Positions 1-64,000 of a stretch of 64,000 bases of DNA are shown one piece after another. Numbering within the stretch: the first letter of the stretch is position 1; each line of letters starts with the position of its first letter. The DNA is taken from positions 1-64,000 of the forward strand of contig JAIVJI010000068.1 in NCBI GenBank assembly GCA_020200135.1, written 5' to 3'. The translations under genes were made by a program, and so were the position numbers. The notes beneath the pieces are model-generated. The model made no database searches. It was not told where the DNA came from and was given only the letters and a program-made list of their open reading frames with translations. This DNA comes from Acidobacteriota bacterium. Lineage in GTDB: Bacteria > Acidobacteriota > Blastocatellia > Pyrinomonadales > Pyrinomonadaceae.

Positions 1-2
1 GT

Positions 3-674
3 TCGAGCGCGCTCGCCATCGCGTGCATCGGCGCGCTCAACCGCCTGGTCGGCGACCGCTACCCGGCGTCGAAGTTCATCGTCATCGCCGCCAACGTCGA
101 GACGACCGTCATCCGCGTCCCCGCCGGGTTCCAGGACTACTACGGCGCCTTCTACGGCGGGGCCAACGCCATCGAGTGGAAGGCCGACGGCATCCGCCGC
201 GAGCCCGTCCACGTCGCGCCCGAGGAGCTGGAGCGGCGCGTCGTCGTCTGCTACACGGGCGAGCCGCGGCTCTCGGGCATCAACAACTGGGAGATGTTCA
301 AGAGCCACATCGACGGCGACACGGAGGTCTTCGACATCTTCGAGAAGATACGCGACGCGGGGCGCGAGGTGCGCGCGGCGCTGGCGGCGGGCGACTGGGG
401 GCGCGTGGCCGTCGTGATGCGCGCGGCCTACCCGAACCGCAAGCGGCTGGCGCCCAACATCACCACCCCGCACATGGAGCGCCTCGTCGAGGCGGCGCTC
501 GCGAGCGGCGCGCTGGCCGCGAAGGTCTGCGGCGCGGGCGGCGGCGGCTGCATCGCCTTCCTCTGCGAGGAGGGCGCGCGCGAGTCGGTCGAACGCGCGC
601 TCGCCGCCGGGCAGGGCGCCGAAGTCCTCAAATGGAACTTCGCCCGCGACGGCCTCGTCGTCCGCGAGCTGTAA
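3..674 (+). CDS. GHMP family kinase, C-terminal part (5' truncated by window edge)
   Basis: Open frame from base 3 (SSALAIACIGALNRLVGDRYPASKF...) continuing into the listed ORF 294..674; C-terminal AAKVCGAGGGGCIAF motif typical of GHMP kinases such as heptose-7-phosphate kinase. Confidence 0.8.
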   Translation, partial: SSALAIACIGALNRLVGDRYPASKFIVIAANVETTVIRVPAGFQDYYGAFYGGANAIEWKADGIRREPVHVAPEELERRVVVCYTGEPRLSGINNWEMFKSHIDGDTEVFDIFEKIRDAGREVRAALAAGDWGRVAVVMRAAYPNRKRLAPNITTPHMERLVEAALASGALAAKVCGAGGGGCIAFLCEEGARESVERALAAGQGAEVLKWNFARDGLVVREL

Positions 675-695
675 GCGCCGCCGGGGGCGGGGCAG

Positions 696-731
696 AAAGA
701 AAGCCCGGGGTTCGCGCCCCGGGCTTTCTTT
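696..731. terminator. Bidirectional intrinsic terminator between convergent genes
   Basis: aaagaaagcccgggg-ttcg-cgccccgggctttcttt hairpin with A/T-rich ends. Confidence 0.8.
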
Positions 732-744
732 CTTTTGCCCCGAC

Positions 745-2667
745 TCACTTCGACTGCGGGAACTTGAGCGCGTAGTCGGTGGCGCGCTGGCAGGGTTGGA
801 GCTCGACCGTGACGTTTGCGGCTTCGGCCTCGCGGCGGAGGCGTGCGCGCGTGTCCGCGTCCCAGGCGGCGGGGCGGGGCGGGGCGTCGGGCGCCTCGGC
901 CTCGGCGCGCGCGAGCAGGAGGTAGCGGCCGGGGGCGAGGTTCTTGAGTGAGAACGCGCCGTCGGCGGAGACCGCCGCCTCGTAGTAGCGCAGCGCGTCT
1001 TCGGCGCGCTCGCGCTCCTGCGGGACGAGGTGGACGCGGGTCGGCGGGGGCGTCTGCGGCGACGCGCCCTCGGCCGTCGCGACGCGGCCGCCGAACGTGG
1101 CCGCGCCCTCGGCGAGGCGGACGCTTATTCCGGAGAGCTGCTGACCCGGCCTCAGCTCGAACACGTCTCTCGCGGCGCCGGCCGCGTTCGGCGCCGCGCC
1201 CGGCGACTGCACCGCGCGGACGTAGAGCGACTCGTCGAAGGGTCGGAACGCGAGGCGGTAGCGCGCGGCTTCGAGCGGGCGGACGGAGAAGTCGCCCGTC
1301 CCGTCGGGCGTCGTGTCGCGCGACATGGGGAGGCGCGAGACCGGGCGCGCCGGGACGCGCGGGCGGTCGGGGCTCGCGGTGACGAGCGTCTCCTGCGGGA
1401 GCCCCGTCGTGCGCACGGCCTTGCAGGGCTCGCTCGCGCGCTCGGCTTCGGTCGCGGGCTCGATGCGCACGGAGCCGGAGACCGAGGAGAGCGGCGCCAG
1501 CGTCAGGCGCAGGCCCGTCACGTCGGCGCCCCTCACCGAGACGCGCTGCGGCGCGGACGCGGCGGTCATCCCCTCGCGCCCGCCGGCCTGCGCGTGTATG
1601 TCGTAGTCGCCGTCGGAGACGCCCTCGACGGAGAAGGAGCGGTCGGCCGCGGCGCCGCTGATGACGACGCCGGCGGCGCCCGCCGGCATCGACGTCCCGG
1701 CGTAGGTGAGCGTGACGCCCGCGCCGAACTCCGGCTGGTGGCCGCCGGGAAACTCGACCGTGCCGGTGACGCGGCGCCCCTGCTCGTCGCGGTAGCGGAT
1801 GTCGATGCCGGCGGTCTCCTGCCCGGCGCGCACGGCGACCTCGGCGGCCGCGTCGCGCGTCCCCGACGGGTAGAAGGTCGGCACGTCGCCGCCGTAGGCC
1901 GAGGCGGGGCCGAACGTGCCGCCGAAGGAGCCCGCGGCCTGCACGACGTACACCCCCGGCTGGAGCCCGTAGATGCGGTAGACGCCGCGGTCGTCCGTGC
2001 GGTCTTCGGCCGAGAAGGCGACGCCGCCCTGCGTCGGGCGCCCGTCGAGGTGGCGCACGCGTATCGCGCGCACGCCGAGCGCGACGAGCGGCTGGCCCTG
2101 CGGGTCGACGACCGAGCCGGTGACGACGCCGCCCTTGACGAGGCGGACGACGGCCTGCTCGCCCGGCCGGTAGATGCTCACGCTCCGCCCCGTCTCCGGG
2201 TCGGACTCGGTGATGTAGCCGGGCAGGTTCGCGTAGACCGTGTAGAGGCCGGGTTCGAGCGCGGGGAAGACGAAGCTGCCGCCCTCGTCCGAGGTGGTCG
2301 TGTTCGGGGAGCGCCCGCCGGCCTGCGTGCGCGCGGCGGCGTAGACGTTGACGCCCGCGATGGGCTCGCCGCCCTCGCCGACGACGCGGCCCGAGAGCGG
2401 CGCCCTCACGGGTCGCTTCGGCCTCTGCGCGTTCGTCGCGCCGGCCGTGTCTGACGGCCTCGGGGTCTGAACGACGGCGGGACTCGCCGTCGTGGGCGTC
2501 GGCTGCGCCCGTGTCCGGGCGGGCGCGCGGCCGGGGCGCGTCCCGCCCCGCTGCGCGGGCGCGTGCGGCGGCGCGGCGAGCAGCGCGGCGAAGAGCGTGA
2601 GCGCGCCGAGGAGGGGAAGCGCGCCGCGCGGTGTGGGCGCGTGCCTGCCGGTGCGGGGGGCTTTCAA
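745..2667 (-). CDS. Secreted carboxypeptidase-regulatory-like domain protein
   Basis: Repeated SGRVVGEGGEPIAGVNVYA.../RTDDRGVYRIYGLQPGVYVV motifs, signal peptide; TTG start overlaps upstream stop (TTGA). Confidence 0.75.
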   Translation of the reverse strand: MKAPRTGRHAPTPRGALPLLGALTLFAALLAAPPHAPAQRGGTRPGRAPARTRAQPTPTTASPAVVQTPRPSDTAGATNAQRPKRPVRAPLSGRVVGEGGEPIAGVNVYAAARTQAGGRSPNTTTSDEGGSFVFPALEPGLYTVYANLPGYITESDPETGRSVSIYRPGEQAVVRLVKGGVVTGSVVDPQGQPLVALGVRAIRVRHLDGRPTQGGVAFSAEDRTDDRGVYRIYGLQPGVYVVQAAGSFGGTFGPASAYGGDVPTFYPSGTRDAAAEVAVRAGQETAGIDIRYRDEQGRRVTGTVEFPGGHQPEFGAGVTLTYAGTSMPAGAAGVVISGAAADRSFSVEGVSDGDYDIHAQAGGREGMTAASAPQRVSVRGADVTGLRLTLAPLSSVSGSVRIEPATEAERASEPCKAVRTTGLPQETLVTASPDRPRVPARPVSRLPMSRDTTPDGTGDFSVRPLEAARYRLAFRPFDESLYVRAVQSPGAAPNAAGAARDVFELRPGQQLSGISVRLAEGAATFGGRVATAEGASPQTPPPTRVHLVPQERERAEDALRYYEAAVSADGAFSLKNLAPGRYLLLARAEAEAPDAPPRPAAWDADTRARLRREAEAANVTVELQPCQRATDYALKFPQSK

Positions 2668-4385
2668 GGTCCCACCCCTCTCGGCGGCGGCTGGGCGCTG
2701 AAGTCTACGACGGGCGCGATGCGCGTCTCGCCGCCGTCGGGGACCGAGACGCTGAGCGGCACGCTGAAGCCCCTGCTCCCCGCGCCGAAGACGCTCACGA
2801 TGACTTCGTACTCGCCCGCCGACAGCCCCTCGATGCGGAAGAGGCCGCGCGCGTCCACCTCGACCGTGCGCGCGTTGGAGCCGTCGGCGGGCACCCCCGC
2901 GCGGCGCGCCTGCGCGATGGCGCGCGAGCCGGCGGGCGGCGTCCCGTTGACGTAACTTATCTGCCCGGTGATGACCGACGTGCCGTAGTTGAGGACGACG
3001 CGGACGCCCGTGACCTGCGCGCCGTCGGCGATGTCGAAGCCGCGTGTGACGTTGGCGCCCGCCAGCTCGACGCGCGCGAGCGAGAGCCCCTTCGCCGCCT
3101 CGGCCGAGACGCTGAGGTGCATCTTGCCGGGGCGCAAGCCCCCCAGCCGGAAGGTGCCGTCGGGGTTGACGCCGGGCGGCCGAGAGGAGAAGGGCGGCAC
3201 CGTCCGGTCGCGCGACTCGACGTAGCCGAAGATTCTCACCTGCGAGAGCAGGCGCGCGAGCAGGGCGCGGTCGCTCACGCCCTCGACGTGGACGACGCCC
3301 GAGACGCTGGCGCCGCGCCGGACCCTGACCGTGACGCCGGACACGTCGGCGTCCGCGATCTCGAACATCGCGGGCTCGGTGTAGAACTCCGTGCTCTCCG
3401 CCCCCATCATGTTGAAGACGACGTAGCGGCCGGGCGCGAGCCCCTCGGTCGAGAACTCGCCGCGCGCGTTCGTCGCCTGCCCGCCGCCGAATGAGCCGAC
3501 GCGCCGCCCCGACGCGTCGAGCGCGCTGTAGCCGTAGGGGATGTTCGGGACGGGCTCGCCCGTCTCGGCGCCGACGAAGCGCCCCGCGGCCTTGTAGGTC
3601 TTGATGGGCCGGCCGAGCGTGATGTCGACGTTCTCCGACTCGTCGCCCGCCTTGACCTCGACGACGCGCGCCTGCGCCTGCTCGGTCACGCCCGGGTAGA
3701 AGGTGCGCTGGAAGATTCTGCGCCGGCCGAGGGTGAAGCCGCCGCTCTCGTCGCCGGCCTGCCCGACGCTGACGCGGTAGCGGCCGGGCGGCAGGCCGTA
3801 GATGCGGTAGACGCCGCGGTCGTCCGTCATCTGGTCGCGCAGGTCGATGGTGCGCGACCTCGGCGGCTGCTGACCGCCCGGCTCGGCCGGCGTCACCTGC
3901 ACCGGCTCGGAGATGACGGGGTTGCCGTCGCCGTCTGTGACGCGCCCCGTGATGACGGCGCCGCGCTCGACGCGGAAGTCGAAGTCTTTGACCTCCTCGC
4001 CCGCCAGCAGCGTGAGCGGGCGCCCCGGCGGGTAGCTGTCCGTCATCCCCTCGACGACGTAGGCGGGCGCGGAGGGCGCAATCTGGTAGCGGCCGGGCGC
4101 GACGTTCGTGATGAGGAAGCGCCCCTCGCCGTCCGTCCTGCCGCGCGCCACCGCGCGGAAGCGCTGCGCCGGGTCGGCCGAAAGCAGCGTGACCGTGAGG
4201 CCCGGGACCCCGCGCTCGCCGTCCGTGACGCGCCCCGAGACAGAGGAGGGCGCCTCCTTCTGCGCGAGCGCCCCGGGCGCCGACGCCGCGAGCGCCGCCG
4301 CGAAGAGGAGCGCGCACGCGAGCGCCGCGACCCGGCCGCGCGGCGCCGCCTGCCTGAACCTGTGCGGTACACGTTTCGGCTTCAT
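2664..4385 (-). CDS. Secreted carboxypeptidase-regulatory-like domain protein
   Basis: MKPKRVPHRFRQAA...ALACALLFAAALAASAPGALAQ signal peptide; SGRVTDGERGVPGLTVTL and DDRGVYRIYGLPPGRYRVSV repeats. Confidence 0.8.
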   Translation of the reverse strand: MKPKRVPHRFRQAAPRGRVAALACALLFAAALAASAPGALAQKEAPSSVSGRVTDGERGVPGLTVTLLSADPAQRFRAVARGRTDGEGRFLITNVAPGRYQIAPSAPAYVVEGMTDSYPPGRPLTLLAGEEVKDFDFRVERGAVITGRVTDGDGNPVISEPVQVTPAEPGGQQPPRSRTIDLRDQMTDDRGVYRIYGLPPGRYRVSVGQAGDESGGFTLGRRRIFQRTFYPGVTEQAQARVVEVKAGDESENVDITLGRPIKTYKAAGRFVGAETGEPVPNIPYGYSALDASGRRVGSFGGGQATNARGEFSTEGLAPGRYVVFNMMGAESTEFYTEPAMFEIADADVSGVTVRVRRGASVSGVVHVEGVSDRALLARLLSQVRIFGYVESRDRTVPPFSSRPPGVNPDGTFRLGGLRPGKMHLSVSAEAAKGLSLARVELAGANVTRGFDIADGAQVTGVRVVLNYGTSVITGQISYVNGTPPAGSRAIAQARRAGVPADGSNARTVEVDARGLFRIEGLSAGEYEVIVSVFGAGSRGFSVPLSVSVPDGGETRIAPVVDFSAQPPPRGVGP

Positions 4386-4616
4386 CGTTCGCCTGTCCTT
4401 CGGGCGTGCGGTCGGGGGGAAACCCCCTCGGGAGCGCCAAGAGCCTACATCCACCGCGACGGAGCGCGCAAGCGTTTGTAAGAGCGAGGCGGGCGGGCGG
4501 CCGTGCGCCGCCGGTTGCGCGCCCCGCGCGGGCGTCTTTATAATCCGCGGCTCGGCCCGTCCGAGACGCTCTCCCCGAAAACGCAACCGACGAAGAAGAG
4601 ACGAAGGGACTCGAAG

Positions 4617-6758
4617 ATGAAAAGGCTCACCCTGCCGGCGCTCGTGCTGGCGGCGCTTATCCCGACCAACATTTTGACCATGGCACAGACGAACGACAAC
4701 GCCGCCGCCTCGCCGCCGCCCGCGCCGCCGGTCGCGAAGAAGGTGCCGCGCACCATCGAGGTCCACGGGACAAAGCTCTCGGACGACTACTTCTGGATGC
4801 GCGACAAGAAGAACCCCGAGGTCATCGCCTACCTCAACGCCGAGAACGCGTACACGGACGCGATGACGAAGGGGACGGAGGCGCTCCGCGAGCGGCTCTA
4901 CAAGGAGATGCTCTCGCGCATCAAGGAGACGGACACCAACGTCCCCTACCCGTACCGCGGCCACCTCTACTACACGCGCACCGAGCAGGGTAAGCAGTAC
5001 CCGGTCTTCGCGCGGCGCAAGGGGCAGATGACGGCGCCCGAGCAGGTGCTCCTCGACCTCAACGAGATGGCGAAGGGGCACAGCTTCATGTCGGTCGGCG
5101 ACTTCGACGTGACCTCCGACTCGAACCTCCTGGCCTACTCGACCGACACGACGGGCTTCCGCGAGTACACGCTCTACGTCAAAGACCTTCGGACGGGCGC
5201 CGCGACGAAGATCGCCGAGCGCGTGTCGAGCGCGGCGTGGGCGGCCGACGACAGGACGCTCTTCTACGTCGTCGACCACCCCCAGACGAAGAACCCGTAC
5301 CGACTCTACCGCCACGCGCCGGGCAAGACGGGCGCGGACGAGCTGGTCTACGAGGAGAAGGACGAGATGTTCAACATCGGCGTCGAGCGCACGCGCTCGC
5401 GCGGCTACATCTTCCTCACCTCTTCGAGCCACACGACGAGCGAGGTGCGCTACGTCCCGGCCGACAAGCCGGCGGAAGCCTTCCGCGTCCTGCTCCCGCG
5501 CGAGGCGGGGCACGAGTACTACGCCGACCACCACGGCGACCGCTTCTTCATCCGCTCGAACGAGAAGGGCGCGCGCAACTTCAAGCTGGTCTCGGCGCCC
5601 GCCTCCGACCCGCGCCGCGTGAACTGGAAGGAGGTCATCCCGCACCGCCCGGGCGTGATGCTCGGCGGGGTCGAGATGTTCCGCGACTTCTACGTCGTCT
5701 CCGAGCGCGGCAACGCCACGCCCGTCCTGCGCGTCTTCGACTTCAAGGGCGGCAGGGCCACGGACATCGCGGTCCCCGAGCCGGTCTACACCATCTCGAT
5801 GAGCACCAACCGCGAGTTCGACACCGCGAAGGTGCGCTACACCTACCAGTCGTTCATCACGCCCGCCTCCACCTACGACTACGACGTGAAGACGGGCCGG
5901 AGCGAGCTGCTCAAGCAGCAGCCGGTGCTGGGCGGCTACGACCCGACGCTCTACAAGTCCGAGCGCGTCTACGCCGTCGCCCCGGACGGGACACGGGTGC
6001 CGGTCTCGCTCGTCTACAAAAAGGACCTGAAGCCCGACGGCAAGCGGCCGATGCTGTTGGGCGCGTACGGCTCGTACGGCATCCCGTCGAACGTGACGTT
6101 CAACTCGAACCGCCTCTCGCTGCTCGACCGGGGCGTGGTCGTCGCCACGGCGCACATCCGCGGCGGCGGCGACCTCGGCAAGGAGTGGCACGACGCGGGC
6201 AAGATGATGACGAAGAAGAACACCTTCACCGACTTCATCGCGGCGGCCGAGCACCTGGTCAAGGAGGGCTACACGTCGAAGGACAGGCTGGTCGTCTCGG
6301 GCGGCTCGGCGGGCGGGCTGCTGATGGGCGCGGTCGTCAACCTCCGCCCCGACCTCTTCAAGGCCGTCGTCGCCTACGTCCCCTTCGTGGACGTGGTCAA
6401 CACCGAGCTCGACGAGACGCTGCCGCTCACCGCCGGCGAGTGGGAGGAGTGGGGCAACCCCGTCAAGAGCAAGGAGAACTTCCTCTACATGCTCTCCTAC
6501 TCCCCGTACGACAACGTCGAGGCCAAGGCCTACCCGGCCATGCTCGTCAAGACCTCCTTGAACGACAGCCAGGTGCTCTTCCACGAGCCGACCAAGTGGG
6601 TGGCCAAGCTGCGCTCGATGAAGACCGACAAGAACCCGCTCCTCTTCAAGGTCAACATGGGCGCCGGCCACGGCGGCGCCTCGGGGCGCTACGACGCGCT
6701 GCGCGAGGCGGCCTTCGACTACGCCTTCATGCTCACGCAGATGGGCATCACCGAGTAA
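4617..6758 (+). CDS. S9A family peptidase, oligopeptidase B-like
   Basis: SGGSAGGLLMGAVVNLRPDLFKAVVAYVPFVDVVNTELDETLPLT, N-terminal beta-propeller KLSDDYFWMRDKKNPEVIAYL; signal peptide. Confidence 0.9.
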   Translation: MKRLTLPALVLAALIPTNILTMAQTNDNAAASPPPAPPVAKKVPRTIEVHGTKLSDDYFWMRDKKNPEVIAYLNAENAYTDAMTKGTEALRERLYKEMLSRIKETDTNVPYPYRGHLYYTRTEQGKQYPVFARRKGQMTAPEQVLLDLNEMAKGHSFMSVGDFDVTSDSNLLAYSTDTTGFREYTLYVKDLRTGAATKIAERVSSAAWAADDRTLFYVVDHPQTKNPYRLYRHAPGKTGADELVYEEKDEMFNIGVERTRSRGYIFLTSSSHTTSEVRYVPADKPAEAFRVLLPREAGHEYYADHHGDRFFIRSNEKGARNFKLVSAPASDPRRVNWKEVIPHRPGVMLGGVEMFRDFYVVSERGNATPVLRVFDFKGGRATDIAVPEPVYTISMSTNREFDTAKVRYTYQSFITPASTYDYDVKTGRSELLKQQPVLGGYDPTLYKSERVYAVAPDGTRVPVSLVYKKDLKPDGKRPMLLGAYGSYGIPSNVTFNSNRLSLLDRGVVVATAHIRGGGDLGKEWHDAGKMMTKKNTFTDFIAAAEHLVKEGYTSKDRLVVSGGSAGGLLMGAVVNLRPDLFKAVVAYVPFVDVVNTELDETLPLTAGEWEEWGNPVKSKENFLYMLSYSPYDNVEAKAYPAMLVKTSLNDSQVLFHEPTKWVAKLRSMKTDKNPLLFKVNMGAGHGGASGRYDALREAAFDYAFMLTQMGITE

Positions 6759-6878
6759 CCCGGCGCGGGCGGGAAGTTTTTTGCCGACGGCCTCCTCGTC
6801 GCCTGCCTCCTCGGCCTCGCCCTCTTCAAATCCGCCGACCGCCTCGGCATCGAGATCGACTGAGAGCGACGCAACTGA

Positions 6879-6923
6879 CAGAAGGGGGTTACACGCGCGA
6901 AACGTGCGTGTAACCCCCTTCTG
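6879..6923. terminator. Perfect 18-bp-stem inverted repeat downstream of S9 peptidase
   Basis: cagaagggggttacacgc-gcgaaacgt-gcgtgtaacccccttctg. Confidence 0.55.
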
Positions 6924-6983
6924 CATGTCCGCGTGGAGCTCGATGGCTGGTAGCTCCTGTGTCTCGTCCGTAAGTTAGGTGCC

Positions 6984-7012
6984 AAAAAAGTCTCGCCCCC
7001 GGAGGGCGAGGC
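6984..7012 (-). terminator. Intrinsic terminator of the OLD-nuclease operon
   Basis: On minus strand: ctcgccctccgggggcgag followed by actttttt. Confidence 0.75.
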
Positions 7013-7152
7013 TAAGATTCGCAGTACTCGGCGAGTTGCTTCAGGCTAGCCGTCTGCTTGGAGTCGCGCTCAACTATAACGCCAGCGGCGATCTCGTTGG
7101 CACGGCACTTGGCTTCATTTAAGGCGTTCTAGTCGTGCTGCTTCATAGCCAT
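7012..7152 (-). other. Small ORF downstream of OLD nuclease with in-frame TAG at codon 8
   Basis: ATG 2 nt after the OLD stop: MAMKQHD*NALNEAKCRANEIAAGVIVERDSKQTASLKQLAEYCES*; ends right at the terminator. Confidence 0.45.
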
Positions 7153-7154
7153 GC

Positions 7155-8987
7155 TTAATTTGATTTTGCCTTGAGTTGCTTCGAGCAAAAATCAAGCAAC
7201 TTTTTGAAGCTGTTCACAGTTGTAGGGGATAGAGAGATTATCCTATCGGTCAAATACAGCTCCTGAACCGCGCGGTTAAAGTGTGTTTTATTGAACCGTT
7301 TAGAGTCAGGGTAGACCGACTGCTGTACCGCCATCCGGTCGGGCTCGGTAAGAACATATTCCAATTCTTTTTTCCATGCCGGATCTATGTCGCGGAGGAG
7401 AAAAATCCGGCCGTCCATGATCGGGCCGAACAGTTCTTCGTAACGCCTTTTCTCGGCGTCACCGGCAGTGTCTGAATCCAAAAGCACTACAAAGTTGCGA
7501 GCCCAGCCCAAGTAGAGCCTGATAACGTTGTCCAAGCTGCCCGAACCACCGCCTGGCATAAGGTGTAGTCCGGACTTATTTCCGACAATCTTCTCGTGAA
7601 AGTACTTCAGGGTGTAGAAGTCATTCTTGCCCTCGACCATCACGACGTCTGGCACGTTCTCCAGTTTCCCCGGCGCGTAGTCGAGCACGTCCAGGATCGG
7701 CTGGAAGTAGTTCGACTGGTCAGGGTGCTTCGAGGCGAACTCCCTATACCTCTCGAGGTTGATAAGGGTCTTCTTGGCGTTGTAGTTGTCTTCCTCCGCG
7801 TAATCGAAGCCCTCGTTCTTGACGACATAGGCACCCTCAAGCCACGCCGGATTGATCATGTGGTGGCTGTGCGTGGTGTAAATGATGGAGCAGTTAGGTG
7901 GGAAGTTTCCGAAACTCTCTAACAGGGTGGCCTGCGCGCTCGGGTGAAGGTTGGAGGCTGGCTCGTCCAGCAGGAAGAGGATTGAACTGGACGCATTCTT
8001 CCTGAAGCCTCGGTAGTGTGTTAGGAACAGGAACGAGAAGAACCAGCGGAAGCCGAGAGACCGGTTGCTTATGGAGTAGAGCTCGTTCACATCTTTGAGG
8101 CGCAGTTCAACAAACCACCTTCCCTCCTCGTCTTTGTCAGCGACGACGATGATCTCTTTATTCCCAATGTTCCGCTTGAAAATTCGGTTCCAGTTGGAGA
8201 AGACAGTCCTAGAGATGTGATTGCTCATGTGAAGGAGAACGCTGTCGAGGGCCCTCTTGTTATGCGGGTCTCCAGCTTTGGCGCGGGCTAGGACGTGCAC
8301 GTCTAGGCGGATTCTGTCGTCGAATGAGTCTAGGACGTCTTGCAGAATCGTCCTGTAAAAAGCGTGGAGCTGCGGATTCGCAGGAGGCTCCTCCAAATAT
8401 ATTCTGTCGGGAAACTCGAAGAGGAAATTGGGGAAGAACAGGACACTAGGTAAGAGTGTTCTGACAAAGGGAATCATCTTTCGCCAGTCCTCGGGGAAGT
8501 CATTCCACAGATTCTTAACTTTCTTAGATTTTCCGGCCTTGACGCGGAAGTCTATGGTCCATATCGCCTTGAAGTCAGTGTCAACAAGTTGGGAGTTTAC
8601 GAATCTGAATTCCTGCTTGACTTTAAAATCCTTAATGGGCTCTACGAGCGTGTAATTGTGAAAGGTCGACAAATGTTTTCTGAATTCTTCTTGGTCTCGC
8701 TCTTCGACCTTGAATCCGGCTTCGACTATGATCGAATCGTTAAAATTTGAGCGCTGGCTAATGGGTATTAAGTCGTGTGGGTCACCGAGGGACTTATCTA
8801 AAACATTAACTTGGTCGGCCGGCGCCGTCTGGGTGCTAAGGGCATACATAGCTTCGAGCACCGTCGTCTTACCGCTCTCGTTCAGGCCGACTAGTGAGAA
8901 CACCCTGCCCGTCGGGTGCGCGGTGAAGTCAAGTTTGATCTCCTCAATGCCCTTGAAATTCTTGAAGTAGTAGTGAACGAGTTGCAT
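7155..8987 (-). CDS. OLD-family ATP-dependent nuclease (AAA ATPase plus C-terminal TOPRIM)
   Basis: Walker A GLNESGKTT, FLLDEPASNLHPSAQ Walker B, TTHSHH; TOPRIM MVEGKNDFYTL...VLLDSDTAG; visibly lower GC than surroundings. Confidence 0.85.
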   Translation of the reverse strand: MQLVHYYFKNFKGIEEIKLDFTAHPTGRVFSLVGLNESGKTTVLEAMYALSTQTAPADQVNVLDKSLGDPHDLIPISQRSNFNDSIIVEAGFKVEERDQEEFRKHLSTFHNYTLVEPIKDFKVKQEFRFVNSQLVDTDFKAIWTIDFRVKAGKSKKVKNLWNDFPEDWRKMIPFVRTLLPSVLFFPNFLFEFPDRIYLEEPPANPQLHAFYRTILQDVLDSFDDRIRLDVHVLARAKAGDPHNKRALDSVLLHMSNHISRTVFSNWNRIFKRNIGNKEIIVVADKDEEGRWFVELRLKDVNELYSISNRSLGFRWFFSFLFLTHYRGFRKNASSSILFLLDEPASNLHPSAQATLLESFGNFPPNCSIIYTTHSHHMINPAWLEGAYVVKNEGFDYAEEDNYNAKKTLINLERYREFASKHPDQSNYFQPILDVLDYAPGKLENVPDVVMVEGKNDFYTLKYFHEKIVGNKSGLHLMPGGGSGSLDNVIRLYLGWARNFVVLLDSDTAGDAEKRRYEELFGPIMDGRIFLLRDIDPAWKKELEYVLTEPDRMAVQQSVYPDSKRFNKTHFNRAVQELYLTDRIISLSPTTVNSFKKLLDFCSKQLKAKSN

Positions 8988-9173
8988 GAGAGTGTTTCCT
9001 CGTCGGGAGTGATGAGGTTGATGTCAGCGCCCGACTCGGGAGGGAAGGGCGCGGGAACAAACGCGAGAAAGCCCGTGCGCTTATTCCAAGTTTGTAGTGC
9101 TTGGCGCTTGGGTCTTCAGTGACGGAGTATAAGCCTGCGCAGCCTTCATACGCTAGAGTATTTTTTTGAGAGC

Positions 9174-9210
9174 AAAAAAACACTCGCCCACCGGAGATGG
9201 TGGGCGAGAA
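9174..9210 (-). terminator. Intrinsic terminator of VanY-like gene
   Basis: Minus strand ctcgcccacc-atctcc-ggtgggcgag then gtgttttttt. Confidence 0.75.
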
Positions 9211-9236
9211 TTCTTAGGCGTGGTGCTTCTTAAAAC

Positions 9237-10229
9237 TTACTTGGCGGCGCCGGCCGCCGCGCCGACGTACTCCCAGTGCCAGGGCTCGTAGTAGTAGGGG
9301 CGGAAGCCGAAGCGCTCGGCGTTGCGGACGAGCCAGCGGTAGGCGGGCGTCTGCACCTGTATGGCGCGGTTGGAGTCCCTGGTCTCGACCGGCTCGCCGC
9401 CGACGTAGAGGTCGAGCGCGCGACCCGTGAAGTGCGGGCTGTTGACCGCCAGCCCCGCGCGCCCAGAGTTGGGCGACTGCGCGCGCAGGCGCGCCTGGTA
9501 CTCGGGCGAGCGGTGGGCGGAGACTATCTTCAGGAATAGCTCTGCGGGAGCGATGTCGCCCGCGGCCGTAAGCCGTAGCCCCGACGTCGGGTCCGCGGCC
9601 GCCGCCGCGACCATGCGCTTGTAGGCCGCGTAGGTCTCGCGCTCGACGTGGCGCAGCCCCTCGGGGCGCGTGGGGTCGTAGAAGTCGGTCGCGGGCGCGA
9701 GCAGGAGTTCCTCGGGGCGCGCGTGCGCCTTGTGCTTGAGGCGCGCGCCCTGCCACTCGGAGACCATGCGGTAGAGCGTCTCGCCGTCGAGCACGCCGCT
9801 CGGTTGGAGCCTCGAACGCTTCTGCCAGAGCGAGAGCGCCTCGGCGAAGTCGCCGGCCGAAGCCCCGCCCTCCATCGCAATCATGCGCGAGATGAGCGGC
9901 GTGTAGAGGTGCCAGCCGCGCTGCTGCTTACCGCCGAACGCCCAGCTCAGCTCGTACTTGAGGAGCAGGTTGCGCGCGGCGGCGGCCGCGAACAGGGAAG
10001 CGCCCTTCTCGTCCGCGTGTACGTGCGCGTGCGCGTCCTTCTCGGCCGGGGCGGCGGGCGCCGACTCATCGGCGCGCCTCTCGGGCGCGAGCGCCAGAGG
10101 CCGGGCGGCCGTCGCCTGCGCCTCGGTCTGCGCCCGGCCGTAGCCCGTGCGCGCCACGAGAGCCACAAAACCGACGAGCGCCGCGAGCGCCACGAACGAG
10201 ACGACGAGATGGGTCTTCTTCTGCTTCAT
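9237..10229 (-). CDS. D-alanyl-D-alanine carboxypeptidase / M15 (VanY-type) with PG-binding region
   Basis: SAHRSPEYQARLRAQSPNSGRAGLAVNSPHFTGRALDLYV...YYYEPWHWEYVG; N-terminal TM anchor. Confidence 0.8.
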   Translation of the reverse strand: MKQKKTHLVVSFVALAALVGFVALVARTGYGRAQTEAQATAARPLALAPERRADESAPAAPAEKDAHAHVHADEKGASLFAAAAARNLLLKYELSWAFGGKQQRGWHLYTPLISRMIAMEGGASAGDFAEALSLWQKRSRLQPSGVLDGETLYRMVSEWQGARLKHKAHARPEELLLAPATDFYDPTRPEGLRHVERETYAAYKRMVAAAAADPTSGLRLTAAGDIAPAELFLKIVSAHRSPEYQARLRAQSPNSGRAGLAVNSPHFTGRALDLYVGGEPVETRDSNRAIQVQTPAYRWLVRNAERFGFRPYYYEPWHWEYVGAAAGAAK

Positions 10230-10505
10230 GCTTAAATCGGCGGAGCCCGGAACTGCTGGAGAATGTCGGCCTAAAATCGAGGTGAGGTTCTGCTTCCCGC
10301 GTACAAAATATCAGATGCCCGGGCGCGCGTCACGGTTCGTCGGCGCGGGCAGAAATAGCGGGCCCGCGCGCGTCCGCAAAGGCTGCGGTCAGACTGCGCG
10401 CGCGGCGCGAGTCTGTTAAACTAGCGCCGCCGCCGGCGGGCGCGGCCAGTGCCCCGGCGGACGTTCCCGACCTAAACTTTCCCGAGCGTACGGAGAAGGC
10501 CAAAG

Positions 10506-10721
10506 ATGCCACTTGAGTCCAACAGCGCGGCGAGCGTCTCGCCCGCGCTCGTCTTCGAGACGGAGAACGGCGCCAACTTCACCTTCAACTTCCAGATGGA
10601 CGGCCGCGTCACAGTCATCGGCTTTCAGGACGGCCGCGCCGTCACCGGCACCCTCACCGAAGAGCAGGCCGAAGAGCTGCGCGACGCCATCGGCGAGTAC
10701 ATACACAAGAGGAAAGGATGA
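10506..10721 (+). CDS. Small conserved-looking hypothetical protein (71 aa)
   Basis: Isolated ORF with GC-biased third positions; MPLESNSAASVSPALVFETENGANFTFNFQMDGRVTVIGF. Confidence 0.55.
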   Translation: MPLESNSAASVSPALVFETENGANFTFNFQMDGRVTVIGFQDGRAVTGTLTEEQAEELRDAIGEYIHKRKG

Positions 10722-10722
10722 A

Positions 10723-10840
10723 GGGAGTAGACAGTAGACAGTAGACAGTAGGCTCCGCTCTCTGGGCGCTGACGCTGACACGCGGACGACTCGACTGACG
10801 ACTGTCTTTCTACTGACTACTGTCTACTGCCTACTCCCCT
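10723..10840. repeat. Heptad foldback repeat, family 1 (AGTAGAC), copy A
   Basis: Left arm gggagtagacagtagacagtagacagtagg; right arm ctactgactactgtctactgcctactcccct; loop starts ctccgc. Confidence 0.9.
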
Positions 10841-10881
10841 CCGCTTGACCCACGCCCGCCGGGCGGGCAGGATTTCAGCCT

Positions 10882-12972
10882 ATGTTTTACCAAGCCCCCG
10901 CCGCTGAGCAGTCCGGCCGCGTCTCCCGCCTTAAGAAAATCGCCCTCTTCGCCGTCGCGCTGGCGGGACTCTCGCCGTGCGCCCGTGCGCAGACGCCGGC
11001 CGGGGTGTTCGAGCGCGAGCTGGACGCGTCGGGGCCGGTCGAGCTGCGCGTGAAGAACCGCACGGGGCGCGTGACCGTGATGGCCGAGGAGGGGCTCAGG
11101 CAGGTCTCGATACGCGCGACCTCGGCCGCCGGCCTCGGCGTCGGCGAGAAGGACGTGCGCGTCACGCACGGCGGGGCTGCTGTCCAGATAGAGGTCGAGC
11201 GCGAGTCCGCGTCGTCGCGCCTGTCGGACGGCCGCAAGGTCGTCGCCTCGCCCGCGCAAATCGAGCGCGAGCGGATAGACCTCTCGGTGCGCGTCCCCGT
11301 GCGCTCGCGCGTGTGGGTCGAGACCGAGGCGGGCGCGGTCGACGTGGTCGGCAACCTCGCGGAGGCCGAGGCGAAGACCGACACCGGGACGATACGCGCC
11401 GACGTGCCGATGGACGCGCTGCGCTACAGCTTCCGCTGGACGGTCAGCCGCCCGCGCTTCTTCAGCGAGGTCGAGCTGCCCGAGGCCAAACACAAGCGCG
11501 GCGGCTTCTTCGAGATCGCCGGCCGCTTCCCCGACGAGAAGGAAGAGGGGAAGGACAAGAAGAAGCAGGGCGAAGAGGCGGCCGACGGGGCGCCCGAAGA
11601 AGTAGTCGAAGCCGAGCCCGCCGCGACCGCCACGCCGGATGTAAAGGCCGAGCCGAAGACCGAAGCAGAGAAGAAGGCCGCGCGCGCGCGCGCCGAGGCG
11701 GCGAAGGAGGAGGAGGGGCGGAAGCGGGAAGAGGCGAAGAAGAGGGCAGAGGCCGCGAAGGCAGAGGCGAAGAAGAGAGCCGAAGCCTTACGCGCCGAAG
11801 CGAAGAAGGCCGCCTCAGACCAGCGCGTCAGGCTGAGCCTCGAGACGGCGCGCGGCGTCGTCCTCTTCGGCGTTAAGAACGAGGCGCGCGTCCCCTCAGA
11901 CCTGCGCGAGCGCACGCTCACCGACGCCGCGCGCGCCATCATCCGCAGCGGCGACACCGAACTCATCGACGCCATCCGCAAGGTCGCGCCGCGTCTCGTC
12001 GGCGAGTACGCCGAGACGTTGGGCCTGCGCGGCCGCGGCCCCACGCTCGGCTCGCGCGCCGCCTCGCCCTTCGACGTGCGCGCGGCGGCCGGCCCCTCGC
12101 TCGCGCGCGTGCAGGCGCGCGTCACAGACCGCACGGGTCGCGCCGTCACCGGACTCGCCGCCAAAGACTTCACCGTCACCGAGGGCGGCGTCGAGCGCGC
12201 CGTGCGCGACGTGCAGCCGACCACCGCGCCCTTCAACCTCGTCCTGCTGCTCGACGTGTCGGGCAGCGTCGAGGAGCGGATAGACTTCATACGCAAGGCC
12301 GCGCTCGCCTTCCTCAACACCGCCGGCCCGCACGACCGCATCGCCATCGTCAGCTTCCGCGACGACGTGCAGCTCGTCTCCGAGTTCACCTCCGACCGGG
12401 CGGTGCTGACCGAGCGCATCAAGGACATCCAGGCCGGCGGCGCCACCTCGCTCTACGACGCGCTCGGCTACTCGCTCGTCCACGTGCTCCGCCCGCTGCG
12501 CGGCGAGCGCACCGGCGTCGTGGTGCTTTCGGACGGCGACGACAACCGCTCGTTCCTGAGCTTCCCCACCATCGTGGACGCCATCCACGAGACGGGCGCC
12601 ATCGTCTACCCGCTCTACGTCCCGTCGGGGCTCATCCCCTCCTCGGGCGCGCCGGCGGCCGCGACGACGCTCGACCCGACCCGCACCAGATTCCTCGAGC
12701 TGACCTCGCGCGCCGACGAGGAGGGGCGGCGTCTGGCCGAAGTCTCGGGCGGGCAGTACTACCCCATCACGCGGCTCGAACAGTTGCAGCGCGCCTACGA
12801 CGACGTGGCCGCGCAGCTGCGCACGGCCTACACCATCACCTACGAGACGGACGGGGCCGCACGCCCCGACTCGCGCGTGCGCGTGCGCGTGTCGCGCGAC
12901 GGCGCGTCAGTGCGCCTGAGCCCGGCGGTCGGCGTCTCGGCCGCGACCGCCGTGGCCCCGGCGGCGCCGTAG
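10882..12972 (+). CDS. VWA-domain secreted protein (VWFA-related) with long K/E/A-rich segment
   Basis: LVLLLDVSGSVEERIDFIRKAALAFL...VVVLSDGDDNRSF; middle EKKAARARAEAAKEEEGRKREEAKKRAEAAKAEAKKRAEAL. Confidence 0.8.
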   Translation: MFYQAPAAEQSGRVSRLKKIALFAVALAGLSPCARAQTPAGVFERELDASGPVELRVKNRTGRVTVMAEEGLRQVSIRATSAAGLGVGEKDVRVTHGGAAVQIEVERESASSRLSDGRKVVASPAQIERERIDLSVRVPVRSRVWVETEAGAVDVVGNLAEAEAKTDTGTIRADVPMDALRYSFRWTVSRPRFFSEVELPEAKHKRGGFFEIAGRFPDEKEEGKDKKKQGEEAADGAPEEVVEAEPAATATPDVKAEPKTEAEKKAARARAEAAKEEEGRKREEAKKRAEAAKAEAKKRAEALRAEAKKAASDQRVRLSLETARGVVLFGVKNEARVPSDLRERTLTDAARAIIRSGDTELIDAIRKVAPRLVGEYAETLGLRGRGPTLGSRAASPFDVRAAAGPSLARVQARVTDRTGRAVTGLAAKDFTVTEGGVERAVRDVQPTTAPFNLVLLLDVSGSVEERIDFIRKAALAFLNTAGPHDRIAIVSFRDDVQLVSEFTSDRAVLTERIKDIQAGGATSLYDALGYSLVHVLRPLRGERTGVVVLSDGDDNRSFLSFPTIVDAIHETGAIVYPLYVPSGLIPSSGAPAAATTLDPTRTRFLELTSRADEEGRRLAEVSGGQYYPITRLEQLQRAYDDVAAQLRTAYTITYETDGAARPDSRVRVRVSRDGASVRLSPAVGVSAATAVAPAAP

Positions 12973-12995
12973 CCTTTCGACGAACAAGGGGTGAG

Positions 12996-14132
12996 ATGTT
13001 TTCAACTTCTTCCGTGGCGCGTGGCCGGAGACTTCTCCTCGCGCCGCTCTTCGCGCTTCTCATCCTGACGGCCGCGCCCGCCGCGCGAACCGCGCGCGCG
13101 CAGGAGCCGACGCCCGCGCCCGAAACTCGGCCGACCCCGACGCCCGCGCAGACGCCTACACCAACACCTACACCGACGCCCAGCCCGACGCCGGTTCCCA
13201 CGCCCACACCGACGCCGACGCCCGACGACGCGGAGCCGATCGAGCGCATCGACACAGACCTGACGAGCGTGCTGCTGTCGGTGTTGGACAAGAAGCGGCG
13301 CTTCGTCAACACGCTCCGCGCCGGGGACGTGCGCGTCGTCGAAGACGGCGTCCCGCAGCAAATCGCCTCCTTCGAGCAAGAGACCAACGCGCCGCTCTCG
13401 CTCGTCCTGCTCGTTGACCTCAGCTCCTCGCAGGCCGGTGTGCTCCCCGCCGAGCGGGACGCGGCGCGCTCGTTCGTCGCCTCCGTCCTCAAGCCGCGTG
13501 ACCGCGCCTCCCTCATCACCTTCACCGGACTTACGCGACTCGACCAGTCGTTGACCGACGACAGGCCGCGACTTGAGGCGGCGATTGATTCGCTCAAGCC
13601 GTGGTTCAGAGAGGACAGCCCCGAGTGCGCCCCGGACGCGCCGGAGGAGGGCAAGATACATTGCTACACGGCCATCTGGGACAGCATCGCCATCGCCGTC
13701 CGCGAGGTGCTGGCGCGCACGCCCGAGCGCACGCGCCGCGCCATCATCCTGCTCTCGGACGGCGAGGACACGAAGAGTAAGCTGCGCCTCTACCAGGCGG
13801 TGGACTACGCCGTCCGCCACAACACGGTCGTCTACGCCATCGGCATCCGCGACCGCCGCGCGCGCGAGGGCGAGATGCGCCCCGACTTCCTGCGGCAGGT
13901 CTCCGAGGGGACGGGCGGCCGCGCCTTCTTCCCCAAAAAGCCCGCCGACCTCGGCGCCGCCTTCGCGCAGATCGAGCAGGAGCTGCGCTCGCAATACCTC
14001 ATCACCTACTCCCCCACGAACCGCGCCCGCGACGGCTCCTTCCGCCGGCTCCGGATCGAAATCACCGACCCCCAACTCAAGAAGCAGAACCTCCGCCTGC
14101 TCTACCGGCAGGGCTACTTCGCAAAACAGTGA
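12996..14132 (+). CDS. VWA-domain secreted protein (VWFA-related) with Pro-Thr linker
   Basis: PTPAQTPTPTPTPTPSPTPVPTPTPTPTPDD; LVLLVDLSSSQAGVL...AIILLSDGEDTKSK; C-terminal LRLLYRQGYFAKQ. Confidence 0.8.
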   Translation: MFSTSSVARGRRLLLAPLFALLILTAAPAARTARAQEPTPAPETRPTPTPAQTPTPTPTPTPSPTPVPTPTPTPTPDDAEPIERIDTDLTSVLLSVLDKKRRFVNTLRAGDVRVVEDGVPQQIASFEQETNAPLSLVLLVDLSSSQAGVLPAERDAARSFVASVLKPRDRASLITFTGLTRLDQSLTDDRPRLEAAIDSLKPWFREDSPECAPDAPEEGKIHCYTAIWDSIAIAVREVLARTPERTRRAIILLSDGEDTKSKLRLYQAVDYAVRHNTVVYAIGIRDRRAREGEMRPDFLRQVSEGTGGRAFFPKKPADLGAAFAQIEQELRSQYLITYSPTNRARDGSFRRLRIEITDPQLKKQNLRLLYRQGYFAKQ

Positions 14133-14136
14133 GGCA

Positions 14137-14199
14137 GTTTTTAATTTTCAGTACAGCCAAAGCTCCCGACTGAAAACTAAAAACTGAAAACTAAAAACA
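14137..14199. repeat. Heptad foldback repeat, family 3 (CTGAAAA/CTAAAAA)
   Basis: cagtttttaattttcagt ... ctgaaaactaaaaactgaaaactaaaaac. Confidence 0.8.
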
Positions 14200-14206
14200 G
14201 TCCTCT

Positions 14207-14238
14207 TGCCTTTTCATCCCTCATCCTTCATCCTTCCG
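14207..14238. repeat. Solo heptad arm (TTCATCC) upstream of xseA
   Basis: ttttcatccctcatccttcatccttcc. Confidence 0.6.
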
Positions 14239-14246
14239 CTACGGTC

Positions 14247-15653
14247 ATGACTCGCCCCATTCTGATGTCTCTGTTCGACGAGACCGAGCGCCGGCCGCTG
14301 ACGGTCTCGGAGCTGACCTCGCAGGTGCGCGGCGCGCTGGAGGGCCGGTTCGCGTCGCTGTGGGTCGAGGGCGAGATTTCCAACTTCCGCGCGGCCGCCT
14401 CGGGTCACTGGTACTTCACCGTCCGCGACGAGGCGGCGCAGCTGCGCGCGACCTGCTTCCGCGGCGTCAACTCCCGCATACGCTTCCGCCCCTCGGACGG
14501 GCTGCTCGTCCGCGTCCGCGGCCGCATGACCGTCTACGAGCCGCGCGGCGAATACGAACTCATCGTCGAGGCGCTCGACCCCGTCGGCGCGGGCGCGCTG
14601 CGCGTCGCCTTCGAGCAACTTAAAGAGAGGCTCGCCGCCGAGGGTCTGTTCGACGAGGCGCTCAAGCGCGAGCTGCCCGTCCTGCCGCGCCGCGTCGGCG
14701 TGGTGACGAGCCCCACGGGCGCCGCCGTCCGCGACATCATCCGCACCATCGAGCGGCGCACGCGCACCGTCAGCATCCTCCTCGCGCCGACGCGCGTGCA
14801 GGGCGAGGGAGCCTCCGCCGAGGTGGCGCGCGCGATAGGGGCATTGAACGAACACCACCTGCGCGCCGTGGCCGAAGGGGCGGCCGACGAGCAGTTGGAC
14901 GTCATCATCGTCGGGCGCGGCGGCGGGTCGAGTGAAGACCTCTGGGCCTTCAACGCCGAGGAGGTGGCGCGCGCCATCCGCGCCTCCGTCGTGCCCGTCA
15001 TCTCGGCCGTCGGGCACGAGACCGACTTCACCATCGCGGACTTCGCGGCCGACGTGCGCGCCGCCACGCCGACGGCCGCCGCCGAGATAGTCGCCGAGCG
15101 CGAGGACGAGATAGGCGGTTACGTCGAGCGGCTGACGCACGGCCTCGTCAACGCGGCGCGCTACCGCCTGCTCGCCGAGCGCGCGCGCGTGCAGGAGGCG
15201 GCGATGTCGCCCGGCTTCGACGAGGTCAGGATGCGCCTGAGGGTCGCGCGCGAGGAGCTTCAGGACGTGCGCTGCCGTCTTGAGAACCGCGCGGGGGATT
15301 TGAGCCGCGCCGCGCGCAGACGACTCGACGCCGCCGTCCGCGGACTCTCGCCGGCGCGCATGGCTTCGGCCGCGTCGCGGGCCCGCGTGCGCCTGACCGT
15401 GGGTGGCGCGGCGCTGGAGGCGGCGGCGCGCGCGCGCCTCGAAGACGCGCACACGCGTCTGGCGGTCGCGGCCGCCGCGCTCGACGCGATGTCGCCGCTC
15501 GCGGTTCTGGGTCGCGGCTACGCGCTGGCGCAGGACGAGCGCGGGCGCGTGCTGCGCTCGACGCGCGGCGTGGCCGAAGGTGACGGCGTGCGCCTGCGCC
15601 TGGCGTCGGGCGCGCTGCGCTGCCGCGTGGAAAGGGTCGAGGGGGAGAACTGA
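14247..15653 (+). CDS. xseA: Exodeoxyribonuclease VII large subunit
   Basis: LTVSELTSQVRGALEGRFASLWVEGEISNFRAAASGHWYFTVRDEAAQLRATCF; GRGGGSSEDLWAFNAEEVARAI. Confidence 0.95.
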   Translation: MTRPILMSLFDETERRPLTVSELTSQVRGALEGRFASLWVEGEISNFRAAASGHWYFTVRDEAAQLRATCFRGVNSRIRFRPSDGLLVRVRGRMTVYEPRGEYELIVEALDPVGAGALRVAFEQLKERLAAEGLFDEALKRELPVLPRRVGVVTSPTGAAVRDIIRTIERRTRTVSILLAPTRVQGEGASAEVARAIGALNEHHLRAVAEGAADEQLDVIIVGRGGGSSEDLWAFNAEEVARAIRASVVPVISAVGHETDFTIADFAADVRAATPTAAAEIVAEREDEIGGYVERLTHGLVNAARYRLLAERARVQEAAMSPGFDEVRMRLRVAREELQDVRCRLENRAGDLSRAARRRLDAAVRGLSPARMASAASRARVRLTVGGAALEAAARARLEDAHTRLAVAAAALDAMSPLAVLGRGYALAQDERGRVLRSTRGVAEGDGVRLRLASGALRCRVERVEGEN

Positions 15654-16382
15654 ATGCCGCAGGGGCACAAGAGCCGCATCGTGATTGACGTCGACCGCGT
15701 GCGCGCGGAGGCCGCGCAGAAGCGCGCGCGTCGCTTCGGGCCCGCCGGGCGCGCTGGGCGCGCGCTGGGCGTGACGGGGCTGGTCGTCGTCGGCCTCCTG
15801 CTCGTCGCGCTCGCCGGCTCGTACGCGTGGTGGCAGGGCTTCAAGAAGAGCCCGCCCTACAGCCTCGCGCTGCTGCTCGACGCGGCGCAGCACGACGACG
15901 TGCAGGCGGTCGAGACCATGATCGACGCGGACCAGATAGCGCAGGGCTTTGTCCCGCAGGTCATCGAGAACCTCGCGGGCGCGGGCTCGCCGATATCGCC
16001 GCAGGCGCGCGCGTCTCTGACGACGGCGCTGCCCGCCCTGCTCCCGCGCGTGCGCGAGACGATGCGCGACGAGATTGCGCGCTCGCTGAAAACGCTCTCG
16101 CAGGGCGACTCGCAAAACGTGCCCTTCTTCGTCAAGGCGCTCGGCGTCAGACGGATGGCCGACGTCAACGAGCGGGAGGACGTCGCCGACGTCAAGGTCA
16201 GGGCGGGCGAGCGCCAGGTAGACCTCTCGATGCGTCGCGACGGCGAGCGGTGGAAGGTCGTCACGGTCAAAGACCCGCAGCTCGCCTCGGAGATCGCCGC
16301 GCGCCTCGCCGCGAGCCTGCCCGCCGGCGGGCAGACGCCGCAGCAGCAGCAGAACCAGCCGCGCCGCAGGGGAACGAGATAG
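15654..16382 (+). CDS. Membrane-anchored protein, DUF2939-like
   Basis: One TM helix then KSPPYSLALLLDAAQHDDVQAVETMIDADQIAQGFVPQVIENLA. Confidence 0.55.
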   Translation: MPQGHKSRIVIDVDRVRAEAAQKRARRFGPAGRAGRALGVTGLVVVGLLLVALAGSYAWWQGFKKSPPYSLALLLDAAQHDDVQAVETMIDADQIAQGFVPQVIENLAGAGSPISPQARASLTTALPALLPRVRETMRDEIARSLKTLSQGDSQNVPFFVKALGVRRMADVNEREDVADVKVRAGERQVDLSMRRDGERWKVVTVKDPQLASEIAARLAASLPAGGQTPQQQQNQPRRRGTR

Positions 16383-16384
16383 AG

Positions 16385-16681
16385 ATGGCCAAACGTGAAC
16401 CGAAGAGCGGGGCCGCCGCGACGAACTTTGAAGGACAGCTCGCGTCGCTGGAGCGCATCGTGAGGGAGCTTGAGCGCGGCGACCTGCCGCTGGAGCAGAG
16501 CCTCGAGCTGTTCGAGCAGGGCGTCAAGCTCTCGCGCGAGTGCCAGGAGCGTCTCAACGAGGCCGAGCGGCGCGTCGAGGTGCTGCTGCGCGGCGGCGAC
16601 GGCTCGACCATCGCCGTCCCGTTCGAGTCGGACGAGTTGATAGAGGACGAACCGGAGGCGGATGACGAGACCGTCTTCTGA
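16385..16681 (+). CDS. xseB: Exodeoxyribonuclease VII small subunit
   Basis: NFEGQLASLERIVRELERGDLPLEQSLELFEQGVKLSRECQERLNEAERRVEVL. Confidence 0.92.
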   Translation: MAKREPKSGAAATNFEGQLASLERIVRELERGDLPLEQSLELFEQGVKLSRECQERLNEAERRVEVLLRGGDGSTIAVPFESDELIEDEPEADDETVF

Positions 16682-17624
16682 AGACCCCGCCCCGTCGGCC
16701 GTCGAAGACCGGCGCGCGCGCGTCGAGGCCTCGGCCGGGGAGGTTCGGGAGTACGCCGCGCGCGTGCGCGCGGAGGTCGCGTCCGAGCTCGACCGCCTGG
16801 TTCCCGCCGAGGCGGAAGACCCGCCCGCGGTTCACGCCGCCGTCCGCTGGAGCCTCTTCGCGCCGGCCAAGCGCTTCCGCCCGCTGCTCGTCACCGCCGC
16901 GGGCGAGACCTTCGGCGCGCCGCGCGAGAAGTTAATCAAGACCGCCTGCGCCTTCGAGCTGCTGCACACATACTCGCTCGTCCACGACGACCTGCCCGCG
17001 ATGGACGACGACGAGCTGCGGCGCGGCCGCCCCACCTGTCACGTCAAGTTCGGGGAGGCGACGGCCATCCTCGCCGGCGACGCCTTGCAGACCCTGGCCT
17101 TCCAGACGCTCGCCGAGGACGAGACGCTCGACGCGTCTTTGCGCGTCCGCCTCGTCTCGGAGCTGGCGCGCGCCGCCGGCACGCCCTCGGGGATGGTGGC
17201 TGGCCAGGCGCACGACCTCGCGGCCGAGGCGCGCGCGGACGTTTCGGGCGAGGAGCTTGAGCGGATACACCGCCGCAAGACCGGCGCGCTCATCGCGGCG
17301 GCCGCGCGCGCGGGCGCCCTCGTCGCCCGCGCCGCCGGCGTGGAGGTCGAGGCGGTCAACTCTTACGCGCACGACCTCGGCCTGCTCTTCCAAATCACAG
17401 ACGACCTGCTCGACGTGACGGCGTCGGCCGATGACCTCGGCAAGACGCCGGGCAAGGACGCGCGCAAGGGGAAGGCCACCTACCCCGCGCTCTACGGCCT
17501 CGAAGCCGCACGCCGCCGCGCGCTCGAAGTGTTCGGGCGCGCGGCGGCCGCGCTCGACGCCGTCGAGCGACCGACGCCGATGCTGCGCGGCCTCGCACGC
17601 CTCGTCCTCGAACGCCGCGCCTGA
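16662..17624 (+). CDS. ispA: Polyprenyl (farnesyl) diphosphate synthase
   Basis: FELLHTYSLVHDDLPAMDDDELRRGRPTCHVKFGEATAILAGDAL; LLFQITDDLLDVTASADDLGKTPGKD. Confidence 0.93.
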   Translation: MTRPSSEDPAPSAVEDRRARVEASAGEVREYAARVRAEVASELDRLVPAEAEDPPAVHAAVRWSLFAPAKRFRPLLVTAAGETFGAPREKLIKTACAFELLHTYSLVHDDLPAMDDDELRRGRPTCHVKFGEATAILAGDALQTLAFQTLAEDETLDASLRVRLVSELARAAGTPSGMVAGQAHDLAAEARADVSGEELERIHRRKTGALIAAAARAGALVARAAGVEVEAVNSYAHDLGLLFQITDDLLDVTASADDLGKTPGKDARKGKATYPALYGLEAARRRALEVFGRAAAALDAVERPTPMLRGLARLVLERRA

Positions 17625-17643
17625 GCGACCGGAGCAGGAGTCA

Positions 17644-17706
17644 GGGGAAAAGCCGAAGGGGTAAGGGAGAGACTTCCGTCCCCCCTTACCCCTTCAACTT
17701 TACCCC
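17644..17706. repeat. Heptad foldback repeat, family 4 (GGGGTAA), copy 1
   Basis: ggggaaaagccgaaggggtaaggg / cccttaccccttcaactttacccc, loop agagacttccgtcc. Confidence 0.8.
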
Positions 17707-17718
17707 GGCCTTCGGTCT

Positions 17719-18639
17719 TTAATTCAGCTTCGGAAAGACGGCGAGGTGCGGGATGGTGTCGCCGAGGAGCTTGCAGGAACCCTGCACCGAGATGTCCTCG
17801 AAGCGCAGCTCCTCGCCCTTGCCGACGGCGGCGAACTGTTCGGGGCGCGCGCGGCGCACCTGCACCACGACCTCCTCGAACGTGAGCTGCGGGAAGTCGA
17901 GGTAGGCGTCGAGCGAGTCGAGGTAGTGGCCGCGCAGCAGCTTCGCGAGCTTGGCGCGGCACAGCTCCTCCGAGCCGAACACGTCGCCGCCCGCGAACCC
18001 CTCCCGCACGTGCGCGACGTAGCCGACCTGCCCGGGGCGCGCCCCGACCTGCTCGGCCAGACGCGCCTCGTCCTCGCCGCTCACGCTCGACTCGTAAACG
18101 TCCGTCAGCGACATCGTCGGGCTTGAGCTCCCCATCCTGCTCATCTTGGCGCGGATGTCGCCCCAGACCGAGCCCTGGTCGGAGGTGTACTCCCCGCGCG
18201 AGCGCAGCGAGTCGGTCACCGTGCGGTGCTTGAGCGAGCGCAGGGAAGAGGACGAGTGGCCGCGGCTGCTCGAAAAGTTACGCGAGCTGTAACGCCAGCG
18301 CCCCTGCTCGACGCAGGTGACCGGTATCTCGACCGACGCGCCGGCCGGCACGACGATGGTCGTGTTGACGACGCGGTTCTGCTTGGCGCCGACGAGCATC
18401 TCGCCGTCGATGATGATGACGTCGCGGTCGGCCTTGTTCTTGACGAAGAGGTTGGGGACGCTGCCGCCCTCGGAGACCTCCGTGACCTCGACCAGCCCGC
18501 GCCCGAGCGCCTCCTCGAATTCGAGCAGAGGCAGGGGCGCAAACTCCTGTCGGATGAAGACCGGCGTGACCTTGAGCTGCCCGACCTGGACGGGCTCGCC
18601 CGTGTATAAATTTTCGATGAAGCTTTCCAGAACCGTCAT
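17719..18639 (-). CDS. ARPP-1 domain-like protein
   Basis: GEMLVGAKQNRVVNTTIVVPAGASVEIPVTCVEQGRWRYSSRNF; central Ser/Arg-rich segment; C-term GSCKLLGDTIPHLAVFPKL. Confidence 0.6.
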   Translation of the reverse strand: MTVLESFIENLYTGEPVQVGQLKVTPVFIRQEFAPLPLLEFEEALGRGLVEVTEVSEGGSVPNLFVKNKADRDVIIIDGEMLVGAKQNRVVNTTIVVPAGASVEIPVTCVEQGRWRYSSRNFSSSRGHSSSSLRSLKHRTVTDSLRSRGEYTSDQGSVWGDIRAKMSRMGSSSPTMSLTDVYESSVSGEDEARLAEQVGARPGQVGYVAHVREGFAGGDVFGSEELCRAKLAKLLRGHYLDSLDAYLDFPQLTFEEVVVQVRRARPEQFAAVGKGEELRFEDISVQGSCKLLGDTIPHLAVFPKLN

Positions 18640-18869
18640 GTGGCTCCTTTCGGCCCGCGCCCCGCGCTGGCGCGCCGGGTCGGGGCGGTGAGTGGGAGGC
18701 GGCCGCCGCCACGGACGCTTCTTCAAGAGTCGCGGCAGCCCCCCGTGCTTGAACGGGTCGCCTTACGGATTAGGCTTTGCTCGGCGGGGAGACGGAATGT
18801 AAGCGGGGCGCTAATCAGCGGCGACGGTTGTCTGAAGGGACTTTCATGGGTGGGATTGTAGCATAAGAG

Positions 18870-18946
18870 CGTGAACCGTAAATCGTAAACCGTGACGAGA
18901 AAGAACAGGCTCTCCTCTCGTCACGGTTTTCGGTTCACGGTTCACG
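18870..18946. repeat. Heptad foldback repeat, family 2 (GTGAACC/GTAAACC), copy 1
   Basis: cgtgaaccgtaaatcgtaaaccgtgacgaga / tctcgtcacggttttcggttcacggttcacg. Confidence 0.9.
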
Positions 18947-19223
18947 AGAGGAAGGTGACTTCGCCGTCCACGACGCGCGCGACGTAGCGCCCGTCGCGCA
19001 TGACCCAGGCGACGCGGCGGCCCGAGCGCGCGAGTTCGGCCCACTCGCTCGACTTCTTCGGGTTCTGCTCGACGAGGACGCAGTCCGAAGGCAGCTCGAC
19101 GTGGCGCAGCCCCGACTGTCGGAAGCGCCGGACGCCGCGCCCGCCCGCGAAGAGCTTCTCGAAGGCGACGAGGATGACGCCCGCCGCCGGCACCTCTTCC
19201 GCGTGTCTGTCGTCCTCGGCCAT
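18942..19223 (-). CDS. Small hypothetical protein (93 aa)
   Basis: MAEDDRHAEEVPAAGVILVAFEKLF...RYVARVVDGEVTFLS; stop codon lies in repeat arm. Confidence 0.6.
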   Translation of the reverse strand: MAEDDRHAEEVPAAGVILVAFEKLFAGGRGVRRFRQSGLRHVELPSDCVLVEQNPKKSSEWAELARSGRRVAWVMRDGRYVARVVDGEVTFLS

Positions 19224-19246
19224 GCGTTTGAAAGGTCGGGTGAGTT

Positions 19247-19684
19247 TCAGGAGGGCCGCCCCGCGCCGGTGGGGCCGCCGCCGCCGCCGCCCGAGCCGCC
19301 GTCGCGGCGCGCGAAGCTGTTGACCAGCTCGATCAGCTCCCTGGCGCGGAAGGGCTTCGAGATGTAGGCGTCGAAGCCCGCTTCGAGCGCGCGGAGCCGG
19401 TCCTGGTTGGCGGCGAAGGCCGTGACGGCGACGCAGAACACCGCGCGCGTCCGCTCGTCGGCGCGCATCTCGCGCAGGAGTCCCCAGCCGTCGAGCGCGG
19501 GCATCGAGAGGTCTATGAGCGCGACTGTGGGCGCCTCGGCGAGCGCCGCGTCCAGGGCCTCGCGGCCGTTGCGCGCCTCGCGGATGAGGTAGCCCTCGCC
19601 CTCCAGCATCAGGCGCAGGAGTTCCCGGTTGTCGTCGTAGTCGTCGGCGATGAGAATGCTCTCGTGCATCGTCGGGAATGTCAC
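19247..19684 (-). CDS. CheY-like response regulator receiver protein
   Basis: ILIADDYDDNRELLRLMLEGEGY...VALIDLSMPALDGWGLLREM...GFDAYISKPF. Confidence 0.9.
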   Translation of the reverse strand: MTFPTMHESILIADDYDDNRELLRLMLEGEGYLIREARNGREALDAALAEAPTVALIDLSMPALDGWGLLREMRADERTRAVFCVAVTAFAANQDRLRALEAGFDAYISKPFRARELIELVNSFARRDGGSGGGGGGPTGAGRPS

Positions 19685-19750
19685 CTGGATTCGTTCGCGG
19701 GGAGCGCCGGCCGGGGCCCTTCACCCGTCCGCCCGTACACGGCCTCAGAT

Positions 19751-19797
19751 GATAAATCGAAAACCCAAAATCGCAAATCCGAAACCACCAAAAAAAC
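19751..19797. repeat. Solo heptad arm, family 9 (AAATCGA/AAACCCA)
   Basis: gataaatcgaaaacccaaaatcgcaaatccgaaaccaccaaaaaa in divergent intergenic region. Confidence 0.55.
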
Positions 19798-19989
19798 GAG
19801 TCTCTTGACACTGTTTGTCCCCGGCGTCCATAATCCGAAGTGCCCGCGGCGCGGTCGTTTCCGGCGGTCTCGGGCGTCATTACAGAGCGACCCGGCCGGC
19901 GCTCGCCGCAAGACTCGTCCCCTCTGAAGCCGGTCCCGCGGCGCCTCGAACCCCGCGCCGAACCCATCCACGCCCCTTAGAAGGAGACA

Positions 19990-21465
19990 GTGAACGTGTC
20001 CAGCGTTGACTTGGAAAAGAGCTTGCGCGCAGACGTCGAGTCGTACGTGAGCCAGCGCACGAGCGGTTTGAAGGAGGAGCTGGGGCGCCTGCGCGCGCAG
20101 CTCAACGAAGCGCTTTCGCGAATGGATGAGCGGCTCGAAGAGCCGGCGGCCTCGCCGGACGCCCCGCTCGCCGTCGCCGTCTCCGAGCACCTGCGCAACG
20201 CGCGCAACCTCGGCATCGAGGCCGCCGCCGCCGAAGGTTCGCGCGCGCGCGCCTCCTCCGACATCGCGCTCATCAAGGCCGCCGTCGACGAGCTGGACGG
20301 CCAGCACACGCAGGCCGAAATCCTCAGCGCGCTCGTCAACCGCGCCGCGGCGTTCGCGCCGCGCGTCGCCTTCTTCGTCGTGAAGAACGAGCGCGCGACG
20401 GGCTGGCGCGCGCGCGGGCTCGCCGGCACGGTGGGCGACGACGCCGTGCGCGAGCTGTCGCTGGCGGTGCAGGCAGACACGCTCCTGGGCGAGGCCGCGC
20501 GCACGCGCTCGACGTGGGCCGGCGAGCCGGGCTCGCACGCCGAAGACCACACCATCTACCAGCACTTCGGCGGCGACCCGCCGCGCCGCATGGTCGCCGT
20601 CCCGCTGGTCGCGCGCGAGAAGGCCGTGGCCGTGCTCTACGCCGACAGCGCGGGGCAGGACGCCGACGCCGTTAACCTCGAAGCCATCGAGACGCTGGTG
20701 CGCGTCGCCGGGATGGCGGTCGAGCTACAGGGCTCGCGCCGCCATCCCGCCGGCGGAGCCGCGGCCGAGCGCCCCGCCGCCGCCCCGCCGCAGCCGGCGC
20801 CGAGACCCGCCGAGCCCGAGCGCCGCGCGGAAGAGCCGCGACGCGAAGAGCCAGCGCAGCCACAAGCCCCGCCGGCCGAGGCGCAGCCGTCCGTGTTCGG
20901 GTTCGAGCCTCAGCCCATCGCGGCCGAAGCGCAGCGCGAGCCCGCGCCGCCCGCGCCGGAGCCCGCGTACAACTTCTCGACCCGGCCCGAGCCGGCCGTC
21001 GCGGCGCAGCCCGAGTCGCCCGCGCTGTTCGGCGCGAGCCCGGAGGCGGCGCACGCAGGCACCCCGGCCCCGGCCGAAGTCCCGCCGCCGGCCGAGACCC
21101 CGGCGCAGCCCATCTCGCCCCTCGGCAGCTCGCGCCGCTACGGCGCGGCGGACATGGACTTCCCCGTCGAGGTCGCCGAGGGGGAGAAGCGCTTTCACAA
21201 CGAGGCGCGCCGCTTCGCGCGCCTGCTCGTCTCCGAGATCAAGCTCTACAACGAGCAGAAGGTGCGCGAGGGGCGCGACGCCTCCGACCTCTACGAGCGC
21301 CTGCGCGAGGACATCGACCGCTCGCGCCAGATGTACGACAAGCGCGTCCGCCCCGAGGTGTCGAGCCGCTACGACTACTTCGACCAGGAGCTGGTCAACA
21401 TGCTCGCCGAGGGCGACCGCCACAAGCTCGGCGCCGACTACCCCGGCGCGACCGTCAGCGCCTGA
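19990..21465 (+). CDS. GAF-like domain protein with Pro/Ala-rich linker
   Basis: N-term helical; RMVAVPLVAREKAVAVLYADSAGQDADAVNLEAIETLVRVAGMAVE; conserved C-term HNEARRFARLLVSEIKLYNEQKVREGR. Confidence 0.65.
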   Translation: MNVSSVDLEKSLRADVESYVSQRTSGLKEELGRLRAQLNEALSRMDERLEEPAASPDAPLAVAVSEHLRNARNLGIEAAAAEGSRARASSDIALIKAAVDELDGQHTQAEILSALVNRAAAFAPRVAFFVVKNERATGWRARGLAGTVGDDAVRELSLAVQADTLLGEAARTRSTWAGEPGSHAEDHTIYQHFGGDPPRRMVAVPLVAREKAVAVLYADSAGQDADAVNLEAIETLVRVAGMAVELQGSRRHPAGGAAAERPAAAPPQPAPRPAEPERRAEEPRREEPAQPQAPPAEAQPSVFGFEPQPIAAEAQREPAPPAPEPAYNFSTRPEPAVAAQPESPALFGASPEAAHAGTPAPAEVPPPAETPAQPISPLGSSRRYGAADMDFPVEVAEGEKRFHNEARRFARLLVSEIKLYNEQKVREGRDASDLYERLREDIDRSRQMYDKRVRPEVSSRYDYFDQELVNMLAEGDRHKLGADYPGATVSA

Positions 21466-21572
21466 GGGAAGGCGAAAGGCAAGCTTCAAAAGACGAGAAT
21501 TGGAGGGTGAGGGCCGGGCCGCTTCTCACCCTCCTTTTCCCTTTTACAGTTCGCCTTTTGCCTTTTGCCTTA
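21466..21572. repeat. Heptad foldback repeat, family 5 (AAGGCAA)
   Basis: aaggcgaaaggcaa...tggagggtgag / ctcaccctccttttccc...gccttttgccttttgcctta. Confidence 0.75.
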
Positions 21573-21666
21573 CCCCCCCGGTTATAATCCTCGCGCCCTC
21601 CCCTTAAAACCCTTGCGCGCCGTTTTGTGAACCGCGCGCGCGCCCCGCGTCATCAAACGAGGAACT

Positions 21667-24027
21667 ATGACCCCGACCACGAACAAGCTGACGAGTCACC
21701 GCGCGACCTTCGCGCTGGCGGTCTGCGCCGCGCTGCTGCTCGCCTCGGCGCTGCCGCTCACCGTGGCGAGCTGCCGCACGCAGACGGCGCGCGCCGACGA
21801 CCCCGCCGCCTTCGAGCGCCTGCGGCTGCTCACGCGCGGGGGCAACCTGCCGGCCGAGCAGACGGTGGCGCAACTCGCCGCCGCACACGCCGGCACGCGG
21901 ACGGGCGCGCTCGCGCAGCTCGTCCGCGCGCGCATACGCTACGAGGCGCGCGACTACGCGGGCGCGGCCGAGCTGCTGCGCTCGACCGAGTTCAAAGGCG
22001 TGACCGCCGTGGGCGACTACGCGCTCTGGCTGCGCGGCGACGCGCTGGAGAAGGCCGGGCGACGCGCGGAGGCGCGCGCCGCCTTCGAGGAGCTGGCGCG
22101 CGACTACCCCGACGCCCTGCGCGCGCGAGACGCGACGGTGCGCGCCGCGCAGGCGCTCATGCAGGACGGGCAGGCGGCGGGCGTCCCCGTCGCGGTCAAG
22201 CGGCTGGCCGAGGCGGACGACGCCGACGCGCTGCTCCTGACGGCGAAGGCTTACGAGCAGTCGGGCGACCGGCTCAGGGCGCTCGCCGCGTACAGGCGTC
22301 TCTATTTCTACGCGCCCGCCACCGCCGACAAGGAGGCCGAAGCGACGGCCGCCCTCGCGCGTCTCGGCTCGAGCGCCGCGCCCGCCAACGTCGAAGAGGC
22401 GACGGCGCGCGCCGAGAGGCTGGCGAAGGCGAAGCGCTACGCCGACGCGGTCGCGGCGTACGGCGAAGCCTTCGCGCGCTTCCCCGAGACGCGCACGCCG
22501 CAGTCCCTTTTACGTCGGGGCACGGCCGCCTTCAACGCGCGGCGCGCGCCCGAGACGGTCGAGGCGCTGAGCGCCGTCCCCCCTTCGGCCGGCGAGACGC
22601 GCGCCGAGGCGCTCGGCCATCTCGCGCAGCACTACGCGCGCGCGAAGCAGTGGCCGCAGGCGCGTTCGACCGCCGAAGAGATGCGGCGCGACTTCGCGCG
22701 GAGCCCCTTCACGATGCGCGCGCTCGTCGCGGCGGGCGCGGCGGCGAAGGAGGCGAAGAACACTTCGGACGCGCTCTACTTCTACCGCGCGGCCGTCCAG
22801 CAGTTCCCCGGCGCGCCCGAGGTCGCGGGCGCGCAGTTCGAGCTGGCGTGGGCGGCGCACGACGCGAAGAACTTCGCCGAGGCGTCTCGACTGTTGACGG
22901 AACACCTGGCGAACTACGCCGACCGCAACACCGACAACCGCGGCAAGGCCGGCTACTGGGCCGCGCGCGACTCCGAGCGCGCCGGGCTTTTCGGCGAGGC
23001 GCAGGCGCTCTACGACGCGATGCTCGTCCGCTACGAGGCCAACTGGTACGGCCACCTCTCGAGGCAGCGGCTCGACGCGATGAAGAACGCCGGGCAGCTC
23101 GGGAGGCGGGCCGTCAGGGTTGACGCCGCGACGCTCCGGCGCGCGGTCGAGAACCTGAAGCCCGTCACCGTCGCCGAGGAGACGGCCGGGCCGGCCGAGG
23201 CCGCCCGGCTCCTGAAGGCGGAGCAGCTGGCGGCCGCCGCCTGGGACGAGGCGGCGCACGCGGAGCTTGACGAGGCGCTCAAAGGTCACCCGACGAGCCC
23301 GCGGCTCAACCTCTCGAAGGCACAGCTCTACCGCGCGCGCAACGACAACGTGCAGGCGTTCAACGTGCTCCGCCGCAGCTTCCCCGACTACTCGCAGATG
23401 GAGCCCGAGGAGCTGACGCGCGAGGAGTGGGACGTCTTCTACCCGCTCGCCTTCTGGGACGTCATCAAGCAGGAGGCCGGCGCGCGCGACCTCGACCCCT
23501 ACACGGTCGCCGGCCTCATCCGCCAGGAGTCGGTCTTCAACCCGCGCGCCGTCTCGCACGCCGACGCCTACGGGCTGATGCAGCTGCTCGTCCCGACCGC
23601 GCGCATGATGGCGCGGCTCAGGGGCGTCGAGGGCACGGTCACGGCCGAGACGCTGCTGAGCGACCCGCGCCTCAACATACGGCTCGGCACCAGCTACATG
23701 CGCGAGCAGCTCACCAGGTACGGCCGGCTCGAATACCTCGCGGCGGCCTACAACGCGGGCCCCGGGCGCGCCGTCCGGTGGCGCGCCAGCCTCCCGCTCC
23801 AGATGGACGAGTGGGCCGAGGCCATCCCCTTCCGCGAGACGCGCGGCTACGTGCAGGGCGTCGTCCGCAACATGCTCCAGTACCGCCGTCTCTACGACGA
23901 CGAGGGGCGCTTCCGCCCCGAGGTCGGCACGCGCGCCGCGCGCCGCGACATCTCGCGCGCCGCGCCCGCCCCGCCCGCCGACACGGGCTCGCGCCCCCGC
24001 CGCGTCTCGAACGAAGAGGAAGAGTGA
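21667..24027 (+). CDS. Soluble lytic murein transglycosylase (TPR plus SLT domain)
   Basis: VAGLIRQESVFNPRAVSHADAYGLMQLLVPTARMMA...YLAAAYNAGPGRAVRW; N-terminal TPR repeats. Confidence 0.9.
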   Translation: MTPTTNKLTSHRATFALAVCAALLLASALPLTVASCRTQTARADDPAAFERLRLLTRGGNLPAEQTVAQLAAAHAGTRTGALAQLVRARIRYEARDYAGAAELLRSTEFKGVTAVGDYALWLRGDALEKAGRRAEARAAFEELARDYPDALRARDATVRAAQALMQDGQAAGVPVAVKRLAEADDADALLLTAKAYEQSGDRLRALAAYRRLYFYAPATADKEAEATAALARLGSSAAPANVEEATARAERLAKAKRYADAVAAYGEAFARFPETRTPQSLLRRGTAAFNARRAPETVEALSAVPPSAGETRAEALGHLAQHYARAKQWPQARSTAEEMRRDFARSPFTMRALVAAGAAAKEAKNTSDALYFYRAAVQQFPGAPEVAGAQFELAWAAHDAKNFAEASRLLTEHLANYADRNTDNRGKAGYWAARDSERAGLFGEAQALYDAMLVRYEANWYGHLSRQRLDAMKNAGQLGRRAVRVDAATLRRAVENLKPVTVAEETAGPAEAARLLKAEQLAAAAWDEAAHAELDEALKGHPTSPRLNLSKAQLYRARNDNVQAFNVLRRSFPDYSQMEPEELTREEWDVFYPLAFWDVIKQEAGARDLDPYTVAGLIRQESVFNPRAVSHADAYGLMQLLVPTARMMARLRGVEGTVTAETLLSDPRLNIRLGTSYMREQLTRYGRLEYLAAAYNAGPGRAVRWRASLPLQMDEWAEAIPFRETRGYVQGVVRNMLQYRRLYDDEGRFRPEVGTRAARRDISRAAPAPPADTGSRPRRVSNEEEE

Positions 24028-24030
24028 GGT

Positions 24031-25089
24031 GTGTTTGAAGTGAAGAGGGAAGTGACAGGCATCTCGGAGAGGCTGGCCCGGTCATCGTTCGCTCTCGCGC
24101 TGGCGCTCTGCGCCGTCGCGGTCTGCGTGTCGGACTCCGCGGCGCAGAAGACGCGCAAGAGCACGACGGCGACGCCCGCCGCGAAGAAGCCCGCGGCGAA
24201 GACGGCCGCGCAGACGACGCCAAAGCCCGCGGCGAAGTCGGCGGCGAGGCCCGCCGCGAAGACTCCGGCGGGCGTCGTCAACATCAGCACGCAGCCCGGC
24301 GCGGTCGTGTGGGTTGACGAGGTCCGCCGAGGCGTGGCGGACGCCGAAGGGAAGTTGTCGCTCAAGCTGACGCCGGGCCGCCACGCCCTGCGCGTGCGCG
24401 CGAAGGGGTTCGCGGAGAAGTCGCTCACGCTGTTGCCGACGCGGCGCGGCGCGCTCCCGTTCGCGCTGACGCAGACGGCCGACGAGGCCGAGCTTCTGTT
24501 CCAGCAGGCCGAGGAGGCGCGCGAGAAGGGGAAGAACGCCGACGCGGTCGAGCTGTACCGGCAGGCGCTCGCGAGGCGGCCGAAGTTCGCGGCCGCGCAC
24601 CTCGGGCTCGCGCGCTCGCTCGAATCGCAGGACAACTTCGACGACGCGCTCGAAGAACTCGAAGCCGCGCGGCGCGACCGCCCCGTCTACCCCGAGTCGT
24701 GGGCGGTCGAGGGTCGCATCCAGCGCTCGCTCGCCGACCACGAGGCGGCGCTCGCCGCCTACCGCCGCGCGCTGCGCGAGTCCCGCGGCTTCCAGCCCGA
24801 GGCGCACACGGGCGTGGGGCTAGTCCACGAGGACAAGGGGCGGCACGCGGAGGCGGCCGACGCCTTCCGCAAGGCCATCGCGCAGCTCTCCGACACCGAG
24901 CCCGTGCTCTACGAGCTGCTGGCGCGCAACCTCGAACGTCTCGAACGCTGGAGGGAGGCGGTCGCCGCCTACGAGAAGTATCTTCAGCTCGCGCCGCAGG
25001 GCGCGCACGCCTCCGCCATCAACTCCATCATCGACCAGCTACGCAAGCAGGCCGAAGAGGCCGGGCGGCAGGAGGCGCCGCCTCTGTAG
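24031..25089 (+). CDS. PEGA/TPR-domain protein
   Basis: VVNISTQPGAVVWVDEVRRGVADAEGKLSLKLTPGRHALRVRAKGF, then TPRs; GTG start. Confidence 0.75.
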   Translation: MFEVKREVTGISERLARSSFALALALCAVAVCVSDSAAQKTRKSTTATPAAKKPAAKTAAQTTPKPAAKSAARPAAKTPAGVVNISTQPGAVVWVDEVRRGVADAEGKLSLKLTPGRHALRVRAKGFAEKSLTLLPTRRGALPFALTQTADEAELLFQQAEEAREKGKNADAVELYRQALARRPKFAAAHLGLARSLESQDNFDDALEELEAARRDRPVYPESWAVEGRIQRSLADHEAALAAYRRALRESRGFQPEAHTGVGLVHEDKGRHAEAADAFRKAIAQLSDTEPVLYELLARNLERLERWREAVAAYEKYLQLAPQGAHASAINSIIDQLRKQAEEAGRQEAPPL

Positions 25090-25098
25090 AGCCGCGCG

Positions 25099-25206
25099 CT
25101 AGAGCAGCCCGAGCTTGTGCGCCAGGAAGACCAGCAGGAAGGTGAGGGCGAAGAAGGTCGCCAGCCAGGGGTGTTTGCCCATCGGGCACTTGCCGTGTTC
25201 GCTCAT
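25099..25206 (-). CDS. Small (35 aa) single-TM protein
   Basis: MSEHGKCPMGKHPWLATFFALTFLLVFLAHKLGLL; not in supplied ORF list because of its size. Confidence 0.55.
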   Translation of the reverse strand: MSEHGKCPMGKHPWLATFFALTFLLVFLAHKLGLL

Positions 25207-25209
25207 AAC

Positions 25210-25328
25210 TAAGTAGACAGTAGTCAGTAGTCAGTAGTACAGCTTTCATCAATCGCCCCGTCACTATACCCGTCAACGGCCGCGACGCGGAGCGCTACTG
25301 ACTACTGACTACTGACTACTGTCTACTG
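25210..25328. repeat. Heptad foldback repeat, family 1, copy B (inverted orientation)
   Basis: aagtagacagtagtcagtagtcagtagt / ctactgactactgactactgactactgtctact. Confidence 0.9.
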
Positions 25329-25332
25329 CTTT

Positions 25333-26409
25333 TCATTTTCGCGCCTCGAAGACGCGGTTGAAGGGCGTCTCGGTGGCGCGGCGGAACTCTTTGAAGCCGG
25401 CCCCGATGACGACCTCGCGGAGCGCGTCGTCGGTGGCGACCGCGCCGAGCGCCGGGCCGCCGAGCGCGAGCGAGTTCGCGGTGCAGCAGAGCGTCGAGGC
25501 CGCCGAGAACGTCCGCCCGATGATGTTGATGTTCTCCTCGACGCGGTTGCCCGCCATCGGCTCGACGATGAGCGCGCTGCCGCTCTCGGCCAGCACCTCG
25601 GCCGCGCGCCGCGCCGCGCCCGCCGGGTCGCCCATGTCGTGCAGACAGTCGAAGAAGCAGACGAGGTCGTAAGGCCCTTCGGGTATCGCGTCGGCCGAAG
25701 CGACCTCGAACGTCGTGCGGTCGGCGACGCCGGCCTCTTCTGCCGCGCGCCGCGCGTGCTCGATTGACGGCGCGTGGTTGTCGAAGCCCGTAAAGCGCGA
25801 GGCCGGGTAAGCCTGCGCCATGATGATGGTCGAGGCGCCGTGGCCGCACCCCACGTCGGCCACCCGCCCGCCCGCCTTCAGTTTCGCCTCGACGCCGGTC
25901 AGCGCCGGTATCCAGTCGCCCGTCAGGTGCGTGCGGTAGCCGGGGCGGAAGAAGCGCTCGACGCCGACGAAGAGGTCGGGGTCGTGGTCGCCCCAGAGGA
26001 TGCCGCCGCCGTTGCGGAAAGCCTCTTCGATGCGCGGCACCGCGTTCGTCATCGCTTTGATGAGGTAGAAGCCGCCGCCGACGAAGGCGGGACTCTCCTC
26101 GTCGGCGAGTGCCGCCCGCTGCTCGGGCGAGAGCGAGAACTTGCCGCCCGCCGGGTCGTACTCGACGTAGCCGCCCGAAGCTTGGTTGATAAGCCACTCA
26201 CGCACGTAGCGCTCCTGCGTACCCGTGTGGCCGGCCAGCTCCGCGGGCGTCGAAGGCCCCGATTCGGCCAGAGCCTTGTACAGCCCGAGCTTCTGCCCGA
26301 TGTAGACAAGCGACGAGCTGAGCGCCGCGCCGAAGTCCGTGACCACCTTGCCTAAGAATGCCTCCAGCTTCTGCTGGTCGATCTGGTTGGCTTCACCTGT
26401 TGAACTCAT
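25333..26409 (-). CDS. Class I SAM-dependent methyltransferase with N-terminal winged-helix-like region
   Basis: GGRVADVGCGHGASTIIMAQAYPASRFTGFDNHAPSIEHAR; DLVCFFDCLHDMGDPAGAARRAAEVL. Confidence 0.88.
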   Translation of the reverse strand: MSSTGEANQIDQQKLEAFLGKVVTDFGAALSSSLVYIGQKLGLYKALAESGPSTPAELAGHTGTQERYVREWLINQASGGYVEYDPAGGKFSLSPEQRAALADEESPAFVGGGFYLIKAMTNAVPRIEEAFRNGGGILWGDHDPDLFVGVERFFRPGYRTHLTGDWIPALTGVEAKLKAGGRVADVGCGHGASTIIMAQAYPASRFTGFDNHAPSIEHARRAAEEAGVADRTTFEVASADAIPEGPYDLVCFFDCLHDMGDPAGAARRAAEVLAESGSALIVEPMAGNRVEENINIIGRTFSAASTLCCTANSLALGGPALGAVATDDALREVVIGAGFKEFRRATETPFNRVFEARK

Positions 26410-26607
26410 AGCTTTAGATACTCCTCCCGTTGGCGTTTCGTCGACGAGGCTTTCGCGCTAATGATTCCGGAGGGACGGGGCGGGGAAGTTTCTACACCCG
26501 CGCGCCGCCGCGCGTCAACTTCCGGCGAGCGCGGCCGCGCGGTTTGCCCCCCGTCCCGACTCTGTGAGAGCATCGCCGCGACAACCGATAAAGGAAGGCC
26601 GAAGCGC

Positions 26608-27598
26608 ATGGCAACACCCGGAGCAGGTAAGCGCAGCCGCGTCTCGCAGAAGGCGAGCCGCTTCACGGAGTCGGTCATCCGCGAGATGACGCGCGAGGCG
26701 CTCAAGCACGGCGCGGTCAACCTCTCGCAAGGGTTCCCGGACTTCCCCGCGCCCGAAGACCTCAAGCGGGCGGCCGCCGCCGCCATCGGCGACGACGTCA
26801 ACCAGTACGCCGTCACCTGGGGCGCGAAGGACTTCCGCGAGGCCATCAGCGACAAGACGCAGTGGTTCCTCGGTTTGACTTACGACCCGGAGACCGAGAT
26901 CACGGTCACCTGCGGCTCGACCGAGGGCATGATCGCCGCGATGATGGCGACCGTCGACCCCGGCGAGGAGGTCGTCGTCTTCGAGCCCTTCTACGAGAAC
27001 TACGCGCCCGACGCGGTGCTCTCCGGCGCGACGCCGCGCTACGTCTCCCTGAGACCGCGTGGTCGAGCACGTCTCGATGGCGCAGTTGGAAGGGATGAGG
27101 GAGCGCACCGTCGTCGTCAACTCGATGTCGAAGACCTACTCGGTGACGGGCTGGCGCGTCGGCTACGTGCTCGCGCCGGCGGACGTGACGGGCGCCGTGC
27201 GCAAGGTGCACGACTTCCTCACCGTCGGCGCGGCCGCGCCGCTCCAGCGCGCGGGGGCCTACGCCCTGCGCATGCCGCCGGAGTATTACGAGGGGCTTCG
27301 GCGGGAGTACGAGCGGCGGCGCGACATGCTGCTGCCCGCGCTCGAAGAGGTCGGCTTCAAGGTCTTCCGTCCCGACGGCGCGTACTACGTGATGACCGAC
27401 ATCGGCCGCTTCGGCTTCCGCGACGACGTGGAGTTCACGCGCCACCTCATCCAGGAGGTCGGCGTCGCCTGCGTCCCCGGCTCAAGCTTCTACAGCCGCC
27501 CCGAACTCGGCGCGCGCCAGGTGCGCTTCTGCTTCTGCAAGAAGGACGAGACGCTCGAAGCGGCGGCCGACCGCCTGCGCAAGCTGCAAAGCTACTGA
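26608..27598 (+). pseudogene. PLP-dependent aminotransferase (class I/II), interrupted by internal deletion/frameshift
   Basis: N part AVNLSQGFPDFPAPEDLKRAAAAAIGDDVNQYAVTWGAKDFREAI... to PRYVSLRP; C part in another frame EHVSMAQLEGMRERTVVVNSMSKTYSVTGWRVGY...; NxPNNPTGK region absent. Confidence 0.8.
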
Positions 27599-27610
27599 GG
27601 CCGACGCGCG

Positions 27611-27802
27611 ATGTGGGACAGGAAGCGACAACTCGTCTGGCTCGGGGTCGGCCTCCTCTTCGGCACCTTCTCGCTCTACCCGCTCGCGCGCGACGACGCC
27701 GGCCGCTTCGACCTCCAGTACTTCGTCCAGCTCGAAGTCCTGCTCGTCCTCGTCATCTGCGTCATGTTCTACGTCTACGGCCGGAAGGGTGAGAAGTGGT
27801 GA
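27611..27802 (+). CDS. Small two-TM hypothetical protein (63 aa)
   Basis: RQLVWLGVGLLFGTFSLYPLA...VQLEVLLVLVICVMFYVYGRKGEKW. Confidence 0.6.
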   Translation: MWDRKRQLVWLGVGLLFGTFSLYPLARDDAGRFDLQYFVQLEVLLVLVICVMFYVYGRKGEKW

Positions 27803-27871
27803 GTGACGGGCGATAAGAAGAAACAAGCGGGGCTTGTCTTCTCTTATCGCCCGTCACTCACCACTTCTCAC
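27789..27871. repeat. Foldback repeat, family 7, in 7-nt register (GTGAGAA GTGGTGA GTGACGG)
   Basis: gtgagaagtggtgagtgacgggcgataagaag / cttctcttatcgcccgtcactcaccacttctcac. Confidence 0.8.
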
Positions 27872-28559
27872 TGTCCGGGCTGTTGGAGCTTGTGGCGGAC
27901 GGCGACGCCCTCGCTGGGGACGACGAGGAGGCGGCGCGCGTCGAAGAGCGGGAGGCTGGTCGGCGTGTAGGCGAGCACGTAGCGGTTCTTGCGCAGCTCG
28001 TCGCAGATGGCCTTGGCCGCGTCGCGCGAGTCGTTGACCGAGAGCACGCGCCCGCCCGTGTCGTGTGTGAGCTTCTGGATGGCCTGCGCCGGCTTCAGGC
28101 GGTCGCGCCTGAGCGCCCCGCCCGTGCGGTCCGGAATCTGGAGCGCGTAGACCGTGATGTCCTGCCGGAGCAGGCCGTCGTAGATTTTCTGGAAGTGCGT
28201 GCGGCTGCCGCGGTCGAGCCCGTCGGCGACGAGCACGATGACGCGCTTGCGCGTCCGCCCGACGAGCGGGCCGAAGGCGTCGTCGATGACCGCCGAGAGC
28301 GCGTCGAAGAGCCGCGGCTCGCCGCGCTTGCGGAAGAGGGGGAGCGCCGCCTCGATCTGTCGTAGAGCGCGATGTCCTTCGAGGTGACGCGCTCGTCCGA
28401 GCCGTCCTCGCGCAGCGCCGTGACGTTGACGAACATCCCGCGGTCTCTGTTGATGTCGGCCTCGGCGCCCGTGCGGCGCCCCGCCTGCCCGGCCGCGAGA
28501 CCCGCGAGCAGGAGGCAGATGACGAGCGGCGCCGTGGCCGCCTTGAAGGTTGCGCGCAT
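27868..28559 (-). pseudogene. VWA-domain (VWFA-related) protein with internal deletion/frameshift near 28358
   Basis: N part MRATFKAATAPLVICLLLAGLAAG...GMFVNVTALREDGSDERVTSKDIALYD; C part in other frame RQIEAALPLFRKRGEPRLFDALSAVIDDAFGPLVGRTRKRVIVLVADGLDRG; MIDAS region missing. Confidence 0.75.
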
Positions 28560-28574
28560 CTCCTTAACCCTTGG

Positions 28575-28925
28575 TCAGTCGCCGCCCCGTGTGGGCGCGC
28601 CCGCCGACTTCTTCCCGCCCTTAGTCTTCGTCTCGCCCTTCGGCTCGGCGCTTGCCGACTTCGTCTCCGCCGAAGAGTCGGCCTTAGAGTCGGCCTTCGA
28701 CTCCTTAGACTCCTTCGCCTCCCCGCCGTCCTTCGACTCGGACTTCTTGCCCGCGTAGTCGGTCACGTACCAGCCCGTGCCCTTGAACTGAAAGCCGGTG
28801 CGCGACCACTCCTTCGTGAGCTTGCCGCCGCACTTGGCGTGGCGCACGAGCGGCTTGTCCGAAATCTTCTGCATCACCTCCATGTGCGCGCCGCACTTCT
28901 GACACGAGTATTCGTAAATGGGCAC
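28575..28925 (-). CDS. FmdB-type zinc ribbon protein with S/K/E-rich tail
   Basis: MPIYEYSCQKCGAHMEVMQKISDKPLVRHAKCGGKLTKEWSRTGFQFKGTGWYVTDY. Confidence 0.88.
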   Translation of the reverse strand: MPIYEYSCQKCGAHMEVMQKISDKPLVRHAKCGGKLTKEWSRTGFQFKGTGWYVTDYAGKKSESKDGGEAKESKESKADSKADSSAETKSASAEPKGETKTKGGKKSAGAPTRGGD

Positions 28926-29388
28926 CTTCTCTCAAGCCCTCCGTTGCTGACCTTATATAGAAGCTTATTTCGTTAGACGTACCGCCGAAATTATACGGAC
29001 AAACGTTCCGCTTGCAAACGTCTTTGAACCTTCGATGCGCGTTGGCGCGTTCGCGTCTACTACATCAAACTGACGCGAAAAATTATCGCCGAAAAATCGA
29101 AGACGTTTGTCCCCCTTCGGTACGCAAAACTCCCACACATGCCGTCACCCGGCCGTCATCCGGCGAAGCGGAGGGCACAAGCTGTAAGCCTTCAGTGACT
29201 TAGAGGCGCGTGCCTTAAAGGCATACAGTTGAAGCACTTAGATGTAAAGGTTCAGTGCGCGCTAATGCAACTGGAATGCAATCTCTTCATCTACCCCTCG
29301 TAAGCCCCTTCGCTCTTTTAAGAACGTCGTCTTCGCCATCATCGCCATCTTCGTCGTCTCGAATTTTGTAGACAGCCCGTTCACGCGC

Positions 29389-29916
29389 GTGCTCGCGCCC
29401 GTCTCGGCGATGGCCGTCGAGGCCGTCTCGGTCGAAGATTACATCCCCTCGGACGTGCCCACCTCGGGCGACCAGAACCTCGACCTCATCATCACGCGCA
29501 CCGGCCGCGCGCAGGGCGTCGACCCCAGGCTCATCCACGCCGTCATCTGGCAGGAGTCGAAGTACAAGCCCGCGGCCGTCTCGCACGCCGGCGCGCAGGG
29601 GCTGATGCAGTTGATGCCGGCGGCCGCCGCGCGCTTCGGCTGCGAGGACCGCAACGACGCCGAGCAGAACGTCAAGGCCGGCGTGAAGTACCTGCGCTGG
29701 CTCATCAAGCGCTTTGACGGCAACGTCACGCTGGCGCTCGCGGCCTACAACGCCGGCGAGGGCAACGTGGACAAGCACGACGGCGTGCCGCCCTTCAACG
29801 AGACCCAGGCTTACGTCCGCATCATCACCGGCCGCTACGGCAAGAACTACCACCCCGTGCTCACCCCCGAAGAGGCCGCCTCGCACTTCAACCTCGTGCC
29901 CGCCACCGCGGAGTAG
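29389..29916 (+). CDS. Lytic transglycosylase (SLT domain); true 5' end uncertain
   Basis: HAVIWQESKYKPAAVSHAGAQGLMQLMPAAAARFG...NVTLALAAYNAGEGNVDKH; frame open upstream to about 29266 and encodes a TM segment without ATG/GTG/TTG. Confidence 0.8.
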   Translation: MLAPVSAMAVEAVSVEDYIPSDVPTSGDQNLDLIITRTGRAQGVDPRLIHAVIWQESKYKPAAVSHAGAQGLMQLMPAAAARFGCEDRNDAEQNVKAGVKYLRWLIKRFDGNVTLALAAYNAGEGNVDKHDGVPPFNETQAYVRIITGRYGKNYHPVLTPEEAASHFNLVPATAE

Positions 29917-30018
29917 GACGAAGGGAAGATGAGGGGCGCGCCGCCCCTCATCCTTAGCGACCGAGGGACGAGGGCGACGCCGCTCCTCGTCCCTCTTCGC
30001 TTTTGGCTTTTGCCTTCG
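29917..30018. repeat. Compound foldback/heptad intergenic repeat
   Basis: gatgaggggcg..cgcccctcatc, agggacgag..ctcgtccct, then cttttggcttttgccttcgcc. Confidence 0.6.
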
Positions 30019-30165
30019 CCCGACCGCCTTGCTATGATTTGCGCCCGACAAAATCCACGGGGCGCTTGGCTGAAGGTTGCGTGACGGACTCTCTCCTCAT
30101 TCGGATTCGCCGCGACGCCCGCCAGCAACAGACTTAATCTCTGCCGAAGGAGTACCCCCAAGCAG

Positions 30166-32175
30166 TTGTCCGCCCAAAGACCGATTCCGGGCCCGAACGT
30201 GCAGACGCTGACGCGCGAGCGCAAGGCGCGCATGCACGAGGCGCGCGACGCCATCATCGACCGCCTCGCCCCCAACATCCACTCCGAGATAGACCTCGAC
30301 AAGTTCCTCCACGCCGTCGTCGCCGAGCTGGGGCGCATGATGGAGGTGGACCGTTGCGACCTCGTGCAGCTCGCGCGCGGCGGCGAGCTGCGCATCAGCC
30401 ACGAGTGGCGCGCGGCTTCGGACGTGCCCTCTTCGCTCGGCACGCACTTCCCCGTGGACTTCGGCCAGCTCGCCGAGCGCTTTGACTTCGCGCGCCCCAT
30501 CCGCCTCGACGACGCGGCGGCCGCCGGGCTCGACCCGCGCGCCTCGCTCCTGCCGCCTTCCCTGGGCACGCGCTCGCTCCTCATCGTCCCCGTCGTGCTC
30601 GACGGGAACGTGCTCGGGCTCCTCGGCCTCCACATGACGAGGGCCCTGCGCCGCTGGGACGACGAGGAGGTCGCGCTCATCCAGTCCATCGCGCGCCAGA
30701 TAGCGGTCGGCTACCAGTACGCGCGCCTCTTCACCGACAAGCAGCGCGAGGCGAGCCGCACGCGCGCCCTGCTCGAAATCGCCAACCTGCTCAACTCGCG
30801 CTCGGACTTCGGCGAGCTGACCTCGCACGTGCTCGAGCGCGCCAACGAGATGGTCGGCGCCGACTACTGCGCGCTCGGCGTCGTCGAGCCGTCGGGCAAG
30901 TCCATCAGCCTCGCGGCGTTCAAGGCCGCGCCGCACGCGACGACGCTGCGCGTGCGCGAGCTGATCGAGTCGCACGGCAAGTCCATCGACATCTCGGCCT
31001 TCCCCGCGGTCGTCGAGCTGCTGGCCGAGCCGCGGACGCTGCGCGTCATCGACGCCGACCTGCCCGAGCCGGTGCGGTTCGCCTTCAACGCGACGCTCGG
31101 CGGCCGCGCCGCGCTCGTCGCGCCCGTCACCATCCGCAGCCAGACCTTCGGCCTGCTCGGCTTCGTCTGGGGCGAGCCGCGCGAGGCGTTCGACGGCCAC
31201 GAGGTCGCACTCGCCGAAGGCATCGCGCGGCAGATCGGGACGGCGCTGGAGCGCGACCAGCTCTCGGCCGAGGTGATGCGCCTGCGGAGCGCGCTCCACG
31301 AGCGCCACGCCGAAGACCGCATCATCGGCCAGTCGCCGGCCATCCTGCGCGCGCGCGAGCTGGCCTTGAACGTCGCCGACACGCAGACCTCCGTGCTCAT
31401 CCAGGGCGAGTCGGGGACGGGCAAGGAGCTTTTGGCCAACCTCATTCACTACAACTCGCGGCGCAAGGAGGGCCCGTACGTCAAGCTCAACTGCGGCGCC
31501 ATCCCCGAGTCGCTCCTCGAATCCGAGCTGTTCGGCCACGAGCGCGGCGCGTTCACCGACGCGCGGCAGCGGCGGCGCGGCCGCTTCGAGGAGGCCGACG
31601 GCGGCACGCTCTTCCTCGACGAGATAGGCGAGATGAGCCCTTCGGCGCAGGTGCGCCTGCTGCGCGTCCTGCAGGACGGCGAGTACGCGCGCGTGGGCGC
31701 GAACGAGGTGCTGCGCTCGGACGCGCGCGTCATCGCCGCGACGAACGTCGATCTGGAGCGCGCCGTCGAGCAGGGCGCGTTCCGGCGCGACCTCTACTAC
31801 CGCCTCTCGGTCTTCCCCATCCAGCTCCCGCCCCTGCGCGAGCGACGCGAGGACGTGCACACGCTCGTCATACACTTCCTCGAACACTACAAGCAGAAGA
31901 CGGGGCGCTTCATCTCGGGCATCTCGGCGGCGGCGGTGCGCGCGCTCGTCTCGTACGACTGGCCGGGGAACGTCCGCGAGCTCGAGAACGCCATCGAGCG
32001 CGCGGTCATCATCGCCTCGGGGCGCCAGATAGAGCCGGACGACCTGCCCGAGCCCATCGCGCGCGGGGCGCGCGAGGAGCGGACGCGCGCGCGCGGCGAG
32101 CGCGAGCGCGCCGGCATCGGCCGCAAGACCCTCTACCGCAAGCTCCGACAGTACGAGGGCGGGGCCGGCGAGTAA
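30166..32175 (+). CDS. Sigma-54-dependent transcriptional regulator with GAF domains; C-terminal HTH appears truncated
   Basis: GESGTGKELLANLIHYNSRRKEGPYVKLNCGAIPESLLESELFGHERGAFTDA; GTLFLDEIGEMSPSAQVRLLRVLQ; C-term AGIGRKTLYRKLRQYEGGAGE. Confidence 0.88.
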   Translation: MSAQRPIPGPNVQTLTRERKARMHEARDAIIDRLAPNIHSEIDLDKFLHAVVAELGRMMEVDRCDLVQLARGGELRISHEWRAASDVPSSLGTHFPVDFGQLAERFDFARPIRLDDAAAAGLDPRASLLPPSLGTRSLLIVPVVLDGNVLGLLGLHMTRALRRWDDEEVALIQSIARQIAVGYQYARLFTDKQREASRTRALLEIANLLNSRSDFGELTSHVLERANEMVGADYCALGVVEPSGKSISLAAFKAAPHATTLRVRELIESHGKSIDISAFPAVVELLAEPRTLRVIDADLPEPVRFAFNATLGGRAALVAPVTIRSQTFGLLGFVWGEPREAFDGHEVALAEGIARQIGTALERDQLSAEVMRLRSALHERHAEDRIIGQSPAILRARELALNVADTQTSVLIQGESGTGKELLANLIHYNSRRKEGPYVKLNCGAIPESLLESELFGHERGAFTDARQRRRGRFEEADGGTLFLDEIGEMSPSAQVRLLRVLQDGEYARVGANEVLRSDARVIAATNVDLERAVEQGAFRRDLYYRLSVFPIQLPPLRERREDVHTLVIHFLEHYKQKTGRFISGISAAAVRALVSYDWPGNVRELENAIERAVIIASGRQIEPDDLPEPIARGAREERTRARGERERAGIGRKTLYRKLRQYEGGAGE

Positions 32176-32225
32176 GAGGGGCGGGGGCCGAAAACGGGTG
32201 GCGGGCGGCGCGCCGCTGCTCGCCA

Positions 32226-32807
32226 TCATTTTTGGGGCTTCTTTGAGTCCTCGTCCTCGTCTTCAAACCCGGCCAGCTTTACGGTGTAAGCACGAAGTGC
32301 CTCAGACATCTGCCCGGCGTCGTAAGTGGTTCCGTCCGCGAACGTCACTTTCACCACTATGAAGGTGACTATCCCCGCCCGCTCAGGGCCGCGCAGCTTC
32401 AGCTTGTCGCGCAGCTCCTCGGTCAGGGGCACGATCTCGTAGTCTTTGTCCGCCCCCTCTAGCGGAACCAGTTGGCCGGGCATAACGACTTCATCCGTGT
32501 GTTTTCCGAACCAGGCACCCGTCGAGCCGGTAGCCTCTGTAGACCACCATGCGTAGATGACGTTGCGGATCGGCTTCTTCCCCCGGTTGCGAAGTCGAAA
32601 ATCATGCTCCCCGCGGCCATTAACATTGACGAGCAGCCTGACATTCTCGAACTGCACGGGGCAGTCGGGCTGCGAGGCGACGGCGGCTATACCGAGTTCA
32701 GGGGGGACGAGGACGTACTGCTGTTTCCGGCCACCGCCCTGCTGCGCGTCCGCAGCAGAGGCACACAAAATCATCAGGAATGCGACCCGCGCAAAGCATC
32801 TCATCAT
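32226..32807 (-). CDS. Secreted hypothetical protein
   Basis: Signal peptide MMRCFARVAFLMILCASAADA; no recognised domain. Confidence 0.55.
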   Translation of the reverse strand: MMRCFARVAFLMILCASAADAQQGGGRKQQYVLVPPELGIAAVASQPDCPVQFENVRLLVNVNGRGEHDFRLRNRGKKPIRNVIYAWWSTEATGSTGAWFGKHTDEVVMPGQLVPLEGADKDYEIVPLTEELRDKLKLRGPERAGIVTFIVVKVTFADGTTYDAGQMSEALRAYTVKLAGFEDEDEDSKKPQK

Positions 32808-32828
32808 GAGTCCCTTCCTTTCCTACTG

Positions 32829-34261
32829 CTACGGACAGACTAGCCTTACAGTCGCCTGCCCCGGATAGGAGTCTCCGTTACCATATCTGCCGCTGATGCT
32901 GATGTGAACGCTGTTGGTGCTTCCTCCCCCGTCCCCCCTCTTCCTCAGGCGGACGGCTACGAAGGGCTGTCGTGAGCCGACGTCGGTAAAGATTCCCTGC
33001 GTAAAGCCGGTGATCGGGTTTGGCGATTTTTCAAATTTATTGTCAGCAGAGAGGCCGACTCTATTCAGGTTACAGCAGAAGGCCGAGTTCTCAGGTATCC
33101 TGAATGACGCCTGGATAATAAAGCTTTCCCCCGCACAGGCGGCGGGCCCCTGTGTGGTGTTGATGTTGAAATTCACCTGGTTCGTGAAAGTAAGACCAAA
33201 GACGTCAGAGGCGAACGCCGCGCTCTCCGGCGCTTCAGGGTCATTCGGGGCCTGCAAGAACACCTTGTCAAACCCTACTTGCACGCTGGGAGGGACGCTT
33301 ATCGGAGGGTTCAAGAGGAATACGCCCAGGGCTATCAACCCGAGGATGTAGGGGCACTTCTCCTTAAGCTCGATCTCGATGAAGAAATCGCCGAAGTCGT
33401 CGAATATCGGCATTGACGTCGTGCTGCTCGTCGTCGCGCGGTTCCACTCCACGAGCCACGACTGGGAGCGCGTCCCCTCGGGGTTGTAAATCTTCGCGTT
33501 CACTGACCACGTGTGGTTGTACGAGTTGTAGTCCTCGGTCACCAGCCCTCATCCGTAAATCGCGGCGGCGGTAGTGTCCTGCCAGCCGTCCACGTAGAGG
33601 TGTCCGTACCCGTTCATGCCGACGCCGTCGTAGGTCGTCTGGGTGGGAGCGTAGCTGGCTTTCATGAACCGGGGCGACCCGCCTTTGCTGTGGCTCAGCG
33701 GATCGTGCCGGTGGTCGCTAGTCGGCGGTTGCAGGCTCCTCACCCGCGGCTTCACGTAACCTCTCACGTGTAGCAGGAGCTTGTCGGCGAGTTGCCGCCC
33801 GAGCTTCCCCGGGAGGGACGCCACCGTCGAGGCTATGAGCGCCTCCTTCTGCTTCTGCAACCCCGTCAGTTGCCTCGCGTCGTCCGGGGTGAGGTACGGC
33901 AAGTGCTTCTCCTTAATCACAGCCGCCCGCGCGTCGAGGGGCGCGACGGTTTGGCTGAACTCCTCCGCCACGGCGCGCATCGCGTCGGCCTGCTCCGCGG
34001 TGACTCCCATGTTACCGGCCAAAGCCCGGAGCAGGCTCCGCGTGGCGTCGCTTTCCCGAGGGGAGGCTACGAGAGAGCGGAAGAAAAGGTCGTAGGCGAC
34101 GGCGTCGGCGACGGCGGACGGGTTATCTTTACCGTTGATAACGTTCCTGAAGGGCACCTCTTTAACAGTTCCTGCGACGCGCGTGTGGCATCGGTCGGCG
34201 CGACTAACATGAGAGAGGCACAAAAGAATGAGAGGACCAGAAGTGACGCGGTGAGTTTCAT
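32829..34261 (-). pseudogene. Secreted hypothetical protein, interrupted by frameshift (between about 34135 and 34195) and in-frame TGA (33549-33551)
   Basis: Signal peptide frame MKLTASLLVLSFFCASLMLVAPTDA, then other frame VPFRNVINGKDNPSAVADAVAYDLFFRSL...DTTAAAIYG-TGA-GLVTEDYNSYNHTWSVNAKIYNPEGTRS. Confidence 0.6.
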
Positions 34262-34626
34262 GATGTGAGCTCCTTTCGGTAAGTGTGAAGGTCATGGTGC
34301 TTGGGAGAACCGCACCGACGGGGTGTTGCGCTACTCTTATATCGTTGAAGGTGGTGGAAGCATAGTACAGGCCCGCGCCAGTGGCAAGAGGTTTCTTCTG
34401 CCATTCACCAGTGGCTACTTTAGAGTTTTAGAGTCAACTCAAATTCCACGTGCTTCAACGGTAATCACGCGTTATCGTGATGAAGATAGTACTTTGCACA
34501 TGGCACCAAAAGCTCTCAACCTGTTCCTCGTATCTTTCATTGCGCCGCTTTGCGCGCTTTTGCTATAGTGCGGGGAAGGTCGAGAGGTCTCCAAAAAGTC
34601 TGTTGCTTCCCCTTGAGGAGGGTCTT

Positions 34627-35043
34627 ATGTCAGAGAATTACGGGCGCGGGCGCGGCCGCCGACGTGAAGAGTCGGACTTAGGCACGCAGCTGACCTGCTT
34701 CGCCATCGGGGCGACGCTCGGCGCGGTGGTCGCGCTGCTGTTCGCGCCGAAGTCGGGGCGCGAGCTGAGGGAAGACCTCGCCGACGCGACGCGCAAGGGC
34801 GTCGACCGCGCGCGTGAGACGGGTTCGCAGCTCTCGGCGCGCGCGGGCGAGGTTTACGGGACGGCCGCGTCGCGCGCGGGCGAGCTGGCGTCGGGCGCGC
34901 GCGAGGCCGTCGCGCGGCGCGGCGAGCGCTTCACCTCGGCCGTCGAGGCCGGGCGCGAGGCGTACCGCGAAGAGAAGCGCCGCACCGAGTCGTCGGCGCT
35001 CACCGAAGGCGCGCCCCGCGCCACCGAAGGCGGGGACGCTTAG
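34627..35043 (+). CDS. YtxH-domain protein
   Basis: CFAIGATLGAVVALLFAPKSGRELREDLADATRKGVDRARETG. Confidence 0.8.
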   Translation: MSENYGRGRGRRREESDLGTQLTCFAIGATLGAVVALLFAPKSGRELREDLADATRKGVDRARETGSQLSARAGEVYGTAASRAGELASGAREAVARRGERFTSAVEAGREAYREEKRRTESSALTEGAPRATEGGDA

Positions 35044-35156
35044 AGTAGTCAGCAGGCGGTGGCGCTCCGCGCTGCGGTCGTTGATTCAGAGACCCGGACG
35101 TTCCGGCCGCGAAAGATTCTTCTACTGACTACTGTCTGCTGACTACTGTCTACTCC
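35043..35156. repeat. Heptad foldback repeat, family 1, copy C (shortened left arm)
   Basis: gagtagtcagcagg / ctactgactactgtctgctgactactgtctactccc; core ggcgctccgcg...gcggtcgttga. Confidence 0.85.
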
Positions 35157-35159
35157 CTT

Positions 35160-35732
35160 ATGTCATTCCCGGCGCTACAACTGAGCACGAACGACCCGGC
35201 GTTCTGGGTGCTGGTGGTCGTCGCGGTCTCGTTCGTGGTCATCGCCGCCGCGATGGTCGCGGTGGCGGTGCTGGTCGGGCGCGCCGTGCGGACGGTGCGC
35301 AACCTCGAGAGCCGCGTCGGGCCGCTGGCCGAGCGCGTCGGCGCGATGGCCGAGCAGGCGCAGGCCATCGCCGCGCAGGGGCGCGAGGTGGCCGAGCAGG
35401 TCAACGTCATGTCCGGCCACCTCTCGACCGCGACGATGCACTTCTCCGAGTCGATGTCGCTCATCCGCGGCGAGGTCGCCGACCTCAAGCAGGTCCTCAG
35501 CCTCTCGGCCGAGACCGCCCGCGACAAGATCGAGCGCATCAGCCAGTCGATAGACGAGACGCACGGGCAGCTGATGGTCACGACCAACTACGTCACCTCG
35601 CGCATCATCAACCCGGCGCGCGAGATCGCCGCGATTATGGCGGGGGTCAGGCGCGGCCTCGAGGTCATGCTGGCTCCCGCCCCGAAGCAGATCAACGAGT
35701 CGTACGCGGAGGAGGAGATGTTCATCGGCTGA
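35160..35732 (+). CDS. Membrane-anchored coiled-coil protein, DUF948-like
   Basis: TM helix then VRTVRNLESRVGPLAERVGAMAEQAQAIAAQGREVAEQV. Confidence 0.6.
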   Translation: MSFPALQLSTNDPAFWVLVVVAVSFVVIAAAMVAVAVLVGRAVRTVRNLESRVGPLAERVGAMAEQAQAIAAQGREVAEQVNVMSGHLSTATMHFSESMSLIRGEVADLKQVLSLSAETARDKIERISQSIDETHGQLMVTTNYVTSRIINPAREIAAIMAGVRRGLEVMLAPAPKQINESYAEEEMFIG

Positions 35733-35761
35733 AACCTGAACGTCTTAACGGCGATGTAACG

Positions 35762-35809
35762 CGCCCGGACTATCCTCCTCGGCAGAGGCGATAGTCCGGG
35801 CGATTTTTT
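35762..35809 (+). terminator. Intrinsic terminator
   Basis: cgcccggactatc-ctcctcggcagaggc-gatagtccgggcgatttttt. Confidence 0.85.
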
Positions 35810-35872
35810 CGCAGTTTTGTTTTGCCGTTTGGCTGCGCTACTATCGAAATTCCGAGAAGGATGTGACCTCCC

Positions 35873-38800
35873 ATGTCTACACAGGCGCCGTTGGAACTTA
35901 AAAAGACAGTCAACCTGCCGAAGACCGCCTTCGCGCAGAAGGCCAACCTGGGCCAGAGCGAGCCGGCGCGTCTGAAGCGCTGGGCCGAGATGGGGCTCTA
36001 CGAGCTGATCCGCCGCTCGCGGCGCGGGCGCGAGCGCTTCATCCTCCACGACGGGCCGCCCTACGCCAACGCCGACATCCACCTCGGCACGGCGATGAAC
36101 AAAATCCTCAAAGACATCGTCGTCAAGTCGCGCACGATGATGGGCTACGACAGCCCATACGTCCCCGGCTACGACTGCCACGGCCTCCCCATCGAGCAGC
36201 ACGTCGAGCGCGCGCTCGACAAGAAGGGGAAGAAGAAGAGTGACCTCTCGACCGAGAGCTTCCGCCGCGCCTGCCGCGAGCACGCCGCTGGCGCGCTCAA
36301 GAGTCAGACGCGCGACTTCCAGCGGCTCGGCATCCTCGGCCTGTGGGAGGACCCGTACCTGACGATGTCGAACCACTACGAGGCGGAGACCGCGCGCCAG
36401 TTCGGCCGCTTCGTCGAGCGCGGCTACGTCTACAAGGGCGCGCGCCCCGTCTACTGGTGCATCCACGACCAGACGGCTCTGGCCGAGGCCGAGGTCGAGT
36501 ACCGCGAGCACACCAGCCCCTCGGTCTACGTCAAATTCCCGCTCGCGGAGGACTCGCTCGAAGCCAAGACCCTCAAGCGCGAAATCCTCGGCGACGAGGA
36601 CGACCCGCGCCGCATCTTCTTCCTCATCTGGACGACGACGCCGTGGACGCTCCCCTCGAACCTCGGCATCGCGGTCAACCCGCAGTTCGAGTACGCGGCG
36701 ATAGAGGGTAAGGACGGCGAGGTCTACGTCGTCGCCTCGGAGCTGGTCACGCACGTCGCGCAGAAGTGCGGCCTCGGACGCCCCGCCGACCTGACGACGG
36801 GCGAGCCGCGCGGGCAGTCGGACCCGAGCCCCTCGGCCGTCGTCTGGCCCCCGAAGGTGCTCGCGCGCTTCCCCGGCTCGCGGCTCGAACGACTCGAAGC
36901 GCGCCACGCGTGGCTCGACCGCCCTTCCTTGCTCATGCTCGGCGACCACGTCACGCTCGGCGGCGAGGCCGACGCCGAGACCGAGCTCGACCTGAAGGAC
37001 GCGCGCGACAGGAGGGTGACGGGGAAGGCGGGCACCGGGCTCGTCCACACCGCGCCGGGGCACGGCCACGACGACTTCGTCATCGGCAAGGCTTACGGCC
37101 TCGACATCTACTGCCCCGTCGATAACGCCGGCCGCTTCACGCAGGAGGTCGAGCACTTCGCGGGCCTGAGCGTCTTCGAGGCGAACCCTGGGATCGTCGA
37201 GTTCGCGCGCGGGCGCGGCGCGCTGCTCTTCGCGGAGGAGTACGCGCACCGCTACCCGCACTGCTGGCGCTGCAAGAACCCGGTCATCTTCCGCGCGACG
37301 CCGCAGTGGTTCATCTCGCTCGACGCGGCCGCGGCCGCGCCGGCCGCCGACGTCGAGACGGACGACGACGGCCGCGCCCGCAGCAACTTCACCGACAACT
37401 ACAACGAGGAGGTCGCGCCGGCCTCTCTGAGGGCCGGGGCGCTGCGCGAGATAGAGCGCGTCCGGTGGGTGCCCGCGTGGGGCGCCGACCGGATGCGCAA
37501 CATGCAAAAAGGTAGGCCCGACTGGTGCGTCTCGCGCCAGCGCGTGTGGGGCGTCCCCATCCCCGTCTTCTACTGCGCGTGCGGCGAGGCGACAGCCTCC
37601 CGCGCGACGATCGACCACGTCGCCGACGTCTTCGAGCGCGAGACGACCGACGCCTGGTACCGGCGCGAGGCGAAGGAGCTTCTGCCCGAGGGCTTCAGGT
37701 GCCCGGCGTGCGGCGGCGACGAGTTCACGAAGGAGTCGGACATCCTCGACGTGTGGTTCGACAGCGGGGTGTCGTCGGTCGCGGTGCTTGAGAGTTACGA
37801 GGGCCTGCGCTGGCCCGCGGACGTGTACCTCGAAGGCGGCGACCAGTTCCGCGGGTGGTTCAACTCAAGCCTGATGGTGGGCCTGGCCGCGCACGGCCGC
37901 GCGCCGTACCGCGCGGTGGTCACGCACGGCTGGACGCTCGACGCGCAGGGGCGCGCGATGCACAAGTCGGCGGGCAACGCGGTCGCGCCCGAGGAGTTCG
38001 TCAAGGAGTCGGGCGCGGACATCCTGCGCCTGTGGGTCACGTCGTCGGACTACCGCGAGGACATGCGCTGCTCGCCGGAGATTCTCTCGCGCGTCGCCGA
38101 CTCGTACCGCAAGATACGCAACACGGCGCGCTTCGCGCTCGGCAACCTCGACGGCTTCGACCCCGAGCGCGATTCGGTCGCGCTGGGCGACATGCGCGAG
38201 ATAGACCGCTGGGCGCTGGCCGAGCTCGACCGCCTGATAGAGCGCGCGGTCGAAGCCTACAAGGCTTACGACTTCCACTCGGTCTTCCGCGTCATCGACG
38301 CCTTCTGCACGGTGACGCTGTCGGCGCGCTACTTCGACATCATCAAGGACAGGCTCTACACCTACGCGCCGAGGTCGGAGGCGCGGCGCTCGGCGCAGAC
38401 CGCGCTCAACCACATCGCGGACGCGCTGGCGCGCCTACTCGCGCCGGTGCTCTCGTTCACCGCCGACGAAATCTGGGAGAACCTGCCCGAAGTAAAAGCA
38501 TGGAACGCATTTGTCGCGGACAAAGAGGCTGAAGCCGCTGGAGACAAAGAACGCAGCGCAGTGACAGGCGGAACTGGGTGGATGCCGCCGTCAGTCCACA
38601 TAGCTGAGTTTCCTGTCGCGCAGAAAGTTGACGAGCAGCTACTAGAGAGATGGGAACATTTGTTTGGCGTTCGTGATGTAGTTCTTCATCAACTTGAGGT
38701 AGCGCGGAGCACAAAGACCATTGGCAGTTCGCTAGATGCGAAGGTTTACATCGAGACGGAGGGTAAGTTGTATGACCTTCTGAGCCACTACCGCGATGAA

Positions 38801-39043
38801 CTACGCTTTATTTTTATTGTTTCGCAGGTGCATTTGAGTAGGGCAGCAAAGCCGTCCGAGCCTCCTCCGAAAGGGATGCTAGGAACTGTTCTTTCAGTGG
38901 CCGTTGGCCGAGCAGATGGTCAGAAGTGTGACCGCTGCTGGAACTACTCGACGTTCGTCGGACAGTCTAATCGTTATCCCACCGTCTGCGAGCGCTGCGT
39001 CGAGGCGCTGGCCGAGATAGAGGCCGAGGGGGGCGCGCGGTGA
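35873..39043 (+). CDS. ileS: Isoleucyl-tRNA synthetase
   Basis: [58 protein letters not shown] (KMSKS-like region); [12 protein letters not shown]...CERC zinc motif. Confidence 0.95.
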   Translation: [1056 protein letters not shown]

Positions 39044-39624
39044 GCGTGGCGGGCAGTCATCGCGTGGGCGGGGGTCGCGGGGTCGGCTGGCGCGCGGCGT
39101 ACCTGTTGGCCGCCGCCGCGCTCTACCTGGCCGACCAGGCGTCGAAGGCTTGGGCGGTGAAGCGCCTGCGCGACGGCGAGGTCGTCAAGGTCTTCGACGG
39201 CCTGCTGCACTTCGGCTACGCGGAGAACCCCGGCATCGCGTTCGGGCGCTTGCAGGGCGGCGGCGAGTTCGGGCGGTGGATGCTGGCGGCGCTGGCGGCG
39301 CTGGCGGTCACGGGGCTGCTGGCTTACTTCCTCCGCACGAAGCGGACGGAAGACCGCCTGCTCGGGGCGCTCGCCCTGCTGCTCGCGGGCGTGGCCGGCA
39401 ACCTGACCGACCGCGTGCGGCTCGGCCACGTCGTAGACTTCATAGAAGTCTTCATCGGCTCGTACCAGTGGCCGACCTTCAACGTCGCCGACGCGGCCAT
39501 CTGCACGGGCGCCGCGCTGCTCGCGCTCGACCTCATCCTCGAGGGGCGGCGCGAGGGGCGCGAGGCGAAGGCCAGGGCCGAGGGCGGCACCGAGGCGGCT
39601 GAGGCGGCGCGGAGGATTTTATGA
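39040..39624 (+). CDS. lspA: Lipoprotein signal peptidase (signal peptidase II)
   Basis: YLADQASKAWAVKRL...ENPGIAFG...GNLTDRVRLGHVVDFIEVFIGSYQWPTFNVADAAICTGA. Confidence 0.95.
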   Translation: MSVAGSHRVGGGRGVGWRAAYLLAAAALYLADQASKAWAVKRLRDGEVVKVFDGLLHFGYAENPGIAFGRLQGGGEFGRWMLAALAALAVTGLLAYFLRTKRTEDRLLGALALLLAGVAGNLTDRVRLGHVVDFIEVFIGSYQWPTFNVADAAICTGAALLALDLILEGRREGREAKARAEGGTEAAEAARRIL

Positions 39625-40634
39625 GAGCTTTGAGACATGGACTCGCGGGGCTTTTCGTCCTGCTCGGCGCGTTGGCCTGCCCGCCCGCGACGTTCGCGCA
39701 GGGCGGCGCCCCCGCGCAGGCCCCCGCGCGGGCGGCGTCGAAGTCCGAGCCGGCCGTGCTCGAAACGCCGGGCGGCAAGCTGCACGGCACGCTCGAGTTG
39801 CCGGCGGCGGGGCGCGCGCCCTACCCCGTCGTGCTCATCATCGCGGGTTCGGGGCCGACCGACCGCAACGGCAACTCGGCCGCCCTCCCCGGCGCGAACA
39901 ACAGCCTCAAGTATTTGGCCGAAGGGCTCGCCGCGGAGGGCATCGCCTCGCTCCGCTGCGACAAGCGCGGCGTGGCCGAGAGCGTGATGGCGGCGAAGTC
40001 CGAGTCGGACTTGCGCTTCGACACCTACATCGAGGACGCGGTGCTGTGGGGCCGGAAGCTGCGCGGCGACGCGCGCTTCTCCGCGCTCGTCGTCGCCGGG
40101 CACAGCGAGGGCTCGCTCATCGGCATGGTCGCGGCGCGGACGCTCGGCGCCGACGGGTTCATCTCGGTCGCCGGCGCGGGGCGGCGCATCGACGTCGTCA
40201 TCCTCGAACAGGTGAAGCCGCAGTTCACGCCCGAGCAGTACGCGAAGACCGAGGCGGGCCTCAAGTCGCTGCTGGAGGGCAAGACGATTCCCGACGTCCC
40301 GGCCGACGACATCCTCTTCCGCCCGAGCATCCAGCCCTACATCATCTCGTGGCTCAAGTACGACCCGGCGAAGGAGGTCGCCAGGCTCGCGGTGCCCGTC
40401 CTCGTCACGCAGGGGACGCACGACTTGCAGGCCCGGCCCGAGGACGCGAAGGCGCTCGCGGCGGCGAAGCCCGACGCGCGGCTCGTGCTCGTCGAGGGCA
40501 TGAACCACGTCCTCAAGATGACGCCCGCCGACCCGAAGCAACAGGCCGCCTCCTACAGCGACCCCGCGCTCCCGGTCGCGCCCAAATTTCTCGCGGAGGT
40601 CGCCGCCTTCGTCAAGGGGGTTAAGAAGAAGTAG
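39621..40634 (+). CDS. Secreted alpha/beta hydrolase
   Basis: YPVVLIIAGSGPTDRNGNSAALPGANNSLKYLAEGLAAEGIASLRCDKRGVAES...VVAGHSEGSLIG. Confidence 0.85.
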   Translation: MRALRHGLAGLFVLLGALACPPATFAQGGAPAQAPARAASKSEPAVLETPGGKLHGTLELPAAGRAPYPVVLIIAGSGPTDRNGNSAALPGANNSLKYLAEGLAAEGIASLRCDKRGVAESVMAAKSESDLRFDTYIEDAVLWGRKLRGDARFSALVVAGHSEGSLIGMVAARTLGADGFISVAGAGRRIDVVILEQVKPQFTPEQYAKTEAGLKSLLEGKTIPDVPADDILFRPSIQPYIISWLKYDPAKEVARLAVPVLVTQGTHDLQARPEDAKALAAAKPDARLVLVEGMNHVLKMTPADPKQQAASYSDPALPVAPKFLAEVAAFVKGVKKK

Positions 40635-40748
40635 ACGGTAGACAGCAGTCAGTAGCCAGTAGGCTCCGCCCAACGGATGCTGACGCTGACACCCTGACGG
40701 CTCGATATAACGAATGCTTTTCTACTGACTACTGACTACTGTCTACTG
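40631..40748. repeat. Heptad foldback repeat, family 1, copy D
   Basis: agtagacggtagacagcagtcagtagccagtagg / ctactgactactgactactgtctactg; loop ctccgc...gctgacgctgacac shared with copy A. Confidence 0.9.
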
Positions 40749-40756
40749 ATTCAAAG

Positions 40757-41578
40757 ATGTATCCCGAGCTATTCCGCATCGGCGGGTTTCCGGTCAACAC
40801 GTACGGCGTGCTTCTGGCGCTGGCGTTCATGGCGGCGCTGTTCGTGGCGTCGCGTTTGGGCGCGCGCGACGGGCTGCCGCGCGAGCGCGTCTTCGACCTC
40901 GGGCTGTGGATGCTGCTGGGCGGGCTCGTCGGCTCGAAGCTGCTGCTGATGCTGGCCGAGCCGGACTACGGCGCGGACTGGCGCAACCTGCTCTCGATAG
41001 ACTTCCTGCGCTCGGGCGGCGTCTGGTACGGCGGCTTCCTCGGGGGGCTCCTGACGGGGGTGCTGCTGATACGACGCTACCGTCTCCCGTTCTGGAAAGT
41101 CCTGGACGCGTTCGCGCCGGGCGTCGCCATCGGGCAGGCCGTCGGGCGTCAGGGCTGCTTCGCCGCCGGGTGCTGCTGGGGTCGGCCGACCGATGTGCCG
41201 TGGGGCGTCGAGTTCGGCGAGGCCGCGCACGCCATCACCGGCGTCCCCGCGGGCGTCCACCTCCACCCGACGCAGCTCTACGAGTCGTTCGCCGCGGTCG
41301 TCATCTTCCTGCTCCTGTACCTTCTCCACCGGCGCAAGCGTTTCGACGGCCAGGTCATCGCGGCCTACGCGGCGCTCTACGGCCTGACGCGCTTCACCAT
41401 CGAGTTCTTCCGCGACGACCCGCGCGGAGACATCCTCGGCTTGACGACTCTGACCGGACTCTCGACCTCGCAGCTCATCAGCCTCCTCGTCGTCGCGGGC
41501 GGCGTCGTCTTCCTCCTCCTGCGCCGGCGCCGCGCGCCCGGCGCGTCGCCCGCCGAGCCGGACGCCGCCAGCGCATGA
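40757..41578 (+). CDS. lgt: Prolipoprotein diacylglyceryl transferase
   Basis: GGVWYGGFLGGLLTGVLLIRRYRLPFWKVLDAFAPGVAIGQAVGRQGCFAAGCCWGRPT; HPTQLYES. Confidence 0.95.
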   Translation: MYPELFRIGGFPVNTYGVLLALAFMAALFVASRLGARDGLPRERVFDLGLWMLLGGLVGSKLLLMLAEPDYGADWRNLLSIDFLRSGGVWYGGFLGGLLTGVLLIRRYRLPFWKVLDAFAPGVAIGQAVGRQGCFAAGCCWGRPTDVPWGVEFGEAAHAITGVPAGVHLHPTQLYESFAAVVIFLLLYLLHRRKRFDGQVIAAYAALYGLTRFTIEFFRDDPRGDILGLTTLTGLSTSQLISLLVVAGGVVFLLLRRRRAPGASPAEPDAASA

Positions 41579-42597
41579 GCCACGAACAGGACAACCCCGA
41601 GACGGACGCCGGGACGGTCGCGGCCGGCGCCGCCCTTGAGCCGGGGGCCGAGCCGCTCACCTTCGTCGCGGGGGCGTCGGACGCGGGCGCGCGACTCGAC
41701 GCGTTTCTGGCCGCGAGGGTCGAGGGCGTGAGCCGCTCGACCCTGAAGCGCGTCATCGACGACGGCGACGTGCTCGTGGGCGGGCGCGCGGCCAAGCCCT
41801 CGCACAAGCTGAAGGCGGGCGAGCGCGTCGAGGTCGAGCTGCCCGCGCCGCCGCCGTCCGAGATAGAGCCCGAGGAGATTCCGCTCGACATCCTCCACGA
41901 GGACGACGAGGTCGTCGTCGTCAACAAGCCCGCCGGCCTCGTCGTCCACCCGGCGTCGGGCGTCCCCGGCGGGACGCTCGCCAACGCGCTCGCCTTCCAC
42001 TTCGCGCGGCTGGCGCCGGGCGGCGGCGCGCTCCGCCCCGGCATCGTCCACCGGCTCGACCGCGACACCTCGGGCGCCATCGTCATCGCCAAGACGGCGC
42101 GCGCGCACGAGCACCTTTCGGACCAGTTCCGCGCGCGCACGGTCTTCAAGTCCTACGCCGCGCTCGTCCACGGCGTGACGAAGGAGGAGAAGGGGAAGGT
42201 CGAGGAGCCACTCGCGCGCGACCCGCGCAACCGCACGCGGATGGCCGTCGCGCGCGGCGGGCGGGCGGCCCTCTCGCTCTGGCGCGTGCGCGGCCGCTAC
42301 GAGCGCATGACGCTCCTCGACGTGCAGATCAAGACCGGCCGGACGCACCAGATACGCGTCCACCTCGCGTGGCTCAAGCACCCCGTCGTCGGCGACGAGA
42401 GCTACGGCGGCGGGCGCGACAAGACCATCGCCGACCCACTCTTGCGCGCGCGCGTCCGCGGGCTCGGCCGCCAGTTCCTCCACGCCGAGCGCCTCGGCTT
42501 CCACCACCCCTCGACGGGCGAGTGGCTGAGCTTGACCGCGCCGCTCCCGCCCGAGCTGTCCGACTTCCTCGCCGCGCTCGAACCGGGAGGGAATTAA
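41575..42597 (+). CDS. rluD: RluA-family 23S rRNA pseudouridine synthase
   Basis: GIVHRLDRDTSGAIVIAKT; S4-like N-term; KTGRTHQIRVHLAWLKHPVVGDESYG; ATGA overlap with lgt. Confidence 0.88.
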   Translation: MSHEQDNPETDAGTVAAGAALEPGAEPLTFVAGASDAGARLDAFLAARVEGVSRSTLKRVIDDGDVLVGGRAAKPSHKLKAGERVEVELPAPPPSEIEPEEIPLDILHEDDEVVVVNKPAGLVVHPASGVPGGTLANALAFHFARLAPGGGALRPGIVHRLDRDTSGAIVIAKTARAHEHLSDQFRARTVFKSYAALVHGVTKEEKGKVEEPLARDPRNRTRMAVARGGRAALSLWRVRGRYERMTLLDVQIKTGRTHQIRVHLAWLKHPVVGDESYGGGRDKTIADPLLRARVRGLGRQFLHAERLGFHHPSTGEWLSLTAPLPPELSDFLAALEPGGN

Positions 42598-42678
42598 CAT
42601 GGATGGACAGGATTGACAGGATGAGGGATTGAAAATCTTAAATCCTTATCCTGTCAATCCTGTCCATCCATGTTAATT
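42592..42678. repeat. Perfect 31-bp inverted repeat built on 9-nt units (GGATGGACA/GGATTGACA)
   Basis: aattaacatggatggacaggattgacaggat / atcctgtcaatcctgtccatccatgttaatt. Confidence 0.9.
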
Positions 42679-42825
42679 CGTCCCCACGCTTCGCGGCCCG
42701 GTCGCCGTTGCTTTATACTGTCCGGCACTGGGGAAGCAACGACCGCGCCGGCCGCGGGCATCGAAAGGGGTGCTCGAATCGGCTGAAAACCCCGAGGTTT
42801 CACCCGCGCTCCCCTTCATTCGCCT

Positions 42826-43848
42826 ATGAACAACCCGAGACTCTGGCTTTCGCTCGCCGCACTCGCCTGCGCCCTCTTGGGCGCGGCCGCCGCCCCGCGC
42901 CCTTCGGGGGCGCAGACGCAGGCACCCGCCGCCCCGCGCCAGACGCCGACGCCGCCGCGCGACGAGGTCGAGGGCACGGTCGTCTCGCGCGTGGTGCGCG
43001 TCCCCGTCACCGTGCTCGACAAGAAGGGGACGCCCGTGACGGGGCTGACGCGCGACGACTTCCTCGTCTTCGAGGACAAGCGCCCCGTCCAGTTCGACTT
43101 CCTCGGCGAGATCAAGGAGCTGGAGAAGCTCCCCATCTACATCGGCGTCCTGATGGACACGTCGAGCTCGACCTCAGGCAAGCTCGGGTTCGAGAAGGAG
43201 GCGGCGATGAACTTCTTCGACGTCGTCACGCGCTCGCGCAAGGACTGGGGCGCCTTCGTCACCTTCGACGACGAGGTCAAGCTCCGGCAGGACTTCACGC
43301 GCAACCTCGACCTGCTCAGGAAGGCCATCGACGGCGTGAAGAAGCCGGGGACGCAGACCTCGCTCTTCGACGCCATCTGGCAGTTCTGCGACCAGAAGAT
43401 GCGCGGCGTGCCCAGCCCGCGCCGCGCGCTCGTCATCATCACCGACGGCGACGACACCTACAGCCGCGCGCGCATCGAAGACGCCATCGCCATCGCGCAG
43501 AAGACCGACACCATCATCTTCTCCATCTCGACCAAGGGCGGCTTCATCGGGAGCGCGGTGCCCGGCGTCGAGGCCGGCACGGTCAAGGACTCGGGCGACA
43601 AGGAGCTGCAGAAGCTGGCGCAGGAGACGGGCGGCCGCGCCTTCTACACCGGCGACATGCTCGCGCTCGAACGCGCCTTCAAGAAGATCGGCGAGGAGCT
43701 GCGCTCGCAGTACCTTTTGACCTACCGCCCCGAGGGCCCCTTCGACGGCGGCTACCGCCGCATCGAGGTCAGGGTCGCCACCGGCGAGAAGTACAAGGTC
43801 AACTCCAAAAAGGGCTACACCGCCGACAGGGATTTGTTAAGCAAGTAA
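42826..43848 (+). CDS. VWA-domain secreted protein (VWFA-related)
   Basis: VPVTVLDKKGTPVTGLTRDDFLVFEDKRPVQFDF; IGVLMDTSSSTSGKL; VIITDGDDTYSRA; ELRSQYLLTYRPE. Confidence 0.85.
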   Translation: MNNPRLWLSLAALACALLGAAAAPRPSGAQTQAPAAPRQTPTPPRDEVEGTVVSRVVRVPVTVLDKKGTPVTGLTRDDFLVFEDKRPVQFDFLGEIKELEKLPIYIGVLMDTSSSTSGKLGFEKEAAMNFFDVVTRSRKDWGAFVTFDDEVKLRQDFTRNLDLLRKAIDGVKKPGTQTSLFDAIWQFCDQKMRGVPSPRRALVIITDGDDTYSRARIEDAIAIAQKTDTIIFSISTKGGFIGSAVPGVEAGTVKDSGDKELQKLAQETGGRAFYTGDMLALERAFKKIGEELRSQYLLTYRPEGPFDGGYRRIEVRVATGEKYKVNSKKGYTADRDLLSK

Positions 43849-43921
43849 ACCGTGAACCGTAAACCGTGACGAGGTAAAACCAAATCTTACTTGTCACGGT
43901 TCACGGTTCACGGTTCACGAG
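43845..43921. repeat. Heptad foldback repeat, family 2, copy 2
   Basis: gtaaaccgtgaaccgtaaaccgtgacga / tgtcacggttcacggttcacggttcacgag. Confidence 0.9.
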
Positions 43922-43928
43922 GAAAGAG

Positions 43929-45029
43929 ATGTCTACTCATAAGAGGTTCGTGTTAGTTCTGGCGCTGGCCCTGGCGTGCGCCGTGCCGTTCGCGGGGGCG
44001 GGCGCGAGCGCGCGGCGGCAGACGGCGCCGCCGCCGCAGCGCCCCGCGCCGCCGCCGCAGCGGCCGGACGTGCCGCTCGACGACGAGGACGTGGAGCGCG
44101 TCGAGACCGACCTGACCAACGTGCTCTTCACCGCCGTCGACAAGAACAAGCGCTTCGTCACCGCGCTCAAGCAGGAGGACATCCGCGTCCTCGAAGACGG
44201 CGTGCCGCAGCAGGTCTTCACCTTCCAGCGCGAGACCGACCGCCCGCTCTCGCTCGCCATCCTCATCGACGTCTCCGCCTCGCAGGAGCGCACGCTCCCC
44301 GAGGAGAAGTCGGCCGCGCAGCGCTTCGTCGACACCGTCATCCGCCAGCAGAAGGACGAGGTGGCCGTGCTCAGCTTCACCGGCGAGGCCACGCTCGAAC
44401 AGGGCTTGACCGGGAGTGTGGCGCGCATCCGCCGCGCCATCGACAAGGTCGAGTTCACGCCGCCCTCGGGCTACGTCGGCGGGGGCATCCTCGTCGGCAC
44501 GCCCCCCATCTCGGGCGACAACCAGTCGCGCGCCGCCTCGACCGCCATCTGGGACGCCATCTGGGTCACCTCGCGCGAGGTCCTGGCCGAATCCTCCGAC
44601 AAGACGCGCCGCGCCATCATCCTGCTCTCCGACGGCGTCGACACCAGCAGCCGGCTCAAGATGAGCGAGGCGGTGGACTCGGCGCTCAAGGCCGACGCCA
44701 TCATCTACGCCGTCGGCATCGGCGACAGCTTCAGCTTCGACGGCGTGGACGAGGGCTCGATGCGCAAGATCGCCGAACGCACCGGCGGGCGCGCCTACTT
44801 CCCGCGCAACGAGGACGACCTCCGCGTCGCCTTCGCGCAGATTCAGGAGGAGCTGCGCTCGCAGTACCTCATCGCCTACTCGCCCTCGAACAAGTCGAAG
44901 GACGGCTCCTTCCGCAAGGTGCAGATCGAGGTCGCCAACCCCGAGCTGAAGAAGCAGAACCTGCGGCTCACCTACCGCCAGGGCTACTTCGCGCGCAGCG
45001 CCGTGGACGCCCGCCCCAAGTCGAAGTAA
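43929..45029 (+). CDS. VWA-domain secreted protein (VWFA-related)
   Basis: LAILIDVSASQERTLPEEKSAAQRFV; AIILLSDGVDTSSRL; ELKKQNLRLTYRQGYFARS. Confidence 0.85.
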   Translation: MSTHKRFVLVLALALACAVPFAGAGASARRQTAPPPQRPAPPPQRPDVPLDDEDVERVETDLTNVLFTAVDKNKRFVTALKQEDIRVLEDGVPQQVFTFQRETDRPLSLAILIDVSASQERTLPEEKSAAQRFVDTVIRQQKDEVAVLSFTGEATLEQGLTGSVARIRRAIDKVEFTPPSGYVGGGILVGTPPISGDNQSRAASTAIWDAIWVTSREVLAESSDKTRRAIILLSDGVDTSSRLKMSEAVDSALKADAIIYAVGIGDSFSFDGVDEGSMRKIAERTGGRAYFPRNEDDLRVAFAQIQEELRSQYLIAYSPSNKSKDGSFRKVQIEVANPELKKQNLRLTYRQGYFARSAVDARPKSK

Positions 45030-45058
45030 AGGCGAGGCGCGAGGCGGAGTGAACGAAT

Positions 45059-45091
45059 GACGAGGGGGAGGCCGACCGCCGCCCCCTCGTC
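45059..45091. terminator. Hairpin downstream of VWA gene
   Basis: gacgagggggaggccgaccgccgccccctcgtc. Confidence 0.5.
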
Positions 45092-45359
45092 GTCCATCGC
45101 CCGGCATTGCCTTCCTCTTTTCTGGATGACAAGGCCGCTAAGGCTTTGTTATATTCAGACTTGACCGGCGCCGGCGCCGCCCCGTGCGGGGAGGCCGGCG
45201 GGCTGGAGCAAGAGGTCTCGAGCGCCTCACCCTTTTAGAAGGTCCGAAGCCCCTCCTCTCGACAATCTTTCAGCCGAAGACGCCGCCCCGCCGAGGCGGA
45301 AGCGTCCGGAGCCGCGCGACCCTGTCAGGTCTTCTCATCTCTTCCGCAGAGAGAAAGTC

Positions 45360-48878
<3,519 letters not shown>

Positions 48879-48949
48879 GCCGTTGGGCCGTGCCGCGCGC
48901 CGCGCCTTCCTTGCCCGACGCCCGCACGGCGTCTATATTGAGCCTCGAC

Positions 48950-49564
48950 ATGAGACGCCTAACCTTCTTCCTGACGCTCGCCTTCGTCGCGCTGCTCGCC
49001 GCGAACTCCGCCAACGCGCAGGCCGACCCGCCGCCCCCGCCGCCGCCGGTCCCGGACTACTCGCCGCAGCGCTGGAAGGAGTACGTCTACGAGCAGGACA
49101 ACGTCAGGTTCCGCTTCCCCGTCGAGCCGAAGATTAAGACCACGAGCACGAACGAGTCCTTCGGCACGGTGATGAGCCGGAGCTACCGCCGCGAATCGTT
49201 CCTCGTGCTCGAGCTGACGGTGAACGAGTACCCGGCTGACATAGACTTCGAGAAGGCGATGCCCTCGAAGGAGCTGCTCGAAAAGATGCGCGACGCGGGG
49301 CTGGCGGAAGTCAAAGACGTAAACCCGAAGGTCATCAGAGAGTCGGACATCACGGTGGACGGCCACGCCGGGAAGTTTCTGCACGTCGAGACCTCCAACG
49401 GCCAGAGCATCCGGCTCAAGTTCTTCGTCGTGAAGAACCGCATGTATTTCAGCTACGCGGAGGTCAGGAAGGGGCAGAAGCACGGCACCAACTACGAGAA
49501 CGACTTCGAGCAGGTCGCGATGGGATTCCTTGATTCGATCAGGCTGGTCTCGGCCGGCAAGTAG
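48950..49564 (+). CDS. Secreted hypothetical protein
   Basis: MRRLTFFLTLAFVALLAANSANAQADPPPPPPPVPDYSPQRWKEYVYEQDNVRFRFP. Confidence 0.65.
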   Translation: MRRLTFFLTLAFVALLAANSANAQADPPPPPPPVPDYSPQRWKEYVYEQDNVRFRFPVEPKIKTTSTNESFGTVMSRSYRRESFLVLELTVNEYPADIDFEKAMPSKELLEKMRDAGLAEVKDVNPKVIRESDITVDGHAGKFLHVETSNGQSIRLKFFVVKNRMYFSYAEVRKGQKHGTNYENDFEQVAMGFLDSIRLVSAGK

Positions 49565-49600
49565 CGCGGCCGGGTCTTCTTTCGCGGCCGACGAACGAAG

Positions 49601-49634
49601 CCGCCCGCGCGGGGGACGCTCCCCGCGCGGGCGG
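49601..49634. terminator. Bidirectional hairpin between convergent genes
   Basis: ccgcccgcgcgggg-gacgct-ccccgcgcgggcgg. Confidence 0.65.
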
Positions 49635-49655
49635 CTCGGCTTTTGTCCCGCGGTG

Positions 49656-50474
49656 TTAGCGCTCGCCCCGGCCCATCTCGACTTCGGTTTCGAGGGAGAC
49701 GACGAGGTTGCGGACGCTGGGCTGGTCGATGGGCTCGACGAGGCGGAGGGCTTCGTCGAGGACGCGGCGCTGGTGCTCGGGCCACTCCGGCTTGCCGACG
49801 ACGCAGCCGAACTCGCCCGCGTAGTAGGCGGCGCGCGGCGGGCGCGCCCGCTCGACCGCCGCGCGGTCGACGGCGAGCATCATCGTCGGGATGCCGGCTA
49901 CCTCGATGGCGCGCGCCGCGAGCGAGAGCGTCTGGTGGCAGAGCCGCGAGGCCGGGACGAGCAGGACGGCCTGCACCTCGTAGCGGCGGACGCGCTCGAC
50001 CAGCTCGGGCAGCCCCGCGGCGGCGAAGCGCGCGGCGTTGGGGATGAAGCCCGAGAGGCTCCAGAAGATCGGGTTGAGCTGGCCGATGATGCCGTTGCCC
50101 TCGAACTCCTTGAGGCGGCCGATGGGCACCTGCGAGTTCATGTCGGCGCGGACGGCCGCCGGGTCGTAGCCGCGCGGCGTCCACTTCAAATCGTCGGGGC
50201 CGACCTCGATGGGGATTTCGCGGAAGGACGTGTCGCCGCCGAAGGTCTCGGTGTCGAAGGGCTCGGTGCCGTCGACGTAGGCGCCGGCCGAGCTGACGAG
50301 CGCGAGGTTGAGCATCGGGAGCGCGCGCCGCGCCGGGCGGAAGGGCGCGCGCCGGTTCTCGACCCAGGGGTAGTGCCCGCCCACTTCGTCGCCGCGCAGC
50401 TCGTTGATCTGCTTCCAGCGCGCGTAGCGGTCGCGCCACTCCTCCGCGCCTTCAAGTATCTCGACTTGAGACAT
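49656..50474 (-). CDS. Glycine/sarcosine/betaine/D-proline reductase selenoprotein B-family-like protein (Cys form)
   Basis: NQLNPIFWSLSGFIPN-type region (GQLNPIFWSLSGFIPN), YEVQAVLLVPASRLCHQTLSLAARAIEVAGIPTMML, FPLG-like tail. Confidence 0.55.
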   Translation of the reverse strand: MSQVEILEGAEEWRDRYARWKQINELRGDEVGGHYPWVENRRAPFRPARRALPMLNLALVSSAGAYVDGTEPFDTETFGGDTSFREIPIEVGPDDLKWTPRGYDPAAVRADMNSQVPIGRLKEFEGNGIIGQLNPIFWSLSGFIPNAARFAAAGLPELVERVRRYEVQAVLLVPASRLCHQTLSLAARAIEVAGIPTMMLAVDRAAVERARPPRAAYYAGEFGCVVGKPEWPEHQRRVLDEALRLVEPIDQPSVRNLVVSLETEVEMGRGER

Positions 50475-50565
50475 CCTCGGTCCTCCCGGCCTTTTTGCTT
50501 GTCGATGCTTGCGGCGATTCTAAAGCACAAAGCGCGCGCGCGGAAGGGCGGCCGCGTCGGCCGCC

Positions 50566-50988
50566 TCAGTCGTAGTCGTCCGCGCCGGGCATGAGCCGGA
50601 TGCGCGGCGGGTCGAGTTCTTCGGGCTGGGCGGCCTCGCGGGGGTCTTCGGCCGAGGCGAGCCATGAGAGCGAGCGCGCGAGCCGCGCGAGGTATTCGCG
50701 GATGTCGAGCGACATGAAACGCTCCGCGCCGAGGCGGTCAAACTTTTCGAGCGCCATCCCGTACATCCTGCGCGCGGCGCCGCGCCGCCCGATCTCGATG
50801 TGGTGGAAGACGACCGCCGACTGGATGAGCGCCTGGAGGAACAGCTTCTCGCGCGGCCCGCAGTCGTCGCGCCAGCGCTCCTCCCACGCGTCGTGCGCCG
50901 CGTGGAACTCGCCCGCGTTGTAGAGGTCTATCCCGGCCAGGTACTCCGCCGGGTAAGCGCGCGCGTGCTCGTCCGTGTAAGCTTCCAT
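50566..50988 (-). CDS. DUF309-family protein
   Basis: YLAGIDLYNAGEFHAAHDAWEERWRDDCGPREKLFLQALIQSAVVFHHIEIGRRGAARRMY. Confidence 0.82.
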   Translation of the reverse strand: MEAYTDEHARAYPAEYLAGIDLYNAGEFHAAHDAWEERWRDDCGPREKLFLQALIQSAVVFHHIEIGRRGAARRMYGMALEKFDRLGAERFMSLDIREYLARLARSLSWLASAEDPREAAQPEELDPPRIRLMPGADDYD

Positions 50989-50996
50989 AAAAAAGT

Positions 50997-51067
50997 GCTG
51001 AAGGCCGAGTGCCGAGAGCCGAGTGAAGAACGAGCCCCCACTCAGCCCTCGGCACTCGGCCCTCAGC
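50997..51067. repeat. Heptad foldback repeat, family 8 (GCCGAGT)
   Basis: gctgaag gccgagt gccgaga gccgagt / actcagc cctcggc actcggc cctcagc. Confidence 0.85.
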
Positions 51068-51074
51068 AATTCAT

Positions 51075-51398
51075 TCAGTAGCGCGGCACCGACGGGTCGA
51101 CTTCCACCGACCAGCGGTCGATGCCGCCGGCGAGGTTGTAGACCTTCTCGAAGCCCTGGCGCGCGAGGAAGGAGCAGACCTGCGCGCTGCGTATGCCGTG
51201 GTGGCAGATGAAGACCGTCTCGCGCTCGGGGTCGAGCGAGGGCGCCCACTCGTTGAAGAGGCGCAGGGGGAGCAGCCGCGCGCCCTCGACGCGCGCCAGC
51301 TCGTACTCCTCCGGCTCGCGCACGTCCACGAGCAGCAGGTCGTCGCCGCCCCGCACGCGTTCGCCAAACTCCTTCGGCGTCATCGTCTTGAAACTCAT
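51075..51398 (-). CDS. Rhodanese-domain protein
   Basis: LLLVDVREPEEYELARVEGARLLPL...ETVFICHHGIRSAQVCSFLARQGFEKVYNLAGGIDRWS. Confidence 0.9.
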   Translation of the reverse strand: MSFKTMTPKEFGERVRGGDDLLLVDVREPEEYELARVEGARLLPLRLFNEWAPSLDPERETVFICHHGIRSAQVCSFLARQGFEKVYNLAGGIDRWSVEVDPSVPRY

Positions 51399-51634
51399 CC
51401 CGGCGTGAAAATTACCAGCCGGCGCCGGGTCAACGCAAACGGGGCGGGGCGCGCGTGCGCCGCGAAGGCGACGGCAGACACTTGCGGCCGGGCGCCCGGC
51501 GTCGTAAAATCCCCCGTCCGTTCCCTGGGCCGCGGAGCCACCCCTCCGAGTGCCGCCGCCGCGCCCTTTGTCGCCTGTGACGACCGCCCCGACCTTTTTC
51601 GGCCAGGCTTTTCTCCATCCGAAAGGCTCTCAAG

Positions 51635-53698
51635 ATGAAGTCGCACTTCCCCCGTCTGCGCCCCGGAGCGTTCGGCGCGCTCGTGTGTCTCGCCGCGCTC
51701 GCCTACCTCGCCCCGCCGCCCGCGTCTTCGGCGCGCGGCGAAAAGGACTGGAAGCCGGTCGACCCGGCCGAGATCGCGCTGGGCGCCCCCACCGTCGAGA
51801 AGGACGCCGACGCCGAGGCGCTCTTCTGGGAGGTCAAGGTCGCCGACGAGGCCGACGGCGGCGACCCCCGCACCGTGCTCAGGCACTACGTCCGCATCAA
51901 AATCTTCAACGAGCGCGGGCGCGAGTCGCAGAGCAAGGTCGACATCCTCGCCCCCAAGGTCGGCAGCCGCGAGACAAAGATCAGCGACATCGCCGGGCGC
52001 ACCATCAAGCCCGACGGCACCGTCGTCGAGCTGAAGAAGGAGGACATCTTCGAGCGCACGGTCGTCAAGGCCAGCGGCGTCAAGGTCAAAGCCAAGTCGT
52101 TCGCGCTCCCCGGGGTCGAGCCGGGCTCGATCATCGAGTACCGCTGGCGCGAGGTGCGCGGCGACCAGATCAGCTTCTACGACCGCTTCGACTTCTCGCG
52201 CGACATCCCCGTCCGGGTCGTCAAGTACTACGTCAAGCCCATCCAGCTCCGCGGCTTCCCCTACGGCATGCGCGTGCAGACCTTCAACGGGCGGAACACG
52301 CCGTTCGTCAAGGAGAAGGACGGCTACTACAGCACGATGGCCGAGAACGTCCCGGCCTTCCGCGAGGAGCCCTACATGCCGCCCGAGTACTCGGTCAGGC
52401 CGTGGATGCTCGTCTACTACTCGGAGGACCGCAACCTGGAGCCGGCGCGCTTCTGGAAGGAGTACGGCAGGGAGGTCTACGAGGAGAGCAGGGCCGAGAT
52501 GAAGGTCGGCGACGAGGTCAAGCGCAAGGCCGCCGAGCTGGTGGCCGACGCCCCGACGCCCGACGAGAAGATCAAGCGCCTCTTCGAGTTCTGCCGGTCG
52601 CAGATCAAGAACGTCTACGACGACGCCAACGGCATGACGGCCGAGCAGCGCGCCAAGGCCAAGGAGAATAAGTCGCCCGCCGACACGCTCAAGCGCGGCG
52701 TCGGGACGGGGCGCGACATCGACATGCTCTTCGCCGCGCTCGCCGTGGCCGCCGGCTTCGACGCGCGCCTCGTCAACCTCGCCGACCGCGGCGACACCTT
52801 CTTCGACGCCAGCTTCCCCGACGCGTACTTCATCCGCACCTACGACATCGCGGTCAAGGTCGGCGACCAGTGGCGCTTCTACGACCCGGCGTCGAGCTAC
52901 GTCCCCTTCGGGATGCTGCGCTGGCAGGAGGAGGGGCAGCAGGCTCTGCTCTCCGACCCGAAAGACCCGGTCTTCGTCGTCACCCCGCTCTCGGGGCCGG
53001 AGAAGTCTGTCGAGCGCCGCTCGGGCAAGTTCAAGCTCGCCGAGGACGGCGCGCTCGAAGGCGACGTGAGGATCGAGTACACCGGGCACCTCGCCGTCGA
53101 CCTCAAGGAGTACTACGACGACGAGTCGCCCGCCGAGCGCGAGCAGGCGATAGTGGAGAAGTTCAAGGCGCGCATCACGGGGGCCGAGATCACCGAGGCG
53201 CGCATGGAGAACGTGAGCGACCCCGTCAAGCCGCTCGTCTACGCCTTCCACGTCCGCATCCCCGGCTACGCGCAGCGGACGGGGAAGCGCCTCTTCCTCC
53301 AGCCGGCCTTCTTCCAGAAGGGGCTCGGGGCGCGCTTCCCCGTGGCGACGCGCCGCCACGAGGTCTACTTCCACTACCCGTGGTCCGAGGAGGACCGCGT
53401 GCAGTTCGAGCTGCCCGAGGGCTACGGGCTCGACAACGCCGAGTCGCCCGGCGCGCTCAACGGCGGCGAGCTGAGCAAGTACGAGCCGACGGCGGGCGTC
53501 AGCAAGGACGGCCGCACGCTCGTCTACACGCGCAAGTTTTACTTCGGCCAGGGCGGCGGCCGCGCGGCGCTGCTCTTCCCCCTCGCGTCCTACCCCTCGC
53601 TCAAGAACTACTTCGACCAGGTGAACAAGCAGGACGCGCACACGCTCGTGCTCAAGCAGGGCGCGACGGCGGCCGCCGCCCCGCCGCCGTCGAACTGA
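51635..53698 (+). CDS. DUF3857/transglutaminase-like secreted protein
   Basis: Signal peptide; DPRTVLRHYVRIKIFNERGRESQSKVDI; TLKRGVGTGRDIDMLFAALAVAAGFDARLVNLADRGD. Confidence 0.8.
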   Translation: MKSHFPRLRPGAFGALVCLAALAYLAPPPASSARGEKDWKPVDPAEIALGAPTVEKDADAEALFWEVKVADEADGGDPRTVLRHYVRIKIFNERGRESQSKVDILAPKVGSRETKISDIAGRTIKPDGTVVELKKEDIFERTVVKASGVKVKAKSFALPGVEPGSIIEYRWREVRGDQISFYDRFDFSRDIPVRVVKYYVKPIQLRGFPYGMRVQTFNGRNTPFVKEKDGYYSTMAENVPAFREEPYMPPEYSVRPWMLVYYSEDRNLEPARFWKEYGREVYEESRAEMKVGDEVKRKAAELVADAPTPDEKIKRLFEFCRSQIKNVYDDANGMTAEQRAKAKENKSPADTLKRGVGTGRDIDMLFAALAVAAGFDARLVNLADRGDTFFDASFPDAYFIRTYDIAVKVGDQWRFYDPASSYVPFGMLRWQEEGQQALLSDPKDPVFVVTPLSGPEKSVERRSGKFKLAEDGALEGDVRIEYTGHLAVDLKEYYDDESPAEREQAIVEKFKARITGAEITEARMENVSDPVKPLVYAFHVRIPGYAQRTGKRLFLQPAFFQKGLGARFPVATRRHEVYFHYPWSEEDRVQFELPEGYGLDNAESPGALNGGELSKYEPTAGVSKDGRTLVYTRKFYFGQGGGRAALLFPLASYPSLKNYFDQVNKQDAHTLVLKQGATAAAAPPPSN

Positions 53699-53738
53699 CC
53701 GCGGACGCGCGGCGGGCGGCCCCCGCCTACGAGAAGGA

Positions 53739-55584
53739 CGTGCCCGGCGTCGTCGTCAACGACGAGCAGGTCATCACGGTCGGCGAGGACAGCCGCGTCA
53801 CGACCGTCACCACCTACGCCGTCCGCTTCCTCACGCGCGCGGGCTTCGGCTACGCGAGGGCCGCCGCCGCCTACGACACCGCCAGCGGCGGCAAGGTGAC
53901 CGAGATTCGCGCCTGGCTCATCCGCCCCGACGGCAGCGTCAAGAAGTACGGGAAGGACCACGTCGTTGACCGCATCGCCGACGCCGACAACCTCTACGAC
54001 GAGTCGCGCGTGAAGTACATCGACGCGACGCGCGACGCCGAGGTCGGCGCGGTCTTCGGCTTCCAGACGACGACGGCCGAGCCGCGGCCGTGGTTCCCGC
54101 AGGCCGAGTGGTGGTTCCAGGCAAGCCTGCCCGCGCTCTCGTCGCGCTTCACGCTCGTGCTCCCCGCGGGCTGGCGCGCGTCGGGCACGGTCTACAACGC
54201 GGCGAAGGTCGAGCCGACCGTGAGCGGCAACTCCTACACGTGGGAGATGCGCTCGCTCGCGCGCGTCGAGGACGAGCCCGCGAGCCCGAGCGTCCGCTCG
54301 CTGGCCGCCCACCTCGCCGTCAAGTACGGCCCGCCGGCCGCGTCGTCGTTGTCGGCCGGCGCGTTCAGGAGCTTCGACACCTGGGCGGACGTGTCGCGCT
54401 GGTACACCGAGCTGGCCGACCCGCAGGCCGCGCCCGACGACGCCGTCGCGCTCAAGGCGCGCGAGCTGACGGCCGGCGCCAAGACCGAGCTGGAGAAGAT
54501 ACGCGCCGTCGGCCGCTACGTGCAGAACCTCCAGTACGTCTCCATCCAGGTCGGCATCGGCGGCTGGCGCCCGCACGCGGCGACGCAGGTCTTCGCCAAG
54601 CAGTACGGCGACTGCAAGGACAAGGCGACGCTGATGCGCGCGATGCTGCGCGCGCTCAAGGTGGAATCCTACGCCGTGCTCATCTACTCGGGCGACCGCA
54701 CGCGGGTGCGCGAGGAGTGGGTCTCGCCCGGACAGTTCAACCACTGCATCCTCGCCGTCCGCGTCTCCGAGGAGACGAGGGCCGCCTCGGTCGTCCAGCA
54801 CCCGACCTTAGGCCGCCTCCTCATCTTCGACGCGACCGACCCCTCGACGCCCGTCGGCGACCTGCCCGACCACGAGCAGGGGAGCTTCGCGCTCGTCGCG
54901 GCCGGCGACGGCGGCGCGCTCCTGCGCATGCCCGTGACCGCGCCCGAGGAGAACATGGTCAGCCGCGAGGTCGAGGCCGGGCTCGCGGCCGACGGCTCGC
55001 TCACCGCCACGCTGCGGCTGCGGAGCGTCGGGCAGTCGGCGGCCGACGCGCGCCGCATGTTCAAGGGGCTGGCGCCCGCGGACTACACGCGCGTCGTCGA
55101 GCGCTGGGTCTCGCGCGGCGCGGCCGGCGCCCGGTTCAGCAAGATCGAGCCCGCGGACGCGCACGCCGAGGGGCGCTTCGCCCTCGACGTGGAGTTCACC
55201 GCCGCCGCCTACGCGCAGTCGATGCAAAACCGCCTGCTCGTCTTCAACCCGGCGGTGCTCGCGCGCGGCAGCTCGGTCCAGCTCTCGGGCGCGGCGACGC
55301 GCAAGTACCCCGTCGTGCTCGAGTCCAACGCCTTCTCCGAGACGGTGCGCTTCAAGCTCCCCGCCGGGTTCGACGTGGACGAGGTGCCCGACCCCGTCAA
55401 GATAGATTCGGAGTTCGGCAGCTACACCGCCAGCTACGAGGTCAAGGACGGGCAGCTCCTCTACACGCGCAAGTTCGTCCAGCGCGCCGCGACCATCCCC
55501 GCCGACAAGTACGGTGACGTGCGCGCCTTCTTCGGCCGCGTCCGCGCCAGCGAGGAGTCGCCCGTCGTCCTCGCGCGCAAGTAG
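53739..55584 (+). CDS. DUF3857/transglutaminase-like protein, N-terminus apparently missing
   Basis: Open from stop of upstream gene; ...YEKDVPGVVVNDEQVITVGEDSRVTTVTTYAVRF; TQVFAKQYGDCKDKATLMRAMLRAL; no signal peptide or ATG. Confidence 0.75.
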
Positions 55585-55590
55585 GGCTGA

Positions 55591-55622
55591 AAGCAGCAGA
55601 CGGTAGTCAGTAGCCGGTAGAA
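55591..55622. repeat. Degenerate solo arm of heptad family 1, copy E
   Basis: agcagcagacggtagtcagtagccggtagaa. Confidence 0.65.
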
Positions 55623-55644
55623 AAACATCGGCGGGCGTTGCGGT

Positions 55645-56334
55645 TTAACCGCTGCGGTGGAGCGTGAGCCGCTCGAGCCGGAGCGCGTGGTCGTAGTAGA
55701 CGTGGTCGAGGTGGAGGAAGGGGAGCGCGCCCGGGTAGGTGCGGCGCGTGCGCAGGTGCTGGCGCAGGTCGGCGCTGCGCAGCTCGTGCGAGAGCAGGCG
55801 CGAGGCCAGCCCGTGCGTCCACTCGTTGAAGTCGCCGAGGACGACGCGCGGGCCTTCGAGCCGCGGGTCGCGCAGGACGGAGTCGCCGACGAGCTTGCGC
55901 CCCTGGTGGCGGCGCTCGACGAAGGCCGTGCCGAGGTGGACGTTGAAGAGGTGTATGACGGGCGCGCCCGGCTGGTTTACGCTCAGGTCAACGCGCAGCG
56001 CGCCGCGCGGCTCCTGCCAGCGCCAGGTGATGTCGTAGTTGTGGCAGTGGACGACCGGGAGCCGCGTCAGCACGACGTTGCCGTAGGCGCCGCCGCGGTG
56101 CTTGCGGTTCTCGCCGAGGTGGTACCGGCAGCCAAGCTCCTCGGCGATGAAGCGCGCCTGGTGCGCCTCACGCGACGAGTCCGAATCGACGCTCACGACC
56201 TCCTGCAGCGCGACGACGTCGGCGCCGACCTCGCGCAGCACCGCCGCGATGCGGCCGGGGCGCTCGCGCCGGTCGAGCCCGATGCACTTGTGCACGTTGT
56301 ATGTGACGACCCGCAGCCGCCCGTCCTTCAGCAT
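55645..56334 (-). CDS. Endonuclease/exonuclease/phosphatase family protein
   Basis: LRVVTYNVHKCIGLDRRERPGRIAAVLREVGADVVALQEV; VVLGDFNEW. Confidence 0.9.
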   Translation of the reverse strand: MLKDGRLRVVTYNVHKCIGLDRRERPGRIAAVLREVGADVVALQEVVSVDSDSSREAHQARFIAEELGCRYHLGENRKHRGGAYGNVVLTRLPVVHCHNYDITWRWQEPRGALRVDLSVNQPGAPVIHLFNVHLGTAFVERRHQGRKLVGDSVLRDPRLEGPRVVLGDFNEWTHGLASRLLSHELRSADLRQHLRTRRTYPGALPFLHLDHVYYDHALRLERLTLHRSG

Positions 56335-56373
56335 CCCCCCGACTGTTCCCCCCGTCTTCCGCGCGCCGGCGCT

Positions 56374-56958
56374 TCAGTCGCCCAGCAGCTCGCCGACCGT
56401 CATCTCGAAGCCCGCCAGCACCGTGCCCTTGATTCTGTCAGCCCCGCCCAGCTCCGTCAGGACGTAATGCTTCTTCCGTAGAACGAGCTGCGCGATGGTT
56501 CGTTCCTTCACGTCAACTATCCAATACTCGCGCACGCCATTCTTCTCGTAAAGATTTCGCTTCGTAACGGTGTCATGCTTGACGGAGCCGGGCGAGAGGA
56601 TTTCGACCAGGAACGGCGGTGCATCATTAACCCGGTTGGCCGCGCGAGCCCGCCCGGTCTGTTTTGCGTTGAGGAGAAAGATGTCCGGCTGCACTACCTC
56701 ACCGGACGGCAGTACCACGTCGAGCGGCGAGATGAATATCTCACCTGATAGGCTTTGACTGATAAACTGTTGAAGAGCAGAGGCCATTTTCAGAATGGTT
56801 CTCTGATGAGCAACGGTCGGTGTAGGTGCCATGATGATCTCCCCGTCGATGTACTCGGTGGGAAGAACGGACTCGGGGAGCGACCAGAACTCTTCGATGG
56901 ACGCTCGGCGGCGGATGAGGCGTTCTTCGGTCGCCTGCTCTAAGACTTCCGTGGCCAT
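56374..56958 (-). CDS. Uma2-family (DUF820) PD-(D/E)XK-type protein
   Basis: EYIDGEIIMAPTPTVAHQRTILKMASAL; VVQPDIFLLN; PPFLVEILSPGSVKHDTVTKRNLYEKNGVREYWIVD. Confidence 0.88.
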   Translation of the reverse strand: MATEVLEQATEERLIRRRASIEEFWSLPESVLPTEYIDGEIIMAPTPTVAHQRTILKMASALQQFISQSLSGEIFISPLDVVLPSGEVVQPDIFLLNAKQTGRARAANRVNDAPPFLVEILSPGSVKHDTVTKRNLYEKNGVREYWIVDVKERTIAQLVLRKKHYVLTELGGADRIKGTVLAGFEMTVGELLGD

Positions 56959-57159
56959 CTCTTGAAACTCCCCGGGGTCGTGGCGGCCCCCGTCAAAGTT
57001 GAACTGTGTCGTGGCGGGATTTTATCACGGCCCGACGCGGGCCGGCGTCCCTGGTCGGCCGGAGGTCTCGCGGGCGCGGCCGTCGGGCGTTTTAAAAAAG
57101 GCGCGGGGTGGTTTATTGTCGCCGCGCGAGAATTCCGGCGGGGAGGTGACGGAGGCGGG

Positions 57160-57363
57160 ATGGCAGACGAGAGCAACACAGACATCACGGGCGGCACGGA
57201 CAAGGCCGGCCCCGGCGGGGTGGCCTCCGGCGACATGCCCGACAAGGGCGGCGAGACGGGCGTCCGCGAGACCGGCGACATCTCCGGCGCGACCTCGACA
57301 CACGCCGGCGCGGGCGGCAACTTCGACAACACCGGGGGCACCGGCACGGCGCCGACGGAGTGA
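57160..57363 (+). CDS. Small Gly/Thr-rich hypothetical protein (67 aa)
   Basis: MADESNTDITGGTDKAGPGGVASGDMPDKGGETGVRETGDISGATSTHAGAGGNFDNTGGTGTAPTE; good upstream GGAGG. Confidence 0.55.
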   Translation: MADESNTDITGGTDKAGPGGVASGDMPDKGGETGVRETGDISGATSTHAGAGGNFDNTGGTGTAPTE

Positions 57364-57560
57364 AAATGAGGGGCACACGAAACCCTCCAACGCGCCCCCT
57401 TTTGGTGCAGGCTCGGGGCGCGAAATCGGTCGAAAAGCTCCGTTTCTCAAGCCTTTTTACGGGCGCGTCGCGGCACGCCGGTTGTTATGTGTAACGTGGC
57501 CGGCGGCGCGCGTGTGCGCGGGCGGCAAACAAGTTCGGGAAAGGCCGGAGGACGTAGTCG

Positions 57561-58160
57561 ATGTTAAAGAAAGCTCTCGTGAATTTCGTGCCGGCGGGCA
57601 GGGCGCTCGCGGTCGCGCTCTGCGTCCTGACGCTGGGCGTCGCGGCGCAGGCGCAGGGGCGCTCGCCCATCGAGCGCTGGGGCAGCAAGATCGTGGACGT
57701 GAAGGTCGGCGAGCTGACGCTGGAGTCGATAGACTTCCGCGACCAGACCGCGCGCCTGAGCCTCGGGATCGAGACGAACAGCCTCGTCCCCGTCACGCTG
57801 AAGGACTTCGACTACAGGCTGCGGCTCGCGGGCGAGGACGCCATCGAGGGCGTGTACGGCGGCGACCTGAAGGTAGGCGGGCGCAGGGGCTCGCGCGTCC
57901 GGCTGCCGGTGGTCGTCCACCTGCGCTCGATCCCGAACGTGGTCTGGTCTGCGTTCCGCAGCCAGGGGCGCGTCGCCTACGAGCTGGACAGCGGCTTCAC
58001 CGTCCCGCTCTTCGTCACCGAGCGCCGCTTCGACCAGAGCTTCGCGGGCGAAGTCCCGCTGCGCTCCCTCGTCGACGCCGCGACCATCCTCCGCGCCAGC
58101 CGCGGCGCGGGCGTGCGCGACAACGGCGGCCGTATCCTCGGCAACATCTGGCCCTTCTGA
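57561..58160 (+). CDS. LEA14-like (LEA type 2) protein
   Basis: SKIVDVKVGELTLESIDFRDQTARLSLGIETNSLVPVTLKDFDYRLRLAGE. Confidence 0.65.
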   Translation: MLKKALVNFVPAGRALAVALCVLTLGVAAQAQGRSPIERWGSKIVDVKVGELTLESIDFRDQTARLSLGIETNSLVPVTLKDFDYRLRLAGEDAIEGVYGGDLKVGGRRGSRVRLPVVVHLRSIPNVVWSAFRSQGRVAYELDSGFTVPLFVTERRFDQSFAGEVPLRSLVDAATILRASRGAGVRDNGGRILGNIWPF

Positions 58161-58174
58161 GACCCGCGGGGTCT

Positions 58175-58236
58175 GGGGAAAAGGGGAAGGGGCAAGGGAG
58201 AGACTTTCGTCATCCCTTGCCCCTTCCCCTTTTCCC
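58175..58236. repeat. Heptad foldback repeat, family 4, copy 2
   Basis: gggaaaaggggaaggggcaaggg / cccttgccccttccccttttccc perfect arms; loop agagactttcgtcat matches copy 1. Confidence 0.85.
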
Positions 58237-58250
58237 ATTTCTCCTTCGCG

Positions 58251-58670
58251 TCAGGCGTCGGCTTTCGCTTCGGCACGCGTCGGGAGCAGGCGGCCGAGCA
58301 GCGCGGCGAGGTGTTCGAGTTCGAGCGGCTTGACGACGTAGTCGCAGCACCCGACGGCGCGGCTGGCGGCGCGCGCCTCGGCCGAGTCGTAGGCGGTGAC
58401 GGCCACGACCGGCACGTCGCGCGTGCGCTCGTACTCGAGTATGCGCAGCGTCGCGTTGAAGCCGTCGAGCACGGGCATGTTCAAGTCCATCAGGACGAGG
58501 TCGAGCCCGCCGCGCTGCGACAGCTCGATGGCCTCCTGCCCGTTCGACGCCTCGACCACGCGGCAACCCTGTAGCTCGAGCATCCGCCGCATCATCTCGC
58601 GCGTGTCCTGAAAGTCCTCCACCAGCATCACCACCGGCCCGCCGCCCGTCGCAAACTCACTCTGCATCAC
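58251..58670 (-). CDS. CheY-like response regulator
   Basis: VVMLVEDFQDTREMMRRMLELQGCRVVEASNGQEAIEL...LVLMDLNMPVLDGFNATLRI...CDYVVKPLEL. Confidence 0.92.
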   Translation of the reverse strand: MMQSEFATGGGPVVMLVEDFQDTREMMRRMLELQGCRVVEASNGQEAIELSQRGGLDLVLMDLNMPVLDGFNATLRILEYERTRDVPVVAVTAYDSAEARAASRAVGCCDYVVKPLELEHLAALLGRLLPTRAEAKADA

Positions 58671-58820
58671 AAGCCTCCCGCGTCCGGAAACTCCCCGCGC
58701 GGCCGGCGCGCGCCGGCACGAGCCGAATCATAAACTAACTCGACCCGCCGGGGACAGCGCCGCCGCTCCGAATCCGAGCGGTGCCTGGGATTTTTCGGGG
58801 CGACGCCGCCCCCGGTCGGG

Positions 58821-60056
58821 TCAAGAATTAGAAATGTCTAATGCGGGCGCGGTTGCCGAAATTTCCGAGGCGGGCGCGGCGCGCGCGCGCGCGGCGGCGG
58901 CGGCCGTCGACGTTGAAGCGGCGCGCGTGCGAGAGGGGCCGCCGTCCACGGCCGCCGCGGAGTGCTTGCGGCGTCGCAGGCGCTCCCAGTCTTCACGCGG
59001 GACGCGCCCGAAGGCTTCGACCACGCGCGGGTCGAACTGTCGTCCCGCGCAACTTTCAAGCTCGGCGAGCGCGGCCTCGTGGGTGCGCCCCGTGCGGTAG
59101 ACGCGGTCGCTCGTCATCGCGTCGAAGGCGTCGGCCACGGCGAAGATGCGCGCGTTGAGGTCGATGGCCTCGCCGCGCAAGCCCAGGGGGTAGCCCGAGC
59201 CGTCCCAGCGCTCGTGGTGCTGCGCGACGACGCGCGACGCGCCTGCGAGGAACTCGATGCCGCTCAGAATCTGCCGGCCGTGCGCGGGGTGGAGCCGCAT
59301 CTCGCGCCATTCCTCCTCGGTGAGCCGCGCGGGCTTGCGCAGGATGGCGTCGGGGACGCCTATCTTGCCGATGTCGTGGAGGAGCGAGCCGAACTCCAGC
59401 GAGCGCATCTGCTCGCGGTCCAAGCCGAACTCAAGCCCGAGGCGCAGGCTGAAGCCGACGACGCGCTCGGAGTGCCCGTGCGTCTCCTGGTCGCGCGTCT
59501 CCAGCGCCGCGACGAGCGCCTTGAGCGTCGTCCGGTAGGCGTCGCCGAGCGAGCACAGCGCGCCGTCGAGCTCCTCGGTTCGCCGCTCGATCATCTGTTC
59601 GAGGTAAGTTTCGTAGCCGCGCCGCTCGGCGAGCAGCCGCTGGTGTTCGAGCGCGCGGCGCACCGAGAGGCGGACGTGTTCGAGGTCGAACGGCTTGACG
59701 ATGTAGTCGAAGGCGCCGGCGCGCATGGCCTCGATGGCGCTGTCGATGTCGTGCGAGCCACTGACGAGGATGACGAGCGTGTCGGGCGAGACGGCCGAGA
59801 CACGCGGGATGAGTTCGAGCCCGCTCATCCCCCCCATCGAGATGTCGCTCAGGACGAGCTGGAAGTCGCCCTCGCCGAGCAGCCGCAGCGCCTCCTCGGC
59901 CGAGCCGACCGACGCGCAGTCGTGTTCGAGACAGAGGAACTCTTCGAGCACGCTCCTCACGGCCGCGTCGTCGTCGGCGATGAGCAGCCGCGCGCCGCGC
60001 GCCGGCAGCGGCTTGCAGCTCAGTCTCATTGACACACGATTTTTTGGCAGAGACAT
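58821..60056 (-). CDS. HD-GYP domain response regulator
   Basis: LLIADDDAAVRSVLEEFL...; ETHGHSERVVGFSLRLG...SLLHDIGKIGVPDAILRKPARLTEEEW...VAQHHERWDGSGYPLGL. Confidence 0.93.
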   Translation of the reverse strand: MSLPKNRVSMRLSCKPLPARGARLLIADDDAAVRSVLEEFLCLEHDCASVGSAEEALRLLGEGDFQLVLSDISMGGMSGLELIPRVSAVSPDTLVILVSGSHDIDSAIEAMRAGAFDYIVKPFDLEHVRLSVRRALEHQRLLAERRGYETYLEQMIERRTEELDGALCSLGDAYRTTLKALVAALETRDQETHGHSERVVGFSLRLGLEFGLDREQMRSLEFGSLLHDIGKIGVPDAILRKPARLTEEEWREMRLHPAHGRQILSGIEFLAGASRVVAQHHERWDGSGYPLGLRGEAIDLNARIFAVADAFDAMTSDRVYRTGRTHEAALAELESCAGRQFDPRVVEAFGRVPREDWERLRRRKHSAAAVDGGPSRTRAASTSTAAAAARARAAPASEISATAPALDISNS

Positions 60057-60654
60057 TCGTGCCCCTCAGTCTGACGGTTCGGGCGGCCGGCGGGCGGCGC
60101 GGGCGCACTTCACCCGTGGGCGGCGCCCCCACGGCCGCGTCTCCCGAACCGAGATTAAACTGTCGGGGGTTATTGCTTCAGGGCGACCCTCCCGTCGGCA
60201 AAGGTCGTGCCATCTCGTCCCCTTCAGCTTTTGCCTTCCGATCCGGTGTCCGTCGTGTAATTTGCAGCGGCAGGATTCCGCGCGCGTGCTGCACAATGCC
60301 GCGTCCGGCGCCGCACTCTGGACGCCGCGGCGGGGTCGCGCGGTGAAGACACGGCGAGCCGGTGTCCGAATCTCAGACCGCCTCGGGGCGGGCGTCGGAA
60401 GCCGCGCTGCGGCGTTTCCCCCTGTATTTTCAACAAAAATCTTCCGCCGGGCGTAGAGCCCAAACTCTTCGCCCGACGCGCGAGTGTCCCGGTTCGGTCA
60501 GAGTGAGAGCGACGAGGGGACGGCCGTCCCGCGTCGTCGAAAGCTGGAACGTGGATTGCTCGCGTTCGAGTGCTTTAACAATAGCCGACGCCCCTCGGCC
60601 ACCCCTACAAAAGCATTCTCGCAATTTCACGAACCGAGTTTTTAGGAGGGTGAG

Positions 60655-62583
60655 GTGAAATCTCGGAAGCATTACCGTCCCCGCTTGTTGCTCTGCGCGG
60701 CGTGTGTGGCGGTGGCGCTTTCCGTCTACGCGGCGCCCGGCGGGGCGCACGGCGCGCGCGCCGAAGGGGCAGGCGGGAAGCTCTCGCCGGAGCTGCTGGC
60801 GCGCGCCCAAAGCTCGGGGGGCAGGTCGGTCGAGGTCATCATTGAGGGGGACGACGACGCGGCGCGGGGCTTGAGCCTGGGCACGGTCTTCAACCTCGTC
60901 GGCGGGCGTGTGACGCGCACCTTCGGGCGGCTCGGCTTGGTCGCGGCGCGCGTGCCCGAGAGCGAGCTGGCGGCGCTGGCCGCGCGCCCCGAGGTGCGCT
61001 ACGTGTCGCCCGACAGACCTTTGGGCGCCTCCGGCCACATCGAAACGACGACCGGCACCAGCTCCGTCCGCACGCAGACGGGGTTGTCGCTGCTCGGGCT
61101 CGTCCAGACGACCACGACGCTCGACGGGGCGGGCGTGGGCATCGCCGTCGTCGACTCGGGCTTGGACGCAGGGCACGAGGTCTTCCGCGACTCGTTCGGC
61201 GTGAGCCGCGTCGCCGCGAGCGTTGACTTCACGGGCGAGGGTCGCACCGACGACCCGTACGGGCACGGGACGCACGTCGCCTCCATCGCGGCCGGCTCGG
61301 GCCAGCCTTCGGGCGGCGCATACGCCGGCATCGCCCCGGCGGCGAAGGTCGTCAACCTGCGCGTGCTCGGCGCCGACGGGCGCGGGAAGACCTCGGGGCT
61401 GCTCGCGGCGCTCGAATGGGTCATGCAGAACCGCACGCTCTACAAGATACGCGTCGTCAACCTTTCACTGGGCACGGACGCGGTTGACAGCTATCGCAAC
61501 GACCCGGCGTGCGCGGCCGTCAGGCGTCTGGTGGACGCGGGGCTGGTGGTGGTCGCGGCCGCCGGCAACAGCGGGAAGGACTCGCTGGGCAACAAAATCT
61601 ATGGGCAGATTCACTCGCCGGGCGTCGAGCCTTCGGCCGTCACGGTCGGCGCGTCGAACAGCTTCGGCTCGGACGGGCGCTGGGACGACGGCGTGACGAC
61701 CTACAGCTCGCGCGGCCCGACGCGCGGCTCGTGGACGGACGACGCGGGCGTGCGACACCGCGACAACCTGCTCAAGCCGGATTTGACCGCGCCGGGCAAC
61801 CGCGTCATCGGCGCGGCGGCGCCGAACGCGCGGCTGCTCTCGGAGCACCCCGAGCTGCACGTCGACTCGAACCAGCCGGCCTCGCGGCGCATGATGTACA
61901 TGTCGGGCACGTCGATGGCCGCGCCCGTGACGGCCGGCGCGGCGGCGCTGCTGCTCCAGGTCAACCCGCAGCTAACGCCGAACCTCGTCAAGGCGCTGCT
62001 GATGCTGACGGCGCAGCCCGCGGCCGGGCAGAACGTGCTCGAGCAGGGCGCGGGTCAGTTGAACGTCGAGGGCGCGGTACGTCTGGCGAAGCTCGTCCGC
62101 ACGGATTTGTCGAGCTCGACGCCGCTCGGCGCGCCGCTGCTCGCGGGCGCGGCGCCGCTGCCGCAGAGCACGGTCGCGGGGCAGACCTTCTGGTGGTCGC
62201 AGGGGCTCGTCCTCAACCGGACGGCGGCGCACGGCGCGGAACTCTACACGCTCTACCAGAAGGCTTACGGCCGGGGCGCGCTGCTCGGCGACGGCGCGGC
62301 CGAGGGGGCGGAGGGGCACACGCTGAACGCTTCGATGATGACGGGGGGCGTGTCGCTCGGCGCGTGGCTTTTGACGAGCGACGGCTCGACGCTGGCGGGC
62401 GGGACGCCGCTCCTCGACGTGCGCGCGCTCTCGGGCGACACGCTGCCGGACGGCATCATGGTCGGCGACGGCATCATGGTCGGCGACGGAATACAGGTCG
62501 GCGACGGCATTATGGTCGGGGACACGACCGTGAAGGCGCGGTCGGCCGCGTGGGAGGGGGACGAGACGCCGTGCATGAAGTGA
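60655..62583 (+). CDS. S8 family serine protease with C-terminal VGDGI repeats
   Basis: GIAVVDSGLDAGHEVF; GHGTHVASIAAGSG; MSGTSMAAPVTAGAAALLLQ; tail LPDGIMVGDGIMVGDGIQVGDGIMVGD; GTG start. Confidence 0.92.
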   Translation: MKSRKHYRPRLLLCAACVAVALSVYAAPGGAHGARAEGAGGKLSPELLARAQSSGGRSVEVIIEGDDDAARGLSLGTVFNLVGGRVTRTFGRLGLVAARVPESELAALAARPEVRYVSPDRPLGASGHIETTTGTSSVRTQTGLSLLGLVQTTTTLDGAGVGIAVVDSGLDAGHEVFRDSFGVSRVAASVDFTGEGRTDDPYGHGTHVASIAAGSGQPSGGAYAGIAPAAKVVNLRVLGADGRGKTSGLLAALEWVMQNRTLYKIRVVNLSLGTDAVDSYRNDPACAAVRRLVDAGLVVVAAAGNSGKDSLGNKIYGQIHSPGVEPSAVTVGASNSFGSDGRWDDGVTTYSSRGPTRGSWTDDAGVRHRDNLLKPDLTAPGNRVIGAAAPNARLLSEHPELHVDSNQPASRRMMYMSGTSMAAPVTAGAAALLLQVNPQLTPNLVKALLMLTAQPAAGQNVLEQGAGQLNVEGAVRLAKLVRTDLSSSTPLGAPLLAGAAPLPQSTVAGQTFWWSQGLVLNRTAAHGAELYTLYQKAYGRGALLGDGAAEGAEGHTLNASMMTGGVSLGAWLLTSDGSTLAGGTPLLDVRALSGDTLPDGIMVGDGIMVGDGIQVGDGIMVGDTTVKARSAAWEGDETPCMK

Positions 62584-62830
62584 GCCCCGGCGGGTTGACG
62601 CGGGGGCCGTTTCCGCCGGATACTCTGGTGCCCCTGTCCGGTCTACCGGCTAACTCTCTCTCCCCCAGACCGCGCAAGAAAACCTCGACTGGCGGACGCC
62701 TGCGTCTGTGCGGAGACGCCTTCCCAGACAAACTTTTACCGGCGCGGTCTTCCGACCCCGCGCCGGCAAACGCTCTCGAGAAAAACGGTCTCGTCCGGCG
62801 CTTCGGTTCGCGCCGGCTGGAGGGATCAAG

Positions 62831-64000
62831 GTGAAACAGGTTAGAAGTCACAAGAAGGCGGCGGCGTCCCTGTCTCTACTCGCGCTGCTCGCCCTCGCCG
62901 ACTATACCGGCCTCGCGCCCGGCGGAGTGACCCGCGCCGGGCTGAGGTTCAGCCGCTCCCCGGCGGCGGCCTCGCGGGACGCGGCGCAGGACGCCGAGGC
63001 GGTCGCCGCCGCCAGAATCTCGCCCGACCTGCTGGAGGTCGCGCGCGACCCCGAGTCTTCGGGTCGCAGGGTGCGCGTCATCCTGCAGGACGACGGGGCG
63101 GGGCTTCCGGCCTCGCTCCGCCGCGAGGCGAGGACGCGCGCCAGCTTCGACTCCATCGGCGCGCGCGTCGTCGAGCTGCCCGCGCGCCTCGTCGAGCAGC
63201 TCGCCGGGCGCGAGGGCGTCCGCTTCGTCTCGCTCGACCGCGAGACGAGGGCCTTCGGCCACGTCACGCGCACGACGGGCACCGACGACGTGCGCTCGAC
63301 CACCGGGATTAACGTCTCCGGCCTCGACGGCACCGGCATAGGCATCGCCGTCCTCGACTCCGGCATCGACACCAACCACGCGGCCTTCCTCGACAGCAAC
63401 AACAGACTGCGCGTCGTCAAGAGCGTGGACTTCACGGGCGAGGGGCGCACCGACGACCCGCACGGCCACGGGACGCACGTGGCCTCCATCGTCGGGGGCA
63501 ACGGCCGCATCGCGCGCGGCGAGTACATGGGCGTCGCGCCCGACGCCAACCTCATCAACCTCCGCGTGCTGGGCTCGCAGGGGACGGGGCGCGTCTCGAA
63601 CATCCTGAGCGCGCTCGAATGGGTCTTGCAGAACCGCGCCGCCTACAACATACGCGTCGCCAACCTGAGCTTGGGCACGACCGCCGTCGAGTCTTACAAG
63701 AACGACCCCATCTGCAAGGCGGTGCGCAGGCTCGTTGACGCGGGCGTCGTGGTGGTCGCGGCCGCCGGCAACAACGGGAAGGACGCCGAAGGGCGGAAGC
63801 TCTACGGCGCCATCCACTCGCCGGGCGTCGAGCCTTCGGCGCTCACCGTGGGCGCGGCCAACTCCTTCGGCACCGACTGGCGCTCCGACGACGGCGTCGC
63901 GTCCTACAGCTCGCGCGGCCCGACGCGCGGCTCGTGGGTGGATGCGTCGGGCGTGCGCCGCCACGACAACTTCGTCAAGCCCGACCTCGTCGCCCCCGGC
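62831..64000 (+). CDS. S8 family serine protease, 3' truncated by window end
   Basis: GTG start MKQVRSHKKAAASLSLLALLAL...; GIAVLDSGIDTNHAAF; GHGTHVASIVGGNG; frame open to window end. Confidence 0.88.
   Translation, partial: MKQVRSHKKAAASLSLLALLALADYTGLAPGGVTRAGLRFSRSPAAASRDAAQDAEAVAAARISPDLLEVARDPESSGRRVRVILQDDGAGLPASLRREARTRASFDSIGARVVELPARLVEQLAGREGVRFVSLDRETRAFGHVTRTTGTDDVRSTTGINVSGLDGTGIGIAVLDSGIDTNHAAFLDSNNRLRVVKSVDFTGEGRTDDPHGHGTHVASIVGGNGRIARGEYMGVAPDANLINLRVLGSQGTGRVSNILSALEWVLQNRAAYNIRVANLSLGTTAVESYKNDPICKAVRRLVDAGVVVVAAAGNNGKDAEGRKLYGAIHSPGVEPSALTVGAANSFGTDWRSDDGVASYSSRGPTRGSWVDASGVRRHDNFVKPDLVAPG

What the first reader, a model, noticed from the sequence alone, without database searches (positions are those of the whole stretch)
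10723..58236. Multi-family system of intergenic foldback repeats built from tandem heptamers
About 15 intergenic loci share one architecture despite unrelated sequence: 2-5 tandem 7-mers, a loop of roughly 15-60 nt, then the inverted 7-mers. Heptamers seen are AGTAGAC/AGTAGTC, GTGAACC/GTAAACC, CTGAAAA/CTAAAAA, GGGGTAA/GGGGCAA, AAGGCAA, GCCGAGT, TTCATCC and AAATCGA. Three families recur (5, 2 and 2 copies). All are intergenic or overlap stop codons. Heptanucleotide STRR-type repeats are known from cyanobacteria, but the inverted-arm architecture with many distinct heptamers in one genome suggests a general generating mechanism (templated slippage or hairpin duplication) or selection for RNA hairpins.
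Basis: partly seen in the sequence, partly recalled or inferred. Interest (0 to 1): 0.75.

Follow-up and report, generated by a model that had tools for sequence, protein, structure and literature searches.

The report
Interchangeable seven-base hairpins at gene ends
A soil acidobacterium carries short DNA hairpins whose arms are built from repeated 7-base units right after many of its genes; related species usually keep a hairpin at the same spot but often with an unrelated 7-base unit, which suggests that the hairpin position persists while its sequence is swapped.

Summary
In 855 kb of this genome (Acidobacteriota, Blastocatellia, near Pyrinomonadaceae) 70 of 120 strong intergenic inverted repeats have arms that repeat at lag 7; every other lag from 3 to 12 gives 0-2. 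Intergenic arrays peak at period 7 and its multiples, also in 67 named relatives' loci. The elements sit at gene 3' ends, starting a median of 1 nt from the upstream stop codon, and are rare between divergent genes. Some families are dispersed elements with defined cores or apices, amplified within one genus. Main new result: at orthologous sites in congeners a hairpin is usually still present (21 of 25, versus 23 of 78 where ours lacks one), but in about 16 of 25 comparisons its unit is unrelated. Arm-to-arm templating is supported only for the short-loop family; no RNA-level pairing signature was found. Best reading: many families of small dispersed hairpin elements, swapped at gene-end sites, drifting by 7-nt slippage. 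Heptamer repeats, including inverted pairs in Xanthomonas, are known; multi-family turnover at conserved sites looks new. The mobilising activity is unknown.

The parts
10723..10838 (.). AGTAGNC foldback, core type A, tandem gap right after a stop codon
   Evidence: DNA fold z = -7.05
14135..14198 (.). CTGAAAA/CTAAAAA foldback (opposite purine polarity)
17639..17711 (.). GGGGNAA-type degenerate foldback, convergent gap
18870..18946 (.). CGTRAAC foldback with conserved apex GTGAC[AG]AG
   Evidence: dozens of relatives in each congeneric genome
21500..21571 (.). AAAAGGC outer arms, partly overwritten by an inner hairpin; orthologous AAAAGGC foldback in G002
25212..25327 (.). AGTAGNC foldback, core A in reverse orientation, convergent gap
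27777..27883 (.). Long hairpin with weak 7-nt periodicity; orthologous site in G001 carries a CGTRAAC foldback
29950..30040 (.). One-armed remnant of an AAAAGGC foldback that is intact in G001 and G002
35045..35154 (.). AGTAGNC foldback, degenerate left arm; G002/G003 carry an AAATC/GATTT foldback at the site
40630..40752 (.). AGTAGNC foldback, core A; G002 has an AAAAGGC and G003 a GCAGTAG/GCAGATG foldback at the site
42591..42679 (.). Non-heptameric foldback (9-nt unit) of a dispersed family; site empty in G002, GCAGTAG foldback in G003
43845..43918 (.). CGTRAAC foldback; same family in G002, drifted unit (GTAAATG/GTGAATA) in G003
50996..51068 (.). GCCGAGT foldback
55594..55680 (.). AGTAGNC left arm with degenerate remainder, convergent gap
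58176..58236 (.). GGGGNAA foldback, perfect arms; same family in G002, different hairpin in G003

Best explanation
The genome holds many families of small (about 60-130 bp) non-coding foldback elements whose stems are runs of a 7-bp unit. Shown: family members are dispersed copies (shared cores or apices, lineage-specific amplification); they lie in transcribed-type gaps, directly after stop codons and clear of the next gene's start region; the same gap in sister species usually still has a foldback, but often of another family; where the family is retained the unit can drift, with units and arms changing together. Inferred: new family members are copied into such gaps by an unidentified activity; insertions survive only between a stop codon and the next ribosome-binding site or between two stop codons; and a hairpin at a given gene end tends to be kept or replaced rather than lost, either because a 3'-end hairpin is useful there (terminator or mRNA 3'-end protection) or because existing hairpins attract new insertions. 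Arms then lengthen, shorten and homogenise in 7-nt steps by slippage; in short-loop elements one arm also templates the other.
For: Lag-7 arms in 70 of 120 intergenic hairpins, other lags 0-2; period-7 arrays 64 per 100 kb intergenic vs 0 shuffled; foldbacks in 49/89 convergent, 66/319 tandem, 5/90 divergent gaps; distance to upstream stop median 1 nt, to downstream start 20 nt, p about 1e-7; AGTAG cores A and B seen essentially only inside AGTAG arms, arm polarity 26:0; CCGTRAA arrays 190 hits in this genome, found in 2 of 296 other genomes of a phylum sample that held no congener, numerous in the congeners; occupancy retained 21/25 vs 23/78, p = 2e-6, and 12/13 vs 14/41 by site, p = 3e-4; unrelated families at about 16 of 25 orthologous comparisons; in-situ drift at 43845 and a filled/empty pair at 27590; arm concordance in the short-loop family.
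Against: No mobilising enzyme found: no Y1 transposase in three congeners, no reverse transcriptase in this genome or G001; no target-site duplication; no RNA-level G-U signature; few clean empty/filled pairs. Gene calls are from my own simple caller, the genomes are draft MAGs, and the conserved-occupancy test does not control fully for gap length. The different/same classes used an alignment cutoff; I reassigned two cases by eye.
Confidence: 0.6

Rival explanations
1. Purely mutational: polymerase slippage with a 7-nt preference plus hairpin-templated copying generates foldbacks de novo wherever coding constraint is absent; nothing is mobile.
For: Period 7 is specific across many genomes; arms agree in the short-loop family; heptamer SSRs are common in bacteria and a 7-nt polymerase contact was proposed (Mrazek 2007, as cited in PMC4679880).
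Against: Long-loop family arms are independent; many copies share core or apex; families are genus-restricted; heptamers are shared among genomes far above a shuffled expectation (15 classes in >=3 genomes vs 1.1).
Confidence: 0.17
2. Selected transcription terminators or mRNA 3'-end hairpins: any hairpin will do, so sequence turns over freely while structure and place are kept.
For: Gene-end position and avoidance of divergent gaps; conserved occupancy with swapped sequence; T-rich sequence 3' of stems (>=5 T in 8/46 tandem heptameric vs 27/493 background); core B is itself a GC hairpin.
Against: No G-U over A-C excess; most stems lack a strong T tract; many sit in operon-like junctions with about 22 nt of other sequence; does not by itself explain 7-nt units or dispersed families.
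Confidence: 0.15
3. REP/REPIN-like elements mobilised by a RAYT (Y1) transposase, or copies made by a reverse transcriptase.
For: Small dispersed palindromes at gene ends; AGTAG contains the GTAG tag of one REP superfamily (PMC3733652, title and abstract).
Against: No Y1 transposase match in G001-G003, two IS200-size ones in this genome; no RVT_1 in this genome or G001; other heptamers lack GTAG; no target duplications.
Confidence: 0.04
4. Assembly artefact of metagenome bins around inverted repeats.
For: All genomes of the genus examined are drafts or MAGs; two apparent deletions in the window suggest local assembly trouble.
Against: G002 and G003, differently named assemblies, carry identical foldbacks in a 97.7% identical block; the pattern recurs in many genera and projects; similar inverted heptamer pairs are reported in Xanthomonas genomes (PMC4692102).
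Confidence: 0.04

Closest known systems
Heptanucleotide simple sequence repeats / STRR (cyanobacteria, Beggiatoaceae, Geobacter)
   Same: Tandem 7-mers, intergenic, degenerate units, scattered phylogeny; heptamers are the most abundant tandem repeat in intergenic regions of many prokaryotes, with no clear clue about function (PMC6344855).
   Different: Known cases mostly describe one or a few direct-repeat heptamers per genome (TAACTGA, PMC4679880; GGGACCG, PMC2700814); here most arrays in this genus are paired as inverted arms and many families coexist.
Xanthomonas GGGAATC inverted repeat pairs (Rehm et al. 2015, PMC4692102)
   Same: 70 and 75 cases of two heptamer arrays in convergent orientation; located near stop codons, scarce between divergent genes; positions conserved between species.
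   Different: One heptamer family, kept at 83% of sites between Xcc and Xac; here the site is kept but the heptamer family is often exchanged, and specific cores exist.
SDR elements in heptamer arrays (Elhai et al. 2008, Nostoc; from memory, not read here)
   Same: Very small dispersed, structured elements embedded in heptameric repeats, thought to be mobile.
   Different: SDRs are 21-27 nt sequences found within direct heptamer arrays; here heptamers form the arms of the hairpin itself.
REP/REPIN and MITE elements
   Same: Small non-coding palindromic dispersed repeats at gene ends.
   Different: No RAYT in congeners, no target-site duplications, heptameric stems, many unrelated families.

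Membership tests
Heptameric SSR / STRR | tandem degenerate 7-nt units | tested here: met
Heptameric SSR / STRR | predominantly intergenic | tested here: met
   64 vs 2.1 arrays per 100 kb, intergenic vs coding
Heptameric inverted pairs (Xanthomonas type) | two arrays in convergent orientation close together | tested here: met
   85 of 142 arrays in 67 named loci
Heptameric inverted pairs (Xanthomonas type) | same heptamer at orthologous sites | tested here: not met
   about 16 of 25 comparisons show an unrelated family
REP/REPIN | cognate RAYT (Y1) transposase | tested here: not met
   PF01797: 0 in G001, G002, G003; 2 in this genome
MITE | target-site duplication | tested here: not met
   flanking direct words no longer than in permuted pairs
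MITE | terminal inverted repeats around a shared core | tested here: met
   AGTAG family, cores A and B; not general to all families
Intrinsic terminator | hairpin followed by T tract at gene 3' end | tested here: inconclusive
   position met; T enrichment modest
Structured RNA | compensatory or G-U-biased change in the transcript | tested here: not met
   G-U 77, A-C 71; no Rfam family in the window
Reverse-transcribed element | reverse transcriptase in the genome | tested here: not met
   RVT_1 absent from G000 and G001; these drafts are 91-93% complete

The most novel reading that the evidence does not exclude
Gene 3' ends in this lineage are occupied by exchangeable hairpin cassettes: an undescribed activity recognises existing foldbacks (or gene ends) and swaps in a hairpin of another family, with 7 bp as the unit of its recognition or synthesis. 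That would tie the unexplained abundance of intergenic heptamers to one replicating system.
Probability: 0.15. Interest if true: 0.88.

Novelty: new variant of a known kind. Interest (0 to 1): 0.68.

Why it matters
Tandem heptamers are the commonest intergenic tandem repeat in prokaryotes and have no agreed function or origin (PMC6344855). A genus in which many heptamer families turn over at fixed gene-end sites gives a natural experiment that separates slippage, transposition and selection, and can be tested with strain-level genomes and term-seq. It also warns that hairpin position can be conserved where sequence is not, which standard intergenic comparison would miss.

Tried and rejected
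Hairpin templating of all arms (AGTAG arms independent). RNA-level selection through wobble asymmetry (none). RAYT and reverse-transcriptase mobilisation. Target-site duplication. Insertion into the centre of older palindromes: outward complementarity no better than permuted partners, although a few nested cases exist (G002 at window site 51398). Rfam families (none). Phage carriage: only 23 and 31 matching stretches in 2.9 million viral contigs. E. coli K-12 control, 50 kb: no arrays at any period 4-12. Cyanobacterial plasmids could not be fetched by the accessions tried, and a plasmid search meant to find others was not pursued, so no direct cyanobacterial comparison was made.

Full report
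Setting. The window is contig C91 of a 5.27 Mb, 137-contig draft genome; the window is 69% GC.

Is it there? Yes. Of the listed heptamers, TTCATCC and AAATCGA lack an inverted partner, 42591 has a 9-nt unit, and some loci are remnants, leaving 11-12 heptameric foldbacks in the window.

Is it more than chance? In the first 460 kb fetched, intergenic tandem arrays stand out only at period 7 and its multiples 14 and 21 (64 per 100 kb at 7; others about 3-7; shuffled 0; coding 2.1). In 855 kb, 120 intergenic hairpins of score >=16 were found against at most 1 in shuffles; 70 of them have >=60% self-match at lag 7, and each other lag from 3 to 12 has 0-2. In 67 named loci, almost all Acidobacteriota, intergenic arrays of period 5/6/7/8/9 number 1/5/142/18/10, and 85 of the 142 have an inverted partner. 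A 50 kb E. coli stretch has none.

Anatomy. The AGTAGNC family (26 foldbacks in 855 kb) always has AGTAG on the left and CTACT on the right (26:0) and loops of about 57 nt that mostly fall into two cores, A (GCTCCGC...GGTTTTT) and B (GGCGGCGCG...CGCGCCGCC), which are seen essentially only inside such arms. The CGTRAAC family has a short loop and a conserved apex GTGAC[AG]AG. Single-strand DNA folding of nine window elements gives z from -3.9 to -9.3. Some foldbacks are nested.

Place. Hairpins occupy 49 of 89 convergent, 66 of 319 tandem and 5 of 90 divergent gaps. In tandem gaps the heptameric foldback begins a median of 1 nt from the upstream stop codon (45 of 46 within 20 nt) and ends a median of 20 nt before the next start; removing it would leave about 22 nt, the size of an operon junction. 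Keeping the next ribosome-binding site free may explain this placement (inference). My gene caller is a simple GC3-based one, and arrays often carry stop codons, so distances of a few nt are soft.

Spread. CCGTRAA arrays have 190 hits in this genome and occur in 2 of 296 other genomes drawn across the phylum (that sample held no congener), whereas the congeners hold many relatives of the element. AGTAGTC arrays occur in several genera, with different loops in the one examined. Among 51 genomes 15 heptamer classes recur in three or more, against 1.1 expected from shuffled units (the genomes are not independent, four are congeners).

Orthologous sites. Between flanks of 71-92% identity, own foldback sites in G001-G003 carry an unrelated foldback in about 16 of 25 comparisons, the same family in about 6 (one of them drifted), and none or other sequence in 3 (with two manual reassignments). 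Examples: window 10723 is AGTAGAC here, AATGATG in G001, AGTGATG in G002; 40630 is AGTAGNC here, AAAAGGC in G002, GCAGTAG/GCAGATG in G003. At 43845 the unit drifts from GTAAACC to GTAAATG/GTGAATA with the arms following. Occupancy is conserved: 21/25 versus 23/78 where ours has none (p = 2e-6), 12/13 versus 14/41 by site (p = 3e-4), 9/13 versus 15/60 in tandem gaps (p = 0.007). Gap length is not fully controlled. In a G002/G003 block of 97.7% identity the foldbacks seen are identical, so the swap takes longer than that divergence.

Mechanism. Arm agreement beyond family expectation is present in CGTRAAC (z = 3.9) and absent in AGTAG (z = -0.7). Mismatches in transcript-oriented arms are as often A-C as G-U (71 vs 77), so pairing is not visibly maintained at RNA level. 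T-richness after stems is raised but most lack a strong T tract. No Y1 transposase in three congeners, no reverse transcriptase in this genome or G001, no target duplication. I conclude that the elements are dispersed and replaced by an unidentified activity, tolerated or retained at gene ends, and remodelled in 7-nt steps; confidence 0.6. Step by step: dispersal, position, occupancy and swap are shown; mobility, replacement and any benefit are inferred.

Known context. Heptamer repeats are the most abundant intergenic tandem repeats in prokaryotes with no clear function (PMC6344855); a polymerase-contact explanation was proposed by Mrazek 2007 (as cited in PMC4679880). Xanthomonas has inverted pairs of one heptamer at conserved sites (PMC4692102). 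I found no report of many coexisting foldback heptamer families or of family exchange at orthologous sites, but the library lacks most subscription papers and Elhai 2008 was not read.

Noticed in passing
window 27045-27052 and 28358/28359: This genome lacks about 204 nt (in frame, aminotransferase-like ORF) and 220 nt that congeners share; deletion or assembly error.
   Followed up: no
L106 / L108 (G002:C94, G003:C18): A 9.36 kb block at 97.7% identity inside an 82-90% background, suggesting recent transfer between the two species or shared bin content.
   Followed up: partly
window 42591-42679 and C76, C95, C123, C33, C29: A non-heptameric foldback family (AATTAACATGGATGGACAGGATTGACAGGAT, 9-nt unit), about 9-10 copies in 855 kb.
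   Followed up: no
G038 loci L113-L119: A genome of another family has very long heptamer arrays (over 15 units) of several kinds side by side or nested.
   Followed up: partly
G000:C104:37351 and 51441: Two IS200-size Y1 transposases 14 kb apart, the only PF01797 matches in this genome.
   Followed up: no
window 19745-19790: Degenerate direct AAATCNN heptamers in an intergenic gap, no inverted partner seen.
   Followed up: no
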